Origin: Blastocystis hominis
Lineage: Eukaryota > Sar > Bigyra > Opalinata > Blastocystidae
Assembly (NCBI RefSeq): GCF_000151665.1
Contig: NW_013171867.1
Span: 780,427-844,426 of the forward strand
Direction: 5' to 3'
DNA: 64,000 bases
The notes under the pieces are model-generated. The model ran no database searches. It had not been told where the DNA came from and was given only the letters and a program-made list of their open reading frames with translations. The position numbers were made by a program, and so were the translations under genes. Below, in pieces: positions 1 through 64,000 of the stretch. Positions within the stretch are counted from its first letter, which is position 1; every line of letters begins with the position of its first letter.

Positions 1-2
1 GT

Positions 3-760
3 CCCTACACCGTGAGCAAAACCTCGCGATTTTCCAGTGCCGCGGGGTCGGTGGGGTCGCCGACGGGTCCGAGCAGCGCGAGCGGCGCGAACAGCGCGAG
101 CGGTCCGCGCCGCGTGCAGTCGCTGGCGGGGACGCCGCAGCGGTCGATGCGGTCGGACAGCGACGCGGTGAGCCGGCTGGACCGCGAGCTGGAAGCGTAC
201 ACGGTGGACATGCACTCCAAATACAAGTGCTACGCGTCAGTGTTCGTGCTGGGCGCGGACGGACGCCATCACCCCGCCACCATCAACCAGATCATGCGGA
301 CCCGCGGGAGCAAGCGGCTCTTCTACGGAGTCACGTTTTCGGACGGGTATCGACCCGCGACGGCGAGCTTCTACGTGGTAGGATTCCCGCGGGAGTGCGA
401 GGTAGACGCGGTATGGCGGGCCGAACGATCATGATTTTGTTCCCGAGGAGAACATCAAGTCGAGTGCGAGTCACCGCGGGGATTGACGCGTAGTGAATCT
501 GCCGGGAAGTCGGGGAGGTCGGAGTACCGCGGGGGAGGTGCGATCGGCGCAGACACGTGCGAATCGCGAGGAGACGGAGCGGGAATTGTCGAAAACGCTG
601 CGCGAATCGTCGGAGAAGATGGTGGCTCTTGTAAACCTACTCAAAGAAATGCATGGGAATGAGGCGGGGGTGCAGCGTGTGGCGGCGGAGATGCAGAGGC
701 TGGCGCAGGGGTTGGTGGAGAATGATACACATATGCTGAACGTGCTGCGATCTTTCGTGT
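3..760 (+). CDS. Coiled-coil protein, 5'-truncated, stop made by poly(A)
   Basis: The reading frame enters from the left edge. Visible exons are 3-374, 406-463 and 494-760, with introns of 31 and 30 nt that keep phase. The first part is Ser/Gly-rich and low in complexity. A compact segment with conserved-looking aromatic residues follows (roughly 211-374), and the C-terminal third is a charged amphipathic helix typical of a coiled coil. I do not recognise the family and assign no function. No stop codon precedes the TGTTTGTT element at 765; the in-frame T at 760 is followed by exactly 4 nt and then the element, so polyadenylation would give UAA. A genomic TAG exists only at 778-780, beyond the element. 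The upstream part of the gene lies outside the window. Confidence 0.7.
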
Positions 761-764
761 GGCG

Positions 765-772
765 TGTTTGTT
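765..772 (+). terminator. TGTTTGTT 3'-end element
   Basis: Perfect copy of the element, lying in the context T-GGCG-TGTTTGTT. The same TGGCG context occurs before the elements of the NOL9 and cpn60 genes in this window. Confidence 0.75.
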
Positions 773-1062
773 GGAAATAGAATGTGATGGGAGTGGAGAT
801 GGGTAGCGCAATTCATAGGTGGAGATGCGTTCTGAAGAATTGGAAAAAGCAATCTGCTGGGATACAATCATTGACAAATAGGGGTGATGAGTTTATGATC
901 AAAATCCCCAATCAGTTTTGGGCTGTTCCAGGCTATTTCGATTTCTATACGCACACAAAATGCATTACCATACACAAGGAGTATTCTCAATAAACATCAT
1001 CAATCAGAAGATCAATACTCGTAATCTCTCTTTCTTTCTCTCTCTTTCGTCTTTACAAGTGA
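773..1062. other. Intergenic, convergent 3' ends
   Basis: No gene seen. Pyrimidine-rich runs occur at 1024-1050. A TGTTTATT-like motif on the minus strand near 996-989 may be the 3'-end signal of the minus-strand gene that stops at 1063. Confidence 0.4.
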
Positions 1063-2427
1063 TTAAAACTCCTCCGATTCATCCACATGCACATGCAGCG
1101 TTCCCGAAATTGGCACATTCGTAACCACCCTCACCTTGGTTCCTTCCACCATCGCGTACGCCTGGTAGAAGCAAGGCTCGTCAAGAACGAACGACCACTG
1201 CACTTTCTGAATCTGCTTGAATAGAAGCGAAGCTTTGAAGTCGATTTCCCACTCCGTGGCTTGTTGCTGGCTCAGTTTCTTGTCTGCCTGCGTGCCAACG
1301 ATCGTGTTCACGCCTTCCTCGATTACTGTATCGACGATCTGCGTGTTGATGATCCTTCGGAAGTGGCCTTGGCTTTCATCGATTAAGATGGTGTCTTTTC
1401 CATCGCCTCCCCATCCGTACATGCTGTTCGCAATGCGGAGTCCCACTACGTCTTGCTCTCCTTGAGGATTCATGATGATTCGGCCATTTCCCAAAAAGAA
1501 GGTATCTTGAATCACAGTTAAATAGAACGTGTTGAGAATGAGATTGTTGTAGTCCAGGTAACAATTCTCCATGCGAGTTACACCGGCATTCACGATGATG
1601 CCAACACCTCCGTGAGAAGTGTCGCAGTTCCATGTGTGGACTCCCTTCAGCACGCTGGCTTCGCCATTCACAATGACTCCGATCTTTCCTCCATACACAA
1701 TCGTGTCAACGATATAGTGATCGTTTCCATTCAGAACAATGGCAGTGCCCATTCCGATGAGTTTTCGATCATCCGAATAGTAGTATTCACCAAACCAACA
1801 CTGGTGAACCAAGGTCTCGTGTCCACTGTTAATTTCAATTCCAGTTCGATTGAATCCGATCACGAAATTCTGAGGACCGAAATTCATGCCCATGGTGTGA
1901 TCGACTCGAGCCGCGCCGGACGCTTGGTGAGACGCATCAAACATCATGAAATCGAACCCAATACCTTGGTTGCAAGACTGTTGCTTGTTATTACACTCCT
2001 TCGTTCCCACTTCCACAAGGAAGTCGTCCGGATTAAATGTGCTGTCGGCGCGCAGCGTTCCGCTTGTCATTCTCCAGTTGCCAGTATAGGATCGGAACAC
2101 CAAGGGTCCACTCAGTAGATACTGACCTCCTTGCAAATCGATCACAACGCCGTTACAGTCCTTGATACCGTCCGCCATCTCTCGCGTGCACATAGAAAGC
2201 GCATAATCGATAGCTTTCTGAATGTGTTCCCGACTGTCCACGGTCGCGGTTGGATCGGCACCAAAGTCAAGTACTTTCACAACAGGACCCGAAGGGGACC
2301 TTGCTTCCCATTTTCTGCCCATTATACTTCTGAAGTGTTTTCGTTTCGTTGGAGGTGCGAATTGTGTCTCGTCGACGACAAAGCACGTAGTAAGAGCCAA
2401 CACTAGAATCAGTACCGCAAATCTCAT
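1063..2427 (-). CDS. Secreted pectate-lyase-like beta-helix protein
   Basis: Single-exon ORF of 454 aa with a genomic TAA stop. Residues 1-17 form a hydrophobic signal peptide, so the protein probably enters the secretory pathway. From about residue 50 it carries the V-L-D-F-G-A-D-P motif that opens the pectate-lyase-3/GH28-like right-handed parallel beta-helix family. Repeating short strands rich in G, N, I and V follow, as expected for helix rungs. Four to six cysteines in the middle (N-N-K-Q-Q-S-C region) fit an extracellular protein. The substrate cannot be deduced, and catalytic carboxylates of true polygalacturonases are not obvious. The family is common in bacteria and fungi, so lateral acquisition is possible but not shown. 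Lack of introns contrasts with most neighbours. Confidence 0.75.
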   Translation of the reverse strand: MRFAVLILVLALTTCFVVDETQFAPPTKRKHFRSIMGRKWEARSPSGPVVKVLDFGADPTATVDSREHIQKAIDYALSMCTREMADGIKDCNGVVIDLQGGQYLLSGPLVFRSYTGNWRMTSGTLRADSTFNPDDFLVEVGTKECNNKQQSCNQGIGFDFMMFDASHQASGAARVDHTMGMNFGPQNFVIGFNRTGIEINSGHETLVHQCWFGEYYYSDDRKLIGMGTAIVLNGNDHYIVDTIVYGGKIGVIVNGEASVLKGVHTWNCDTSHGGVGIIVNAGVTRMENCYLDYNNLILNTFYLTVIQDTFFLGNGRIIMNPQGEQDVVGLRIANSMYGWGGDGKDTILIDESQGHFRRIINTQIVDTVIEEGVNTIVGTQADKKLSQQQATEWEIDFKASLLFKQIQKVQWSFVLDEPCFYQAYAMVEGTKVRVVTNVPISGTLHVHVDESEEF

Positions 2428-2728
2428 AGTTGAAGTTTACAAACAAAAATCAAATGGGGATTGTGTCTTGATTACCTGAAAGATTTCTGATTTCCCGCGG
2501 TGACAAATGAAACGCCTGATGAATGAGGGAAGGATTATCTCTCTCTGATTTGAGATGGAGCAGATTGCGAATGTGCGTTTGAGTCTCGAAGTTGAGATGT
2601 AGTATACCGAAGAGTTTGAAGCAGTTACTGATGAGGCTGTTTTGGATGGTAGTGTGTGAATTTGATATTTAACGACAGATTCCGAAGAGGAGTCCAATCC
2701 CTTGAATGAATTCGCCACCTCACTCCAG
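2428..2728. promoter_or_regulatory. Shared upstream region of divergent genes
   Basis: About 300 bp between two divergent start codons. No convincing ORF. It holds a TTTGTTTGT run on the minus strand near 2446, so a 3' end of an unannotated minus transcript, or a 5'-UTR intron, is possible. Confidence 0.35.
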
Positions 2729-5373
2729 ATGAGTGAAATCGATAGAATTAAAATTTATTCGGCAAGTGAGAATTTGCTACAGCGGTGGGACATGCAAAAT
2801 CTATCAAGATTGTAGATATACCTTTATTCAGGAAATCAAGCGTTGTTGTGATAAAAAAGATTATGAGGGTGTTATAGATGAGATCATACCTATATTGGAA
2901 GATTTGGTAAATGATTCTGAAGTATCGATTCGTGTTGTAACATTAAACCAATTTGAATACATTGCAAATGTAAGCTTATCAAGGGATCTGACGATCTAGC
3001 TCTGTTTTTCGTATAGCTACCAGAGCGGTCTCAATTTCGTTACCAACTCCGCCTTTCCCATTCTCCGCAGTACTCTTCTCGATTCCTACCCCGACGTTTT
3101 CCTCTCTTGTCTACTTTCAACCTAGGTCCAAAAAGCCTCCATTGACGCCTTCGTAGCGAGCTGTAAACATCTCAAACGCGAAGATCAAAGTATCTACACC
3201 TATCTTTTCATTCTGCAAGTACCTCCCGATTTTCCTCTCCCTTTCTCTCTAGTTCGCTCTAAACTCTTCTCCTGAATACCGCGTCGTCGCCTGCGATCTT
3301 TTCCATGACGCGGCTTCGATTCTGGGATCGGAAGTGCTGAGCCAGTTCGGCGTTTCCGAGTTGCTTTTACTGGCCAAAGACCCTTCCTGGAAGGTGCGGA
3401 AGCACGCAATCCTCGCCTTCGGACCCGTGTCGGACATGCTCGACAGCCAGATCGTGGAAACGGGGATTTTTAACTCGATTCTATCGAATTCGAAGGTAGA
3501 AGCGTGGGCGAGAGGGTGGACGGTAGAATGCTCCATGGCCGGTGAAGCGAGCGTGTGCGATCGTGATTCCGGAGGTTTTTCGCAATATAAAGTCGCACAA
3601 AATGTTTCTAACGATCACAAAGACGGTGGGAGAATTATTCCGTGATGAGTTTGTTTTTCGTTTTGTAATCAATAAAAGGAACGAGTTTGTGAAGCAAGCC
3701 ATGTTGCAGACGTTGGGACATTTAATCGCGATTGTCCCAGAACACTTCCACGTTGATTTGAATCATTTTTATAATATTCAGATCAGCGACGATCTGAAAA
3801 CGAGATATTTGCAGCTCGAAAACGCCAATGACGACCTTCCGAACAATCTCTACGGCCGCTGCTGCGCCTTCTATTTCCCCGCGGTTTTGAAGTCCATTTC
3901 GGAGACCAATCGTTTCTGGGAGGACACGAACGGGTGGTACTCGCGTCTGTCGTACCACCAGGACTCGATCACGTGCCGCAGCCTGGCGTATTCGCTGCAC
4001 GTGGTCGCCGAAATCATCGGGAGCAAGAACACGGAGAAGTTCCTTCTGCCGATCCAGGAGCGTTTTCTCGGGGAGAAGGACGACGTGCGCACCGGCGTCA
4101 TCAAGAACATGGCCAAGCTCTGGCGCTTTTTCTCTCCGGAGCGGCGCGAAGAAGCCGCCAAAGTACTCTCGCCTCGCTCCCGCGATCTTCCGCGTAGAAA
4201 CTCCCCGAGCTCGTGACGCAGCTGCTGGAGTCGCGCACCTGGTGGCTGCGTCTGGAGCTCAGCCGGCAGCTGCCCGACTTCGCCGCGCTGCTGAGCAGCC
4301 AGGCCGTGCTGGCCACGCTCGCGCCGCTCTTTCTCTCGCTCCTCGCCGACCCGGTGAGTTCTGTCCGCGAAATGACGTACCGCTGCGTTTTCTCTTTCAT
4401 TCATTCAGCGCCAACGCTACCTACGCGATCCTCCGCCCCGCGCTCGACGCCAATCCGCAGCGCGGCGTGCTCCTCCTCTACCAGCTCATCACGCTCGCCA
4501 AGTCCGCTAAGTACGCGCAGCGGCAAGTGGGACCTTCGACCCCTCTCATCCCAGCTCTTCCTGCTCTGCTGCCCCTCCTTCGTCCCGCTGCTCTCCAAGG
4601 CTTCCTTCAAGCAGCTCATTCGCCCCGTGATCGGGGTTTTGGCGCGCGATCGCGTCCCCGCTGTGCGCCAAATGGCCTTGGAATTGGTCCTGCAGGAGCC
4701 GGGTAGCCGCGGGGAGCGGGATTGAGCGTAGTCAAGAAGGTACGGAAATTGTTCGGGTTTCGACGCGTCGTGGACGCTCTCATCGATGACACCGATCGCG
4801 AGATTCGATGGCTCCTCGCCACGCATCCGCTCACGCGCGAGATCGCGCGACAGCGATGGGGGGAAACCGGGGAAACTGGGGAAACTGGGGAAACTGGGGA
4901 AACTGGGGAAGGGATGAAGGAGGAAATCCAGATTCGGTTGCCGGATGATCCAATTAGGGAAACCGGGGAAACCGGGGAAACCGATTCGAGTCCGAAAGAG
5001 AAAAAGGAGAATTCCGCTGTGATCGAGCAAAACCCGATCAACGAAGATCAAAACCCGATCAACGAAGATCAAAACCCGATCAACGAAGATCAAAACCCGA
5101 TCAACGAAGATCAAAACCCGATCAGCGAAGACCAAAACCCGATCAGCGAAGACCAAAACCCGATCGATGCTGGAGAGACGAAGGAGGAGGCAGGAGAGAG
5201 GACGGAAAGCGATCCAGCGGAAGCCCATCTCGACGCCAGTTCCTCCTCGGAAGATGCTCCCGCCCAGGCGGACCTCCCTGCCAGCCCTTCGTCTCTCCCC
5301 GATCCTCCCGGGCTCCCATCGCCCGCATCGCCCACACCAGTCGCTCCCCCACCTTCATCCGCGCTTGTATCTT
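2729..5373 (+). CDS. PPP4R1-like HEAT-repeat phosphatase regulatory subunit, stop made by poly(A)
   Basis: Ten exons keep phase: 2729-2784, 2816-2969, 3000-3095, 3126-3218, 3253-3495, 3527-4162, 4198-4376, 4409-4526, 4555-4702 and 4732-5373, with introns of 28-35 nt. The product is about 788 aa. Residues from about 25 to 560 are HEAT-type helical pairs with the recurrent D-x-x-x-x-V-R pattern (for example LVNDSEVSIRVV near residue 55), closest in feel to the protein phosphatase 4 regulatory subunit 1/PP2A-A scaffold group. The C-terminal 210 aa are acidic and repetitive: Gly-Glu-Thr triplets, then six 7-residue units. There is no in-frame stop before the 3' element at 5378. The T at 5373 is in frame and followed by 4 nt and then TGTTTGCT, so poly(A) would give UAA. 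Which phosphatase it binds is inferred. Confidence 0.75.
4859..4910 (+). repeat. 9-bp coding tandem repeat (Gly-Glu-Thr)n
   Basis: Five units of GGGGAAACT/C in frame. A second short run of three units lies at 4958-4981. Unit length is a multiple of three, so changes in copy number keep the frame. Confidence 0.9.
5029..5163 (+). repeat. 21-bp coding tandem repeat, about six units
   Basis: Six nearly identical 21-bp units each encode seven residues (Q-N-P-I-N/S-E-D). The first four are identical at DNA level and the last two share an AAC to AGC and GAT to GAC change, which points to recent unit duplication. Confidence 0.92.
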
Positions 5374-5377
5374 TCCC

Positions 5378-5395
5378 TGTTTGCTCCAACAAACA
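5378..5395. terminator. Back-to-back 3'-end elements (palindrome)
   Basis: TGTTTGCT on the plus strand and TGTTTGTT on the minus strand are joined by CC. The element serves the PPP4R1-like gene ending at 5373 and the aminotransferase gene ending at 5407. Confidence 0.75.
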
Positions 5396-5406
5396 CGCCG
5401 CATAGC

Positions 5407-6977
5407 TTAATCCTCATATTTCTTCATGAACGCATGCTGGAAGCCGTCCATACGCTCGATCACCTTATCGATCTCGCTCTCCTGCGGCAGAATCGTCGTC
5501 CGCACGTGGTACGTTCCGTCCTTCTGCTGGAACCCGCTTCCGGGCACCGTCACGATACCCGTCTGCTGCAGCATCTCCTCGCAGTACAAAAAGTCAGGCG
5601 CCACGCCGCGCTGCTTCGCGGCCTCGACGGCCTTCTTGGGCAGCACGACCTTGAAGAAGATGTAGAGCGAGCCGTCGACCTGGTTGCACGTGATGCCGGG
5701 CAGCTTCGACAGCGCGGCCACCAGCTTCACCGCGCGGCGCTGCAGGGAGGCGAGGATGGCGGACTTCTCCTCGATGTAGAGCGGGTAGGAGGGGTCGCCC
5801 TCGCGCGGAGGGTTCACCATGCAGTCCAGAGCGATCTGGCCGTCCGTGTTGGCGCACAGATTGATCGACCACATCTTGGTGATCTGCGCGAACACCTCGG
5901 GGTCGAAGCCCATCGCCTGCAGGTAGCCGCCGCGACGGCCGCACTCGCCGAAGAACCCCTTGCTGATGCTGTGGAAGGAGATGATCTGCGCGTTCTTGGC
6001 CTCCTCGCCCATGTCCAGCGCGACTTTGCGGAACGACACGAACTTCTTGTGGGGCACATAGATGTTCTCCTGGTAGACTTCATCGGCCAGCAGCACGAGC
6101 TTGTTCCGGATGCAGAAGCGAATGCACTCGCGCATTTCCTCCTCGCCCAAGCACTACGACTCAGCAGAGCGCAGCGAGAACCTACCATGCCGGTCGGATT
6201 GCCGGGGTTGATGATCACCATTCCCTTCAGATTGATTCCCTTCGCCTTGGCCTCCTCCAAACGCGTTTCCAGCTCGTTCATGTCCAGACCCCAGTCCTTC
6301 TCCTCGTTCAGATAATACCCGATCAGTTTCGTGCCGTACAGCGTGATCGTCGCAGAGTAGAGAGGGTACTGCGGGATGGGCGTGAGGAAGCCGTCGTTCG
6401 GGGAGGTCGAAAGCAGCATCAAGGCGTTCTGCACCGACTGCGAAGCGCCGTTCGAAAGGTAGATCTCCTTCGGATTGCAGGGGTAGCCGTCACGACGGCC
6501 AATCGCATCCGCGACGTCCTTCAAGACCTCGGGAATACCCTGACTGTTGCTGTAAGCGCCACTGCCTCCGGGATTGGATTTGAGTAAACGGTGAGCACGC
6601 TCCACCACATCGGAGGGGAAGGTTCCTTCCGGGACAATCTTTTCAAGGCCCGGATAGGATGTAAGCGCAAGTACTTGACGAACAAATGTAAGAGGTTTCT
6701 GGTTCAGTTGCTACACTTCACGGAATTGAGATTTTGCGTACCTGAGGGTTACCAATGTTGCAGTAAACGAGAGAATCGAAAGGATACTTCTTTCCACTTT
6801 TGATCTCCTCCTCGATCTCTCCAGCGCGCACTACGATTTGGCCTCGAACGGCGTATTGAGCCTCGAGCAACTAGACGTGGTATTACTCACGAGTCTCTTA
6901 CTTTAGGATTCACTTCGTTGATGGTAACCGCTTTATCTATGCATTAAACGAATTCTCGACGTAATGATACCTTGCAT
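5407..6977 (-). CDS. GPT: Alanine aminotransferase
   Basis: Pyridoxal-phosphate enzyme interconverting alanine plus 2-oxoglutarate and pyruvate plus glutamate. Five phase-consistent exons on the minus strand: 6977-6971, 6936-6902, 6870-6742, 6710-6186 and 6153-5407, giving 480 aa, the normal length. The first exon is only 7 nt (ATGCAAG). Family marks are visible: GGSGAYSNSQG near residue 115, the NPGNPTG cofactor motif at the end of exon 4, and the Schiff-base lysine in S-I-S-K-G-F-F-G-E-C-G-x-R-G-G, codon 5961-5959. No N-terminal presequence is apparent, so a cytosolic form is likely, although alanine metabolism is also tied to the mitochondrion-related organelle in this lineage. The stop is a genomic TAA. 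Confidence 0.93.
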
Positions 6978-7264
6978 TTTTGTCAAATATGAAAAATAAT
7001 AATGACCGATGAATCCAAAAGCACAGTATTGAATTACCATGATTATCATGCAAAGTGGTTTGAATGACGTAAGTACTCCAAAGCGGACACAATGTATCCG
7101 GATTGTTTCTGGAATACAATTCGTCAAATCAGAATCCATCCTTCGTTTTTTGATTCACAGAAACAAGACCAATGTCAATCTACATGAGAAACACTATTAA
7201 TACACGTTACACATATCGCAGGACTACTTGGCCAACGAGACTACGGCCTCCCAAACACTTTTCG

Positions 7265-7272
7265 AACAAACA
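7265..7272 (-). terminator. TGTTTGTT 3'-end element of SEC61B
   Basis: Perfect motif on the minus strand, 72 nt past the genomic TAA of the SEC61B gene. Confidence 0.65.
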
Positions 7273-7343
7273 TAGCAAAAGGTCACAATTCAATTTTGAT
7301 ATAACCACAACCCATATGGACTGGCTCATTAACCCGTTACTCC

Positions 7344-7546
7344 TTAAAAGAGTCTGTGCAGGAGGTGCATCACAACAACACCAACTACAAACACAACGCT
7401 GGTCATAAGCACGTTGTAGGGAGTCCTAGGCATAAACACAGCCAACCGGCAACTTACAGCTCAATACCAATAGCCTTAGAGGAACCAAAGTTACTCGCGC
7501 CAGAACTCTTCGTAGACTTCACAATCGTCTTGGTGGTAGGGGCCAT
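7344..7546 (-). CDS. SEC61B: Sec61 translocon beta subunit
   Basis: Two exons, 7546-7458 and 7425-7344, separated by a 32-nt intron, encode 56 aa, short even for this family. The N-terminus is polar and rich in S, T and K with a Gly/Ser stretch. One tail-anchor membrane segment follows near the C-terminus, preceded by the typical T-P-x-x-V-L motif and ending with L-H-x-x-x-x-F. Small tail-anchored beta subunits of the ER protein channel have this layout. It is too short and too spliced to be found by simple ORF calling. The stop is a genomic TAA. Confidence 0.85.
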
Positions 7547-7910
7547 TTTAATTCTTTAGCTTACAATATTTACTAGAAAGAAGTATGATGAACAAATTAG
7601 AAAATGCATCATTGCCAAAAATCGGAACTATTTTGACAAGTGAAACTCCCCTGCGTCAATTTCTGGAGTCCAAAAATACCCACTTATTTTGGCGATTTCC
7701 ATCCGATTTGACCTCTTTCCATTTGCGAAACAAATTCTATTTTGCTTTGTAAATATGAGAATGTAACCCTAATAGTATGATTAAATACAATAAATACATT
7801 ACCCATCAAATACCCCCTGGATATTTATCGATTATTAATTTCTAGTATAATCGAAAATAACCATTTTACCCCTATTCAGTTCCACACAACCAAATTAATT
7901 CTGCTCGGAA
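7547..7910. other. Intergenic between divergent SEC61B and RPS4
   Basis: AT-rich, no ORF or RNA gene seen. It presumably holds both promoters. I see no clear TATA box. Confidence 0.4.
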
Positions 7911-8810
7911 ATGGTAGGTGACTTTCTATGACTTGTGTGAATATGATGTTGTTGTGAGAGACATGTCTCTCGTGTTGCGGAGCATTTTACGAATGGAGTA
8001 GACTCGTGGTCCTAAGAAGCATTTAAAGCGTTTGAACGCACCCAAGCACTGGATGCTTAACAAGATGGGAGGAGTGTGGGCTCCTAAGCCTAGCTGTGGT
8101 CCTCACAAGCAAAGAGAGTGCCTTCCTCTGCTGTTGATCATCCGCAACCGTCTGAAGTACGCTCTGACCAATCACGAGGTCAAGATGATCTGCATGCAGC
8201 GTCTGGTCAAGGTGGACGGCAAGATCCGCACGGACTCTACCTTCCCCGCCGGTTTCATGGGTAATTAGCAAAGAATGGAATCTTAGTTTCAGATGTGGTG
8301 ACTCTGGAGGGTTCTTCCGACCGTTTCCGTCTGTTGTACGACGTGAAGGGCCGCTTCGTCCTTCACCGCATCGACGAGAACGAGGCTCAGTACAAGCTGT
8401 GCAAGGTTGTGAAGCGCCAGCTGTCGAGCAAGAAGATCCCGTTCATCGTGACTCACGATGCTCGCACGATCCGCTTCCCTGACCCCACCGTGAAGGTGAA
8501 CGACACCGTGAAGGTGGATCTGAAGACGAACAAGGTGATCGGCCATGTGAAGTTCGAGGTGGGCAACCTGTGCTTCATCACGAAGGGACACAACATTGGT
8601 CGTGTGGGAGTGATCGTCCATCGTGACAGACACTTCGGATCCTTCGATATTGTGCACGTTCGCGATGCGGCGGGTCACGAGTTCGCCACCCGTCTGAGCA
8701 ACGTGTTCATCATCGGCGAGGGCAACCAGCCCATGGTGTCTCTGCCTAAGGGCAACGGAGTGAAGCTCAGCATCATCGAGGAGAAGGAGATGAGAGAGAA
8801 GAAGAACTAA
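7911..8810 (+). CDS. RPS4: 40S ribosomal protein S4
   Basis: Exons 7911-7913 (just the ATG), 8002-8260 and 8293-8810 encode 259 aa, the usual length. The N-terminus [11 protein letters not shown], the segment K-I-R-T-D-x-x-x-P-A-G-F-M-D-V and the C-terminal KOW-like and RGNxI-like parts are those of eukaryotic eS4. The first intron is 88 nt, about three times the local norm, and directly follows the start codon. The second is 32 nt. Codon usage is GC-rich at third positions, as expected for a highly expressed gene here. The stop is a genomic TAA; the 3' element lies 45 nt downstream. Confidence 0.96.
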
Positions 8811-8855
8811 ACACACACGCCTTCGAGTCTTCGAAGTCTTTCGGGTCAGAGAGAT

Positions 8856-8873
8856 TGTTTGTTCCAACAAACA
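8856..8873. terminator. Back-to-back 3'-end elements (palindrome)
   Basis: TGTTTGTTCCAACAAACA, a perfect head-to-head pair with a CC centre, between convergent RPS4 and NOL9. The flanking CGCC on the right is shared with the similar palindrome at 5378. Confidence 0.8.
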
Positions 8874-8877
8874 CGCC

Positions 8878-10991
8878 ATTGAGGGAAGTCTCGCTTCAGG
8901 TTGGTGCGCGAGGAGATCGGCAGACAGCCCGCGCCCACCAGGTTGCTGGCTTGGAACAAGGTGCTGTACGGCAGCGACTACGCCTTACGCCTGCGCAAAT
9001 GACCCACCGAGCTCAGCAACTCCGAGGGGATGGGCGAGGCGGAGATCACGAGCGTGTTCACGCGTTCCAGGTCGTTTCGGGAGAGCGGCGACAGCACGAC
9101 GATCCGATTCCTGCGCAGATCCACGGACTGCACGACCCCCAGTCCCAGCGCCTCGCACACGGGCAGTCTGCGCAGCAGCTTGGGCGTTCTCTTGGCGCGC
9201 GGAATGGGCACGTTCGCCGTCCACGGCGTGCCTGCCTCGCGGGCATCCTCGTTCGCCTCGTTCGCCTCGTTCGCCTCGGTGGCCTCGGCTGCCGGCACAA
9301 ACGCGGGATCGACGGCGAGTCCCACGACGGACCCGGCGAGCGTGAGATAGTAATAGACGGGCGAGCTGTCGCGGAGATAGCACTGCACGCGGTCGATGGC
9401 GAAGGAATAGCGCGGCAGCGCGAGCAGCCGGTCGCCCAGCCGGCCTCGCCGATTCTCCACGAAGTACTGCACCAGTCGCTCCGTGCGCAGACTCTTCGTG
9501 TTCAGCTTCTTCTTCCCCTCGCTCTGCGCGTAGAGCGTCACCAAACGCGACGTCTCCAGATTCTCGATCGGACACTTCTCCGGCTCGCTCGGCAGCTGAA
9601 TCTACGCTGGATCCCCGCGGGAATCCCTACAAACACGACGTGGGAACACGTGATCGCCTGCTTGGTGGCGTTGAGAATCTCCGCGCCGACGCCCTTGATC
9701 CACCCGCACGTGTTGATCACCAACGGATACTCTACATCGCAGCGGAGAGGGCGAACGAACTCGAAAGCGACGTTGTGTAGCGCTCCACCAAGTAGTTCAT
9801 GCACTCGATGTACACGGCTGGGTGGTTCTCGGGGGATTTCTCTCCGAAATACACCGCACTACGTCGCAGAGACCGCACACACAAACCTGAACAAGTGCCG
9901 GTTGATGTGGCACACGGTCGACCCGCGGAACTGGGGAGTCGACAGCAGACTCAGTGAGAGATAGCCTTCAGGAGTGCCGTCTCCCTGGCCCACGTCGATG
10001 TCCAAAAAAGCCACTTTTTCGTGATGATTTAAGATGGAGTTGAGGAGGGCGCGGCAATAGACGCTTTTTCCCGCGTTTCTCGCACCGCAGACGAGAGTGA
10101 CGCTCATGGCGGAGTTTGAAATGAGAGAGAAGCTCGGAATGAAGGGAAGAAAAAAAGGAAACGTCTCGCCAAGACGAATCGAAAGTGAGGATTGTGTTGT
10201 GTGTGTTGGACTTTTGTTTGCTGCGAGGAATGGGGTTGTATTCGGTGAGAAGGCAAATCTCGGGTAGTTGGAACCGAGAGGCGTCTTCTTTTAGAGTAGT
10301 GGGATTGTAATCGAAGGAGAGAAGGTCTTCGTCGTTTTCTTCTTCTTCTACCTCTCCTTCTCCCTCTTCTTCTTCTCCCTCTCCCTCTCCCTCTCCCTCT
10401 CCCTCTCCCTCTCCCTCCTCTTCTTCTTCTTCTTCTTCTTCTTCTTCCAGACTATTTGATTTGGGAGACTGCAAATAAACACGTTTCTTATCGGGGAAAA
10501 TAGCGATTACAACTACTGGAAAGAAACATGATTAAAACAACTTGGATTATTTTGTAATAACAGTTTATAATCATTACGAGCATTTGTACTTACCAAATAA
10601 TGAGAACGGACATCTGTCTTTTTACTATCAATTCCAGTTATAGGAATCGCGCTCTCATATGTCGGTGACTCGACAAAATACGGAGTTTGACGTATTTTGC
10701 AATGGTGACCTGAGAATGCAGAGAATACAAAAGAGCATACCATAAACTTCTACCCTTCCCTTTATAACATCAAAGTAATAGGTTCCAGCCACAATAGCAG
10801 AGTCTCCAGGAAACATCCCAACAAATAGAGTATTCGTATCGTCATCCTTTAATACACACGATCGACTTTTCAATGAACTCACTGGGTAGTCAATCGATTC
10901 CTAATTGTAAAAAAACGCAAAAGGCCAGTACCTCTGACTTCCTCTCATTAAAATATACTTGTGCTTGGGACTTGGGAGAGTATGGAGGCAT
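8878..10991 (-). CDS. NOL9: NOL9/Grc3-type polynucleotide 5'-kinase, stop made by poly(A)
   Basis: RNA 5'-kinase acting in pre-rRNA processing in the nucleolus. The well-resolved part is exons 10107-9887, 9858-9761, 9731-9631, 9601-9008 and 8977-8878 with introns of 28-30 nt. It opens with a P-loop (G-A-R-N-A-G-K-S), then D-x-D-x-G-Q-G-D-x-T-P-x-G and the downstream N-T-C-G-W-I-K-G motif, diagnostic of the family. An N-terminal beta-domain is encoded upstream from the ATG at 10991-10989 (segment ending G-R-V-E-V-Y-G) followed by a Glu/Gly repeat. I could not resolve the joins at about 10590-10515 and 10200-10110. The gene has no stop before the element: the in-frame T at 8878 precedes GGCG and TGTTTGTT, so poly(A) gives UAA. 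Confidence 0.8.
10332..10449 (-). repeat. Glu/Gly-coding purine repeat in NOL9
   Basis: Simple-sequence run of (CTTCTT)n, (CTCCCT)n and (CTTCTT)n as read on the plus strand; on the coding strand it gives poly-Glu and Glu-Gly tracts. Confidence 0.9.
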
Positions 10992-11145
10992 ACGAAAGGC
11001 AACCAAACAATACTATGACAAGGTTTCGGAATAATGCACTTTTGTGTTTAGAACAGAGTTAAGATTGGAGTGAACATTGTAAATACTTGTGGACCGAAGG
11101 TGGAAAGCGTGATGGAAACAAAACTGCTCAAACACAGTCATTTCC

Positions 11146-11153
11146 AACAAACA
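11146..11153 (-). terminator. TGTTTGTT 3'-end element
   Basis: Perfect motif, 36 nt past the genomic TAG of the glycosyltransferase gene. Confidence 0.65.
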
Positions 11154-11189
11154 ATATCTCACATCATGTATACAAATCACATCTCCCCT

Positions 11190-13053
11190 CTACCCAAGAG
11201 GCAGCTTCAATTTTCGTTTCTGCTCCTTAGTCAACTTCTTCAGCTTGACGATATTTCGACGTTCATTCATTCGACTCGTCATTCTCTCCATATACTCATC
11301 TCTCTCTGCCTCTCATCCCCGTCCTCCATTCCTACCAAACCGCTTCTTCGCCATCTGCAGCGTTCCCTTCACGATTCTCTTCTCATCGATCCACTTCGCG
11401 TTCCAATTCACATCGCTCTCTTGTTTGGACCGCGTTCGCGAGAAATAACCCTCCGGTCCCTGATGAATCCCCAGCACTCGCTCCGTTACATCGACGAGAA
11501 CGCCGTGCTGGCTCAGAATATACCCCATCATGTAGTTGTCGATCAGGAAGCGAGCGATCACCACAGGGTCCATGTCTTCGAACGAAACCGCGTTGGAGAA
11601 AATGAAGTAATCGGCGCTGCGATAGTCTCGGATTGCGCCAAGCGAAGGAACGAGATTGATCAGATAGGATTCGTAGCGTTTCATGGAGCTGAAATTGACG
11701 GGTTTGGGCGTTTTGAGGCCCCAGACAGTGGAGCTGATTTCGTGCTAGAATGAAAAAAGAAAGAGAATCAATGCCTTTGGGTTGAGCGAGCCTTTCTCGA
11801 CGAGGGCTTCGCATTGCGTTAATGTGTCAAACAGATTGGGAGCGACGAGAATATCGCTGTTGATGAAGCCGACGTAGCGGCTGTGGAATAAAGTCTTCGC
11901 TCTCTCGAGCATGTATTTCATGAAGGGAAGTCGGAATTCGTTCACTCTAAACATTCAATTGGCTTTGAATCGGCACTCGTAATTGGAGTCATACGCGATG
12001 CCCAGAGCGTCACAAGCGCGTTTCACTCGCTTCGAGTTCGTGTAGATGAGAGCTCGGAAGGAGAAGTGGCGCTGGAAGAAGGAGAACATGGCGAGAGTGT
12101 TGTTGGTGGGAAGACTCAGCTCGCGTTTCCCGAAGGTTTCGACGGATGTCACAAGAACGAGCTGAAATGTGTCGTTTGAAAAGGGCTCCGTTCGTTTCGG
12201 AATGGGAGATGAGTTGGAGAAAAGGGAGGAAGAGGGGGTGTGGGAGGGAAGAGAGTGTTGTTTGGGAGGAGAAGAATGAGGCAAAGTCGAGGTTTGGGAT
12301 TGAAGAGTTTGCTTGCGAATTGGTTCAGCTTTGCTGGATCGCAACTTCCACAAATTGGCTTTGGGACTCTTCTTTGGGGGTCGTCTGAAAGAAGCTGATG
12401 TTGCCGCGTTTGCCTTGGCTTCTGCGAGAGAAGGGTCCATAGAAAGAGAGGCTGGATTGCTCATGTCTTCCATTGATTGAGTATTGGATTCAGAGAATTG
12501 TTTAGATGGATCCATCGCATCGTTCATGTTTCCTTCCAATTTCAATTCACTCGCTTCTAAGTTCAACAACCTCCGAACACTTCTACTTTTATCGGACTCG
12601 GAGGGATTGTTATTTAACGTTTTACTACTAAAAGGCATGCTGACGGAAGAAACCCCAGAAGTTGGACTATTCTCTGCAACCTCATTTGCAGGGTTGGCTG
12701 TTACACTCGGTTTTGGTTGCTCGACAATTAGACCCTTCGAAAGTTTGTAGTTGTACACCAATTCCAGAGACTTCTGCTTCCTCTCTTGTATAACACTTTC
12801 TGGCCATCCAAACTGACTTCGATCTTCTCCGAATGTCCAATACTCTCTCTTCGGTTTATGTTTTGGAACAAAACTCTCTTCTGTCGAAATAACCCGAGTA
12901 TCCTTAGAAGGATCTCTCTCAGCCGTGAAGCCTCTGTGCAAATCATAAACTACAGATTTCTAAGTGTCATAGGTTAATGATGAACGATACGAAAAAGGAG
13001 GCAAATATCATAATAGAAAACAATAGAGACAGTTGTCGGAATAACATTTTCAT
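11190..13053 (-). CDS. Type II membrane glycosyltransferase-like protein
   Basis: Five phase-consistent exons (13053-12991, 12959-11977, 11946-11775, 11744-11336, 11305-11190) give 580 aa. Residues 5-21 are a hydrophobic signal anchor after a short basic start, so a Golgi or ER type II protein is likely. A Ser/Pro/Asn-rich stem of about 200 residues follows. The C-terminal half is globular, with hydrophobic strands and an N-S-D-I motif followed by L-V-A-P at about residue 375, which resembles the metal-binding turn of nucleotide-sugar transferases. A later segment (G-V-L-V-D-V-T-E...H-Q-G-P-E-G) also fits such enzymes. Sugar and acceptor are unknown. The third intron (11774-11745) has a GC donor: it begins GCATTG and ends TTCTAG, and splicing it keeps the frame. 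Stop is genomic TAG. Confidence 0.7.
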
Positions 13054-13248
13054 ATCAATTTATAATACACAACACGTTCCAAACCAATACACAGCTTTCT
13101 AGCAAACAGAATAGTTATTTTAGCAATAACTACAAAGATGTGATAATGATAAGGAAAACTATGTCAGACTGACCCAATCCAAAAATCAAACAGATTTCTT
13201 TATTCAAACTAAAAGATACTTTATACTGATCTACAGCGATACTAATCG

Positions 13249-14206
13249 ATGAAACCACCTGAAGATTGCCTCGACGAGTTTCTCTTGTTGAATGAAGGTA
13301 GAGTTGAACGGGCTGTTTGATATTTAGAAGATATTGTCATAGAAAATCTGTTTGATCATATAATAAGTTGTATGAATGTCTTCATAGAGTTTTCCGAAAA
13401 ACAAAGGATTACTTTTTCGAATAAAGTGATATCCTCAATATTGCACATGAAGACAAAAGATCGAGATGCTTTCCTCATAGTGCTTTGTCAAATGAGTGCC
13501 TTACCTTTAGTCTTTCTTCGATCTATACTACAGAAAGGGTCCAATGTCATGTAGAAAAACGGTTCTGCTTATTCTAATCCGTCTAAAGGAGGTTGACGCC
13601 TCACTAGTGTCCTGCGTTCTAAACAGCCGCAGTTCCTGTATGAAGGAGACCAACCACTCTCCCAAAGAGCACGAGCTCTTGCTCCGCCTGTTTCTCAGTT
13701 CCCTCTCTCCCTCGAAAGTCATTGCTGCGATCCATTCTGCTGCCGCCTCGTCTGTGATCCCTACCATCCGCAATCTCTACCACATCCCGGTCTCTCACCT
13801 GCTCTCTGACTATTTGGAGACCGAAAATGGGATTCTAGGCGTGAATTCCGTGGAACTGTTGGAAGAAGTGATCGATCTGTTGCTCCGCGTCAGTCAGCAA
13901 TCAACGCATTATCAGCGAATTCTGATCATTTCGCATCTCTTCAAACGGCTCGATCAAAGAGAGGAGGGTTGCGAATTGGTACTGAACGCGATCGCTTCTG
14001 TCCTGCAGTCGACGTATTACATCTTAACCGAGCCTGAGATCGCGCTGCTGATTCGGTATTACAACTCGAAGTATCAGTCCAGCGTGATTCCCGTTCTTTA
14101 CCGTGTTGTTTTGCGATGTATGGACGATGTGAAGCGAGTGGCGGAGGAATGCGGCAACGTTGAGGCTTCCAAGCTGCAATGGATCGGTCTCACCGCACTC
14201 AAATAG
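13249..14206 (+). CDS. Helical protein of unknown function
   Basis: Starts at ATG 13249; the first exon ends at 13297 and a 30-nt intron runs 13298-13327. The frame then continues to about 13538, and a second long frame covers 13544-14206 with a genomic TAG. The two frames join only if 13540-13555 (GTCCAATGTCATGTAG) is removed as a 16-nt intron, or if there is a base error. The deduced protein of about 300 aa is all-helical, leucine-rich, with no cysteine clusters or membrane segments. It resembles HEAT/ARM-like regulatory proteins only in a general way. Three tandem 3' elements follow. Confidence 0.5.
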
Positions 14207-14252
14207 TCTAGTTGTGTTTTGTATTCAGGCATTCATTTATCGATTTATATCT

Positions 14253-14290
14253 CGTTTGTTCAAAGTTTGTTTGTTCGAAGTTTGTTTGTT
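14253..14290 (+). terminator. Three tandem 3'-end elements, 15-bp period
   Basis: CGTTTGTT at 14253, TGTTTGTT at 14268 and TGTTTGTT at 14283 lie exactly 15 bp apart within a degenerate 15-bp repeat, 47 nt past the stop codon of the upstream gene. Confidence 0.65.
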
Positions 14291-14336
14291 TGATTGATTG
14301 ATCGACTGTTTATTGTTTTATCGAAAACAAACCCAG

Positions 14337-16804
14337 TTACAATAATGATGATGAATCCAGTTCATACAAAGAACTCGCAAAGTTTCCTTGTTTATAAAGA
14401 TGGGTGGACGCAATCGTCAAATTCCGTCCTGATGCCTCTGCGAATTCATTCAAGCTCTGAATCTCCGAAAAGCACGTTCCTCCCACGATATAGCAGATTA
14501 TCGGCTCCCCCGTTATCGTCGTCGGCTTCGGCGCGGGTTTTCCGTACCATTCCACTTCTCCCTTCTTCTCCACCGCTTTCTTCGACAGCATTTTCGTGCT
14601 CCGCATGTTGCCTCGCACGCTCCGACTCAGATCCTGACCGATGATTCCTTGCACCACATGATCGCCCGAGTCGTACAGCGCGAATTTCGTCGGCGGCAGC
14701 GCGTTCGTCGCCAGATCCTACGCTTCACCCGCTTCACTCGTCCCCACATTCAGCAAAAATCGAATCTGGCTTTCATACCGCGTTGTCATCAGCTGCGTGG
14801 TCTTCTGTAACTGCTTCGCCTACCTCAAAACCCGATCTCAAACCGTACTTGGCGAGCATATTCCTTGGTGTCCAATCGCTGCTTCATCGGCTACAATTCA
14901 TTTCGAATTTCAATTCCAACCTGCGCAAGATTCACATTCAAAAGCTTCAAATTTTGCACCAGAGAGTAATCGCCCATCGGCAATCCGCTCTGCTGGAAGA
15001 GCCGTCGCTGCGTATCAGAATCGAGACCCCGAGCGATCGCGTACATCAGGATCAATCGCCGCTTGTCCTGCATGCTACACGTCATTCAACGGCTTTGGCA
15101 CAAACGTGATTTCGCTTGCGAGCACTGCGTCCAGTTCCGCAAGCAGCTTTTCTCTAGAAAAAAAGGGAAACGTGGAAACTCTACTGGGACGGAGTGGATC
15201 CAGCATCGTCGCATCCAGTCAGAATGATCTGTTCCTTTTCGTGAAGATCTCAAGCCAGAGCTACGAGAGGAATCAGCCGATTGAGCGCGTGATCGCGGAA
15301 CAGGTCGATACACATACGACTGATCGTGACGTGCAGCGCAAACAAATCGTTCCGCTGCTTTCTCTCCGGCAGCGTTTTGATCAGATTTCCGATATCCTGA
15401 ATGGAATTCTACGGAAAACCTTGCGATCGTCGCTCACTTTGCTCTCTTCCTTCTCGGCCTGAAACACCTCCACCGCCTTATTAATCCATACTGCAACTCA
15501 CTCGACGATTCCTTCCCTACCCGCCGTGTTCTGAATGTGTTCGTATTTATACGCTTCCCAAATCCGATCCTGCGAATTCAGCAGGACTGTTCGCGACTTG
15601 TCTTCGCCGGAGCGCGATCGATACTCGAACTACGCGTCAGACCGCAGCGACTCGCTCACTTCGCCGCCTTCTCCGACAGGGAGCAGATCCATCACCATGG
15701 GCTATGAATGGATTGGTGGGTTTGAACTGTACTTCGTAGGTAATGGGATGCATGAGTGGAATCAACGGATCTACGGTGCGATCCACCAAGAAGAGAAGCC
15801 CCTTTTCGTGAAGTTGACCGCCGATCGCGATGTGTTGTTCGATCTAGGGATGAGCCAACCGACTCGATTCCACAGATTGATAAAAGAGATCGGCGATTCG
15901 GTCACAAGGATAGCAGTTATAGTAGTGAATGTGAGGCTTGATGCCCAGATTCACGCAGATATCCACGAGCTTTCATTGAGAAGGAGGCGGATTCCTACAC
16001 TGCTGGCAATTTGTTGGAGCACCGAATCATTGCGAACGCTGCCCCAGATGTCGGAGAGCGCGGTGGGGATATCTGGAGTGGAGATAAGGAAGAGAGAAAT
16101 ACTGGACAACGCGAGATTGGGCTCCTCGACGTGATAGTTCATGTGGATAAACTTGGTGTTCTGGGATCAAACGATGAAAGAAAAGGGTACCACCAAGCGC
16201 TTTCGAAGCACTTTGTTGTCGAGAATTCGAGTAGAAAGGTCTTCTGTTAGATCTGAATAGATAAAAAAAATAAAACAAGGAAACCTCCTTTGAAACGTAG
16301 TGCCACCTTGTCATACAAAACGGTTTCTCCACTCTGATCCTCCATTCCGCAGTAGGTGATTCTACAACAGAAACGGAAATAGGAATATACCGGTCAATAC
16401 AACCCTCAGCACCGATAAACGACTTGATCTCCTTAAAATCCTGAAGTTTGAATTCTGTCACATTCCCATACCTCCAATATCAAGGAAACATTATTACTTG
16501 TGGGCTCAACAAAATAAATGGCACAAACTCCCGGAACATAGTCTCTTTTTGATTCGATGTGTTCTAATACTATTTATAAAACCGAGTAAGTGCTAGGATA
16601 CAGATACAACCGTTATCAAAAAGGGCGAACTGTCCACAAACAGAATTTACTAACGACATCGTCGTATTGTCCAAGATAAGAATGAAATTCTCCTTTTCTG
16701 GTAGACCGATCACTTGGTCCAGAATTACTACAATTCAGGCATATAAATAGCAATATACTATCTTTACTGACGGAGCCTATTGTCTTTATCTCTTCTGCAC
16801 TCAT
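14337..16804 (-). CDS. Sec1/Munc18-family vesicle fusion protein
   Basis: Spread over about ten small exons between ATG 16804-16802 and a genomic TAA at 14339-14337. Recognisable SM-family blocks in order: a segment A-I-Y-F-V-E-P-T-S-N-N-V near 16530 (the family's I-Y-F-x-x-P-T-x-x-N-V); D-I-C-V-N-L-G-I-K-P-H-I near 15950 (the L-C-x-x-L-G-x-x-P block); D-K-R-R-L-I-L-M-Y-A near 15060; and near the C-terminus C-Y-I-V-G-G-T with an E three residues on, at about 14500. Such proteins bind syntaxin SNAREs and promote membrane fusion. The order of blocks fits SLY1, VPS45 or Sec1 subfamilies, which I cannot separate. Some middle exon joins are uncertain; introns at 16490-16470, 16380-16355 and 16190-16160 are visible. 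Confidence 0.65.
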
Positions 16805-16838
16805 AATTTACAGATTCTGTCAACAAAACACGAGATAT

Positions 16839-17066
16839 CTAATAGTCGTTCAAGTGAATGCAACCGCGGGGATCCTTTGAAAAGTGTGGGATGATGTTGT
16901 AAGAATACTCTTGGAGTGATTGTATAAGAAATGAAAGCGGTGAATAATCAAATTGAAACGGATGATGGGAAGAGGCAGGCGACGAAGATTTAGGAATGGA
17001 GGAAAAATGGAAAAATTCAACGAAGAAGGGTAGTAGGAAAGGGGGATGTTGTAAGAACAGTAGCAT
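16839..17066 (-). CDS. Possible last exon of an unknown gene
   Basis: A minus-strand frame ends with a charged, non-repetitive C-terminus and genomic TAG (16841-16839). It is followed by a TGTTTTGT element with a T five nt upstream, the local 3'-end pattern. Codons from about 16950 read as a plausible soluble protein. Upstream exons could not be joined, and a larger gene may extend to about 17500. No family recognised. Confidence 0.3.
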   Translation of the reverse strand: MLLFLQHPPFLLPFFVEFFHFSSIPKSSSPASSHHPFQFDYSPLSFLIQSLQEYSYNIIPHFSKDPRGCIHLNDY

Positions 17067-17344
17067 CGCTGTTTGAGAGCGTTCGTTGTTCGGTAGTTTC
17101 CATTTTTGAATTCATCACTGGTAAGGAAGCTGCAATTGATTTGGAAGAGAATAATACACCAGGTAACTTCAAATATAGAAAGGAACAATAATATCAGCTG
17201 TTGGAAGTATTTAAAAACGTTGGTGCTAGAAAAGTGTCTGGTACTGAATGTACTTGGATCAACAATGATTGCAACCAGAGAAATCGTACATGTTCGTAAG
17301 TGTGGCTGGAAAGGGAGTGAAACGAAATAGGCTTTGTGTTTATA

Positions 17345-18681
17345 GTGAAGGAAAATAGAAGGATTGGAATCGAATCAGAATAGAGAGAGAAGAAAGGAAA
17401 TCGTTTGTTCATTGGCATTAGGCAGTGAAAATAAGAAACAACTGCAAAGCAGTACGTTTGATAAACAAGGAGATTAGGAATAGGATTCCAATAGAAATTA
17501 GGCTGCACTAATAACTTCACTTGAGTGTTTCGGAAGCACCATCAGCAATGGAGCATTGCTTGGACAGGAGATTCCGTGTTGAACTGCCCTTCTCAAAAAA
17601 TGGGAATAGAACGAATTACAATACATCGCGTGTGATTATTACAAAATAGATTTGATATTTGATCTATTGAGTGAAAATGATAACTAATAGATTGAGAAGA
17701 GTAATATAATAAATAATGTTGAAGAAATGAGTTTATATCGTAATCAGGAAACGAACTGGATGTGACCAGCTTAATGTTGAAAAAAGAATAATGATGACAT
17801 TAAGAATATATATATCATAGATTCGAAATGAAACTACAAATCGCATACATTATCATTCCCACAACAATAATACTCATGAGTTAAAAGAGTGAGTGGGTAC
17901 ATGGATCGGCAATACAAACGAAGAATGTATTCTAAAACGTTTTTTAATTAACAAAATAGATTTATGATATATCTAAAGAACTGTAATTTCTATATATAAT
18001 TAAAAATAAATGTTGTTATGAATTCAATCAAATATCTTGTTGTAAAGATTATATTATCGTAGTTTTACAATTGGATAAATCTCAACTTCATGAGGTTCAA
18101 TTGTCAGTACTATAAATTCCACTCTAAAATGAAAAGGGCATCCATATACACACAGATTGAATGGAAACAACAAATTCCATATAAATATTTACCTTCATTC
18201 CTAGAAATGCTCACAGAAAATATGATAAAAAAGCCATTAAAAGAAATCTACCACAATTATGGAAGAGGCTTAAATATCGTTTCTAATCCATTGAAAATGT
18301 ACAGTATAACTAATATCTATTATGAAAAATGAGCCAAACTCATATGTATTGGTGTAACGTGGGTATAGTTCACCAAATCCTTATTTTAATTCATGTCTCA
18401 CAATGAGATATAAGAAAAAACAAATAGCATTTAATTATCCTCCTTCTCTATATTAATTCAGTAATCTCACATTCCATAGAACTCAACTATTTCACTCCTA
18501 AGTCCAAATTCTACATATAACATAGTGATTCAAAAACTGTTCGATTGTCGTATATTCACAATCTATGAAAAAAGAAGGGAGTTTCATTCATTTGTTCCCA
18601 ACCTTTTCTTTGTACAAAAATGAGCCATCTTTCTACATTAATATTCATTATTTATTTATTTATATTTATACAAGTTAAGAA
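17345..18681. other. AT-rich intergenic stretch
   Basis: Over 1.3 kb of AT-rich sequence with only short ORFs lacking protein-like composition. No tRNA, no repeat unit longer than a few bases and no 5S-like sequence seen. It immediately precedes the peroxiredoxin start codon. Confidence 0.5.
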
Positions 18682-19293
18682 ATGCCCGTCACGATTCGTC
18701 AAACTGCTCCCAACTTTTGTTTGAATGGAGCTCAAGGAACTGAAACAATTTCCAATATTTCGCTTGATAACTACAAGGGAAAGTGGGTAATTCTGTTGTT
18801 CTACCCCATGGATTGGACTTTCGTTTGTCCCACCGAAATATTCGCTTATAATGATGCTGCTGACAAGTTGGCTGCAGTGAACACTGTGGTGCTTGGAATT
18901 TCTGGAGATTCTCCTTATACTCATTTGAGTTGGTTGAAGGCATCCCGTTCTGAGGGTGGACTGGGTGGTCTTATCAATATTCCGTTGCTTTCGGATGTGA
19001 CTCGTGAGACGATGAAGAACTATGGAGTATACAATGAAGATAAATCGGGTTTGGATTATGCTCAAGCTTTCCGAGGATTGTTCTTGATCGATCCGAATCA
19101 GAAAATCCGTCATATTTATATAAATGATAATGGAGTTGGTCGTAGTGTGGATGAAACGATCCGTGTGATCAAGGGACTTCAGTTCAGTGATGTACACGGA
19201 GAAGTCTGTCCTGCGAACTGGCACGAAGGTGATAAAACTTTCGTTCCTAACAATGCAGGAATCTCGAAGTTCTTGGTGAATTTGAAGAAGTAA
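18682..19293 (+). CDS. 2-Cys peroxiredoxin (AhpC/Prx1 type)
   Basis: Single-exon gene of 203 aa. It reduces hydrogen and alkyl peroxides using thioredoxin-like donors. The peroxidatic cysteine lies in the F-Y-P-x-D-W-T-F-V-C-P-T-E motif near residue 48. The resolving cysteine is in G-E-V-C-P-A-N-W near residue 172, and the C-terminal YF-type tail of sensitive eukaryotic forms is absent: the protein ends soon after V-P-N-N-A-G. The catalytic arginine in the D-V-T-R-E segment is present. No targeting sequence, so cytosolic. It may protect this anaerobic or microaerophilic cell from oxygen stress. Genomic TAA, followed by the 3' element at 19325-19332. Confidence 0.95.
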   Translation: MPVTIRQTAPNFCLNGAQGTETISNISLDNYKGKWVILLFYPMDWTFVCPTEIFAYNDAADKLAAVNTVVLGISGDSPYTHLSWLKASRSEGGLGGLINIPLLSDVTRETMKNYGVYNEDKSGLDYAQAFRGLFLIDPNQKIRHIYINDNGVGRSVDETIRVIKGLQFSDVHGEVCPANWHEGDKTFVPNNAGISKFLVNLKK

Positions 19294-19324
19294 AAATACT
19301 AAATGTGTGATATGATAGCATTTT

Positions 19325-19332
19325 TGTTTGTT
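19325..19332 (+). terminator. TGTTTGTT 3'-end element
   Basis: Perfect motif inside TTTTTGTTTGTTTG, 31 nt past the peroxiredoxin stop. Confidence 0.65.
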
Positions 19333-19471
19333 TGAAAACACAACACTGGCATTATTTGTTCTGGATTCCAGTTGATACAGAATCAGAAATGGATACTCAA
19401 AATATGTGAATGAATGAGTAAGTAATGGTAAGAATGTGATATTTATATAGGTAATTGAATAAAAATGAAAT

Positions 19472-19589
19472 GAGAACGGCCATATCTGATGGAAAGCGCC
19501 CTAACCCGTCCGATCTAGGAAGGTAAGTCATCACGAGTCGAGTTAGTACCAGTGTGGGTGACTCGCTGAGAAGTCTCGATGCTGTTCTT
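19472..19589 (+). rRNA. 5S ribosomal RNA, copy 1
   Basis: A 118-nt segment with the canonical 5S layout: ACGGCCAUA near the 5' end, the internal control region GGAAGsUAAG, UUAGUACCAGUGUGGGUGACUCGCUG, and complementary termini (GAGAAC with GUUCUU). A T-run follows as RNA polymerase III terminator. The internal GGAAGGTAAG differs from copy 2 and from the usual GGAAGCTAAG at position 19523 (G for C). A TATA-like TTTATATAGG sits about 30-22 bp upstream. Confidence 0.93.
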
Positions 19590-19750
19590 TTACTATTTTA
19601 TTCTAATTCCTTTTTTTCCATTCTATTCCGTTCTATTCTATTTTTCACTTTTCGATTTTTTCACCTATTTTTTCCACGCATTTTATCATCCATTGTTATT
19701 ATTATTAAACCAAACCATTATCTCATTCACTCACTCACTCACTAACTGAT

Positions 19751-19779
19751 TGATTTGTTGATAAAAGAAGAATAGAAAT
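19751..19779 (+). repeat. 29-bp direct repeat flanking the element (left copy)
   Basis: Matches 39349-39377 at 27 of 29 positions. It lies 32 bp outside the left inverted repeat; its partner lies 35 bp outside the right one. Confidence 0.6.
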
Positions 19780-19811
19780 ATAAAAAAAGGAAAGAATCGA
19801 GGTAATAACGC

Positions 19812-20041
19812 ATTGACACCTATTGCGCGAATTTCTTTCGTCCTTTTTCGACCAAAGTCACCCCTCAGATCCCGTTAACTGCGAATTGGCCGTTCGAAGT
19901 CTCTTTTCAGATCCTATCTTCCACGCTCGCTGTTGCTGACCCTGGACAACTGGTAGTTTTCACCCTTCATAAGAAATTAGGTGCGAAATTCTAATCTTAG
20001 CTTATTCTGCTCACCCCACTGATTATGGTAATTAGAGTAAG
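19812..20041 (+). repeat. Left terminal inverted repeat
   Basis: Aligns to the reverse complement of 39074-39313 over its whole length with gaps, at roughly 70% identity. Strong blocks include CCTTTTTCG, CGCTGTTG-TGACCCTGGACAAC, ATAAGAAAT, CTTATT-TGCTCACCCC and TTATGGTAA. The strict outer boundary is uncertain because the copies have diverged. Confidence 0.8.
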
Positions 20042-20043
20042 CC

Positions 20044-21767
20044 ATGCACTACTCCATGCTCATTCAAGGTTCACCTAGTAAAGGCACGTTCGAATGGATC
20101 AACCCTTACAAGTATCGGAATCCCTACATCACTTCTATGACTGTCCTGTTCACACCCAATCAAGTCATGTTCAACAATGTGGATTCTACTAATGTAATCA
20201 CGAACTCCAATGACGAGGAGCTAACGATTCCTCCTGGATACTACATGATCGGTCAAATCATTGCCATCCTCAACACCATGACTGATACTACATTCTCGAT
20301 ATATACGAAGGCTTCGAGTAATGGGTGTATTTATATCCAGTTCACACACATCATCGATTTCACCAATGCTCCGGATATTCGAGAAATCCTCAGTTTGGAA
20401 AGGCGAGCAGTCATTCTACCCGCTTCGTTCTATGGATCGAACGTGATTGATATCATGCGAAATCGCCAAGTGATCCAAGTGTACTCATCGATTGTGCGTT
20501 CCTCCGATCTGAGGATTGCCAACCAGAACAACAACCTGCTCACCACAATGATCATTGACGATCCCGAGGTTAATTATCTCCGCACCGTGGAAAACATCTG
20601 CATTCCAATGATAACCCGATTCGATCGATTGATGTTCCTGTTCCGCAATATGGATGGTAATATCATGTGATTGAACGGCGAATTCGAACTCCAGTTGACG
20701 ATCGAAGATGTGTGCGATCAAGTGCCTTCCTCAATTCTACCGATGAACCAGTTGAGTATGATGGAAGTGTTCGATAATACTACGAAGAAGGAAGTGAAAC
20801 TGGACAATCCTCTATCATTCGATCACTGTTCCATCTCGTCTGTGTCACTCTATACCGATTTCGTGTTGCACAACGTACCATCCGATCAAGTGATATTAAT
20901 CGATGCGAGGACATCCACACACGAGGTGTTAATACCCAGAGGAGCCTACGATATTGAAATGATCATTGCAATGTTGAATGCAAGTGATGCCCTGTTCGAA
21001 TTGGTGTATAGAGGCGAGAACGCCTTCCATATCACAGTGAATCATTTTTGCACGATCGATTTCACTCGTGCTCCCTAGATCCAATCGATCCTCGGATTCG
21101 AATCGAGTGTGCTGGTGAAAGGACTGGACAATCCACGACAATACTTCCTGAGTACCTCGTGTAACCAGATAGTGGTGTTGGCGAACGGCGAGACCTCCCT
21201 TGTCCTATCGATGCCTACTGATACTACACGTTCTCCCAGTTCATCGAGGCTGTGGGCAACGAAATGGACAAGGTACTTCCCTCGTATCGATGCCGATCAA
21301 TGATAACAACCAGGCATACTTGGTCTCCGAGAATGCTCAATCGGTCGACCTGAGTGGTGCATCCGACATTGCGAACATCCTGAAGCTGGAAGGCTTACTG
21401 ACAACTACTACTACTGTCGCGAGTGAACCCTACGACATCACGAATGGCATGAGTGTGATCCGAGTCTACAGTAGTATCAATGCTCAAACATTCGGTCTCA
21501 AGAGTCCGCTGATCGATAACCTGATTCATGTATCGATGGGACTGAACAACATGATCACCTGGGACAACCTATCGATCGATGTGATTGAACAATCGAACCT
21601 GGATTCCATTGATTGGGTACTGACAGACGCGAATGACCGTCCGATCTCATTGAATTCCAATGTGTACATCTCATTCACGATATCTTGGAAGTACAACTTC
21701 AGTAAGGTATTCAAGAAGATAGATATCAATGTCTATCTTCTATATATATACATATATCTATATATCT
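20044..21767 (+). pseudogene. Element structural-type gene, copy A (disrupted)
   Basis: Starts 3 bp inside the left inverted repeat. One frame continues to about 21230 with two internal stops (TGA 20668-20670, TAG 21076-21078), then shifts near 21230-21310. The 570-residue product has three repeats of a domain of about 190 residues, each with a P-x-G-x-Y followed by I-I-A-x-L-N, an F, an N/H segment and I-D-F-T/L-S-x-A-x-D-I-x-x-I-L-x-L-E. Copy B at 30780 is about 60-70% alike over the first two domains. A virion fibre- or penton-like role is a guess from position; I do not recognise a named family. Confidence 0.65.
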
Positions 21768-21769
21768 GA

Positions 21770-23124
21770 AAAGTAATAGTTTGATTGTTGCCTCCAACAA
21801 ATAATCAGCCAGATATGTCTCACAGCTTGATATTGGACAACTACTCATTCCCATAGAGTCCATTCTTATGGATTTCAGCTTTATCATCAACAATACTGAT
21901 ATCACTATTAGTGAGTAATTCTATTCATCCTAATGAGTTGGGAACCAAAGCATTTCACTTTCATCAACCAACTCAAACAGCAAGTATTATGTATGCTATT
22001 GTTATTCATGCTCGTAATAGAACAACATTGTGAATCACTTTGTATCCCTATTGAAGTGGTGTACAATTCGATCCTTCCTTTAAATAGGAGATATTCTGCA
22101 TTATTTGGCAGGTGGGGGATACTATATGGGTTAGAATAAGGGATAGTATTCTCTGGCAATATAACAAACTCTGATAGGTTCAGAGTGCATCAAAACGACA
22201 AAAACTGGACACCAACTATCGAAAAACCTAGAAACAGTGGAATATGAATATATCTCTATTTGTTCGTATAAAATATATTATGTATTCTACCTTATTTTGC
22301 TCAGTTCTTCAACGACACACCCACCTTTCTCACAAACTCTACTATTCGATTCTACTATACACATATCACATATTATTACTATAAATGATAACCCAAAAAC
22401 TGCTTATCGCTAGCTTTTCCATTTTCATTCCTATCATCATATTCTACATACCCTATTTCTTTCTATCCCATCTAGAGTAGATTCCAAATGAATAGAACGA
22501 AAAACAAAACGCTTCCACTGGAAACAACACTCTTCGATCTATTCATTCCACAATATCCCATTTCCGCTCATCTCCTTCCACTTCACAGTAAAAACAACTC
22601 CCTCCCTATTCGAAATCTATTCTTCCACTCATACCCAATTTCAATACTATTTTCACAATTGCACAATTCTTCTTTATTTTAGAAATCATTTGTTTTACAA
22701 TAAAAGCTATTAGCTTCGTCTTACTGGGTTTGAATGTATTCAAAATTTGGAATTGGACTTGTATGTCCTGTCTTTTGTTTTGTTTTCGGACTTCTATGTG
22801 TTTTTGTGTGTTGTGTTATGGGAGTGTAAGTATTGTAGCTGGGATGGGTTCTGTCGTCAAGTTGGTGTGTTTGAAGAAGCTAGTGTAGTGTGCGCTATTG
22901 TTACTTTGACTAAACTGTGTGTGTGAGATATGCATCGTGAACGCATTCAATACCATAATGGCAGTGGACCCTGGTTCCATTTTTGCTGTGTGGAGTGTGT
23001 TCTGAGTGAGGAATTTCTGTAGTTCAAACTGTACAACGTGGCGAACCCATTCATGCCATGTGGGACCGCGGATACATGGAGATAACTTGCAACGTGGGAG
23101 GTATCTGGTACAGGCACGACGTTC
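21770..23124. other. AT-rich stretch, no gene seen
   Basis: About 1.35 kb with only short ORFs. Starts with a (TATATATATC)-like run at 21740-21766. Nothing supports coding. Confidence 0.45.
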
Positions 23125-23208
23125 TTGCCTAGGATATCTGTTCTGTTTCTCGTATTTTCATTTTCATATTGTGAGGTGGTAGAGTGTGGTAGAGAGAACG
23201 GATTTGCG

Positions 23209-25700
23209 ATGAGTGAAAGGGCAAACTATGGGAGCAAGACCTGTAGGTTTGTAGAAGCGGAGCGTGTGTGGAACTTGGGAGAATGGGACAAGAAGGCGGA
23301 GTATGCGAACTGCTGTGGGTACGGTCCTCGCCTCTGATTGATGGGAGCCGAGTGAACTGGAATGGCCAGTGGGAGCAGGCGAGTTCCAAGACGGTGCAGT
23401 TGTGCATTTGTGGGTCTGTGGAGCATGGGAAGGTGGAGGTGTGCGTGGTGCGGGCGTGTGGGAAGTGGTGGAATGGAAGAGAGGTGAGGTGCGTGGCGGT
23501 GGTGTGCCCCGCGGACGAAGCGGCGGGGTAGCCGGAAGGGCACTTGGGGCAAGTGTTGGATACGAAGTGCGATGTGGACTAGTGGGGCATGATCACGGAT
23601 GGGTGCAACGCCTATCAGCAGTGGGAATCGATCGATCGATCGATAGGGGACGGGCTCCTGCCAGCCCATCCTGCCGATGCTGCGCTGCGCTGCGCTGCGT
23701 GGCGGGCGATGGGGCGAGGGACGTGGCGCTGTGGACGATGGGAGATGGGAAGCAATCCACGATGTACTGCACGAGCAATGTGGGCGTGGGCAAGGTGATC
23801 AACGACCCATTCGAGCCCATGAACATCCACATCGTGTTTGAATTGGCCGAGGCCACGTTCTCCTATCCCACCACCGCGATCTCCATCTCCGACTACACCA
23901 TTGCCTTCGCCTTCGATGGCTCCTTCCCGCGGTTCTGCGAAGGCACGCACGCTCTACATCAATGCCAACAGGTTGGTGTCCCGAAACGGCCTCCCCTTCC
24001 CCGCGGAAACCCTCATCGCGACCTTCTCGACCCGCGCCGGCGTTCGGTTGGCGTTCGGTTGGCGTTCGGTTGTGGCCTGCTCGCATTGTGGAGAGCGCGA
24101 TTGGTATGAGGGAAGTGGAGTAGGCGCAGCGCAGCGCAGCGTGTGTGTGCAGATGGAGGTTCCCTGGAGCAGTGGCATCTCCGATGAAGCCCCGATGGAT
24201 GGCCTTGATGGGCAGCAATGTGCAGAGCCAGTTCTTCGAGACGCGCTCCGTGTTGGTGGCGGGCGCCATTGTGAACAGCGTGATGGCCATCAGCTGGCGT
24301 GTCCGCAAGGGCGCCTCCTGGTCCGCCTTCGCGTCCTTCTCCGTCTACCGCCCCGTCGTGCTGCTGCCTGCCTGCCTGCCTCCGCGCCCGTCGTGCTGCT
24401 GCCGCCTTCGAAGCCACGCAGGTGCGCTGGGTCTGGTGGTGGTGCGAGCTCTTCGTGCAGGCCTTGGTTGGCTCCCACTCCCAGCTCTTCGCCGCCGACG
24501 CGCTCCTCCAAGAGGGCGACGTCCAGCAACCCGAGCTCTCTCTCTCTCTTTAGCTCTCTCTCTATGCGTGCGTGGCCTACTGGGTGCGCGTGGCGCTGTG
24601 CTCCGCCGCGTGCTCCATCCTCTCCGAGGCCTCCTCTCCCATCACCCTCGCCGCGTATGTCGTCGCGCCCGGCGCGGTACAGAACCTCGAGGTGGCCGCG
24701 CTCTCCTCGACCTCGCTGCGCGTGCAGTGGGCAGAGCCGGCGGAGCTGGGCGGCGCCAGCATTCGGTACTACGTGGTGCGACGCTCGTGGATGGCGTCGA
24801 TGGCCGTGATCCAGAGCGAGAGCGAGAGCGAGAGCGAGAGCGAGAGCGAGGTCGCCAGCACGAACTGCTTCCTGGACCTGCAGAGCGTGCAGAGCGTGCA
24901 GAGCGTGCAGAGCGTGCAGCACGCGCCCATCTATCTGAGCGTGGCCGCGTTCACCGGGTATCTCTCCCGCCAAGAGAAGATCCCCGCGGTTCTGTATGCG
25001 GTGTGTGTGGAATCAGGCGGAGGGCATTGAGTGGGACTGTGCGATGGCGATTACCGGATCCTTCCATGATCTCTGCACCGCCACGTGCGAGCTTCGCGCT
25101 CCCGCGACTTCCTCCTTCCTCCTTCCTCCTTCCGCCGAACCGTCTGGTTCCCCGCGGGACGCGATGTGTGGGACGTGTTGGAGGGTGGGATCCCCGCGAC
25201 TTCCTACACGCTGGAGTGCGTCCCGAGCGAAGTGGGCAGTGCCGAGTGGATGGGCAGGCAATTCGGAGTGTCCACGATGGCCACGTCGGAATTCGTTGGG
25301 TGTTGGTGGTGGACGGCGAGCCAACCTCCTCGCTCACCGGTTCGCTCTGGGTGTGGGTGTGGGTGTGGGTGTGAGTGAGCAGGAATCTGGTGGGCGATGG
25401 GGTGGGGTCCGTGGCTCCCTACGAAGGTGTGCAGAGTCGACCGGGCTCTCTGGATCTCTTCCTGTCCAACTGGGCGCAGAACGCCACCGTGGTCTCCGTC
25501 ACCCAGCCCCTCCGCCTCCGCCTCCGCCTCCGCTTCCGCTTCCTCTTCGCCTACGACGTGACCGGCGCGCTCATCCGCGCCCACCTCGTCGATCACGCCT
25601 GGTGCGCCGTGGGTCGCGATGTTTCCACGTTTCCACGATCCAGACCGATTTGGCAGTTGCTGAGAGAAAGAGAGAGAGAAATGGTTGCGGTGTTTGGTTT
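23209..25700 (+). pseudogene. Fibronectin-III-domain gene, frame-broken by microsatellites
   Basis: GC-rich block with clear protein-like composition on the plus strand, scattered over all three frames. The best part is 24557-25010: after a 33-nt GT-AG intron (24524-24556) comes the end of one FN3 domain, a P-G-A-V-Q-N-L-E-V linker and the next FN3 start with L-S-S-T-S-L-R-V-Q-W-A-E-P and Y-Y-V-V-R-R. Another FN3-like piece lies at 25150-25290. Frame changes coincide with short tandem repeats. It could be a large adhesin-like protein with unrecognised introns or a decaying gene; I cannot build one continuous model. Confidence 0.45.
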
Positions 25701-25735
25701 GGAAGATGGATGGATGGATGGATGGATGGATGGAA
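24040..25735. repeat. Cluster of microsatellites within the FN3 gene
   Basis: Runs seen: (GCGTTCGGTTG)3 at 24042, (CTGC)n at 24361-24382, (GAGAGC)6 at about 24817, (GTGCAGAGC)5 at about 24885, (GGGTGT)5 at about 25348, (CTCCGC)4 at about 25510 and (GGAT)7 at about 25708. Several have units not divisible by three. (CTGCG)n occurs also at 23676-23700. Confidence 0.85.
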
Positions 25736-25759
25736 TTGTAGAGATGTGGAATGGTTGAA

Positions 25760-26660
25760 GCGTTGTAGGATTTGAATGAGAATCGAAAATATGTTTAGGA
25801 AGGAAGGAAGGAAAATGTAGATTTAGAGTGTGTAGGGTGTTGGAATGATTTAGAAACATGAACAGAATAATCCAGAACGAGGAACCAAACGACTCTAGTT
25901 GATAATGAGAATAATAATAATAGAGTGCTGTGAGTTGATAGTTGAAACAAAGATAGATAGAAAGAAAGAAAGTGTATTTAGAGTTAGTTGGTTGGTTTAG
26001 GATAAGGAAATGATAGAAAATGGAGTGAATGGTTAACGATGTGCGAAGATAGGTTCTTTGTGTGAAAATCACTGGATCAAAACCAATTTCCATTCCATTC
26101 CATTCGATTTACTAGTTTTACTAGTTTTACTAGTTTGAATTGCTTTCAAACCCAACCATTCCCAAGTCAAAATGATTTGGCTAGAATCATGGATGGATAG
26201 ATTGGATTATCGAAATAATAATGATAATAATGATAATAATGATAATATAGACTATTTAGACAAAGTGGAGTGAACAACCAAATCCTTGCTTCATAACACG
26301 ATTTCACTATGATATCATAAATATACAACCTATACAGACATAGTAGACAACAAAATGGACTTTTCCATTTTGAGTGTTTCCAAACAATCCTGATATTATT
26401 ATAAATATCTATACCTCCGAACTATTTCAACCACAAAAATGTGAACAAAATGATGCGAAACACAAGTGAGTACTTCACTTGGAAATCTTGGATCCAATGT
26501 GTATATGGTAGCACTCTATCATAATTTTTAAATATGAAGAATACTTAAATGTAAGGTAATAAACTGATATCTCTGTTTTCTTCATAAATTCTTTATATTT
26601 GGTTACAAATTACGGATTCAAAGAGTAGAGGCTAAGGATATGTGATAATAAATAGGTAGA
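25760..26660. other. AT-rich stretch, no gene seen
   Basis: No ORF of protein-like composition. Contains short (TAATGA)n and (TTTTACTAG)3 repeats at 26218-26246 and 26109-26135. Confidence 0.45.
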
Positions 26661-28505
26661 ATGGAGGAACTTAAGGGAAGCGAATTTCTCCTGGACGGTT
26701 ACATAACGCGTGGTGAAGCAAAGGAAATCACTATTGGGGGCTGCAAGTATAGCCTCCAATATTATCAAGGCGATCACGAGGATGAATACACGTTGACGAG
26801 AGCTGGGAAGGTTTGCCTATTCCAAAATGGCATACTGAAGATGTGCTTTGAGGTGGATGCGAACGGGAGCGAAATCGGTGACTTCACGCGATTTGATAAT
26901 GGATGTGTCGCATTTGTGCAATCCTTCGATGAAATCTGGGACAGAAAGAATTTTCATCGTATAATAAACCATGTCCGAGGCGAGCGAATGGAAATCTATT
27001 CGCATGCGAGTGATCACCTGATATATCACGGTGAATTTAATGAGAAGCGAGAACGAGAAGGATGGGGCATCCAATATGACGAAGAAACGGGTGCCATGCT
27101 GCTCGAAGGGATGTGGAAGGAAAACAAGCTGGTGGAAATCATCCGCAAGATCAAGGGAAGCATCATGACGGAGTTCAAGCGAAACGGGAACAACACCATC
27201 GCTTCGAATCGAATTCCCCTCTATGTGGGTGAATTCGTGTATGATGAATCGAAAGAATCGTTTCTTCGAAATGGTCGAGGATACTGGATCGATGAAGAAA
27301 CTCGGATTGCTACTCGCGAAGTGGAATGGAAGATGGAGTGGAAGTGAGTGGAAGAGATCTCTATGATGGATGGTACACTCGATCCACAACTCCAAAACCC
27401 AAACCCAAACCCAAACCCACTCCGATGTCTGCTCCTGCTCCTGCTCCAAAACGCGAAGAACCTGCTCCTCTTCGATTCAGCGTCACTGGATCTACAAAAT
27501 GGATCGATGTGAGTTTGCAAGTGACCGATTTGAAGATTTCATCGAATTGCTGTAACGATTTGAATGCATTGGATCTGAATCGATTCGAGTGGCTACGATC
27601 TATCGAAATCGGCGATGAATGTTTTGGATCAGTGAGAACATTCAAAATCGATGGATTGAATCGATTGAAAACTATCAAAATCGGAAACAATTCGTTTTCG
27701 CAAATGAAAAATGGGGATGAAAGTGATGAATCAGAATCATTCCAAATATTGAATTGTGATTCATTGGAACCCATTCAAATTGGTGAATATCATCCTTCTG
27801 ATTATGGAGGAGACTTTGAATTGAAGAATCTTCCACAATTGGAATCCATTCAAATCGGTGAAAGGAGTTTCGGAGATTTTGCTGGATACTTTGAATTGGA
27901 GAATCTACCACAATTACAATCCATTCAAATTGGTTCAATTGAAAGTAGTTCATGCAATTTCTATTATTGTTCGTTTGTGATTCGAGGTATTGATATGATA
28001 TTGAATATTTGAATGATGTATAGATCTTCCAAATCTACAATCCATTACTATAGGTGAAAATGCATTCAACGATTGCTTCTCAGTAATAATGGAAAGTATT
28101 GAATGAATTCGAATGAAATGATTGATATAGATCTTCCATCATTACAATCCATTCAACTCGGTTATGGTGCACTTCAAGGAAGTGCTGGTGATTCAGTTTC
28201 ATTGACACTTCGAAGTAATAATGAATTGATTGTAAATGATTTGCTTTGTAGATCTTCCAAATCTAACATCAATCACTTCTATAGGATGTAGTTTCGTTTA
28301 TCCTTGTGTAGTGACATTGGCAAGTATTTCTGAATATTGAATATTGATAGTATTTAGATATTCCAAATCTTCAAAATGTCAACCTACCTGGTGGTTTGTT
28401 TGGTTATCCATTCTATAAAGTTCGATCGAAATCAATTTCGAGTATAGTTTGATTGATTTGATTTGATTCATAGATGTTTCTTCGATTCTCGCTGATCTTG
28501 TCTAA
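26661..28505 (+). CDS. MORN plus leucine-rich-repeat protein with exon-sized repeats
   Basis: The N-terminal 220 residues hold MORN-type repeats (Y-H-G-E-F-N-E...G-W-G-I-Q-Y and Y-V-G-E-F...G-R-G-Y-W). A Lys-Pro/Ala-Pro linker follows, then leucine-rich repeats of the L-x-x-L-x-S-I-x-I-G-x-x-x-F type. From 27986 the gene is cut into exons 28024-28095, 28131-28214, 28252-28323, 28358-28441 and 28474-28505 by introns of 32-37 nt. All are phase 1, and each exon begins with N/D-L/I-P-x-L. Internal exons are 72, 84, 72 and 84 nt. A one-base frame change near 27325 between MORN and linker parts remains unexplained, so the gene may be damaged. Such LRRs usually bind proteins; location unknown. Confidence 0.6.
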
Positions 28506-28509
28506 ATCT

Positions 28510-30640
28510 AGCATTCAATCTATAATATTGATTTGATTTGATTTGTTCAGTGATTCGTCATTGTTTAGGAACATTTCCATTGATTGGTTGATTGTTTGAT
28601 TGTTTGTTTCAAACCGATTCTCGATCACAATTCATGATTCTATAGTTATCAAAATATCAATCCTGCCTGATTATTATGATGTTCTTCTTTACTATTTTAA
28701 CAATGATACTCAATTATGATTGTTGTTTCAACCAATCAATCAATCAATCAATCATGCGTTAAACAGTTCTAAAAGCATGAATGATTGATTGATTGAATGA
28801 TTGAATCGATGACATTATTGATGTAGAATTACAGTTCATTGGTTATGATAAAGGTCTTTGTTGTTTTGTGAATCACTCCACAGAGAGAGAATCTTTCGTC
28901 CATTCATTCATTCATTTCTCTGTTTTCATTTCAGTGTTGAATTGCTGAAATCGAATCGAATCCAACTCCAATATCACAACCAATCATATTCCCATTCATT
29001 TCGATTCTCTCTCATTCACTCTTCATTATCATTATCACGTATTACATTCATAAATAACTAACTAATACATATCATTGAATGGATTAAGATCTTAAGCAAT
29101 GAATACTATTTCTTCTTTTCGTTTCTTTTCTCTTTTCTTTCATCCATTCATGGTACAAACCATCTCCATGCTATGCAATCTTTGTACATCCAACTCATAT
29201 TCATTCAATAGATTGTGACCAATTACACAAATCATTCCAGTACTATTCTATTCACATATAGCATACAATCTGTGATAATATCTAGGAATCATTCAGTTCT
29301 AACCACTATATACCAATCATTGTGCATTCCAACTAACAATAACGGAATTTACTACAAACTCCAATCATTCATTCATCGATTGGTTATTCCAGTACTAAGT
29401 ATCAACAGTATTGTTCCTGCTACTCAGAATTAGTTATTTTATGAAAATGGATTTAACAGAATCAAACATTGTGTTAAACCAATGAAATGACAGAATCGTG
29501 TTTGTCTGGATTTTGTTTGTTTTGAAGCAAAACTAGCATGATCTATGTAATTCGTTTCAGGATGAGCTAAAACAGATCCCTGTGAAATATCATCATTCCA
29601 GCTATTGTTCGTCATAATTTGTGAAAATGACTCCATTTCCATTGCTACTTCATACATATGTTATTTTCTACTATTCTATTACATTCTAGTATTGTTGTTG
29701 TTTTCATTCATATTGGCCATTTCTGATTATTCCACACTTACCTATCTTATTTTCACAGTATTCTATTCCATGGAGTATACTAATAAGCCAAAATATACAA
29801 TCAATCACAAATACACATTATTCTATCTTCCCATACAGAACAATGATAATGATGATGATGACAAAACATCAACTATTCACAATCAATACCATTGAGAATA
29901 ACTATTGTGAAGACTCTTGTTTGTTAATACTGCTCATTCCTTCTCTCAGCTTATAACACGAACTAGCAACATTATTAGTTGTCACATTTAGAATGTGAAT
30001 TCATTATGGGCTTTGATACAATTCATATCACACAATATGTACCAAACTGAAACAATACACATTTGTTGTTATTCTATTGCAGATATTCATTTTCCAAGTA
30101 TTGATTCAAAGTATCTCGAGACTATAGTATACAGATTAGTCATATATCAAAGGAAATACAACAATACTTGTGGTAAATGACTGATTCATCCTTCCTATTT
30201 CTATTGATGAGTTCATCCATATTTGATACATGTCACATAACAAAAATGATACTATTTTCACAATAACAAAAGCTCTTTCGATCAATAATAATATGATTTA
30301 TCAACTTGTAGCCATCTTAAACCTCATTAATTTGGAACAATAGTAGTAAGGGAATGGCACTATTTGCGTGAAACTTGGTGGCAGTTTTCTTTATATGCTA
30401 TTTTGCACAATGACCACAATTGCGATCCTTTGTCCATCGTTGTAATCGACCAACCGATTCTGAGTCCTTGACTATCGTTCCTAGGCTGTCTGGTCGACAA
30501 TCATCGGTCAGGAAGCAGGTTTCGTGCTTTCTTAGACCAATTCCTTTCTACTATCAACCTAGTGCTCATTTCTATTTTTGGTGTTTGTTACATCAGTTAT
30601 ACTTGGATACAAGAAAGCAGTAGACGTACCTAGCTAAGGT
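28510..30640. other. AT-rich stretch with simple repeats, no gene seen
   Basis: Two kb rich in (ATTG)n and (ATTC)n-like repeats (28560-28620, 28738-28810, 28895-28915). No credible ORF or RNA gene. A TGTTTGTTTG run lies at 30670. Confidence 0.45.
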
Positions 30641-30779
30641 GAATTATTGTTATTTCTCTCATCTTTACATGTTTGTTTGTTTCTTTGTAATGACCGAAAC
30701 CCAATATGTGTACATTGTCATCACAAATCCATCTATTATTGTCTATGCAAGTCATAAGTGTCTTTGGTAAAGAGAGAAC

Positions 30780-31800
30780 ATGCATTATTCCATTCTCATA
30801 CAAGATTCACCTATCAATGGTTCATTCGATTCAATCAATCCTTCCAAGTTCAGAAATCCATTTATCACTTCCATGACTGTTCTATTCAAACCCAATCAAG
30901 TCATGTTCAATAATGTGGACTCAATCAATGTGGTGACAAACACCAATGGTGAAGAGATAACGATCTCGCCTGGTTATTATACACTGACTGAAATCATTGC
31001 CATTCTGAACACCATGATTAATACTACATTTTCAATTTCCACAATGGATACAAGTTATGAGTGTATTTGGATCCACTCTCCATACTCTATCGATTTCACG
31101 ATTGCTTCAGATGTACTAGAGTTATTTGTATTAGGTAATCACATGATTGTATTCCCTGCTTCGTTCTATGGATCGCATGTGATTGATATCACTCGAAATT
31201 GTCAAGTGATTCAAGTCTATTCTTTGTTGATACAATCATCTGATTTGAAATCGCTAATCAGAACAACAATTCACTCACCACAATTATCATGGATGATTTT
31301 GAAATCAATGATATCAATACTGTAAAAGAAATATGTATACCGATGATTCGCCGATTTGATCGATTGATGTTTGTGTTGAAGGAGATGAATGGTAATATCA
31401 TACATTTGAATGGTGAATTCGAACTCCAATTGACTATTGAAGATGTGTGTGATCAATTGTATACTCCAGTTCCATCGACCAACCAATTCAGTATGATTGA
31501 AGTATTTGAAAACAATAGAGCAAGAAGGAGATGAAATTGGATAATCCTCTATCATTCGATAAGTTTTACATATCATTTGTATCATTCTATACTGATTTCA
31601 CATTCCATAATGTACCATCTGATCAAGTAATTGTGATTAATGAAGGTAGAACAGATGAAAGTGTAATATCGATTCCATGAGGTACATGTGATATCGAAAC
31701 CATAATCGCAATGTTGAATGCGAGTGATGCTCTATTTGAAATAGTGTATAGTGGAGAAAATGCATTTCGAATCTATAACCAGTTTGTGATTCTTCCTCTG
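30780..31800 (+). pseudogene. Element structural-type gene, copy B (disrupted, truncated)
   Basis: Homologous to copy A from its first residue. The frame shifts near 31260 and again near 31530, with a TGA at 31678-31680. Homology stops inside the second domain near 31795, after which sequence leads straight into the integrase N-terminus. The third domain is missing. Confidence 0.65.
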
Positions 31801-31851
31801 ACACAACTTATTCATTCCTTGAATAAAGCGATTCATTTATCGAGGTGTGTG

Positions 31852-32870
31852 GGGAACATGAATGAGATCAAGGAACTACGGAAACCAGCAAAACGAAGAG
31901 GTGCCACTTGAATGATCATCAGTGGATTCAAGAGAAACATATACTTCATCGATCTTATCGATTTCTATTCCAAACAACACAAATCGATACAGGAAGTGTT
32001 AGGAAGGCAAAAGAGTACCGGATTCTATAAGAATCGTGGATACAAATATGTCCTTGTATGTATTGATGGATATTCGAAATACCTGATGACTCGGCGATTG
32101 AAAAGCAAGAATGCTACAGAAGTCATTCATGCGATGAAGGACATCATTCAAACATACGGACCACCAAAGCATAGTTGCTCGGATCGAGGTACCGAATTCA
32201 CCAATGCGATCTTTTGTACCAATATCTTGAACAAGTATGACATCACCATGTATCACATGGATTCAGCGAATAAAGCAATACTAGCCGAACGAGCAATTCG
32301 AGATATCAAGGAACACATCATGGTTCCTTCATTCCATTCAATCAATCGAAAGGTGTATGGTTTGATTTGATCGATAGTGCAGTTCGTAGACATAATGGAA
32401 GGAAGAACAGAGACACTGGATATACACCCACTGACATTTGGCTTGACAACAACAACAACGATATCTTGTACACGGAGAAGACAGAACCATCCAACATGAC
32501 AGTAAAGGACACAACACCTCAATTCGATGTTGGTGATTATGTTGGAGTGACACGAAGACCTCGCATTCTGGAAAAGCGATCATTGACGATCAAATGGTCT
32601 CAGGACTTGATTGAAGTGGTTGATATTGACGATCGATTCATGCCATTGATGTACGAAGTGAAGAATGTGGAAAGCGATAGCACACAGAAGTGTTATGATT
32701 GGGAACTGCTGGCAAGCAAATGCAAACCACAACCAGCACCACCCATCACTCGATCCAAGAGTGATAAAGAACCCAATGCATTGAGAGAGGCAGCAAATTC
32801 ACATCGACATGTTACGAGCACCCAGAAAAAGCAGATGAAGCGTCCCCTAGGTGTTCGAAAACGATCGTGA
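31852..32870 (+). pseudogene. Polinton-type DD35E integrase (disrupted)
   Basis: Retrovirus-like integrase that would insert the element. An N-terminal part (E-L-R-K-P-A-K-R-R) leads, after an in-frame TGA at 31909-31911, to the catalytic core. Catalytic residues are D at 32065-32067 (C-I-D-G-Y-S-K), D at 32182-32184 (C-S-D-R-G-T-E-F) and E at 32287-32289 (L-A-E-R-A), giving spacings of 39 and 35 residues. One missing base near 32348 shifts the frame to 32352-32870. That C-terminal part has a basic, chromo/SH3-like segment (V-G-D-Y-V-G-V-T-R...) and ends with a genomic TGA. The core is intact but the gene is not. Confidence 0.82.
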
Positions 32871-33399
32871 TGCTCTTCACACCTTCCAGACATACAAGAG
32901 AAGAGATATTCGTGAATACAGAGATCATATGACTCTCATTTGTCCATTCGATTTCATTTATCAGTTTGGTATGGGAAAGGGTCACAAGATTGTTGAGTGT
33001 ATTGATGAATGGTACATCGAGCAATGACACACCATCCATTGAAACACTCACCTTGTATCCCTTATCCACAACCGATTCGATGGAATCACAATGTTTGAAT
33101 AGGGCATCATTCTCATTGTAACATGCAATCGATGTGATTATGAGATATAAAGCAGAAGATAATTCGAATTGGCATTGATTATTGAATGGTTGAGTGGATG
33201 TGTGTGTATGTTCAAACAATGTGACATTATTGACTTTCACAAAACACTCAGAAGGTATCGTCCATGAATATTGAGGAACGCCATCCACTGTCTCACGCAT
33301 GAGGACATGTTTGCCATCGTGTTCTGGCATATTGATGAGCATGTTATCGAGCTTCTTGAACGTGTTATTGTTTCCATTGCTGCTGAATATGTACGACAT
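32812..33399 (-). CDS. Intact element ORF of unknown function
   Basis: 195 aa from the ATG at 33399-33397 to a genomic stop at 32812, uninterrupted although neighbouring element genes are broken. It overlaps the integrase 3' end by 58 bp in convergent orientation. Rich in S, N and V with alternating beta-like hydrophobic pattern and no membrane segment. It might be a minor virion protein; no family recognised. Confidence 0.5.
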   Translation of the reverse strand: MSYIFSSNGNNNTFKKLDNMLINMPEHDGKHVLMRETVDGVPQYSWTIPSECFVKVNNVTLFEHTHTSTQPFNNQCQFELSSALYLIITSIACYNENDALFKHCDSIESVVDKGYKVSVSMDGVSLLDVPFINTLNNLVTLSHTKLINEIEWTNESHMISVFTNISSLVCLEGVKSITIVFEHLGDASSAFSGCS

Positions 33400-33412
33400 T
33401 GATTGATTCAAT

Positions 33413-33925
33413 TTACTTTGGTTGATTTGGTTCATAGTGTTTGACATACACACCCTTCAGATAGGCGCCATCATCGATGAACAGATCGGACAACTCGGGC
33501 GGGGATTCATCATTCACGACCTTATAAACCACGCGTACATAGTAGTTCGGGAAGAAATAGATCGCACGATTCTCGGTCATTACACCAATAATGTGAGGAG
33601 GCAGTAAATCATTCCTCCAAAATACATTCAGAGGCACACCGAGCAGACCATTGGATTCCAATTGAGGCAATAGATATTCTCACTCTTCCTCGGTAAACAA
33701 GGGCGGACGAGTTTCATCCAACGTCATCTCGATGCTATCATAGTCATGCAGGATCAAACCACAGTTCACATACGATTTCGGGGTGCAAACACTGAATCCG
33801 AATAGACGCTCGGAATTGATCAGATACTTGGTGTGAATATTGATATCGGCAAGTTCGATATGTTCGTTTTCACAGGTGCGTACCAGGGAAGACCATGTGT
33901 TTTTCTCTGTTTTCTTGTACTTCAT
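33413..33925 (-). pseudogene. Element ORF with one in-frame stop
   Basis: One minus-strand frame from ATG 33925-33923 to 33413, about 170 residues, broken only by a TGA at 33682-33680. Beta-rich composition. It ends 13 bp before the start of the next minus-strand ORF, suggesting a co-oriented pair. No family recognised. Confidence 0.45.
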
Positions 33926-34113
33926 TAAATCAAAGCATCCAGTGGGGTTAAAAGAGATAATAGAAATACATAAATACATAAATACATACACACACTCACA
34001 CATTGAATCCCAATACAGGACGAGAAATTCAAATCAACGGAGTTCGCTTCTGGAACCTTATGAAGCATGGACTCAAGTAAAGTGAGGAACTGAATCGCTT
34101 ATACGACAGACCA

Positions 34114-34467
34114 TTGCCTGAGGGTACGACGAAGTACGTTCCCAAGTCGAGAATGATTTCTCCAAGAAATCGTTCTATGATTATTGGTGGATCAGTATAC
34201 TACGAGTTACTCCGTGACAACTATAGACCACGAGGCGGCAAATGGGTGAAGATGAGCAAGGAAGAGGCCAAAGTGTACGATAATAATCCGAATATCAAGA
34301 AGATATTCGGGGACAACCATGACCATGATTTAGACGACTTTTCGTCCTCTGAGTACATAGATATCGATAATACGAATATGACGAAGATGAACATGCGATT
34401 ATCCCTTTCTATGTCGGAAATTCACTATCTATTTCCAATTCACACATTTTTCACTTTCGACATTTAA
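34114..34467 (+). CDS. Small element ORF with basic N-terminus
   Basis: 118 residues. The middle segment S-M-I-I-G-G-S-V-Y-Y-E-L-L-R-D-N-Y resembles the I-x-V-G-G-x-x-Y-x-x-L motif found in two-cysteine-adaptor-like proteins of large DNA viruses and Polinton relatives. A highly acidic stretch follows. Function unknown; possibly the N-terminal part of the polymerase polyprotein. Confidence 0.4.
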   Translation: MPEGTTKYVPKSRMISPRNRSMIIGGSVYYELLRDNYRPRGGKWVKMSKEEAKVYDNNPNIKKIFGDNHDHDLDDFSSSEYIDIDNTNMTKMNMRLSLSMSEIHYLFPIHTFFTFDI

Positions 34468-34490
34468 GAATCTTTGTCACCTATATATAA

Positions 34491-37400
34491 ATGGATACTC
34501 ATTGCGACGAATATACTATCAATCCCGAGAATGGCCGAAAGATCAAGATTGACACTCAAACCTAGAAACGATTGGCCGCCAAGTATTATATGATCGATGT
34601 TAAGTTCACAGATCAGACCAATTCATTCCTGATTCACGGGCGTATGTGTCAAACAGGGTATGGGATGAGAATATGAGGTCAATGAATGTAGCAAAGAAAC
34701 CAAAACATGTAGCTCCTCGTAAACGAGTTGGTGATCCCAAAGGAGAACGTAAGTATCTGATAGTGGGAAGCAAGGCATGAAACGAGCGATATCTCGAATA
34801 TGAGTGGAACGAACATGAATTCGGTTTGAAGAGAAAACAACCGTTGCCTGAATTCATGAACACAGTTGAGAAGAGACGACAAACACGACGCAACAAGTTC
34901 TTCGCTATTTTCGATCGCAAAGTCGCGGAAGGATGATTATCAAATGTGATCAATTCCTCACTTGGATATGCACTCACGTATTATCACACCGTGGATAAGA
35001 ACATGTACAAGGAATGGATGAATGAAAAGCCAACCAAAAAGGACTTTCGCCTCAAGAACGATGATGGCAAGAGAGTATGGGTTCGATTACCGGATGGAAA
35101 GAGTGAAGAGGAAGTGGAACCAATAAATATGATGATGGACGAGACAGACGATTTCAATGAGGTAGCGAAGAAGTACATCTTAAATGGCTTGCGCAAGTAC
35201 AACCAGTGTTTCATCACCATCATGGCATACAACCTCATGTGGACACATGATAGTTAACTCAAGATACTCAATCTCACCGATGATCGACTGGGACACCTTC
35301 GCATCATTCACAAAAATCGCATCGACGAGGGGTTGAAAGATTATCTGAGATGGTACAGAAATGCCATGGAGAAACAGGAGACGGAAGAAAGTGGTTTTGT
35401 TTCCATCGGTCGGATCGGTTTCCATATCGAGATGTTCCCACTTCGTACATTCGTGGGTTACAAACACCACACACCTTATATCATTGTACAGACAGCGGGT
35501 AACCCCAATATCAATGACAACCGGTGCCTGCAACGATGTCTCATCCTGGCAAGTGAAGGTGGACACAAGATCATTGCAAATCGCTAGATGAATGATAAAA
35601 GCATGTACAACAAGTGGTGGAAGCAACCCGAAAAGAATAAGGTGTTCGGTGTAACCATTCACGAGGCGAAGAAAGCAACGGACATTTGTGACAACAAGGC
35701 ATTCGATCAAAATGAAGATAAATTCGCGAGATTGGAAGAATTGTTGAAAGTCTCTCTCAATGTCTTCGAGGTCACTCTGTTACATGGATACGATGACAAC
35801 TCCGAGGATAAGTATGATCTATTCACGAGCTCTTAGATATACAAGCCGAAGGTGGATGAATTAGCCCTCTCTCTTTGCATTGTGAATGACATACAAGGGG
35901 AGGAGGGGGAGAACGAAATTCCCAAGCACTTCTTGTACACCAAGGATTTGAGCAATTTCAAACATCGCATCTTTCGTCAGAGTGATGCGAAAAATTATCA
36001 TCTCGCAAGAAACGTGAAGTACAGGTTCTGTGACTTCTTTAAATCAGAAACAGCCGTTCGAGTGCAAAAAGTACAGATGCATCGCTAACAGATGGATGAT
36101 CGTGATCAATACTAGCTATCGAGTGAGGAGACTCGGTTGCGATTTACAAATCAACGATTCGAAATGCCAGCACCGGTCGTGGTGTACGCTTTCTACGAGT
36201 CAGCCATTGATAACAAGAATAGACACAAGCCGATCATGCTGTCCTGTTTGGACGTGTCACACATTCCAACCAACCAGACGTAACTGCGGATTTTCCACTC
36301 ACCACACGAGGAAGAAAGCGATCTTCGTCCTTTCATGGACTATCTGGTTCGATTGCAAGAAAACGTGAAGAAGTATCTCTTCGATGAATTTCCCCTCGAG
36401 AACACTCCCGAAATCGAGAGAGATAATCAGTCTATGTCTGTGTGTCCATTCTGCCGCAAGAAACTGGAGGACGATAAGGTGAAACATTTCGCACATGTGA
36501 CAGGTGAGTATTCGAATGCCACTGAGACCCGTTTCTTCGAGGCTGGACAGTATATCTGCACCTGTTGTACCAAATGAAATCTCCAACTCTCGTTCAACAA
36601 GAAGAACTATCGATTGCCAGTGTATTTCCACAATGGATCGCACTACGACTTCACATTCATCATGAAACTTATTGCGACGATGCCCGGAAACCTCGAAGTC
36701 ATTCCAACCACCAAGGACAAGGAGATACAGATCGAATATCATGGTATTCAATTCAAGGACTCGTTGAAACTCATTAGCATTCCTCTCAAATTTATCGTGG
36801 CTCAGATGTTCGGTGGTAACCTCGATTTGTACGTGCACACCGAGATTCAACTCAGGAATACTATGAGGAACAGGGCAAGCAATGGAGTGACGAGTACATC
36901 GATTTGTTGACATGGAAAAAACTCATGTTCTACAGTCTCATCAAATCGTACGAGTCATTGAACAATACAACCATTCCTTCTCGCGAGCAATGCATCGACG
37001 ACATGAAAGGAGAGATGATTCCTCAAGACGAATATGATCACATGGTGAAGTTGTGGAATACATTCGATATCAAGACATGGGGTGAATACTACGAATTGTA
37101 CAATGTACTCGATGTGACTCTCATGGCCGATGCGTTCGAACATTTTCACAATACCACACTGAAGGCATTTAGTGTTGATCCCATGCATTACATCACAGCA
37201 CCACAGATGGCATATTCGCTCTTCTTGAAGGTCACATTTGAAGGCAATCATGGCATGAAGGCATTGAAGGCATTGTTTGAGAAGTGGGTTGTATACATCA
37301 CACGAACCAATACCAACGAGGGGATGAGTGAATAGCATCTGGAGAAGATCTTCATGGATCACATGGGTGAATTCTATAAGAACAAGGGCATTCGATTGAT

Positions 37401-38939
37401 GGAGACAGGCGAGATCGATGACTTCATGTGATTGTTGAAGAACCTGCGTGGAGGCATCACATAAATTGTGAAACAGCATGCCAAGGTCGACATTGACAAC
37501 TAGCAGCAAGCAACTGTTAGCAGTGAAGGCATTTATTATCTCGATGCCAACAATCTGTATTGTGGAGCCATGCATCGAATGATGCCTTACGAATTGGTGG
37601 GTATACCCGAGCGTCAAGAAGTGATGGAGAAGATCAATCGAAATCCGAACAGATGGATGGATTCAATCACTCAAGACATTTGACAAGTACGGATACTTCA
37701 TCGAGTGTGATATCGAAGCATCCACAGAACTCCACGACAAGTTCAATGACTTGCCATTCTTCCCCGTACAGAAGGCGGGTATGTGTTCCGATGGAATCAA
37801 GAAATTCGCTGAGAAGAGAGATATCGTGGACAAAGTGAAAGAGGTGAATACACCGAAGCTCATCTGCGATCTTGTACCTCGTCAAAAGTATCTCGTGCAT
37901 TACTCACTGTTGCAACTGGGCATTCAACAGGGTTATCGTGTCACGCACATTCATCACATCATTCGTTTCAGGCAGGCACCGTTCATCTTCGAATATGTGA
38001 AAATGTTGAGTGAGAAACGAGCCAAATCCAAGACCACTGTGGAGAAGAACCTGTACAAGCTGTTGGCAAACTCGACCTATGGCAAATTCGTGGAGACTGG
38101 ATTGAAATGGATGAAAGTGAAGTTCGCTAGCACGTGGAATAAACGTGAGGCAATCATCCAGAAGCATGGATATGACATGCTCGTAGGAACTATTATGTTC
38201 ACGGAGTATTTGATTGGCATCAAGTTGAATTTACCGATGGGCAAGGTAATGGAACCATTCTTCATCGGATTTGCCATCTTGGACATGTCCAAGCGCATCA
38301 TCTACGATTTCTACTATAATGTGCTCAAGAACATATTCGATAATGTGGAGATATTGGGACAGGACACGGACTCGCTCATCGTAAAATTGAGTGACAAGGA
38401 AAACATTATTCACGAGATGTGCGGCATGTACAAGTTTTTCGACTTTTCAGTTGGATAACACGAACTATTTCAATGGGCAACTCGTGAACTATTACGAACA
38501 AGAAGTAGACAAGAGCAAATTCTTTTCGCTCTCATCATTCCTCAACTTCAACAAGAAGCTGTCGGGACCTATCTTTAAGGACGAGCACAATGGACATCGC
38601 ATCACCGAGCTTGTGGGATATAGACCCAAGATGTACTGCCTCGTGGATGAGAAGCATGTGATACACAATGCAGCAAAGGGAGTACCTCGGAATGTGGTAA
38701 TCGATGGTGAGAGAATGAGTGTAAAAAACATCAAGTTATACAAGCGTGTACTCGAGGCAGAGAAGAAGGGAGATGCAGTGATCGAAGGCTCCTTCAAACT
38801 CATCAATAACCAGGGATTCGATATCACAACGAAGGAACAGACCAAGACACTCATGACTTGCCAGGATAACAAAAGATGGATCTTGGTAGACAACGCGCAT
38901 AAACTGGAATTCGTGCATTATCGTCTGTCTTACATGTAA
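34491..38939 (+). pseudogene. Protein-primed family B DNA polymerase (disrupted)
   Basis: Would replicate the element DNA. A short N-terminal module (C-x-x-x-x-I-N-P-E-N-G-R-K-I-K-I) starts at 34491. The polymerase frame runs from about 34685 with in-frame TGA, TAA and TAG codons (for example 34782, 34934, 35255, 35585, 35834, 36086, 36574) and frameshifts near 36880, 37680 and 38445. Blocks in order: Exo II H-N-G-S-H-Y-D-F at 36633, Exo III Y-x-x-x-D at 37100, Pol A D-A-N-N-L-Y at 37547, Pol B K-x-L-x-A-N-S-T-Y-G at 38060 and Pol C D-T-D-S at 38368. The expected Exo I D-x-E reads F-Y-E near 36200. TAA ends the last frame at 38937-38939, 135 bp inside the right repeat. Confidence 0.85.
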
Positions 38940-39073
38940 AGACGAGTTGTTTATTATTGGTCAGAGCAAGACAGTCTTGGAAGGGATGTAGGGGTTCCGA
39001 TACTTTTACGGGTTGATACAGGAGAACATGCCGTTACTAGGTGAGCCTTGGATAAGCAAGGAGTAGTACATCA

Positions 39074-39313
39074 CTTGTTCCTCTTTACCATAAACAGCAG
39101 GGGTGAGCAAAATAAGTTAAGGTTAAATTTCGTACCATATTTCTTATAATGCATAAACATAAAAGTTGTCCAGGGTCACCAACAGCGAACAATTATAAAT
39201 AGGGTCTCAGGGGCAACTTCAAGCTGTTGCCTCTCAGTTGACGGGGTCTGAAATATGAACCTGACTTATAATGGCCGAAAAAGGCCCATAAAATTTTGCG
39301 AATAAGCATCAAT
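39074..39313 (-). repeat. Right terminal inverted repeat
   Basis: Reverse complement of 19812-20041 with gaps; see the left copy for conserved blocks. Confidence 0.8.
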
Positions 39314-39348
39314 ATATATCCTGTAACTCCTTCATTCATTCAGTGAAT

Positions 39349-39377
39349 TGATTTGTTAATAAAAGAAGAAGAGAAAT
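39349..39377 (+). repeat. 29-bp direct repeat flanking the element (right copy)
   Basis: Partner of 19751-19779, 27 of 29 identical. A less exact match continues leftward through (ATTC)n sequence. Confidence 0.6.
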
Positions 39378-39465
39378 GAAAAGATATGACTAGAATTGAA
39401 ATGGGGTGTGAGTGAATGATGATAAGAATGTGATATATAAATAGGTTAGTGATGAATAGTAAAAT

Positions 39466-39583
39466 GAGAACGGCCATATCTGATGGAAAGCGCCCTAACC
39501 CGTCCGATCTAGGAAGCTAAGTCATCACGAGTCGAGTTAGTACCAGTGTGGGTGACTCGCTGAGAAGTCTCGATGCTGTTCTT
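39466..39583 (+). rRNA. 5S ribosomal RNA, copy 2
   Basis: Identical to copy 1 over 118 nt except for C at 39517 (GGAAGCTAAG, the canonical form). The upstream 50 bp also resemble those of copy 1, with TATATAAATAGG about 34-23 bp before the start. A T-run follows. Confidence 0.94.
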
Positions 39584-39589
39584 TTATTC

Positions 39590-40210
39590 CACTATTTTTT
39601 TCTTTTCATTGCATTACATTTTTATGCATGAATAGATATACGAATTAACCGAAATCGCGAATCATTTTTTATTTTCGTTCTACATTATTGTGTTATGGTT
39701 CATTCTTTAGTTTTACTGATTACTTGGATATCACTGGTATGAACACTTGATATCAATCTGTATTACCCGATTTATGTATTATTTCTAAATAGTTAACACA
39801 ATTGACTGCGTTAATGGTTCATAATTGAGTTTCTTTAATAACCTAATAATCAAAATACTCAATTATACTTATTATCTCTTAATGTGGTTGTATTGTGTGT
39901 TCATTGTAAACAATATCACATTGGTGGATATTACAATTAACTATCCATATATTTCGTTTCTGATAGTCATGTGAATTTCTTGCTTGGAGATATTAATTCA
40001 AAATTCCTATTTGTGATCATCATCACTATGCACCAAATGGATAGTAGTCATGACCTCTACTCAACCTCATTATTTTGTTGCTAATATCACACTTCGATTC
40101 AAAACACCGATTCGTCCCATACACACAATCACTATAGAAAACTCACTTCTGTAACAAAGGCTAATTAAACTAATAACATATTAAATTCCCACGCCTCAGT
40201 TCTTCCCCAC
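39590..40210. other. AT-rich intergenic stretch
   Basis: Nothing recognisable between the 5S gene and the next stop codon. Confidence 0.5.
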
Positions 40211-40216
40211 ACTCTT

Positions 40217-41674
40217 CTACTTCTTCTTCTTCTTCATCATCATCATCTGTTTCCCCTTCTCCTTCGCTATCTTCTTTCCTGACTTCTGCTTCCTCACATT
40301 AAATCCATCCTTCAATATCTGCAAAACATCCTCCTCAATAAACTCATCTTCATCAAACACCATTCCCTTCTCCTCCTCTTCGGGTTGACCCCAGTGCAAT
40401 TCTCTCACTTTCTGTTTCATCTCCGCAGTTTCCTCGTCTGATACATCTGTATAGTTCATGAATCGCTCCATCGCTCTGTATACCTTTTTCAGATCTCGGA
40501 ATTGAGCTCCGTTCAATACATACAGTCCATAGACAGAACGAATCAACCCAAATTGAATGCCAAGCCGCGCCATGCGGGCAAAAAGCGTGTTTGACAGCAC
40601 CAAACTTGCAGAAGTGCTGCTCTCCGAAGCGGCGTGTAGAACGTCGCTGAGTACAACCTCGAGGAGGGTTGCATCGTTAGTTATCTTCGCGATATCAAGC
40701 AGTAATGCAATGACAAATTGCTTTTCTTGGACAAACGATGTCGGCAAGTCGGAAAAAAGAGTCGAGCGGTAATCCAAATAGCCGGATACCACTCGCTTGA
40801 ATTCTGAAGAGGAAGCCAAGCTCCGTAAGTAGAGATAGACATGACGAGGAGAACAGAAACTGCTGTGGAGAAGGGAAGAACAGCGACTCCACTCATTGGA
40901 ATGAAGACAAGCAGTGAGAATGTGCTCTAAATCAAGTTCTCGCTGGTGCTTCTCGCTATCTGTTGTGACTGGAACGGATTGGAGGTGATTCCAGTAAGTA
41001 AAAGCTCGAGTAAGATTTGGAGAGTCGCTTTTGGAACAGAGATATAACCCCATTTGGTAGAGATTGGGAGATGAATCCGATTCAGAGTGGGACTACATAT
41101 ATAATAATAATAAATTCAAATAAAATACGAGCAAGAATCGATCCAAAAACTCTAGAAACTCAGAATACTGTCTAAAATGACAAACACGCCGCAATACTTC
41201 ATAGACAGAATTGGAAGAGAGATTAATGTATCTGTCTGCATCTTCAAGAACGTAATGTAGTAATGTCGGATCCTTCACTTGAATGGTAGCAATGACCAGC
41301 ATGCTGTATAAGTTGACCGCATGCTCTTGGGTTGCTTCTTTCTGGTATTCAATTGCCGTTTTACCTAAGGAAGTGAAACCACAATTCTGACATTTCTTTT
41401 CCAAATTCTTAATGATATCGCTCTTATTGCTCGTCATGGGATACTTGGCAATAAATTCATTTAAAAAAGGAGCAAATTCCTTGACATTGCGAGTCGCACC
41501 CTCTTTCGCCCCCTGATGACTTGAAAATGTCCGAGTGAAGGTAACTGGGAACTGCTGCAACTGTTTCGAAGATACTGCGAATTCCCTTCGAAAAGGGCAA
41601 GTAGGACAAGGGGTCAGCATAGAGAGTCGGCTGCTCCACAGACTGGAAAGAGATCGAACACTCTGTCTGATCAT
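40217..41674 (-). CDS. Organellar helical-repeat (PPR-like) protein
   Basis: Two frames, 41674 to 41093 and onward to 40217, join across a 36-nt intron whose donor is GTATTTTATT near 41133 and acceptor ATGTAG at 41095. The N-terminus is Arg/Ser-rich and acid-free, as in mitochondrial presequences. The body is all-helical with pairs of helices reminiscent of PPR arrays but without a tight 35-residue consensus. A C-terminal Glu-rich segment and a Lys-rich tail follow. It may bind organellar RNA. A competing frame overlaps 41457-41798, so the start is uncertain. Stop is genomic TAG. Confidence 0.5.
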
Positions 41675-42005
41675 CTTTCACAAATGTGACATATTTGCAT
41701 ATTTTTGGTGCTTTATAGCAATCTGTTTGGTACCCAACTTTCTCTTTGACACGGAGAGAAACAGTATCGAAACACTTTACTATTTGTTCCATGCACATAG
41801 CTAACTACCTTTCCACATATAGATTTCCTGTTTTCGACATGGATCAGGAGAAATAAAATCACGCAAGATGGTCCCTATTTAGTTATTCATTTCTAATAGA
41901 AATACACTATTCCAAATTGAATAATAATTAGGGCCTTCTCAGACACAATCGATTTAATCATATTTCTTCTGTGGATTATTTCTATCGCTCGATTGATATT
42001 TTGCA

Positions 42006-43052
42006 ATGAGCACGATTGCTAAGTACTCTTCTATTTTCGTAGAGGTTGGATACTTTTTACGTTAAGTTGATTTTGTAGGGTGCTACCACTTCTGTGAAGG
42101 CTGGAGCCAACCTCTGCTATGCTGCTTTCATTATGATGGTCTTGTCCGCTGTGGGTATGATCATCTCTCAGGTGATTGAGCAAAACTTTACCTCCTGCTC
42201 TTTCAAGGACTTGATGGTAGATTTTTATTTCGGATTTGACGGGTAGGATTACGTACCTAACTGTCTACAGGAGTATTTGGAGAACTCTTCTTCTGGAGCT
42301 GGTTTCCGCGTGATTCTCCGTCTTTTCGGTCACTATTTACCGAAGCCTACTGATATTTAGATGCGCTTGCTTCTCTGCTTCTCATTGCTGTTGGTAATTG
42401 TCTTGAGAACGTGTTCCGCGGCTCTGTGATGTCTCGTGTGCTGGTATGGGAAACTTTAGTCTATTGATTGTAGAACGGCACTCTGCATCTGGCCGCTCTG
42501 CTCGTCGTGTTCGAGGTGTGCTTCACTTCGGGTCTGTCCATCGTAGCATCGCAGTGAGTTGTTTATTGGTAGCAGCAGCGCGACTTCTACAAGCGCTGGA
42601 AGTACCAGAACTACATGCCTCAGATCGTGGCCACCGGTATCATGATCGATCACAGCTTCGATATGATCTGGACGCTGGATAACCTTCTGTACACCTATTT
42701 CTTGCTGATCCTCGGCTTCCTGACTTCGGAGCACGACGTAGCTGCTAGGAGGCGGATTGATGGGTAGAAGTTCTCTCGTGGATACACGATCACCGCGTAT
42801 GTGGGCTTCTGGACCGGAATTCTGTCCTTCCTGGGCAATATCATTCGACTGGGAGCGTCCAGCAAAGGCTTCGCCAATTTCTGCACGTTCCTGGAGTATG
42901 GAGGCAACTTGGTCATGCAGCTGACTCTGCTTGTGATTATTGTGTGGACTGGAAGAGCGCTGGCTGGAATGGAGGGAGATCTGATTGGCAAGAGAGGCCG
43001 CAAGGGCAAGAAGGGCCGCAAGGGCAAGAAGGGCAGGAAGAACAACGTCTAA
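42006..43052 (+). CDS. Six-pass membrane protein with Lys/Arg/Gly tail
   Basis: Seven phase-consistent exons: 42006-42044, 42079-42216, 42247-42328, 42361-42443, 42474-42542, 42573-42737 and 42768-43052, giving 286 aa. Introns are 30-34 nt. Six hydrophobic helices are visible at about residues 23-45, 85-100, 118-135, 165-195, 205-225 and 243-260. The last 30 residues are repeats of R-K-G-K-K-G, an 18-bp coding repeat at 43000-43040, probably cytosolic and a possible ER-retrieval or lipid-binding tail. I do not recognise the family. Stop is genomic TAA. Confidence 0.75.
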
Positions 43053-43121
43053 GGGGGTGTTCGCTTGCTGATTGATTGATTGATTGATTGATCTCTTACT
43101 AATTCTCGTAAGAGAAAGCAG

Positions 43122-43136
43122 TGTTTGTGACAAACA
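43122..43136. terminator. Back-to-back 3'-end elements (palindrome)
   Basis: TGTTTGTGACAAACA, overlapping head-to-head copies between the membrane-protein gene (stop 43052) and the minus-strand gene (stop 43209). Confidence 0.65.
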
Positions 43137-43208
43137 ATCGAAAAGAAATTCTTGAGAACTTCATAGGCGAAAGGCAACGGACTACACAGAAATCGACCGG
43201 GCGGCAGC

Positions 43209-45372
43209 CTACATGAGCGCCAGGAGAAAGGGAATGAGCTTTGAACGAGCCACCACGAGCTTCTTAAAGCTCCAAATCCGCTTGTTCTCTTCGATTTTGG
43301 TGAGATAATCGCTACACATCAGTATCACCCTGCGTCACCACATCAACGCATCGCGTGTTACGTAAATGCGACCATCGCGCGGACCTTGGAACCAGAAGAT
43401 ATTCAGCGAGTTCAGCACAGAAGTTATCGTGTTATACGTCTTTTTTGCAGGAGAATGGAAGTCCGTGATAAAGATCAAGTCGTGCACGGACTCCAGCGAA
43501 GCAGTGCTCATCTACTTCAAAGCAATCCACACCAACCACTACAGAAGAAAGTTCCTGCAGAACGATCGTTTTGCAGGCAGCCTGCTTCAGCTTCGCGCAG
43601 TCAATCACTTTGGGGAACTGCTGATACTGCTGGGAGAGCGTATCTTGCGGAAAGAGCAGCGACGCATATGGGTCGCTTTCAGGCAGCTTCGGATCACAAA
43701 GCATTCGAAAACGCACATTATTCTTCGCGTCGTTGTACACGTCGATCACGAGCTGCGTGTCTTCGAAGGCTTCGATCAATGCCGAATAGCTGCGAGTGAG
43801 AGACTGCGATATCCATCATCCACATTCGCCCATCGAACGGAATTTTGTCTTTATTCATGTATTGAATCAGCGAGTCCAGTTTGTCATACTCGTGAAAATG
43901 GCCCAGCAACTGAATCATCTGGAGATAGAAATCGACGGAAGGTGTCGTCGTCTACTTCCCATCGATTTTCGTCCACTACCTTTCGATATCGATGCATCAA
44001 TGTCATCGCTAACGCGAGGGTTTGCGCCCGCTCCTCCTCCTCCTCCACCTTATTCCCGTCCATCGACCGATGTTTCAGCGTGTGATTGAGCCCCATTAGA
44101 ATATACGTGTATCTACTCGCCATCGCCTCGAAACCCAAACGATTCCCCGTTAAACCCAAGCGAATGCGATGCGTCGAGAGCGACCGTCCGTGCGCTTTTG
44201 ATGTCCCCCGTCTGAACAACACAACGTTCCCTCAACGCTACTTTCATTAATGCGTAAATGTAGTGGTTGAACACTTCTTTCTGATCGCAACCCGTCGATT
44301 CGCACACAGCCACTCTGTTTCAATTCGATTGTGTACATTTACATCTCGTTTAGTTTCTCTTTGATGCTTTTCGAACTCTCCGATTCGGCATCGCTGCTCG
44401 AGAAGTAATTAAAAAGAACGGTGTAGCAGCTGCGAGGAATGGTGAGCGAATGCTCTGTTTTCTCGGCCATTTCGTGAAGTAATAGCAACGCTGCGTCGCC
44501 TTGATTGTTTCGACAGTTCACTTCAATGCCTGTTGAGTATGCTTTTAGTAGTTGGGTTTGAAGAGTGGATTTGGTGGATTCGTTCGGAGCGGTTTGAAGC
44601 TGGGCTTCGATCGAATGGATGAGTTTGTTCATTACAGCCAACGCGTCTTCTAGACGCTGGCAGTTGCTGTAGGAACGAATGATGCTCAGTTGCACGTTTT
44701 CGTCCAAGTTCATGTCTGTTTTGCTCATTATCTCGTAGAGATGGATAATTTTGTCGTACTGCTTGTATTTAAACAGCATCATGTAAATGCTTGTGGTGGC
44801 GGGAATCGACATAGAAGACAAAATTCCCTTCTCGAAGGCGCACTGCAAGTAAATCTGAAAGAGAAAAGGCAAACCGTTAGAAGCTTGTAACCATTCATGT
44901 ACGTCTCTGGCATTGCAGCATGCAATGACCATGCTGTTAAACACGTCGATCTGGTCTTGCTTCGAAGAAAACGCTTGCTTTTCCAACATTTTCGTAATCA
45001 CGCCAATCTAGATTGCTATCCATAGAATAACCCTACGTCTTTCTGAGAAAAATCACTAATAACAGAATCGTCCTTCAAAGCGCTAATTACCGATTCGGGT
45101 AGCGAAACACTTGATTTGGGTAATTCCTTGATTGTTTGAATGATCTTCTCGGGGTCTATCTACAAACAGAACGTGAACAGCACAGTCCTTACATAAAAGT
45201 CACCTTCGTCTTTGAATCCTGTTGAAAATAATTGTTTTCTTATCGCTGACTGTGAAAATGCATCACATCGTGTAGAAAAACACCGCAATGCAAACATTGT
45301 TCTTTTGTTGTATATAAATACACGGGGACTTATTCTACGAACTAGAATACAGGTTCTCCCTATCGCATTCAT
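43209..45372 (-). CDS. Organellar PPR-like protein
   Basis: Many exons. The N-terminus at 45372 has an Arg/Ser-rich presequence with no acidic residue in the first 35. Phase-consistent introns include 45193-45163 (31 nt), 45035-45007 (29 nt), 44341-44314 (28 nt) and 43312-43286 (27 nt); some others are less certain. The body is alpha-helical with PPR-like motifs (Y-x-x-M-L-F-K-Y-K-Q-Y-D-K-I-I-H-L-Y-E) near 44770. The C-terminal 120 residues include a hydrophobic strand, then G-R-I-Y-V-T-R-D-A-L-M and a Trp/Lys segment. This loosely recalls the nuclease end of protein-only RNase P, but the D-D-W-Y motif is not seen, so I do not assign that activity. Stop is genomic TAG. Confidence 0.55.
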
Positions 45373-45403
45373 TTTCGTTCCCTTTCTAACAAACAAACAA
45401 TGA

Positions 45404-47691
45404 ATCTTGGTTGCTTTGGATTACATTGTCTACAGCCTGCTGAATCCAATCCGAAAACTAAAGAATCACACACGATCCTAATACCCACATTGAAAACAAA
45501 GTGGTGGAGCAAACCTCTCTTTCCCGCTCTGAAATCAGCAAAATCGTCTTCCTTGGCGGCAATGGCTTTCACCCCACTTTTCCTGTACACAGACCCATCT
45601 GGATTATTGATCTCAACAGTGCATGGCTTGAAATGGATCAGTTGCCCAGGCAGCAGACACGGCTTCACCGGCTCTCCATTCGCTCTCTACCATTCATTTC
45701 GCTCCATGTTTCAACAGCCTGCTTCCAGTTCTTCTCATAGAGAACCTTTTCGGCTGGAATCTGCGAATCGTCGCTATAAAACAAGTCCTGTAACCTGGGG
45801 TGAGACCAAGGCAGCAAGCACCAGAACAGCTCCAGTTTGGTTTTCTTGCAGTGGCAAAGCCCAGAAACGATATCGTCCTGCAGATTGATGTAGGTCTGCG
45901 CAGAGAAGCGAGGGAATAAATCATCTCCCATGATGGTCGTGAACGTGTTTGCAAGTGTGTCGGGCACCAGACAGGGAGAAAGAGTTTGTCTCGGTGGATC
46001 GAATGTGTAGCACGTGTTCGGGAAGTCGCGTTGCAGCGCCAGCGAAAGTAGCGACGCCACGCCGCCGCCCATGGAATGTCCTGTGATGATTAACCGCGTG
46101 AACGACGTGATGTGCGAACGAACGGAGTGTGATATCTCGATATCTGTGAGATTGGGACGATTGTGCAACAATGCTGTGAGAATGTTGCTCTCCTCTAAAC
46201 TCTGCAAGATGCTCTCCGTGACCAGAAGCATTCCCTGCTTGTTAAACGTCGCAATCGTATCCACTTGGTGTGTGTATGCGTTCTTTCCGTTAAATCCATA
46301 TCGATTTCCCAGGCTTTCGAGTGATACGGGTCCTATTTGGAATCCGAGCTTTCAGATTTTCTACGACTCAGCATGTCGGTGAGCACGTTCGCCAGCGTTT
46401 TCGTTCCGCGAACACACAAAACCACAGCGTCGGTGTAGTAATCGTACGCTAGAAGCCACGGAGTAGCGTCCAGACTACGACTCAATGAGTGTTTTGGAAT
46501 CGAACTTGTCGTCTAGAGAGTAATAAATCAACTCTCCCTTGCACTCTTCGATCAGAGTGCTCATTGTTACAACTTCTAAAATAGAACTCCTTCCCTCGAT
46601 GAGTCGTTTTCGAATTTGCCGAAGCATGGAAACGAACGGAGGCACTTTCCCCTCTTTCATTTTTCGAAGCGATTCGCTACGTTCAATATATAATGAAGGT
46701 CATAAGCTACAAGGAAACGCCATAGATCGCATTTGCATATTCCGCATAGTGCTTTAGCTCATTAAGCACTTCCTTATTCGTAAATAACGTTTCTTCCTGT
46801 TCGATTGGGTGGCTTTGCAGCTCTTCGGGGTGTTCTTTCAGATAAACGAGGTATTGGTCGAGTGGGAGATTCTTTACGACGTTGAGTGGAACGCCGCTCT
46901 CGCGTTTGTGGTGCCAAACGAGATTGTTGAGAAGCAGACCGCAGATGATGTCGGTGAAGCAGAGATCTTGAAAGGACGACGTCGATAGGAGGGTCTCTGC
47001 CAGCATGCCTAGCGTCTCGTCATTACAAACTACCCGAATCACTGCGGATTCCAAGATTCGTTTCAGTCCCGTTTTCGTGAACTTCGGAACAGTGAGCAAA
47101 ACGAGAGACACGGTTACCAACCAGGATTCCAGAGAGGTCAAGACGCAGTAGCTAGTGATACAGAAGGTGAACTCTTTTGAAACAAGGGTTTTTGTTATGA
47201 TGAGCTACATAGGTACAACAAAATAACGAATACCACAAACCACAAAGGAGAGTTTATCGTATTCAATACCATCAGTGTAAATACGTGAATAGTAAAAAAG
47301 AGGCTCACTCCCCTTCTCTTGCTGCTTTACAAAATCAAGGAATCATAAAAATAGAATAAGGATATCTCAAGTACGGTGCCCTTCATTGCCAGATGCATGA
47401 TAAGGAAGGAAGTCTATAATAGCAACGGAACCAGCTTCAGATACCAGAGAAAGCTTTGTATGGGCTATTATTTGAACGAAAAAGAACAAATTGTATGGTC
47501 CTCTACATCATTAGATAGAATGGTGAGAAAAACGGTAGGCCTATGTCCGGAAACACCTGATTATACAATTGAAGGGCACGAAATAGGAAAATAGAGCACA
47601 AAGCTCTGTACAGCAAGTCTAGGCCCATCAGCATCGTTGAATCGTCGTCCCCGATATAGTTTCTCTTGTGATTAATCAATAATTTCACCAT
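45404..47691 (-). CDS. Sn1-specific diacylglycerol-lipase-like enzyme, stop made by poly(A)
   Basis: Class 3 lipase fold. The nucleophile serine is in G-H-S-M-G-G-G (codon 46075-46073). Before it lies A-T-P-W-L-L-A-Y-D-Y-Y...V-L-C-V-R-G-T, the strand and R-G-T typical of DAG lipases. After it come T-F-D-P-P-R (candidate aspartate) and a C-terminal L-L-P-G-Q-L-I-H-F domain with H near the end. A helical region at 47141-46707 precedes the lipase part. N-terminal membrane-like segments from 47691 are tentative. A phase-consistent 31-nt intron ends at 46477 with TGAGTCGTAG. There is no stop before the element: the in-frame T at 45404 precedes TCAT and TGTTTGTT, giving UAA after poly(A). The next gene's ATG is only 31 bp further on. 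Confidence 0.72.
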
Positions 47692-47742
47692 CGCATGAAT
47701 AATACACTTTTGTCCTATTATTGAAGTTCATTTTATTTTTGC

Positions 47743-48276
47743 ATGCTTGCATTATGTCCCCTTACGGCTCTAGCGCGCGGGGTTGTGTCTAGGTAACGTG
47801 CTGCGAGTCTGAATTCAACGTAGAGGCTTTGTTACTATTCACTTCCATACTCCAAATGGTGAAACAAAGACAGTGAAGGCAGAACCCGGTGAAAATCTTC
47901 TTCGTGTTGCTCAGCACAATGATATCCCTTTGGAAGGTTTCCATTTCCTCATTACATTGAATTATAGGTGCCTGCGAGTGTGGTTTAGCTTGTGCTACTT
48001 GCCATGTAATTCTTGACAAGAAGCATTACGATGCCATTCCTGAGCCAACAGAAGAGGAGGAAGATTGCCTTGACAATGCCTCTGGCATCACAGAAACGTA
48101 TTGAGTGATTGAAATAGGATAATCGGTAGCTCGCGCCTCAGTTGTCAAATCAAAGTGAATGAAGACATGGACGGAATGGAGGTGCGTGTTTTCCATATAC
48201 TATCTTACCACCTAGGTCACGGTCCCCAAGATTACCCGCAACTTCTATGTCGATGGTCATGTTCCCAAGCCGCATT
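47743..48276 (+). CDS. Mitochondrial-type [2Fe-2S] ferredoxin, stop made by poly(A)
   Basis: Adrenodoxin-type electron carrier, probably in the mitochondrion-related organelle (iron-sulfur assembly or hydrogen metabolism). Exons 47743-47792, 47824-47936, 47968-48097, 48130-48181 and 48216-48276 keep phase; introns are 31-34 nt. The 135-aa product has a short Leu/Ala/Arg presequence. Cluster ligands lie in C-E-C-G-L-A-C-A-T-C, plus C in E-E-D-C-L and the family's fourth cysteine position. The C-terminus V-P-K-P-H matches where plant and stramenopile homologues end. Right after that His codon comes T48276, then 4 nt and TGTTTTCC, so poly(A) would yield UAA. The genomic frame otherwise reads on to a TAA at 48330 through low-complexity residues. 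Confidence 0.9.
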
Positions 48277-48280
48277 CGTT

Positions 48281-48295
48281 TGTTTTCCTCAAACA
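48281..48295. terminator. Overlapping 3'-end elements (palindrome), degenerate
   Basis: TGTTTTCCTCAAACA: TGTTTTCC on plus for ferredoxin and TGTTTGAG on minus for the UNC93-like gene. Both genes have an in-frame T exactly 5 nt upstream of their element. Confidence 0.6.
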
Positions 48296-48299
48296 CAAC

Positions 48300-49907
48300 A
48301 GTTACTCATTTTCTTCTTCTCCTTCACAATAAAAGTCACATACCCAACATAGGCGCCCAACACCAAGCAGGTAGTGATCACCAGTTCGCACAAGAACTAC
48401 ACATTCTACCCTTTCTTCCATTCTTACTTGCGTCGGCGTGCAGCTCTTCGCTCCGTCCGATACAAACAGCGGCATGTAGAACAGCGGCACCGCGAATCCG
48501 AAGCATTGCAGCTACTCTCGACCTCTCTCTCCATGCCTACCATTCGGAAAACCGAGTTCGCGTTCGTGCGATCGGACACGAAATACTGATTCACCGTCGC
48601 CAAGCACTACGACTCATCGAGGTCTTCGCGCCTCTACCTCCGTCTGGAACCCCGCATCCGCGATCGCCATCACCACGCCTGTGGCGTAAATCAGCCAGTT
48701 CTGCATCGAGTTGGCGAACCAGGAGAGCGCGATGGCGGTCAATTCGCAGAACACCGCGACCGAAACGACCACGAGATGGCCGAAGCGATCGCTGACCCAG
48801 CCGTGGATGAAGGAGAAGACGACATCGACGATGCAGTACACGCCGGTCATCGTGCCGACGGTGGCCAAGTTGACGATTTGGCGCGTGAACATGTTCTGCA
48901 GGAACACTTGCTGATAGCCGTCGTTGAAGAAGAAGCACAGCAGAAGCAGCATTCGCGGCGTCATGGCGGTGTGCAGCACGGACTGAATCTCGCTGAGAAC
49001 GCCGCGAGACTGCGGGGAGGAGGCTTTTTTGTCGGAATCTGTGTCTTCTTTGACGGTTCTTTCGTTGTTTTCGGGGGACTCGGCGGTCAACTGACCGTCG
49101 GAAGACATGATGACCACTTCGCTGGGAGGGGAGACGACGACTCGCTTGAGGAAGCCCAGGGGGATCACGGAGAAACCCGCCATGCAGCCAAGGAAGATGA
49201 AGAGGATGGACGTGCTGCCGTTCCAACCGTTGTGGATGTCCGAGGAAATGCCCAACAGATCGACGAGAACGCCGGAGGTAATGCTACCCAACGCCTGGGT
49301 GTGAGAGAAAACAAATAAGGAGGGAATACGCTGCCGAACATGTAAATAGACATAAAAATACCAGACTTCTTGCCTCGGTCAGAGTCGTTCGAGTTGTTTC
49401 CTAAAATGATGCCTTGCGAGGCCCAAACCATCTAAAATTCATAGAGAGCGGATAGAAGTACGGCAGATAAAAAGCCATGGCACGCACAGATAAGATAGGG
49501 TACAACAGGCAGAATATAAGAGAATTGGGATATGTATATTCTGGAAATGATAGTGGAAAGCAAAAACTACATGTAGGAAAAACCGCACCAAAAAATCGTT
49601 CGTTCTGCACTTCCAAACATCTTAATTACGCTGGGAACAAGGAAATTGGAAAACGCGTTGACGATGTTAACGATCGCCATACCGATGGAACCTATGTTCC
49701 CTACAGTGAAGTAACCCGATAGCCAATACCGAGAATGGGCACCGCAAAATTCATAAAGGCATTCGTTCCTACAGTCAACAAGTCTCAACAGCCCCTACCG
49801 AAGAAATTGATGCCAAAAGCTACACTAAGTAGAGCCACGTTGATAGCATTCATTTTGGTCCCCCCTTGAACTTCTGACTTGTTTATTACAGGCTCACAAA
49901 TGCTCAT
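48300..49907 (-). CDS. UNC93/MFSD11-like major facilitator protein
   Basis: At least nine exons separated by introns of 29-35 nt, among them 49797-49768, 49733-49705, 48632-48602, 48544-48516 and 48429-48399. The product is a polytopic membrane protein. The N-terminal half has G-N-I-G-S-I-G-M-A-I-V-N-I-V-N-A-F-S-N-F and W-A-S-Q-G near 49430, marks of UNC93-type transporters. The second half has a charged cytosolic loop, then R-x-L-L-L-L-C-F-F-F-N-D-G-Y and G-W-V-S-D-R-F-G (the MFS motif A form) near 48790. Substrate unknown. The last frame ends with K-K-K-M-S-N and T48300, then GTTG and TGTTTGAG: a poly(A)-made UAA fits. A genomic TGA lies only 9 nt further, inside the element. Confidence 0.8.
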
Positions 49908-49909
49908 TT

Positions 49910-50559
49910 TTCTTGAAGATTGACGCCGCATAAACTGGTATTCGATATACTTTTTTTTGAAATGAATTAAGTTCTGTAGTGATGACGCTTGGGTGCCCCG
50001 CGATTCTTGTTTCTTCTCAAAACACAATTAAATCTCTTATACCAATAATCAATTTCTCGATTTTCTCTCTTATATTGGGTGCCCAACGTGTTAACTCAGT
50101 CCATACTATTCGGCAGTAGTTGTAGGACATGGCACAGATCATACATCGATTTAACCTACAAATTAGTTGGACATATCGTGCAATACAGTCTCATGCTAAA
50201 AACACAAATAAAAAGAATCACCTTTCGTTTCGTTCATATATCCCTTTCTTGAAGAGTTTACGTTGTTATCGCAAACATTGGTATTTGGGTTGAGGTAAGG
50301 TAATAGTTGTTGTACAGGCTTCTGAGACTTGTTAAGCAAGCTTATCCACCTTTTTTGACTCGACAGAGCAGTCAATAATTGCGCTCACGTAGATGGTTAT
50401 TCCAACTCAGATTTTTGCGTAATTCCAGTTCTGTCGTAAAGAGAATACTTGGACGATCCGAGAACGACGATTAGTTTTGGTTTATTCGCACACCTTCCCA
50501 CCATGGTTCTCACTCCTCCACCAGTTTCTACAAAGCCTCTTTCCACCTCCTGTATATTC
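49910..50559. other. Intergenic
   Basis: About 650 bp, partly pyrimidine-rich (50570-50700 is inside the next gene). No ORF or RNA gene seen. Confidence 0.4.
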
Positions 50560-50567
50560 AACAAACA
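50560..50567 (-). terminator. TGTTTGTT 3'-end element of PAF1
   Basis: Perfect motif in context T-GGGG-TGTTTGTT, the T at 50572 being in frame with the last PAF1 exon. Confidence 0.75.
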
Positions 50568-50571
50568 CCCC

Positions 50572-51681
50572 AATATTCGGCTTCATTGTACATTTCGTAC
50601 TTCTCCGTTTCTCTCACTTTCACCTTCTCCACTTCGATTCCCACATTCTCCGTCCTCCTCGAAGCCTTCTACCGCTTATTCCTTCCTCCCATACCAACAT
50701 GTCCCATCAGCGAATACACATAGTCGTTCATCAGCGGAATATACCTCGCAATGCCTCCCTGCGATTCAGGGTCCCAGTCCAACGCGATGATTTCCTTGCT
50801 TGCCTCACCCCGGATCGGGCGAATCTGCGAGCAATCGTACGATCGCTGCCACTCCAACACTTGCTCTTCTTTCCTCGACGCACCCGAGGACGCTGCAGGC
50901 TTCAGCTGCTCGCAGTAATTGATTCCGTGGGCTTCTACGCGTCAGCTAGGACGCCAAATCGCACGATGGAAGCGAAGGAAGGAGTTCAGCTCGTCGGATT
51001 GATTGCCGTCGTCTTCGAATCGCTGCAATGAACCAGCTCCACAGAACGTACCACCAAACGGTAGTCGAAACACGCACTGACCTCGTCGGGAAGCACCTCC
51101 CACACGGCTTCGGCCACCACGTTGGGGTTGTCGGGACGCGTGAGCGGGATCGGAGCGAACGACTGCTCGATTCGCTCTTTCTTTGAGGAGGCAGGGGAGC
51201 TGCGAGGCGAGGACGGCTGCGAGGAGCGGGAAGGCTGCTTGGTGGTTGTGGAGAGACTGCCATACTCCATGAAGCGGAGCCAGGAATCGGGAGTTTCGTT
51301 GATTAGATTGGACTTTTCGTTCTCGTCAAGATCCGCAAAGAGAACCTGGTCTTCGGGACTCATGGACTCCTTCACTGGACCTGCTTCTAGTAAAATAAGC
51401 GACTAGGAAAAGAAATACGAGAGTATTTGTCGTAACCAATGATGGGAAAGTCCACCTGGCGAATACTGAAATGGACGGGCCATCTATAGTCTGTGTAAAC
51501 ACTTGATTCGGGTAAAAACTCGCTTAATCTTTGGAATTAGCCAAATAGACGAAGAGTGAATACCCCGAACTATCGAACGGAATATTTAAAAATCGGGGGC
51601 CGACGGGGATCTCTGGAATACTACAATGGTAGAAACGACTTGTTCGCTGCCATACTCGTTGCCCATTTCCAAGTTGCACAT
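50572..51681 (-). CDS. PAF1: PAF1, RNA polymerase II-associated factor 1, stop made by poly(A)
   Basis: Core subunit of the Paf1 transcription elongation complex in the nucleus. Diagnostic blocks: F-M-C-N-L-E-M-G-N-D-I-P-E-I-P...F-L-N-I-P-F-D at the N-terminus (the family's C-R-V-x-Y-x-N-x-L-P-x-I-P...K-F), then D-x-V-L...S-W-L-R-F-M-E-Y and a C-terminal E-W-Q-R-S-Y-D with R-Y-I-P-L-M-N. Introns of 30-35 nt keep phase, including one ending GACGCGTAG (about 50969-50940) and one that removes the TAG at 50684 (GTTGGT...GCGGTAG, 30 nt). The last exon ends in Asn-Glu-Ala-Glu-Tyr with in-frame T50572, 4 nt and TGTTTGTT. The true start may lie upstream of ATG 51681; frame is open to about 51790 without an ATG. 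Confidence 0.8.
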
Positions 51682-52161
51682 AAATCCGGATTTAGCATCT
51701 GTGATCGAGACAGAATTTGGTTCCTTGGAGCTTACACTGCATTTGAAACAGATACCTGGTTCATTCTGCGAAATTGCTTCTGTTTTCGTTCTTAGACAAT
51801 AGTAATAGAAAAATAAGAGAGTATCCGAAACAAACAAAGGAAATACTAGCTTGATGCGAACAGGAAGTGTGGCTGTGAATAGAACGGGTCGTTTTGTATA
51901 AAAATTCTCTGTCTAGATACACATCAGCGCGTTTTTCGGACCTAAAGAAGTGTTTCTTTCCTATTCCGTTTCTATCATCGATAGGAAACCGAGTGCACAA
52001 GAGATGCATGCGCAATGGCCTTTAAACAATTGCCTTTTCACTTCCCCAGGTTTCCCTGTTTCTCCGTTCTAGAAAATTCGACAGTGCCGGTCGATTCTTA
52101 TTCTATTCTTTATACTTAGTGAAAGCAGTACGAATTATTTTCTCTCTCCTCACCGAGTAGA

Positions 52162-53055
52162 ATGCAACGTGTTGCTAGCAGAGGTTCGACCCTTATCAGA
52201 AGATGTTTTGCTACCGGAAAGGAACTCAAGTTCGGAGTGGAGGTGCGTATTCCAATGAATTTCCTAACGCGTAGGCTCGTAACGCCATGCTTCGCGGAGT
52301 GAATGCTCTTTCCGATGCCGTGGAGACGACTCTGGGACCGAAGGGTCGCAACGTCATTATTGATCAGCCCTACGGTGCTCCCAAGATCACGAAGGACGGA
52401 GTGACTGTTGCCAAGTCGATCGAGTTCGAAGACCGTTTCGAGAACATGGGTGCTCAGCTGGTTCGTCAGGTGGCGAACAAGGCCAACGAGGCTGCTGGAG
52501 ACGGAACGACGACCGCTACGGTGCTTGCCCGTGCGATCTACGCGGAGGGCTGCAAGTCGGTGGCTGCGGGTCTGAACCCGATGGATCTGCGCCGCGGCGT
52601 GAACATGGCCGTGGACGCGGTGGTGGAGGAGCTGCGTAAGATGACGAAGAACGTGAGCTCGAACGAGGAGATCATGCAAGTGGCCACGATCTCGGCGAAC
52701 AATGACCAAACGATCGGCAAGCTGATCGCCACCGCGATGGAGAAGGTGGGCAAGGACGGCGTGATCACGGTCCAGGACGGCAAGACGCTGTCGGACGAGC
52801 TGGAAGTGGTGGAGGGCATGAAGTTCGATCGCGGCTTCATCTCGCCGTACTTCATGACGGACACGAAGACGATGAAGACGGAGATGGAGGACCCGGCGAT
52901 CCTCCTCTACGACAGCAAGATCTCCACGGTGCAGTCGCTGCTGCCCATTCTGGAGAACATTGCGCGCGAGGGTCGCTCGCTGGTGATCATCGCGGAGGAC
53001 GTGGACGGCGAAGCACTCTCCACGCTGATCCTCAACAAGCTGCGCGGCGGACTGA

Positions 53056-53089
<34 letters not shown>

Positions 53090-53879
53090 CAACCGCAAGA
53101 ACACGCTGGCCGATCTGGCGGTGCTGACGGGCGCCACGCTGATCTCGCAGGAGACGGGCCAGAAGCTGGAGTCGGCGACGATGGACATGCTGGGCTCGGC
53201 GAAGAAGATCACGATCACCAAGGACGACACGGTGATTCTGAACGGCCAGGGCGCGCCGGAGGCGATCGCGGCTCGCTGCGAGAACATCCGCTCGCTGATC
53301 TCCACGACGCAGTCGACCTACGAGAAGGAGAAGTTGGAGGAGCGTCTGGCGAAGCTGAGCGGCGGCGTGGCCGTGATCAAGGTGGGCGGCGCCTCCGAGG
53401 TGGAGGTGGGCGAGAAGAAGGACCGCATTGAGGACGCTCTGAACGCGACCCGCGCGGCCGTGGCGGAGGGAATCGTCGTGGGCGGCGGCGCGGCGCTGCT
53501 GTACGCGTCGAAGGCGCTGGAGGGCCTGAAGAGCAAGGCGGCGAACTTCGATCAGAAGATCGGCGTGGACATCATCGAGAAGGCGATCCGCGTGCCGTGC
53601 GCGACCATCGCGAAGAACGCCGGCGTGGAGGGCGCGGTGGTGGTGAACACGCTGCTGAGCGGCAACGACAAGGAGATGGGCTACAACGCCTTCACCGGCG
53701 AGTACACCAACATGTTCAGCGCGGGCGTGGTGGATCCCACGAAGGTCATTCGCACGGCGCTGGTCAATGCGGCGGGCGTGTCGTCGCTGATGACCACCAC
53801 CGAGTGCATGATCGCGGATCTCCCCGCCAAGGAGCCTGCGATGCCGGCGATGCCCCAGGGAATGGGAGGCATGTACTAA
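52162..53879 (+). CDS. HSP60: Mitochondrial chaperonin 60
   Basis: GroEL-type folding chaperonin of the mitochondrion-related organelle. Exon 1 (52162-52242) encodes a 27-residue presequence with many Arg and Ser residues, cut at about F-A-T-G. A 32-nt intron (52243-52274) follows and exon 2 runs 52275-53879; 561 aa in all. Clear marks: [20 protein letters not shown] (ATP site), G-F-G-D-N-R-K, G-G-G-A-A-L-L and the terminal G-M-G-G-M-Y. Third positions are strongly GC-rich, as expected for high expression. Stop is a genomic TAA; the 3' element is 28 nt downstream. Confidence 0.98.
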
Positions 53880-53906
53880 GTGTAAGGGGATTCATGTATT
53901 ATGGCG

Positions 53907-53914
53907 TGTTTGTT
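53907..53914 (+). terminator. TGTTTGTT 3'-end element of cpn60
   Basis: Perfect motif in the TGGCG-TGTTTGTT context also seen at the ends of the coiled-coil and NOL9 genes. Confidence 0.7.
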
Positions 53915-53990
53915 TTGAGGCAAGAAGGTGATAATGATAATAAATAGTAAATAATAAATGATAATAATAATAATGTTAATGTGTGTGTGG

Positions 53991-53998
53991 AGCAAACA
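53991..53998 (-). terminator. TGTTTGCT 3'-end element
   Basis: Same variant as in the palindrome at 5378. Eight nt past the genomic TAG of the next minus-strand gene. Confidence 0.65.
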
Positions 53999-54005
53999 GG
54001 ACAGA

Positions 54006-56743
54006 CTAGACTCCAAAACAAGAGTTCAGGCGCGAGTAAATCCGTCGTTTGTAGTTTTTGTCGTCGTCCGCGAGCTCCACTCCGTCGCGCGCAAGTTCCT
54101 CGAAGGCATTCTTGATGCCGTAGGCCAGGTTGATACAGTCGTTGTAGCATTCTTCCTCGACGTCCTTGGAATCCATGTACAAATTCCACAGCAGCACGTA
54201 CATGTAATAGATCCGAGTCGATGTATCCGACTTCAAATCCAGCGCCAGCTACACCTCACCCGCTCCCCAACAACCCCTCACCACATTGGCCACGCTCACG
54301 ATCAAGAAAGGATTGGTGTCCATCCACTCGTACCCCGAGTTCTGGATCTGCTCCATCGCGTAAATCACCAAATGATGATTCTCCGACGCGCACAGCTCGT
54401 TCAGCAACCGATTGATGTCCTGCGACTCCACCATCGCGTCGACCTCGCTCTCCGTCAGCGCGCTCTGCTGCAGCTGCGGAACATTCCGCTCCATCAGCTG
54501 CTTCAGATACCCCACATCCTCCTCCAGCTGCGCGATGTGCTGATTCATCGCCGCCAATCCGCCCGTTCCGCTCACCGCGCCGATCCCCTTCTGGATCTGC
54601 GTCTTCATCTCGCCCACCACGCTCTGCACGTGCGGGATCACCGCGTTCTTCATCGCTGCCCCCACGCTGGAGGCGATCGCCTTCTCGATCCGCTCCCCCG
54701 AGTCCTTCCGCATCGTCTCCAGCGCCGTCGCGAAGTTCTCGTCCAGCTGCTGGCGCAGCTGCTGCATCGACGCCGCCACCGCCCTCGCCGTCTCTTCCTG
54801 GATCATCGCGCGCACCGTCTCCAGCAGCTTCGCGTTGTTCTGCGCCAGCTATCCCTCAAACCGGCTCCTCTCCCCTACCATCTGCTGCACCAGCGCGATT
54901 TCGCGCTCCTCGATCGCCACCTGCGTCGCCGACATCGGAGCCATCGGGCTCGGACTGATCGCCGCGTCGTACTGCGGGAAATGCTGCATTCCGCTCTCCC
55001 GCGCCTTCGCCTTCGTCATCATCTCCAGAATTCCCAGCTCTCGGCTCTCCTCCACCGCCTTCGGCGCCGCGACCACCGTTCCTTCCGTCGGTTTTGCCGC
55101 CTTCTTCGGTTTTGCCGCCTTCTTTGGCTTCGCCTCCGCTTTGACCGGGGCCGGCTGCGTCTTTTGCGCGGGCTCTGGCTTCGCCGCCGCCACGGAAGGC
55201 TTCGGCTGCGCGGGCTCCGGCTTCGCTGCCGGCTTCTTCGTCTTCACCGGCTTTTTCGATTTGAGCACCGGCAATTCCGACTTCTGGATGGGACTTTCCG
55301 GCTTCTGGATGGGCACTACCGGCTTGGGAATGGGCATTGCCGGACCCTCGGTGGGCGTTGCCGGCTTCTGGATGGGCACTACCGGCTTGGGAATTTCCGC
55401 CTTCTGGATGGGACTTTCCGACTTCTGGATGGGCACAACGGGCTTGGGAATGGGCATTGCCGGTTTGGGCACGGAAAGCTCGAAGGGATTGACGAGCTTG
55501 GTCTTCTTGACCTTCTTCGCCTTGCTCTTCTTCGTAGGACGCGCAGCCGCTTCCGGCTCCGGCTCTGCTTCCGGCTCCGGCTCTGCTTCCGGCTCCGGCT
55601 CTGCTTCCATTTCTGGCTCCATTTCTGGTTCCATTTCTGGTTCCATTTCTGGCTCTTGCTCGACTTCTTGCTCAGGGATTTCGTCGGACGTGAAAACAAT
55701 CTGGGGCGTTTCCAAAAAGGGATTCGGCTCCGACTCGTGGTCAGTCCGGTTCCCCGTTTCCCTTTCTCCTCCATCCGCTCTCTCCTTCTCTCCCAGTTTC
55801 TCCGTTTCCCCTTTTTCATCGAGTTCGGAGCCCTCGCTCTGCGTCACTTCGTTGCTCTCCGCCCAATCCGCCCACGCCTCGCTCCCTCCTTTCCCCGCCA
55901 TCCCCGCGGAACCCCGCTCGCCCTCCGAATCCACCGACTCCGAGGGCGTTTCGTTGCCCTCGTTCTCTTCGAATTCGTCGGGCTTCTCGCTGGGCTCCGA
56001 CTCGGACACGTGCATTCCCAGCGAAACCCACCCATTCAGATCGAACGGCTGATTGGTCGCCGCGGGAGCCGATTCCCCGCGGGACTGGCTGCTTTCGATC
56101 ATGTCAAAAATCGAGGGGTCCGGCTTGGGAACGCTCGGCGAGGAAGATTCCGCGGGGTTCGAGGCGACCGACGGGTTGGCGGGAGAAGTTGCCGCCAATT
56201 TTGCCGGTTGGGAGGGCTGGAAGGTCTGGCCGAAGAATAACCGCGGTTTAGGAACCTCGGAAATGGGGGCTGGAAGGGTCGGAGTGGGCTTGGGAGCTTT
56301 TGGAAGGACGGGAGATTTGGAAAGAGGAAGCGGAACGGAAACCGGAGCCTCGGATTTGGGATCACGCAGAGGGATTTCTAATGGTGATCGGAAAGGGAAG
56401 CTAGAACGAGGAATAATGGGATCAGGAGATACATCGTCCGACTCAGAGTGAGCAGACGAGGAATAGAGAGGGGAAGAGTGAGAATCGTCTTCACTGGTAT
56501 CTGCTTCGGAGTCATTCTCGCTATTGCTCTCTAGGATAGGGAGATTTGCAACTTCATCGGATTTCAGGAGGAATCGATTGCTCTTTTGGATCTCGTTCGA
56601 CACACTCTCACTGTTTGTTAGAAACTACGATTTCACCTTACTTCAGCGCTTCCACGTTATTTCCACTTTCAAAAGATGGATCGTTCTCCGGACAGTAATC
56701 TTCCTCTACAAACTATAATCAAAGGAATAGGCGGTATTACCAT
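54006..56743 (-). CDS. Pro/Lys/Glu-rich coiled-coil protein
   Basis: ATG 56743-56741 followed by a 28-nt intron (56740-56713), a short exon, a 31-nt intron near 56640-56610 with CTAAC branch site, one very long exon, then introns of 30 nt (about 54877-54848) and 33 nt (about 54280-54250). About 870 aa. The first 550 residues are disordered: acidic, then Glu-Pro-Glu-Met/Ala repeats, a basic patch, and 12-residue P-K-P-V-V-P-I-Q-K-like repeats. The next 150 form a coiled coil with many Gln and Ala. The last 150 are a helical domain. The plan (disordered region, coiled coil, helical C-terminus) recalls decapping scaffold EDC4, but I see no decisive motif. Genomic TAG. Confidence 0.65.
55280..55680 (-). 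repeat. Coding repeats (PKPVVPIQK and EPEM/EPEA units)
   Basis: Overlapping 33-39-bp units near 55290-55470 and 12- to 18-bp units near 55553-55665, all in frame. Confidence 0.85.
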
Positions 56744-57090
56744 CTATGAATTAAAATGTTACAAATAAAGCTACAATTTTCGTTCGGAATATATCGATCT
56801 CCAACAAACTCGGGCATGAAGGTATTCTGGATATCTTTCTCACTAAACGTGATATCTGAACAGATCTCTCACCTGCTCTCATCACTGCTGTGCAGGTTGT
56901 TCATCATGGCGAAAGACAAACGCTGTGCTTCATCCATTGTTTTCACCCCGCCAGCAGGTTTTGAATAATTATTAATAAGGTCCATTCTTTTAGGATTAAT
57001 AACCTTATCAAGAAAAAGTGAACTTTTGTTTTATTAGTTTCGATTTTACCTCAAAACTGTTTAAAAACAAACACAAATAGGGAGAAACGA

Positions 57091-58660
57091 CTAACCATCG
57101 CATAGCAAGGACGATTCACGCAAGAAAAGAATCATACCATCTAGAGGATGTGTCTCAAAAAACGTTATCAGACGCATGTCACTCCACCACATCCTTCCTA
57201 TAATCCAAAGCGAAAATCCGTGAACCCCATCGATAAACCTTGCCTCAACGACCTGGATCCCTGGTAAGAATTCAAGCACATAGCGCATCGGAACTCTTCG
57301 TACAAAGCCATCAATAATAACCCGACGCAGATATCCTGCTCCCTGCTCCATCCTCTCCACTCCCATCTCCTTCCAGGGCATGCCCGGCTGCAGCTCGCCT
57401 TGTGCCCTGCAGGGAGGACAAGAAGCAGGAGGAACAGACGAATAGGGAGGGATGGGACGAGTGGGATGAGTTGGATGAGTGGGAGGGATGGGACGAGCGG
57501 GATGAGCGGGATGAGCGGGATGAGCGGGACGAGCAGGTTGAATGGGATGAATGGGATCGATCATTGAGTTCAAATTGTTCAAATTGTTTAAATTGTTTAA
57601 ATTGTTTAAGTTGTTTAGGTTGTTCAAGTTGTTCAAGTTGTTCAAGTTGTTTAGGTTGTTCAAGTTGTTCAAACTGTTCATATCATAACAATCACTGCAA
57701 TTACTCAAAAGATTCGACATGTTCAAAGTGTGGTAATTCCTTCCAAAATTCAATTCATTCAAATCATACAATTCATTCAATTCATACAATTCATCCAATT
57801 CATTCGGAGAGCACGGCTTTCTACTATTCTCTTCACAAAAACAACACAATTCTCGCCCTCCAGGCGTGCCTCCACGCCCAAAATCGTTCGTTTCAGACAA
57901 AGGAATGGGCTCCGCAGCTTTCGGCTCATCGCCACACGGCAAATTCGAGTCATTCTTCGCTCCAGAGCGTGGTGAAGCAAGAAAATCACGGCTAAAATAA
58001 CCGTTTCGGTGGATTACCAATGAAGAGAGACGGCTGAACTGCACCTCGAAAGAAAAGCGACGGCCATTCCAGGTGTAGGCCAGCTCTTGAAGGCGACACT
58101 TCGCGAAAACGCTCTCGCTCAGATGAAGGTATTCGACGAGAGCTTTCGGACCAGCGTCATGGATGAACATGCGAATACGCGTGACATTCCCAAATCGACT
58201 GCAAATCTAGGTAAAAAGTCAGATGGCATAGGATACGGAAAATAAGTGATTTAGAGATAGGGTAGAATTGTCAAAACATATGATAGATATTAGCAAAACT
58301 CGTTGGGGAATAGAATGATCTTCAGGTACAATTAACTCGGAGTAGCGAGAATACTGAAGATTAATATCATGACCATGAATAATCAATTTGTTTCTCTCAA
58401 AATAATTCATAACTTTTACAGCATCTTGAACTGAATACAACTCGATAAGTGCCTAGGATTACTAACAAGAAATAAGAAAACCTGATTATTGGGCCGTAAA
58501 ATAAACAACTCCTTTACTTTACATACTTTTTCGATTTGCTCAATGATGTCAAGCTACAGTATCATCGAATAACGAAAGTAGAATACCCGAGATATACTAT
58601 GAGTAATTAGGTTGGCATGGAGAACCTTTGATACGACTATTTCATCACCTTTCTAACAAT
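57091..58660 (-). CDS. PTB/hnRNP L-like RNA-binding protein
   Basis: Nuclear RNA-binding protein of the polypyrimidine-tract-binding class, probably in splicing. RRM1 is spread over exons from about 58600 to 58230: I-E-K-V-C-K-V-K-E-L-F-I-L, then A-L-I-E-L-Y-S-V-Q-D-A-V-K-V-M-N-Y and the PTB-type extra strand with Q-Y-S-R-Y. RRM2 begins near 58190 (F-G-N-V-T-R-I-R-M-F) and runs to about 58020. A low-complexity linker has Asn-Asn-Leu repeats (57560-57680) and Pro-Ala-His repeats (57440-57555). A last RRM-like domain ends the protein. The 5' end is tentative: no firm start codon beyond about 58660. Stop is genomic TAG, with TGTTTGTT at 57073-57066. Confidence 0.72.
57430..57680 (-). repeat. Coding tandem repeats in the PTB-like gene
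   Basis: Nine-bp units (TTGTTTAAA/TTGTTCAAG on the plus strand) coding Asn-Leu-Asn at 57565-57680, and 10- to 15-bp GGGATGAGC units at 57440-57550. Confidence 0.88.
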
Positions 58661-58669
58661 CACTCGCAA

Positions 58670-59079
58670 AACAAGGTATTACAAGCATGATACTCTATCA
58701 AGATAGATAAGAATACAAACGATAAACAATAATTCAAAGAATGCCAAGCTAAAATACTATTATGACATTAAGCTGAACTACAAAATGTGGAAACAACGAA
58801 CACAGATGATTCAGTTATTGCATGACACATTAATTCACAGCATGAAACAAACTCAGATTGACATATTCTTGTTTTCTCCCAGATCCTGCATTTGCATAGT
58901 TTTACTAAATTCATTGCAGTAGGACAACACATGCAAAATGTCCTAGTGCTAGATCCCTAGCATTCAGAGAGTTTTGCGGAATCGCGGTTATTTAGGACTG
59001 CTGGCAGAAAAAGGATTTGGTAAATAGAGAACCTTTCTAAACCCATTTTCTCAATAATCATTCTGATTGACGGTATATT
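58670..59079. other. Intergenic, divergent promoters
   Basis: AT-rich, no ORF seen; lies between the PTB-like gene and the acyl carrier protein gene. Confidence 0.4.
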
Positions 59080-59471
59080 ATGTTCAGAGCCCTTGCTAGA
59101 ACTGTTCCCACACTTCGAAGTGCTGTTGCGATGAGATATTTCGCTTCTCAGGCATGCGCTGGTTATTCGCCATTAAGATTAGACTTTCCTTCCTACTGAA
59201 GAGGTCACCGCCCGTATGCTGGATGTGGTGAAGAAATTCGATGCTGTCGATCCTACTCGTGTAAGTGGTTCGATACGAGTTCTTATCCATTTAGGTGACT
59301 CCCACGGCTCATTTCCAGAACGATTTGAAGCTGGATTCTCTGAACGTTGTAGAGTTGATTATGGCCATTGAAGATGAATTCGCTCTCGAGATTGCTGATG
59401 ACGTCGCCGAGAAGATCCATACTGTCGGAGATGCCATCAAATTCGTTAGTGAACATCCCTTCTCTAAGTAA
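59080..59471 (+). CDS. Mitochondrial acyl carrier protein
   Basis: Carries fatty-acyl chains on phosphopantetheine and, in mitochondria, supports Fe-S assembly and lipoate synthesis. Exons 59080-59151, 59183-59260 and 59295-59471 encode 108 aa. Residues 1-24 form a typical presequence. The attachment serine is in the [11 protein letters not shown] motif, with the acidic helix I-A-I-E-D-E-F following. The first intron (59152-59182, 31 nt) starts with GC rather than GT (CAG then GCATGC, ending GATTAG); splicing it keeps the frame and joins presequence to domain. The second intron is 34 nt, GT-AG. Genomic TAA. Confidence 0.93.
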
Positions 59472-59519
59472 TTATCAACACAAGAACCACCATTGCCATT
59501 ATACAAACTAGAATAGTCT

Positions 59520-59535
59520 TGTTTGATAACAAACA
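59520..59535. terminator. Back-to-back 3'-end elements (palindrome)
   Basis: TGTTTGATAACAAACA between convergent acyl carrier protein (stop 59471) and SMC2 (stop 59561). Confidence 0.7.
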
Positions 59536-59560
59536 CAACACAGTTGCATCTATATTCCTA

Positions 59561-62500
59561 TTACACACGTCTCCGCTTACTCTCCTTCCCCTTCTCTCCC
59601 TCTCCCTCTCTCTCCTCATCCTGAAGAATCTGCCCCACCGTCCTCGTCACCGTGCTCACTCCATCCACGAATTTGGTTCGGAAGATCACATTCGCATTCG
59701 TGAACATGCCCTCCTTCAGGCTCACCACGATAAACTGGCTCTGTCCGAAGTGTTTCCTCAGCATCCTCCCGATGTTCTGCGTGTGGCTCAGATCCAGCGC
59801 CGCGTCCACTTCGTCCAGAATGTACATCGGCGCCGGTTTGAACAGCAGCAGCGCCAGCACTAACGACAGCGCCAGCAGCGATCGCTGCCCGCCGCTCAGC
59901 TCCGACAGCGACTCTTTCTCCTTCCCTCCGAAGGCCACGCGGACCTCCAACCCGTCCAAAACCGTCCCGCCTGCGGGGGGATCGAGGCGCGCGGAAGCCC
60001 CTGGAAGCAGCGTGCTGAAGATCGAGCCGAAGTCGCGATTGACCTTCGCGTACGTCGAGGCGAGCGTTTCTTTCTTCTTGATGTCCAGCTCGTCGATCAC
60101 CTTCACAATCTGGCTGCGGTCGTTCTCGATGATTCGCCGCTTCTTGAGCAGTTCTTGGTACTCGCTCTCCGCCTTCTCCATCATCCCCAGCACTTTCTTG
60201 TTCAGCCGACGCCCCAAATGTTCCTGCTCCTCCTCCAGACTCGCGATGCGCGCGCGCAGCTCCTTCGGGTCCAGGCGCGCGAAGTCGTAGTCCGTTCCCT
60301 CCTTCCCGAACTCGCTCTCCTCGCTGCTCAGCCACGCGAACTGGCTCAGCAGGCTTTGCATTCGGCTCTCCGCGTCCGCGCGCGCCTTCTGCAGCTTCGC
60401 CTTCCTCCCGGCCACTTGCTTTCGCTTCGCTTCCGCCTCCTCCATCTCGCGATTCCGCGCCTCCAATTCGCGCTGATACTCCTGCACTTCCTCCGATTGC
60501 CGGTGCGCTTCTTCGCGTTTCGCCGTCGCTTCGCGCTTCACGCGATCGTACTCCTCCTTCATCGCGCGCATCTTCGCTTCCAGCGCCTCCACCACCTTCG
60601 CGTGCGTCGCCAGCGCTTCTCTCTGCGCAGCGATCGCCGCTTCCATCTCCCCCAGCTGTCGTCGCTGCTCCTCTTCCTCCAATCGCTGCTCCTCCGCTTC
60701 GTTCGCTCCGGATTCCGCCGCTTTCGCCTTCATCTTCGCGCTCTGGCGACACGCCTCCACCGATTCCATCAGCGCCTGCACGCTACTCGCGCCCGCCGCT
60801 TTCATTTCCCGCTCCTTCGCCTCCAGATCTCGCAAATGCGCTTCGCCGCGCTTTTCTTCGCCCACCGCTTCCTCCAGCAGGCTTCGCAGCTCCGCAATCT
60901 CCTTCGTTCTCGCCGCCTTCTCGCTCTCCAGTCGCGTCGATTCGCCTCCCGCGCTTCTCTCCAGCACCTCCATGTTGTGCAGCTCCAGCTCCAGTCTGCC
61001 CTGCACGCGCTGCTCTTCCTGCCGCTTCCCGCGCAGCCGCTCGAAGCTCGCTCGAAGCTGCGCGGCCTCCTGCTCCAGCGCCACGCGCCGATCGCGCAGC
61101 TGGTTGGCCTCGGCCAGCAGCTGCAGCACGGGGACGCTGCGGCTCCGCGCGCCGCCCTCCAACACCCCGGAGGGATCCACAATGTCGCCGTCCAGCGTGA
61201 CGGTCCGCGCGCGCACGCCGGGGTGGAACGCCACTTTCCGCGCCACGTCGAGCGTCTCGCAGACCAGCGTGGTCCCGAAGACGTACTCGATCGCCTCCTG
61301 CACGCTCTCGCTGTACCCCACCAGCGTGAGCGCCAGCGAAACCGACCCTTGCGGCGCCAATCGCTGCGCTTGGAGCACTTTCGCGGGGGGGAGCGTGTGG
61401 TGGCGGATTCGGTTCAGCGGAATGATGGTCACGCGCCGCTGCAAGCGGCCTTTCTTCAGCAGCGCGCTGCCCGTCTCGTCCGTGTCCACCACCACTTGGT
61501 AGAGCTTCCCGCCCGCGCAGACTTCGATCGCGTTGGTGAAACGCTCGTCGCGCACTTCGATCAGCTCCGCCACCAGGCCTTTCACGCGCGAGCGATCGAA
61601 GTGCGGCTCGGGATCGCTGTAGCTGAATCGCAGACTGCTCACTTGGCTCTCAGCGCGATCGCACGCGCTTCGGACTTGTTCGAGCTCCGCCTCCACGTTC
61701 TGATCGTCACTCCCGTTCATTTCGATCGACTCGAAGCGATTGCTGCGCGTGCTCGTACTCCCCGCTGTCCAACCCGATGCTGCTCAGCTCTGAACGCAGC
61801 TTGTTCACGCGATCTCGACAGGCCGTTAGCTCCGCTTCGTTCTTCGCTCGCTCGCCAGCACTTCGATCCAATGTCGCGTTGATTCGCTCCAGCTCGGCTT
61901 CCGACGCCGCCAATTGCTGGCGCAGCTGTTTGATCTTGCTCGCTTGTTCCAACTGCACGCGTCGTTGCTAGTTCTCACCTCCATCTCGCGCTCCTACCGC
62001 TTCCACCAAGTCGCCAAAGCTTCGGCCGGACGATCCAGACGATCCGGAGGATCCGGAGGATCCGACATCGCCTTGCTTGGCGTGTTCCAACTGCTTTTCG
62101 AGCTCTTCGAGCCGCACACGCTCTTCGCTCGCTTCCTTCGCGCGATTCTCCGCCTCGATTCGCTTTCTCTACGCATTACACGCCTCCTCAGCACGCACGC
62201 GAGCCAACGTCGCGGCCTCCTCCACGCTTTGCGTCATGCTCTGGAACCGATTCTCCGCCAACCGAAGCTCCTGCTTCTCCCGGTCCATCGCGGTTATTTC
62301 GCTGCTGTAGCTCGCGTTCTCGCGGATCAAATCCTTCGAGCGTTCGCGCTCCAACCTCTAGATGACTCGCTCGTCCCTCTCTCACACTCAACTCGTCCGC
62401 GTCCGCGCTTGCTTTGGAGTTGGATTGGATCGCCTTCACCTTCCGCTCGATTTCCTCGCTTCGATTCTACCTCTGACTCCGACCCTTCCGCACACTTTCA

Positions 62501-63402
62501 ACCGGTTTATCGCGCTCTCCAGGTTGAGCTCCTCCGCTATCAGCCTGTTTTCTTCGGCTCCGTCGTGCAGCGTTTGACGAGCCGAGTAGTATTCGAACGC
62601 TGTTTCTTGACGATGCAAACGCTCAATCTCCGTGGAGTTCGACGCCCACTGAAGATACGCGCTGCGCTGCGCCCGCAGCTTCTCGAGAGTCGGAGTGATA
62701 TCTACAGCTTGCAACCCACGAGCGATTTAACCTTCCTCCAAAATCTTCGTTATCTCCGATACTTTCACGTCTTTCTTTTCCATCGTTTTCTGGGCTTGAG
62801 CCTTCTTCATCTCATACAGCCGAGTACCACACGCTTCTTCAACCATACCAAGAATCTCCTTTGGTTTCATATTCAGGACCTTCGTAATGTGTCCCTAAAT
62901 TTCAACGGTTTCGTAGTGCAGTACTTGCATGATCAGAAAGTGGGGGTTATTCACATTCAACTGAACACTGTGAAATAGATTCTGGACTTGGTTCACTTGG
63001 GCGTTGTGGCCCTGAATCAAGTATTTGTTGCGTCCACCTATCACCACTTGACGAGTCACTGTGATTCGGTCATACTGCTCGTATCCAATAGGGCTCTGAT
63101 CACTGCGCTCGTTGTTGAATACTAACGTTACTGTTGCTTTCGTGATGCCCGCCTGGCCTTGTTTGTACACTAATTCCTGTAGATTCTTTACACGGACCTA
63201 ATACGTAATAACCTGTTATCAAAAAGAAGCATACTTGAGACAAGTTGGTAATTCCTAAGACAAAACAGATCGCATCCAGAATATTGGACTTCCCACTCCC
63301 ATTTAGTCCTGTAATCGCATTGAATTTGCTGTCAAAGCCAGAGATCACTGTACGATTAGCATAACTCTTAAATCCATCTAAAATGATTTCTTCCAAGTAC
63401 AT
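59561..63402 (-). CDS. SMC2: SMC2 condensin ATPase subunit
   Basis: Structural maintenance of chromosomes protein of condensin. The N-terminus from ATG 63402 has G-F-K-S-Y-A-x-R-T and the Walker A motif [12 protein letters not shown]. Introns of 30-37 nt split the head (63233-63197 and 62924-62895 keep phase), and [10 protein letters not shown]-x-I-T-K-V-L is the SMC2-type segment. Long coiled coils flank a hinge near 61500-61100. The C-terminal head has [12 protein letters not shown] and the Walker [11 protein letters not shown]. About 1170 aa, normal for SMC2. Some central exon joins (61720-62450) are approximate. Genomic TAA; the 3' element is 26 nt downstream. Confidence 0.93.
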
Positions 63403-63769
63403 ATTGGCTCAATTACTAGATGGATTTTATTTGCTTTTCGTATTTGAATTCTCTTTGACCTTTTTTTCTATTTTAAACATTTGTTTTGTATTTCCGGAGT
63501 CGAGTGGAAAGTATCAAGATGCTTAAAAAGCCTTTTTGGACAAATGGCAATAAAAAGTTCGGTGCGACTCTTCAGAGGGTGATTGCAATAAATGAGACAA
63601 TTTGTGTGATTAAGGAGTGCGCGTTTAATATAGAATAGGTAAAAATAGAATGGACCACTTGATGAATCGAGTAAAGTATTAATAATAAGTATAATGAATT
63701 TAGGGGCAGTGGGCGTTTCACTCTAGTTGATTATTCCATATACACAGATAGTCTTACCAGAAAGCCAAA

Positions 63770-64000
63770 ATGTCTGAGGAAGTAAGTCGAAGTGTGTTTA
63801 GAGTGGTTGGAGTGTTGAGGCGTGAGAAGTGTTGCATGTTTACGGAAAGGGACTTTCTAACGGTATAATAGGCTAATAACGTTGCTGCAAACTTAGAGCA
63901 GAAGAAGAAGAGAACTTTCAAGAAGTTTACTTACCGCGGAGTGGACTTGGACAAGTTGCTGGACATGCCCTTGAAGGATTTGATGGAGCTTGTTGATGTA
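63770..64000 (+). CDS. RPS15: 40S ribosomal protein S15 (uS19), 3'-truncated
   Basis: Exon 1 (63770-63781) encodes M-S-E-E. A 90-nt intron (63782-63871, CTAAC branch site at 63856) is followed by exon 2 from 63872, which runs off the window. The start of the uS19 family is clear: [22 protein letters not shown]. As in RPS4, the first intron lies close to the start codon and is about three times the local intron length. Confidence 0.95.

Follow-up and report, generated by a model that had tools for sequence, protein, structure and literature searches.

Polyadenylation very probably makes the stop codons of a set of nuclear genes in a 64,000-nucleotide stretch of Blastocystis DNA (hereafter the window), and it is the best explanation for the anatomy of their 3' ends. 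A preliminary description of the window had proposed that poly(A) added after an in-phase T gives UAA, which is also the published mechanism for Blastocystis (PMC4159000); stops made in this way with this element are thus already known, having been reported for the genus in 2014.

In the proposed mechanism, nuclear Blastocystis genes would have a 3' untranslated region reduced to nothing, and a GU-rich downstream element (UGUUUGUU) would place the cut four nucleotides before its own start. With the cut made just past the initial T of the prospective stop codon, the tail would add AA and yield UAA, and the genomic codon at the cleavage point (TGG, TTC, TCG, TGT) would not be required to be a stop. 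For cleavage and tailing themselves we rely on ESTs and RNA-seq already published for the genus; our own analysis shows the DNA anatomy, a favoured phase in six of the seven genes, and, for three proteins, ends that agree with homologues. The element may be bound by a short CstF-64-like protein, as was inferred in the 2014 paper (PMC4159000).

The organism is most likely subtype 7 (ST7); the assembly is 18.7 Mb against 18.8 Mb for ST7, the GC content of the window is 46.6% against 45.2%, and introns are about 30 nt long. An open frame of 141 aa gave a CSTF2_hinge match above the cut-off, compared with the 142-residue protein of Klimes et al. (PMC4159000), although the length of an open frame is not that of a protein. 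Counted with overlaps, TGTTTGTT octamers numbered 3,601 + 3,703 and the reversed octamer 2,724 + 2,732, and the published counts for TGTTTGTT are 3,329 + 3,403.

Gene ends in the window

All seven pairs of T and element in the preliminary description were located exactly, each with a 4-nt spacer and with T as the first base at the predicted cleavage point (7/7). The element is an exact TGTTTGTT at 765, 8873, 45399, and 50567 (4/7), and six of the seven genes carry TGTTTGTT with at most two substitutions 4 nt downstream. Phase was tested with a crude codon-usage and intron model, its codon usage drawn from 61 long open frames, in which the best score on spliced genes was compared with that of the next phase; the gene caller was likewise crude. 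In four of the listed genes, the open frame is weak evidence because the last exons are short (20–33 codons).

A missed intron near the 3' end could put a genomic stop in frame in some of these genes, since introns of about 30 nt are easily overlooked and one changes the frame of the lipase gene discussed below. The intron-aware model nonetheless favoured the listed T as codon position 1 in six of the seven spliced genes, barely so at 5373, 8878, and 48276, and we consider missed introns an unlikely explanation. The earlier claim of an in-phase T with no preceding stop thus stands for six genes, three of them narrowly, and is ambiguous for the lipase T at 45404.

On the plus strand, T760, its 4-nt spacer, and TGTTTGTT at 765 (760..772) close a gene with 91 open codons in the T-phase, the T scoring as codon position 1 with 10.8 versus 0.6; a Pfam search returned no match and no family was found. 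T5373 with its spacer and TGTTTGCT (one substitution) at 5378 (5373..5385, plus strand) scored 19.1 versus 16.3, following a repeat-rich last exon in which all three phases are open. The minus-strand gene ending at T8878, with TGTTTGTT at 8873 after the spacer (8866..8878), scored 22.4 versus 20.2; it is NOL9-like (Pfam NOL9_C 2e-07, 31.4 bits, slightly below the cut-off of 31.6), and a 30-nt intron (9007-8978) precedes its end. Also on the minus strand, T50572 with its spacer and TGTTTGTT at 50567 (50560..50572) scored 8.5 versus 0.6 behind a 30-nt intron (50698-50669); this gene is possibly Paf1-like, a weak name because the Pfam Paf1 match (E 0.0039, 16.7 bits) lies under the cut-off of 24.7.

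The minus-strand end of the class 3 lipase (Pfam Lipase_3 7.6e-08; 45388..45404) can be read as T45404 with the element at 45399 or as T45400, which sits 5 nt before an overlapping TGTTTGTT at 45395. Splicing of either candidate intron (31 nt at 45488-45458 or 34 nt at 45473-45440) makes T45404 codon position 3 and T45400 position 1. The phase scores were 10.9 unspliced versus 11.6 spliced, and two distant homologues do not decide the last intron; T45404 is accordingly doubtful and the gene end ambiguous, with an intron likely there that would shift the in-phase T to 45400.

T48276, its spacer, and TGTTTTCC at 48281 (48276..48288, plus strand) form the predicted end of a ferredoxin (...NFYVDGHVPKPH). 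This element carries three substitutions, which places it in the rare class (~4%) of the 2014 paper (PMC4159000); the octamer beginning at 48277, CGTTTGTT, is closer, but cleavage 4 nt upstream of it would complete no stop. The model gave the T-phase no real support (1.4 versus 0.9), and the case is one of homology: the residue before T48276 aligns with the final residue of 8rmc_I, Ferredoxin-2, mitochondrial (103-121/121, E 2.8e-07), and also with that of 5uj5_A, Adrenodoxin (114-132/132, E 0.15, weak), although chains in structure entries may end elsewhere than at the native C-terminus. This agreement with the end of a solved ferredoxin-2 chain makes ferredoxin, as judged from sequence, the strongest case for a poly(A)-made stop in the window. 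Convergent with it is a major facilitator (MFS) gene on the minus strand ending in ...KEKKKMSN at T48300, followed by its spacer and TGTTTGAG (two substitutions) at 48295 (48288..48300; 10.3 versus 5.6); its Pfam MFS_1 match (7.1e-12) reaches residue 180 of 224.

The preliminary gene set overlooked at least one candidate, on the minus strand, in which T43141, the spacer CGAT, and TGTTTGTC at 43136 (43129..43141) scored 11.6 versus 3.2; its last exon ends in ...PLPFAYEVLKNFF, the next in-frame genomic stop is 30 codons on, and a Pfam search returned no match. Three further sites were not counted: 25686, a different phase scoring above the T-phase; 30577, weak in the model; and 51841, which scored 14.5, yet 51841-52300 has no coding-like frame and the model runs antisense through a chaperonin gene. 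The site at 54003 is a possible case, scoring 43.8 versus 0.6 for the T-phase but with a genomic TAG 3 nt upstream of the predicted cut.

Predicted protein ends agreed with homologues for ferredoxin and for two proteins elsewhere in the genome. The Pfam profile of 6-phosphogluconate dehydrogenase (6PGD) at L023 aligned over 1-290/290 on residues 4-295 of 300; for RPN1 at L029, several RPN1 chains align up to residue 190-193 of 194, and the Pfam RPN1_C match reaches profile position 47 of 54. Matches to the NOL9, lipase, MFS, and Paf1-like products end before the C-terminus, and a search for homologues gave no match for the gene at 760, for a stretch of 121 residues encoded by the 5373 gene, or for the 43141 candidate.

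These ends also bear on whether the genes simply use ordinary genomic stops a few codons past the element, with cleavage further down and short protein extensions. The next in-frame stops are indeed near, 6, 10, 10, 11, 18, 3, and 4 codons past the T at 760, 5373, 8878, 45404, 48276, 48300, and 50572, but this would extend ferredoxin by 18 residues past a terminus that matches the final residue of the ferredoxin-2 chain, and 6PGD by 32, its next in-frame genomic stop lying that many codons on. Between ferredoxin and 53907, moreover, no further exact TGTTTG occurs on the plus strand, only weaker variants at 49395, 49880, and 52057, and published ESTs place TGTTTGTT exactly 4 nt downstream of the poly(A) site in 2,333 of 2,419 genes, or ~96% (Klimes et al. 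2014, PMC4159000). We therefore regard downstream genomic stops as highly improbable and retain tail-made stops. The fixed 4-nt spacer, offered earlier as new, is already in the abstract of that paper (PMC4159000).

The base five positions before the element

The sample comprised 264 kb (7,500 bases of them N) with 107 exact TGTTTGTT sites, a site being counted as open when its T-phase frame spanned at least 60 codons. The T-phase was open at 22 of the 107 sites, and T was present at 19 of these 22 versus 33 of 60 sites at which all phases were open for fewer than 40 codons (Fisher P=0.007), an excess that is more than chance. At two of the 19 T sites (L006 at 2462 and L023 at 9958), the T already opens a genomic stop codon. 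The T share of open sites at the 14 other offsets ranged from 24 to 67%, and T was the commonest base at -5 regardless (60/103 sites).

This last property raises the prospect that fitting frames were picked by the earlier reader from among frequent Ts. Such a selection effect would accord with T at 33/60 sites lacking an open phase and in 14/35 called genomic-stop ends, and the lipase call may be an instance of it; set against it are 16 of 19 open T-phase sites with T outside the window and the homology backing the ends of ferredoxin, 6PGD, and RPN1, which leave selection a very remote explanation relative to tail-made stops.

At the T position, the genes identified earlier as RPS4 and as an aminotransferase carry G and C, respectively, as stated, but the general claim that the T is absent where the stop is genomic fails: of 35 ends called as genomic stops, 14 had T, or 12 of 33 once two probable miscalls (8873, 45395) of genes from the earlier list were removed, the window contributing 53907 and 59535. 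T at -5 was thus rejected as a marker of stop-less genes. The caller's errors included the NOL9 end, called genomic through a stop inside an intron, and the lipase element at 45399, called nonstop. Weak ends, with scores under 5, were excluded; they made up 12/48 in one set and 47/92 solitary and 2/8 back-to-back ends in another, which excludes L005 and sites with fewer than 1,000 bases upstream.

Predicted completion of the stop would start from a single T in 15 cases, TA in three, and TG in one; the four TA/TG calls are weak, since two of the three TA cases belong to a single repeat and the other overlaps a genomic TAA. The single-T phase claimed earlier as consistent and new is thus the most frequent here, but U, UA, and UG ends had all been described (Gentekaki et al. 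2017, PMC5608401), and 13 UGA cases appear among the tail-completed stops of Klimes et al. 2014 (PMC4159000).

Back-to-back elements of convergent genes

TGTTTG elements stand back to back with a gap of 3–7 nt at 399 places, versus 9 in the reversed-pattern control, and with a gap of 8–12 nt at 58. Per gap length, this amounts to ~80 places (3–7 nt), 12 (8–12 nt), 9 (13–25 nt), and 8 (39–51 nt), gaps of 26–38 nt being outside the count; the head-to-head order gave 3.5. Such a narrow maximum above an otherwise even background suggests that one geometry is preferred, beyond what gradual compaction would give.

The window pairs include TGTTTGTTCCAACAAACA (8856..8873), between a plus-strand gene earlier identified as RPS4, with its element at 8856, and the minus-strand NOL9-like gene, and TGTTTGCTCCAACAAACA (5378..5395), in which the 5378 element meets the 5395 element of a gene earlier identified as an aminotransferase; predicted mRNA ends are 26 nt apart in both. 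They are 23 nt apart at TGTTTGTGACAAACA (43122..43136) and at the variant TGTTTTCCTCAAACA (48281..48295; outside the hexamer-pattern count) between ferredoxin and MFS, a facing pair in which neither gene appears to have a genomic stop. At TGTTTGATAACAAACA (59520..59535), the minus gene has a genomic stop and the plus side is uncertain. Elsewhere, the gene caller found pairs stop-less on both sides at L028 and, more weakly, at L029; at L014 and L023 both sides are stop-less by open frame alone, one side of each being unsupported by the caller. Where both coding regions reach the predicted cleavage point stop-less, each facing gene would depend on the tail for its stop.

We tentatively entertain, at somewhat less than even confidence, that convergent genes share a dedicated bidirectional 3'-end module and that some facing pairs both need the tail for a stop. 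The geometry may reflect recognition of both elements together, a block to read-through, or mutations by which the element is copied. An enrichment of poly(A)-made stops at back-to-back ends was not supported (12/35 versus 11/41 solitary, P=0.62, omitting 1 and 4 nonstop calls, respectively). Nor was an extended hairpin supported, flanking positions -1 to -4 pairing in 2, 9, 9, and 9 of 31 sites; pairing was higher at -5 and -6 (14/31 and 17/31), possibly because the cleavage base tends to be T on both strands. Four short examples folded into weak stems (-0.8 to -4.5 kcal/mol).

Bidirectional poly(A) signals or terminators lie between convergent genes in yeast and SV40, one short region ending both transcripts. 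Both sides would likewise be ended here, but by two copies of one fixed element, mostly 3–7 nt apart, with predicted mRNA ends 23–26 nt apart in the window pairs. A limited literature search found no report of this packing, which is absent from the available passages of PMC4159000 and PMC5608401, and it may be new. The latter paper states that, among 95 overlapping ST4 gene pairs, motifs are positioned such that they could keep most pairs apart, and it shows an example in which the overlap is at the 3' ends (Gentekaki et al. 2017, PMC5608401).

Relation to known systems and significance

For stop codons, the available text of PMC4159000 and PMC5608401 indicates no essential difference from the ST7 and ST1 systems, which are alike in TGTTTGTT, the 4-nt spacer, UAA by tailing, and absent genomic stops; poly(A)-made stops were reported for 372 of 2,419 ST7 genes (Klimes et al. 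2014, PMC4159000) and 26% of ST1 genes (Gentekaki et al. 2017, PMC5608401). Mitochondrial stops in mammals, dinoflagellate cox3, and Diplonema likewise arise by tailing of a U or UA end to UAA, but with organellar machinery and, as summarized in PMC4159000, with no TGTTTGTT and fixed spacer named for them. Mammalian PAY* is a nuclear mRNA in which UAU/UAC becomes UAA by cleavage and tailing, as here, but it is an alternative truncated form of a gene that keeps its own genomic stop (via PMC4159000).

Recognition of tail-made stops keeps wrong C-termini and false overlapping genes out of annotation, and the element would serve as an exact cleavage signal readable from DNA. Should the back-to-back arrangement prove to be a functional module, it would offer a clean setting in which to study what keeps convergent transcription units separate and how short 3' untranslated regions can become before mistakes in 3'-end processing carry a cost.

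Phase of the T at the proposed gene ends

The genome around the window comprises 18.7 Mb on 40 contigs, and we infer that it belongs to subtype 7 (ST7), which fits this size, the GC content, the short introns (about 30 nt), and the density of TGTTTGTT, the octamer of the TGTTTG-type downstream element. TGTTTG occurs 88 times in the window, about twice the shuffle mean of 41, and 0 of 100 shuffles reached 88. Seven genes had been proposed to gain their stop by cleavage after an in-phase T, with the poly(A) tail supplying the AA of UAA. All seven T and element starts (760/765, 5373/5378, 8878/8873, 45404/45399, 48276/48281, 48300/48295, and 50572/50567) were recovered, with four bases between each pair. 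Placement of the T at codon position 1 (T-phase) was evaluated in spliced models using a crude model of codon usage and GT..AG introns; six genes favored the T-phase, and the lipase gene at 45404 was ambiguous. The lead was clear in 760 and 50572, fair in 48300, narrow in 8878 (22.4 vs. 20.2) and 5373 (19.1 vs. 16.3), and negligible in the ferredoxin gene at 48276 (1.4 vs. 0.9), the case for which therefore depends on homology. The name PAF1, given to the 50572 gene, corresponds to a weak match (E 0.0039, under the cut-off), and the 8878 gene matched Pfam NOL9_C at 31.4 bits (cut-off 31.6); the end of this NOL9 gene was misassigned by the intron-aware gene caller. The last exon of the 5373 gene contains tandem repeats at 4858-5165 (+), consisting of GGGGAAACT and an NPINEDQ-encoding repeat, across which all three frames are open.

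When the ferredoxin C-terminal exon, with translation continued through the element, was queried against the Protein Data Bank, the alignment ended exactly at the H of ...TRNFYVDGHVPKPH, the last codon upstream of T48276, which is the final residue of both 8rmc_I (Ferredoxin-2, mitochondrial; E 2.8e-07; presumably human) and 5uj5_A (Adrenodoxin; E 0.15). Without tailing, the protein would be 18 residues longer. The ferredoxin element, TGTTTTCC at 48281, carries three substitutions; CGTTTGTT at 48277 is nearer the consensus, but cleavage four bases upstream of it would yield no stop. Elsewhere in the genome, the 6-phosphogluconate dehydrogenase gene at locus L023 has an in-phase T end upstream of TGTTTGTT, with the next genomic stop 32 codons on, and its Pfam profile was matched to the final position (1-290/290, residues 4-295 of 300). 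In the RPN1 homologue at locus L029, the alignment to the best-matching RPN1 chain reaches residue 191 of 194, three short of the end.

For the lipase T45404 to be in phase, the last exon must be unspliced. Removal of a 31-nt intron (45488-45458) or an alternative 34-nt intron (45473-45440) places it at codon position 3 and brings T45400, five bases upstream of an overlapping TGTTTGTT at 45395, to position 1. Neither the codon scores (10.9 unspliced, 11.6 spliced) nor two distant lipase homologues discriminated between the two forms of the exon; we would favor the spliced reading. The list of seven also proved incomplete, as a further candidate stop-less end was found at 43129-43141 (-), where T43141 lies upstream of TGTTTGTC at 43136 (score 11.6 vs. 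3.2; next in-frame genomic stop 30 codons on); a Pfam search returned no family match for this gene. At a possible poly(A)-type end at 53985-54003 (-), an in-phase T lies upstream of TGTTTGCT at 53998, and a genomic TAG is also present 3 nt before the cleavage point. Two consecutive open frames of equal length (228 aa), 665 nt apart with a 22-nt overlap, occupy 26661-28012 (+) and may be a tandem duplication.

The in-phase T against chance and at genomic stops

A 264-kb scan, composed of the window and 200 kb of contig C13 and including 7,500 bases of N, contained 107 exact TGTTTGTT sites. A frame was open for at least 60 codons to base -5 at 22 of these, and that base was T in 19 (16 of 19 open sites outside the window), vs. 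33 of the 60 sites at which all three phases were open for fewer than 40 codons (Fisher P=0.007); the 19 take in 45399 and 51836, two doubtful sites in the window, and in two of the 19 the codon beginning at T is already a genomic stop. At 14 other offsets, T made up 24-67% of open sites. When 108 sites were classified by their open frames only, poly(A)-type ends numbered 15 with T, 3 with TA, and 1 with TG (the TA and TG calls being weak), and 45 ends were genomic; the rest were ambiguous (5), open without a stop (4), or uncalled (35). At 92 solitary sites, the intron-aware caller assigned 10 ends to T, 1 to TA, and 30 to genomic stops, and classed 4 as nonstop and 47 as weak. The N bases fill 7,500 of the 10,000 bases of locus L005, and one stretch around a TGTTTGTT is found three times on C13 (L006 1316, L012 8942, and L020 1507), likely as a dispersed repeat.

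The preliminary description held that genes with a genomic stop do not keep the T, which was present in 14 of 35 called genomic-stop ends. Two of these, 8873 and 45395, are probably miscalls of genes from its own list; without them, the T is found in 12 of 33 ends, window cases including 53907 and 59535. The TCP-1/cpn60 chaperonin gene at 52287-53876 (+) (Pfam 2.3e-79) has a genomic stop, an element at 53907, and T at -5. Poly(A)-type ends near position 893 (+) overlap a genomic TAA at the predicted cleavage point in locus L025 and a genomic TGA in locus L027; the latter would turn into UAA, a conversion described for 90 genes (Klimes et al. 2014, PMC4159000).

Back-to-back elements between convergent genes

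Four of the seven sites (5373, 8878, and the facing pair 48276/48300, in variant form) lie in back-to-back elements, TGTTTG followed by CAAACA, shared with a convergent gene. In the window, such elements were found at five places: 5378-5395, 8856-8873, 43122-43136, 48281-48295 (variant), and 59520-59535. Counts covered gaps of 0-25 and 39-51 nt. Genome-wide, gaps of 3-7 nt occurred at 399 places (reversed-pattern control, 9), 8-12 nt at 58 (10), 13-25 nt at 114 (38), and 39-51 nt at 101 (43); the 0-12 nt range held 466 (28), which by subtraction leaves 9 at 0-2 nt. Some pair counts take in TGTTTG tandem runs and segmental duplicates, such as L001/L003, which share one gene end on two contigs, in agreement with the block duplications published for ST7 (PMC3129679). 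The head-to-head order occurred at 46 places at 0-12 nt; its own reversed control, 299, is expected because that pattern sits inside most back-to-back pairs.

In a sample of 24 back-to-back sites (four loci plus the first 20 listed at 0-12 nt; 22 with gaps of 3-7 nt), calls were obtained for 36 of 48 ends: 23 genomic stops, 12 ends of the poly(A) type, and 1 lacking a stop. Of the 14 pairs with a call on each side, three (L027, L028, and L029) had two poly(A)-type ends, the call for the plus-strand end of L029 being weak (5.8 vs. 3.4). Complementarity did not clearly extend past the elements, a result that favors two packed signals over a long hairpin. No report of this packing in Blastocystis was found in a limited search of open-access journal papers, and the word "convergent" is absent from the main text of PMC5608401 and PMC3129679; the nearest published statement seen is that motifs occupy positions at which they would keep apart most of the 95 ST4 gene pairs that overlap (PMC5608401).

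Relation to the published mechanism

Stops made by polyadenylation have been reported in 372 of 2,419 ST7 genes (359 UAA and 13 UGA; Klimes et al. 2014, PMC4159000); in ST1, 26% of the genes have them (Gentekaki et al. 2017, PMC5608401). Altering the element together with two upstream thymines lowered reporter expression 324-fold (PMC6395660). The same process is restated in PMC9896827, and PMC8767320 concerns ordinary signals in another protist. The fixed spacer, claimed as new, is in print, 2,333 of 2,419 ST7 genes having the downstream element at a distance of exactly four nucleotides (PMC4159000); we therefore count the finding as already known. A CSTF2_hinge match (28.8 bits, cut-off 27; G000:C1:100012-100170, -) falls in a 141-aa open frame at locus L045, which may be compared with the CstF-64-like protein, 142 residues long, from the 2014 paper (PMC4159000), and a second, weaker match lies on contig C37. 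The process is real, striking, and well documented in the genus Blastocystis, and what the present analysis adds are the corrections, namely one doubtful site, one missed candidate, and a T that is not exclusive to stop-less ends, together with the back-to-back geometry.
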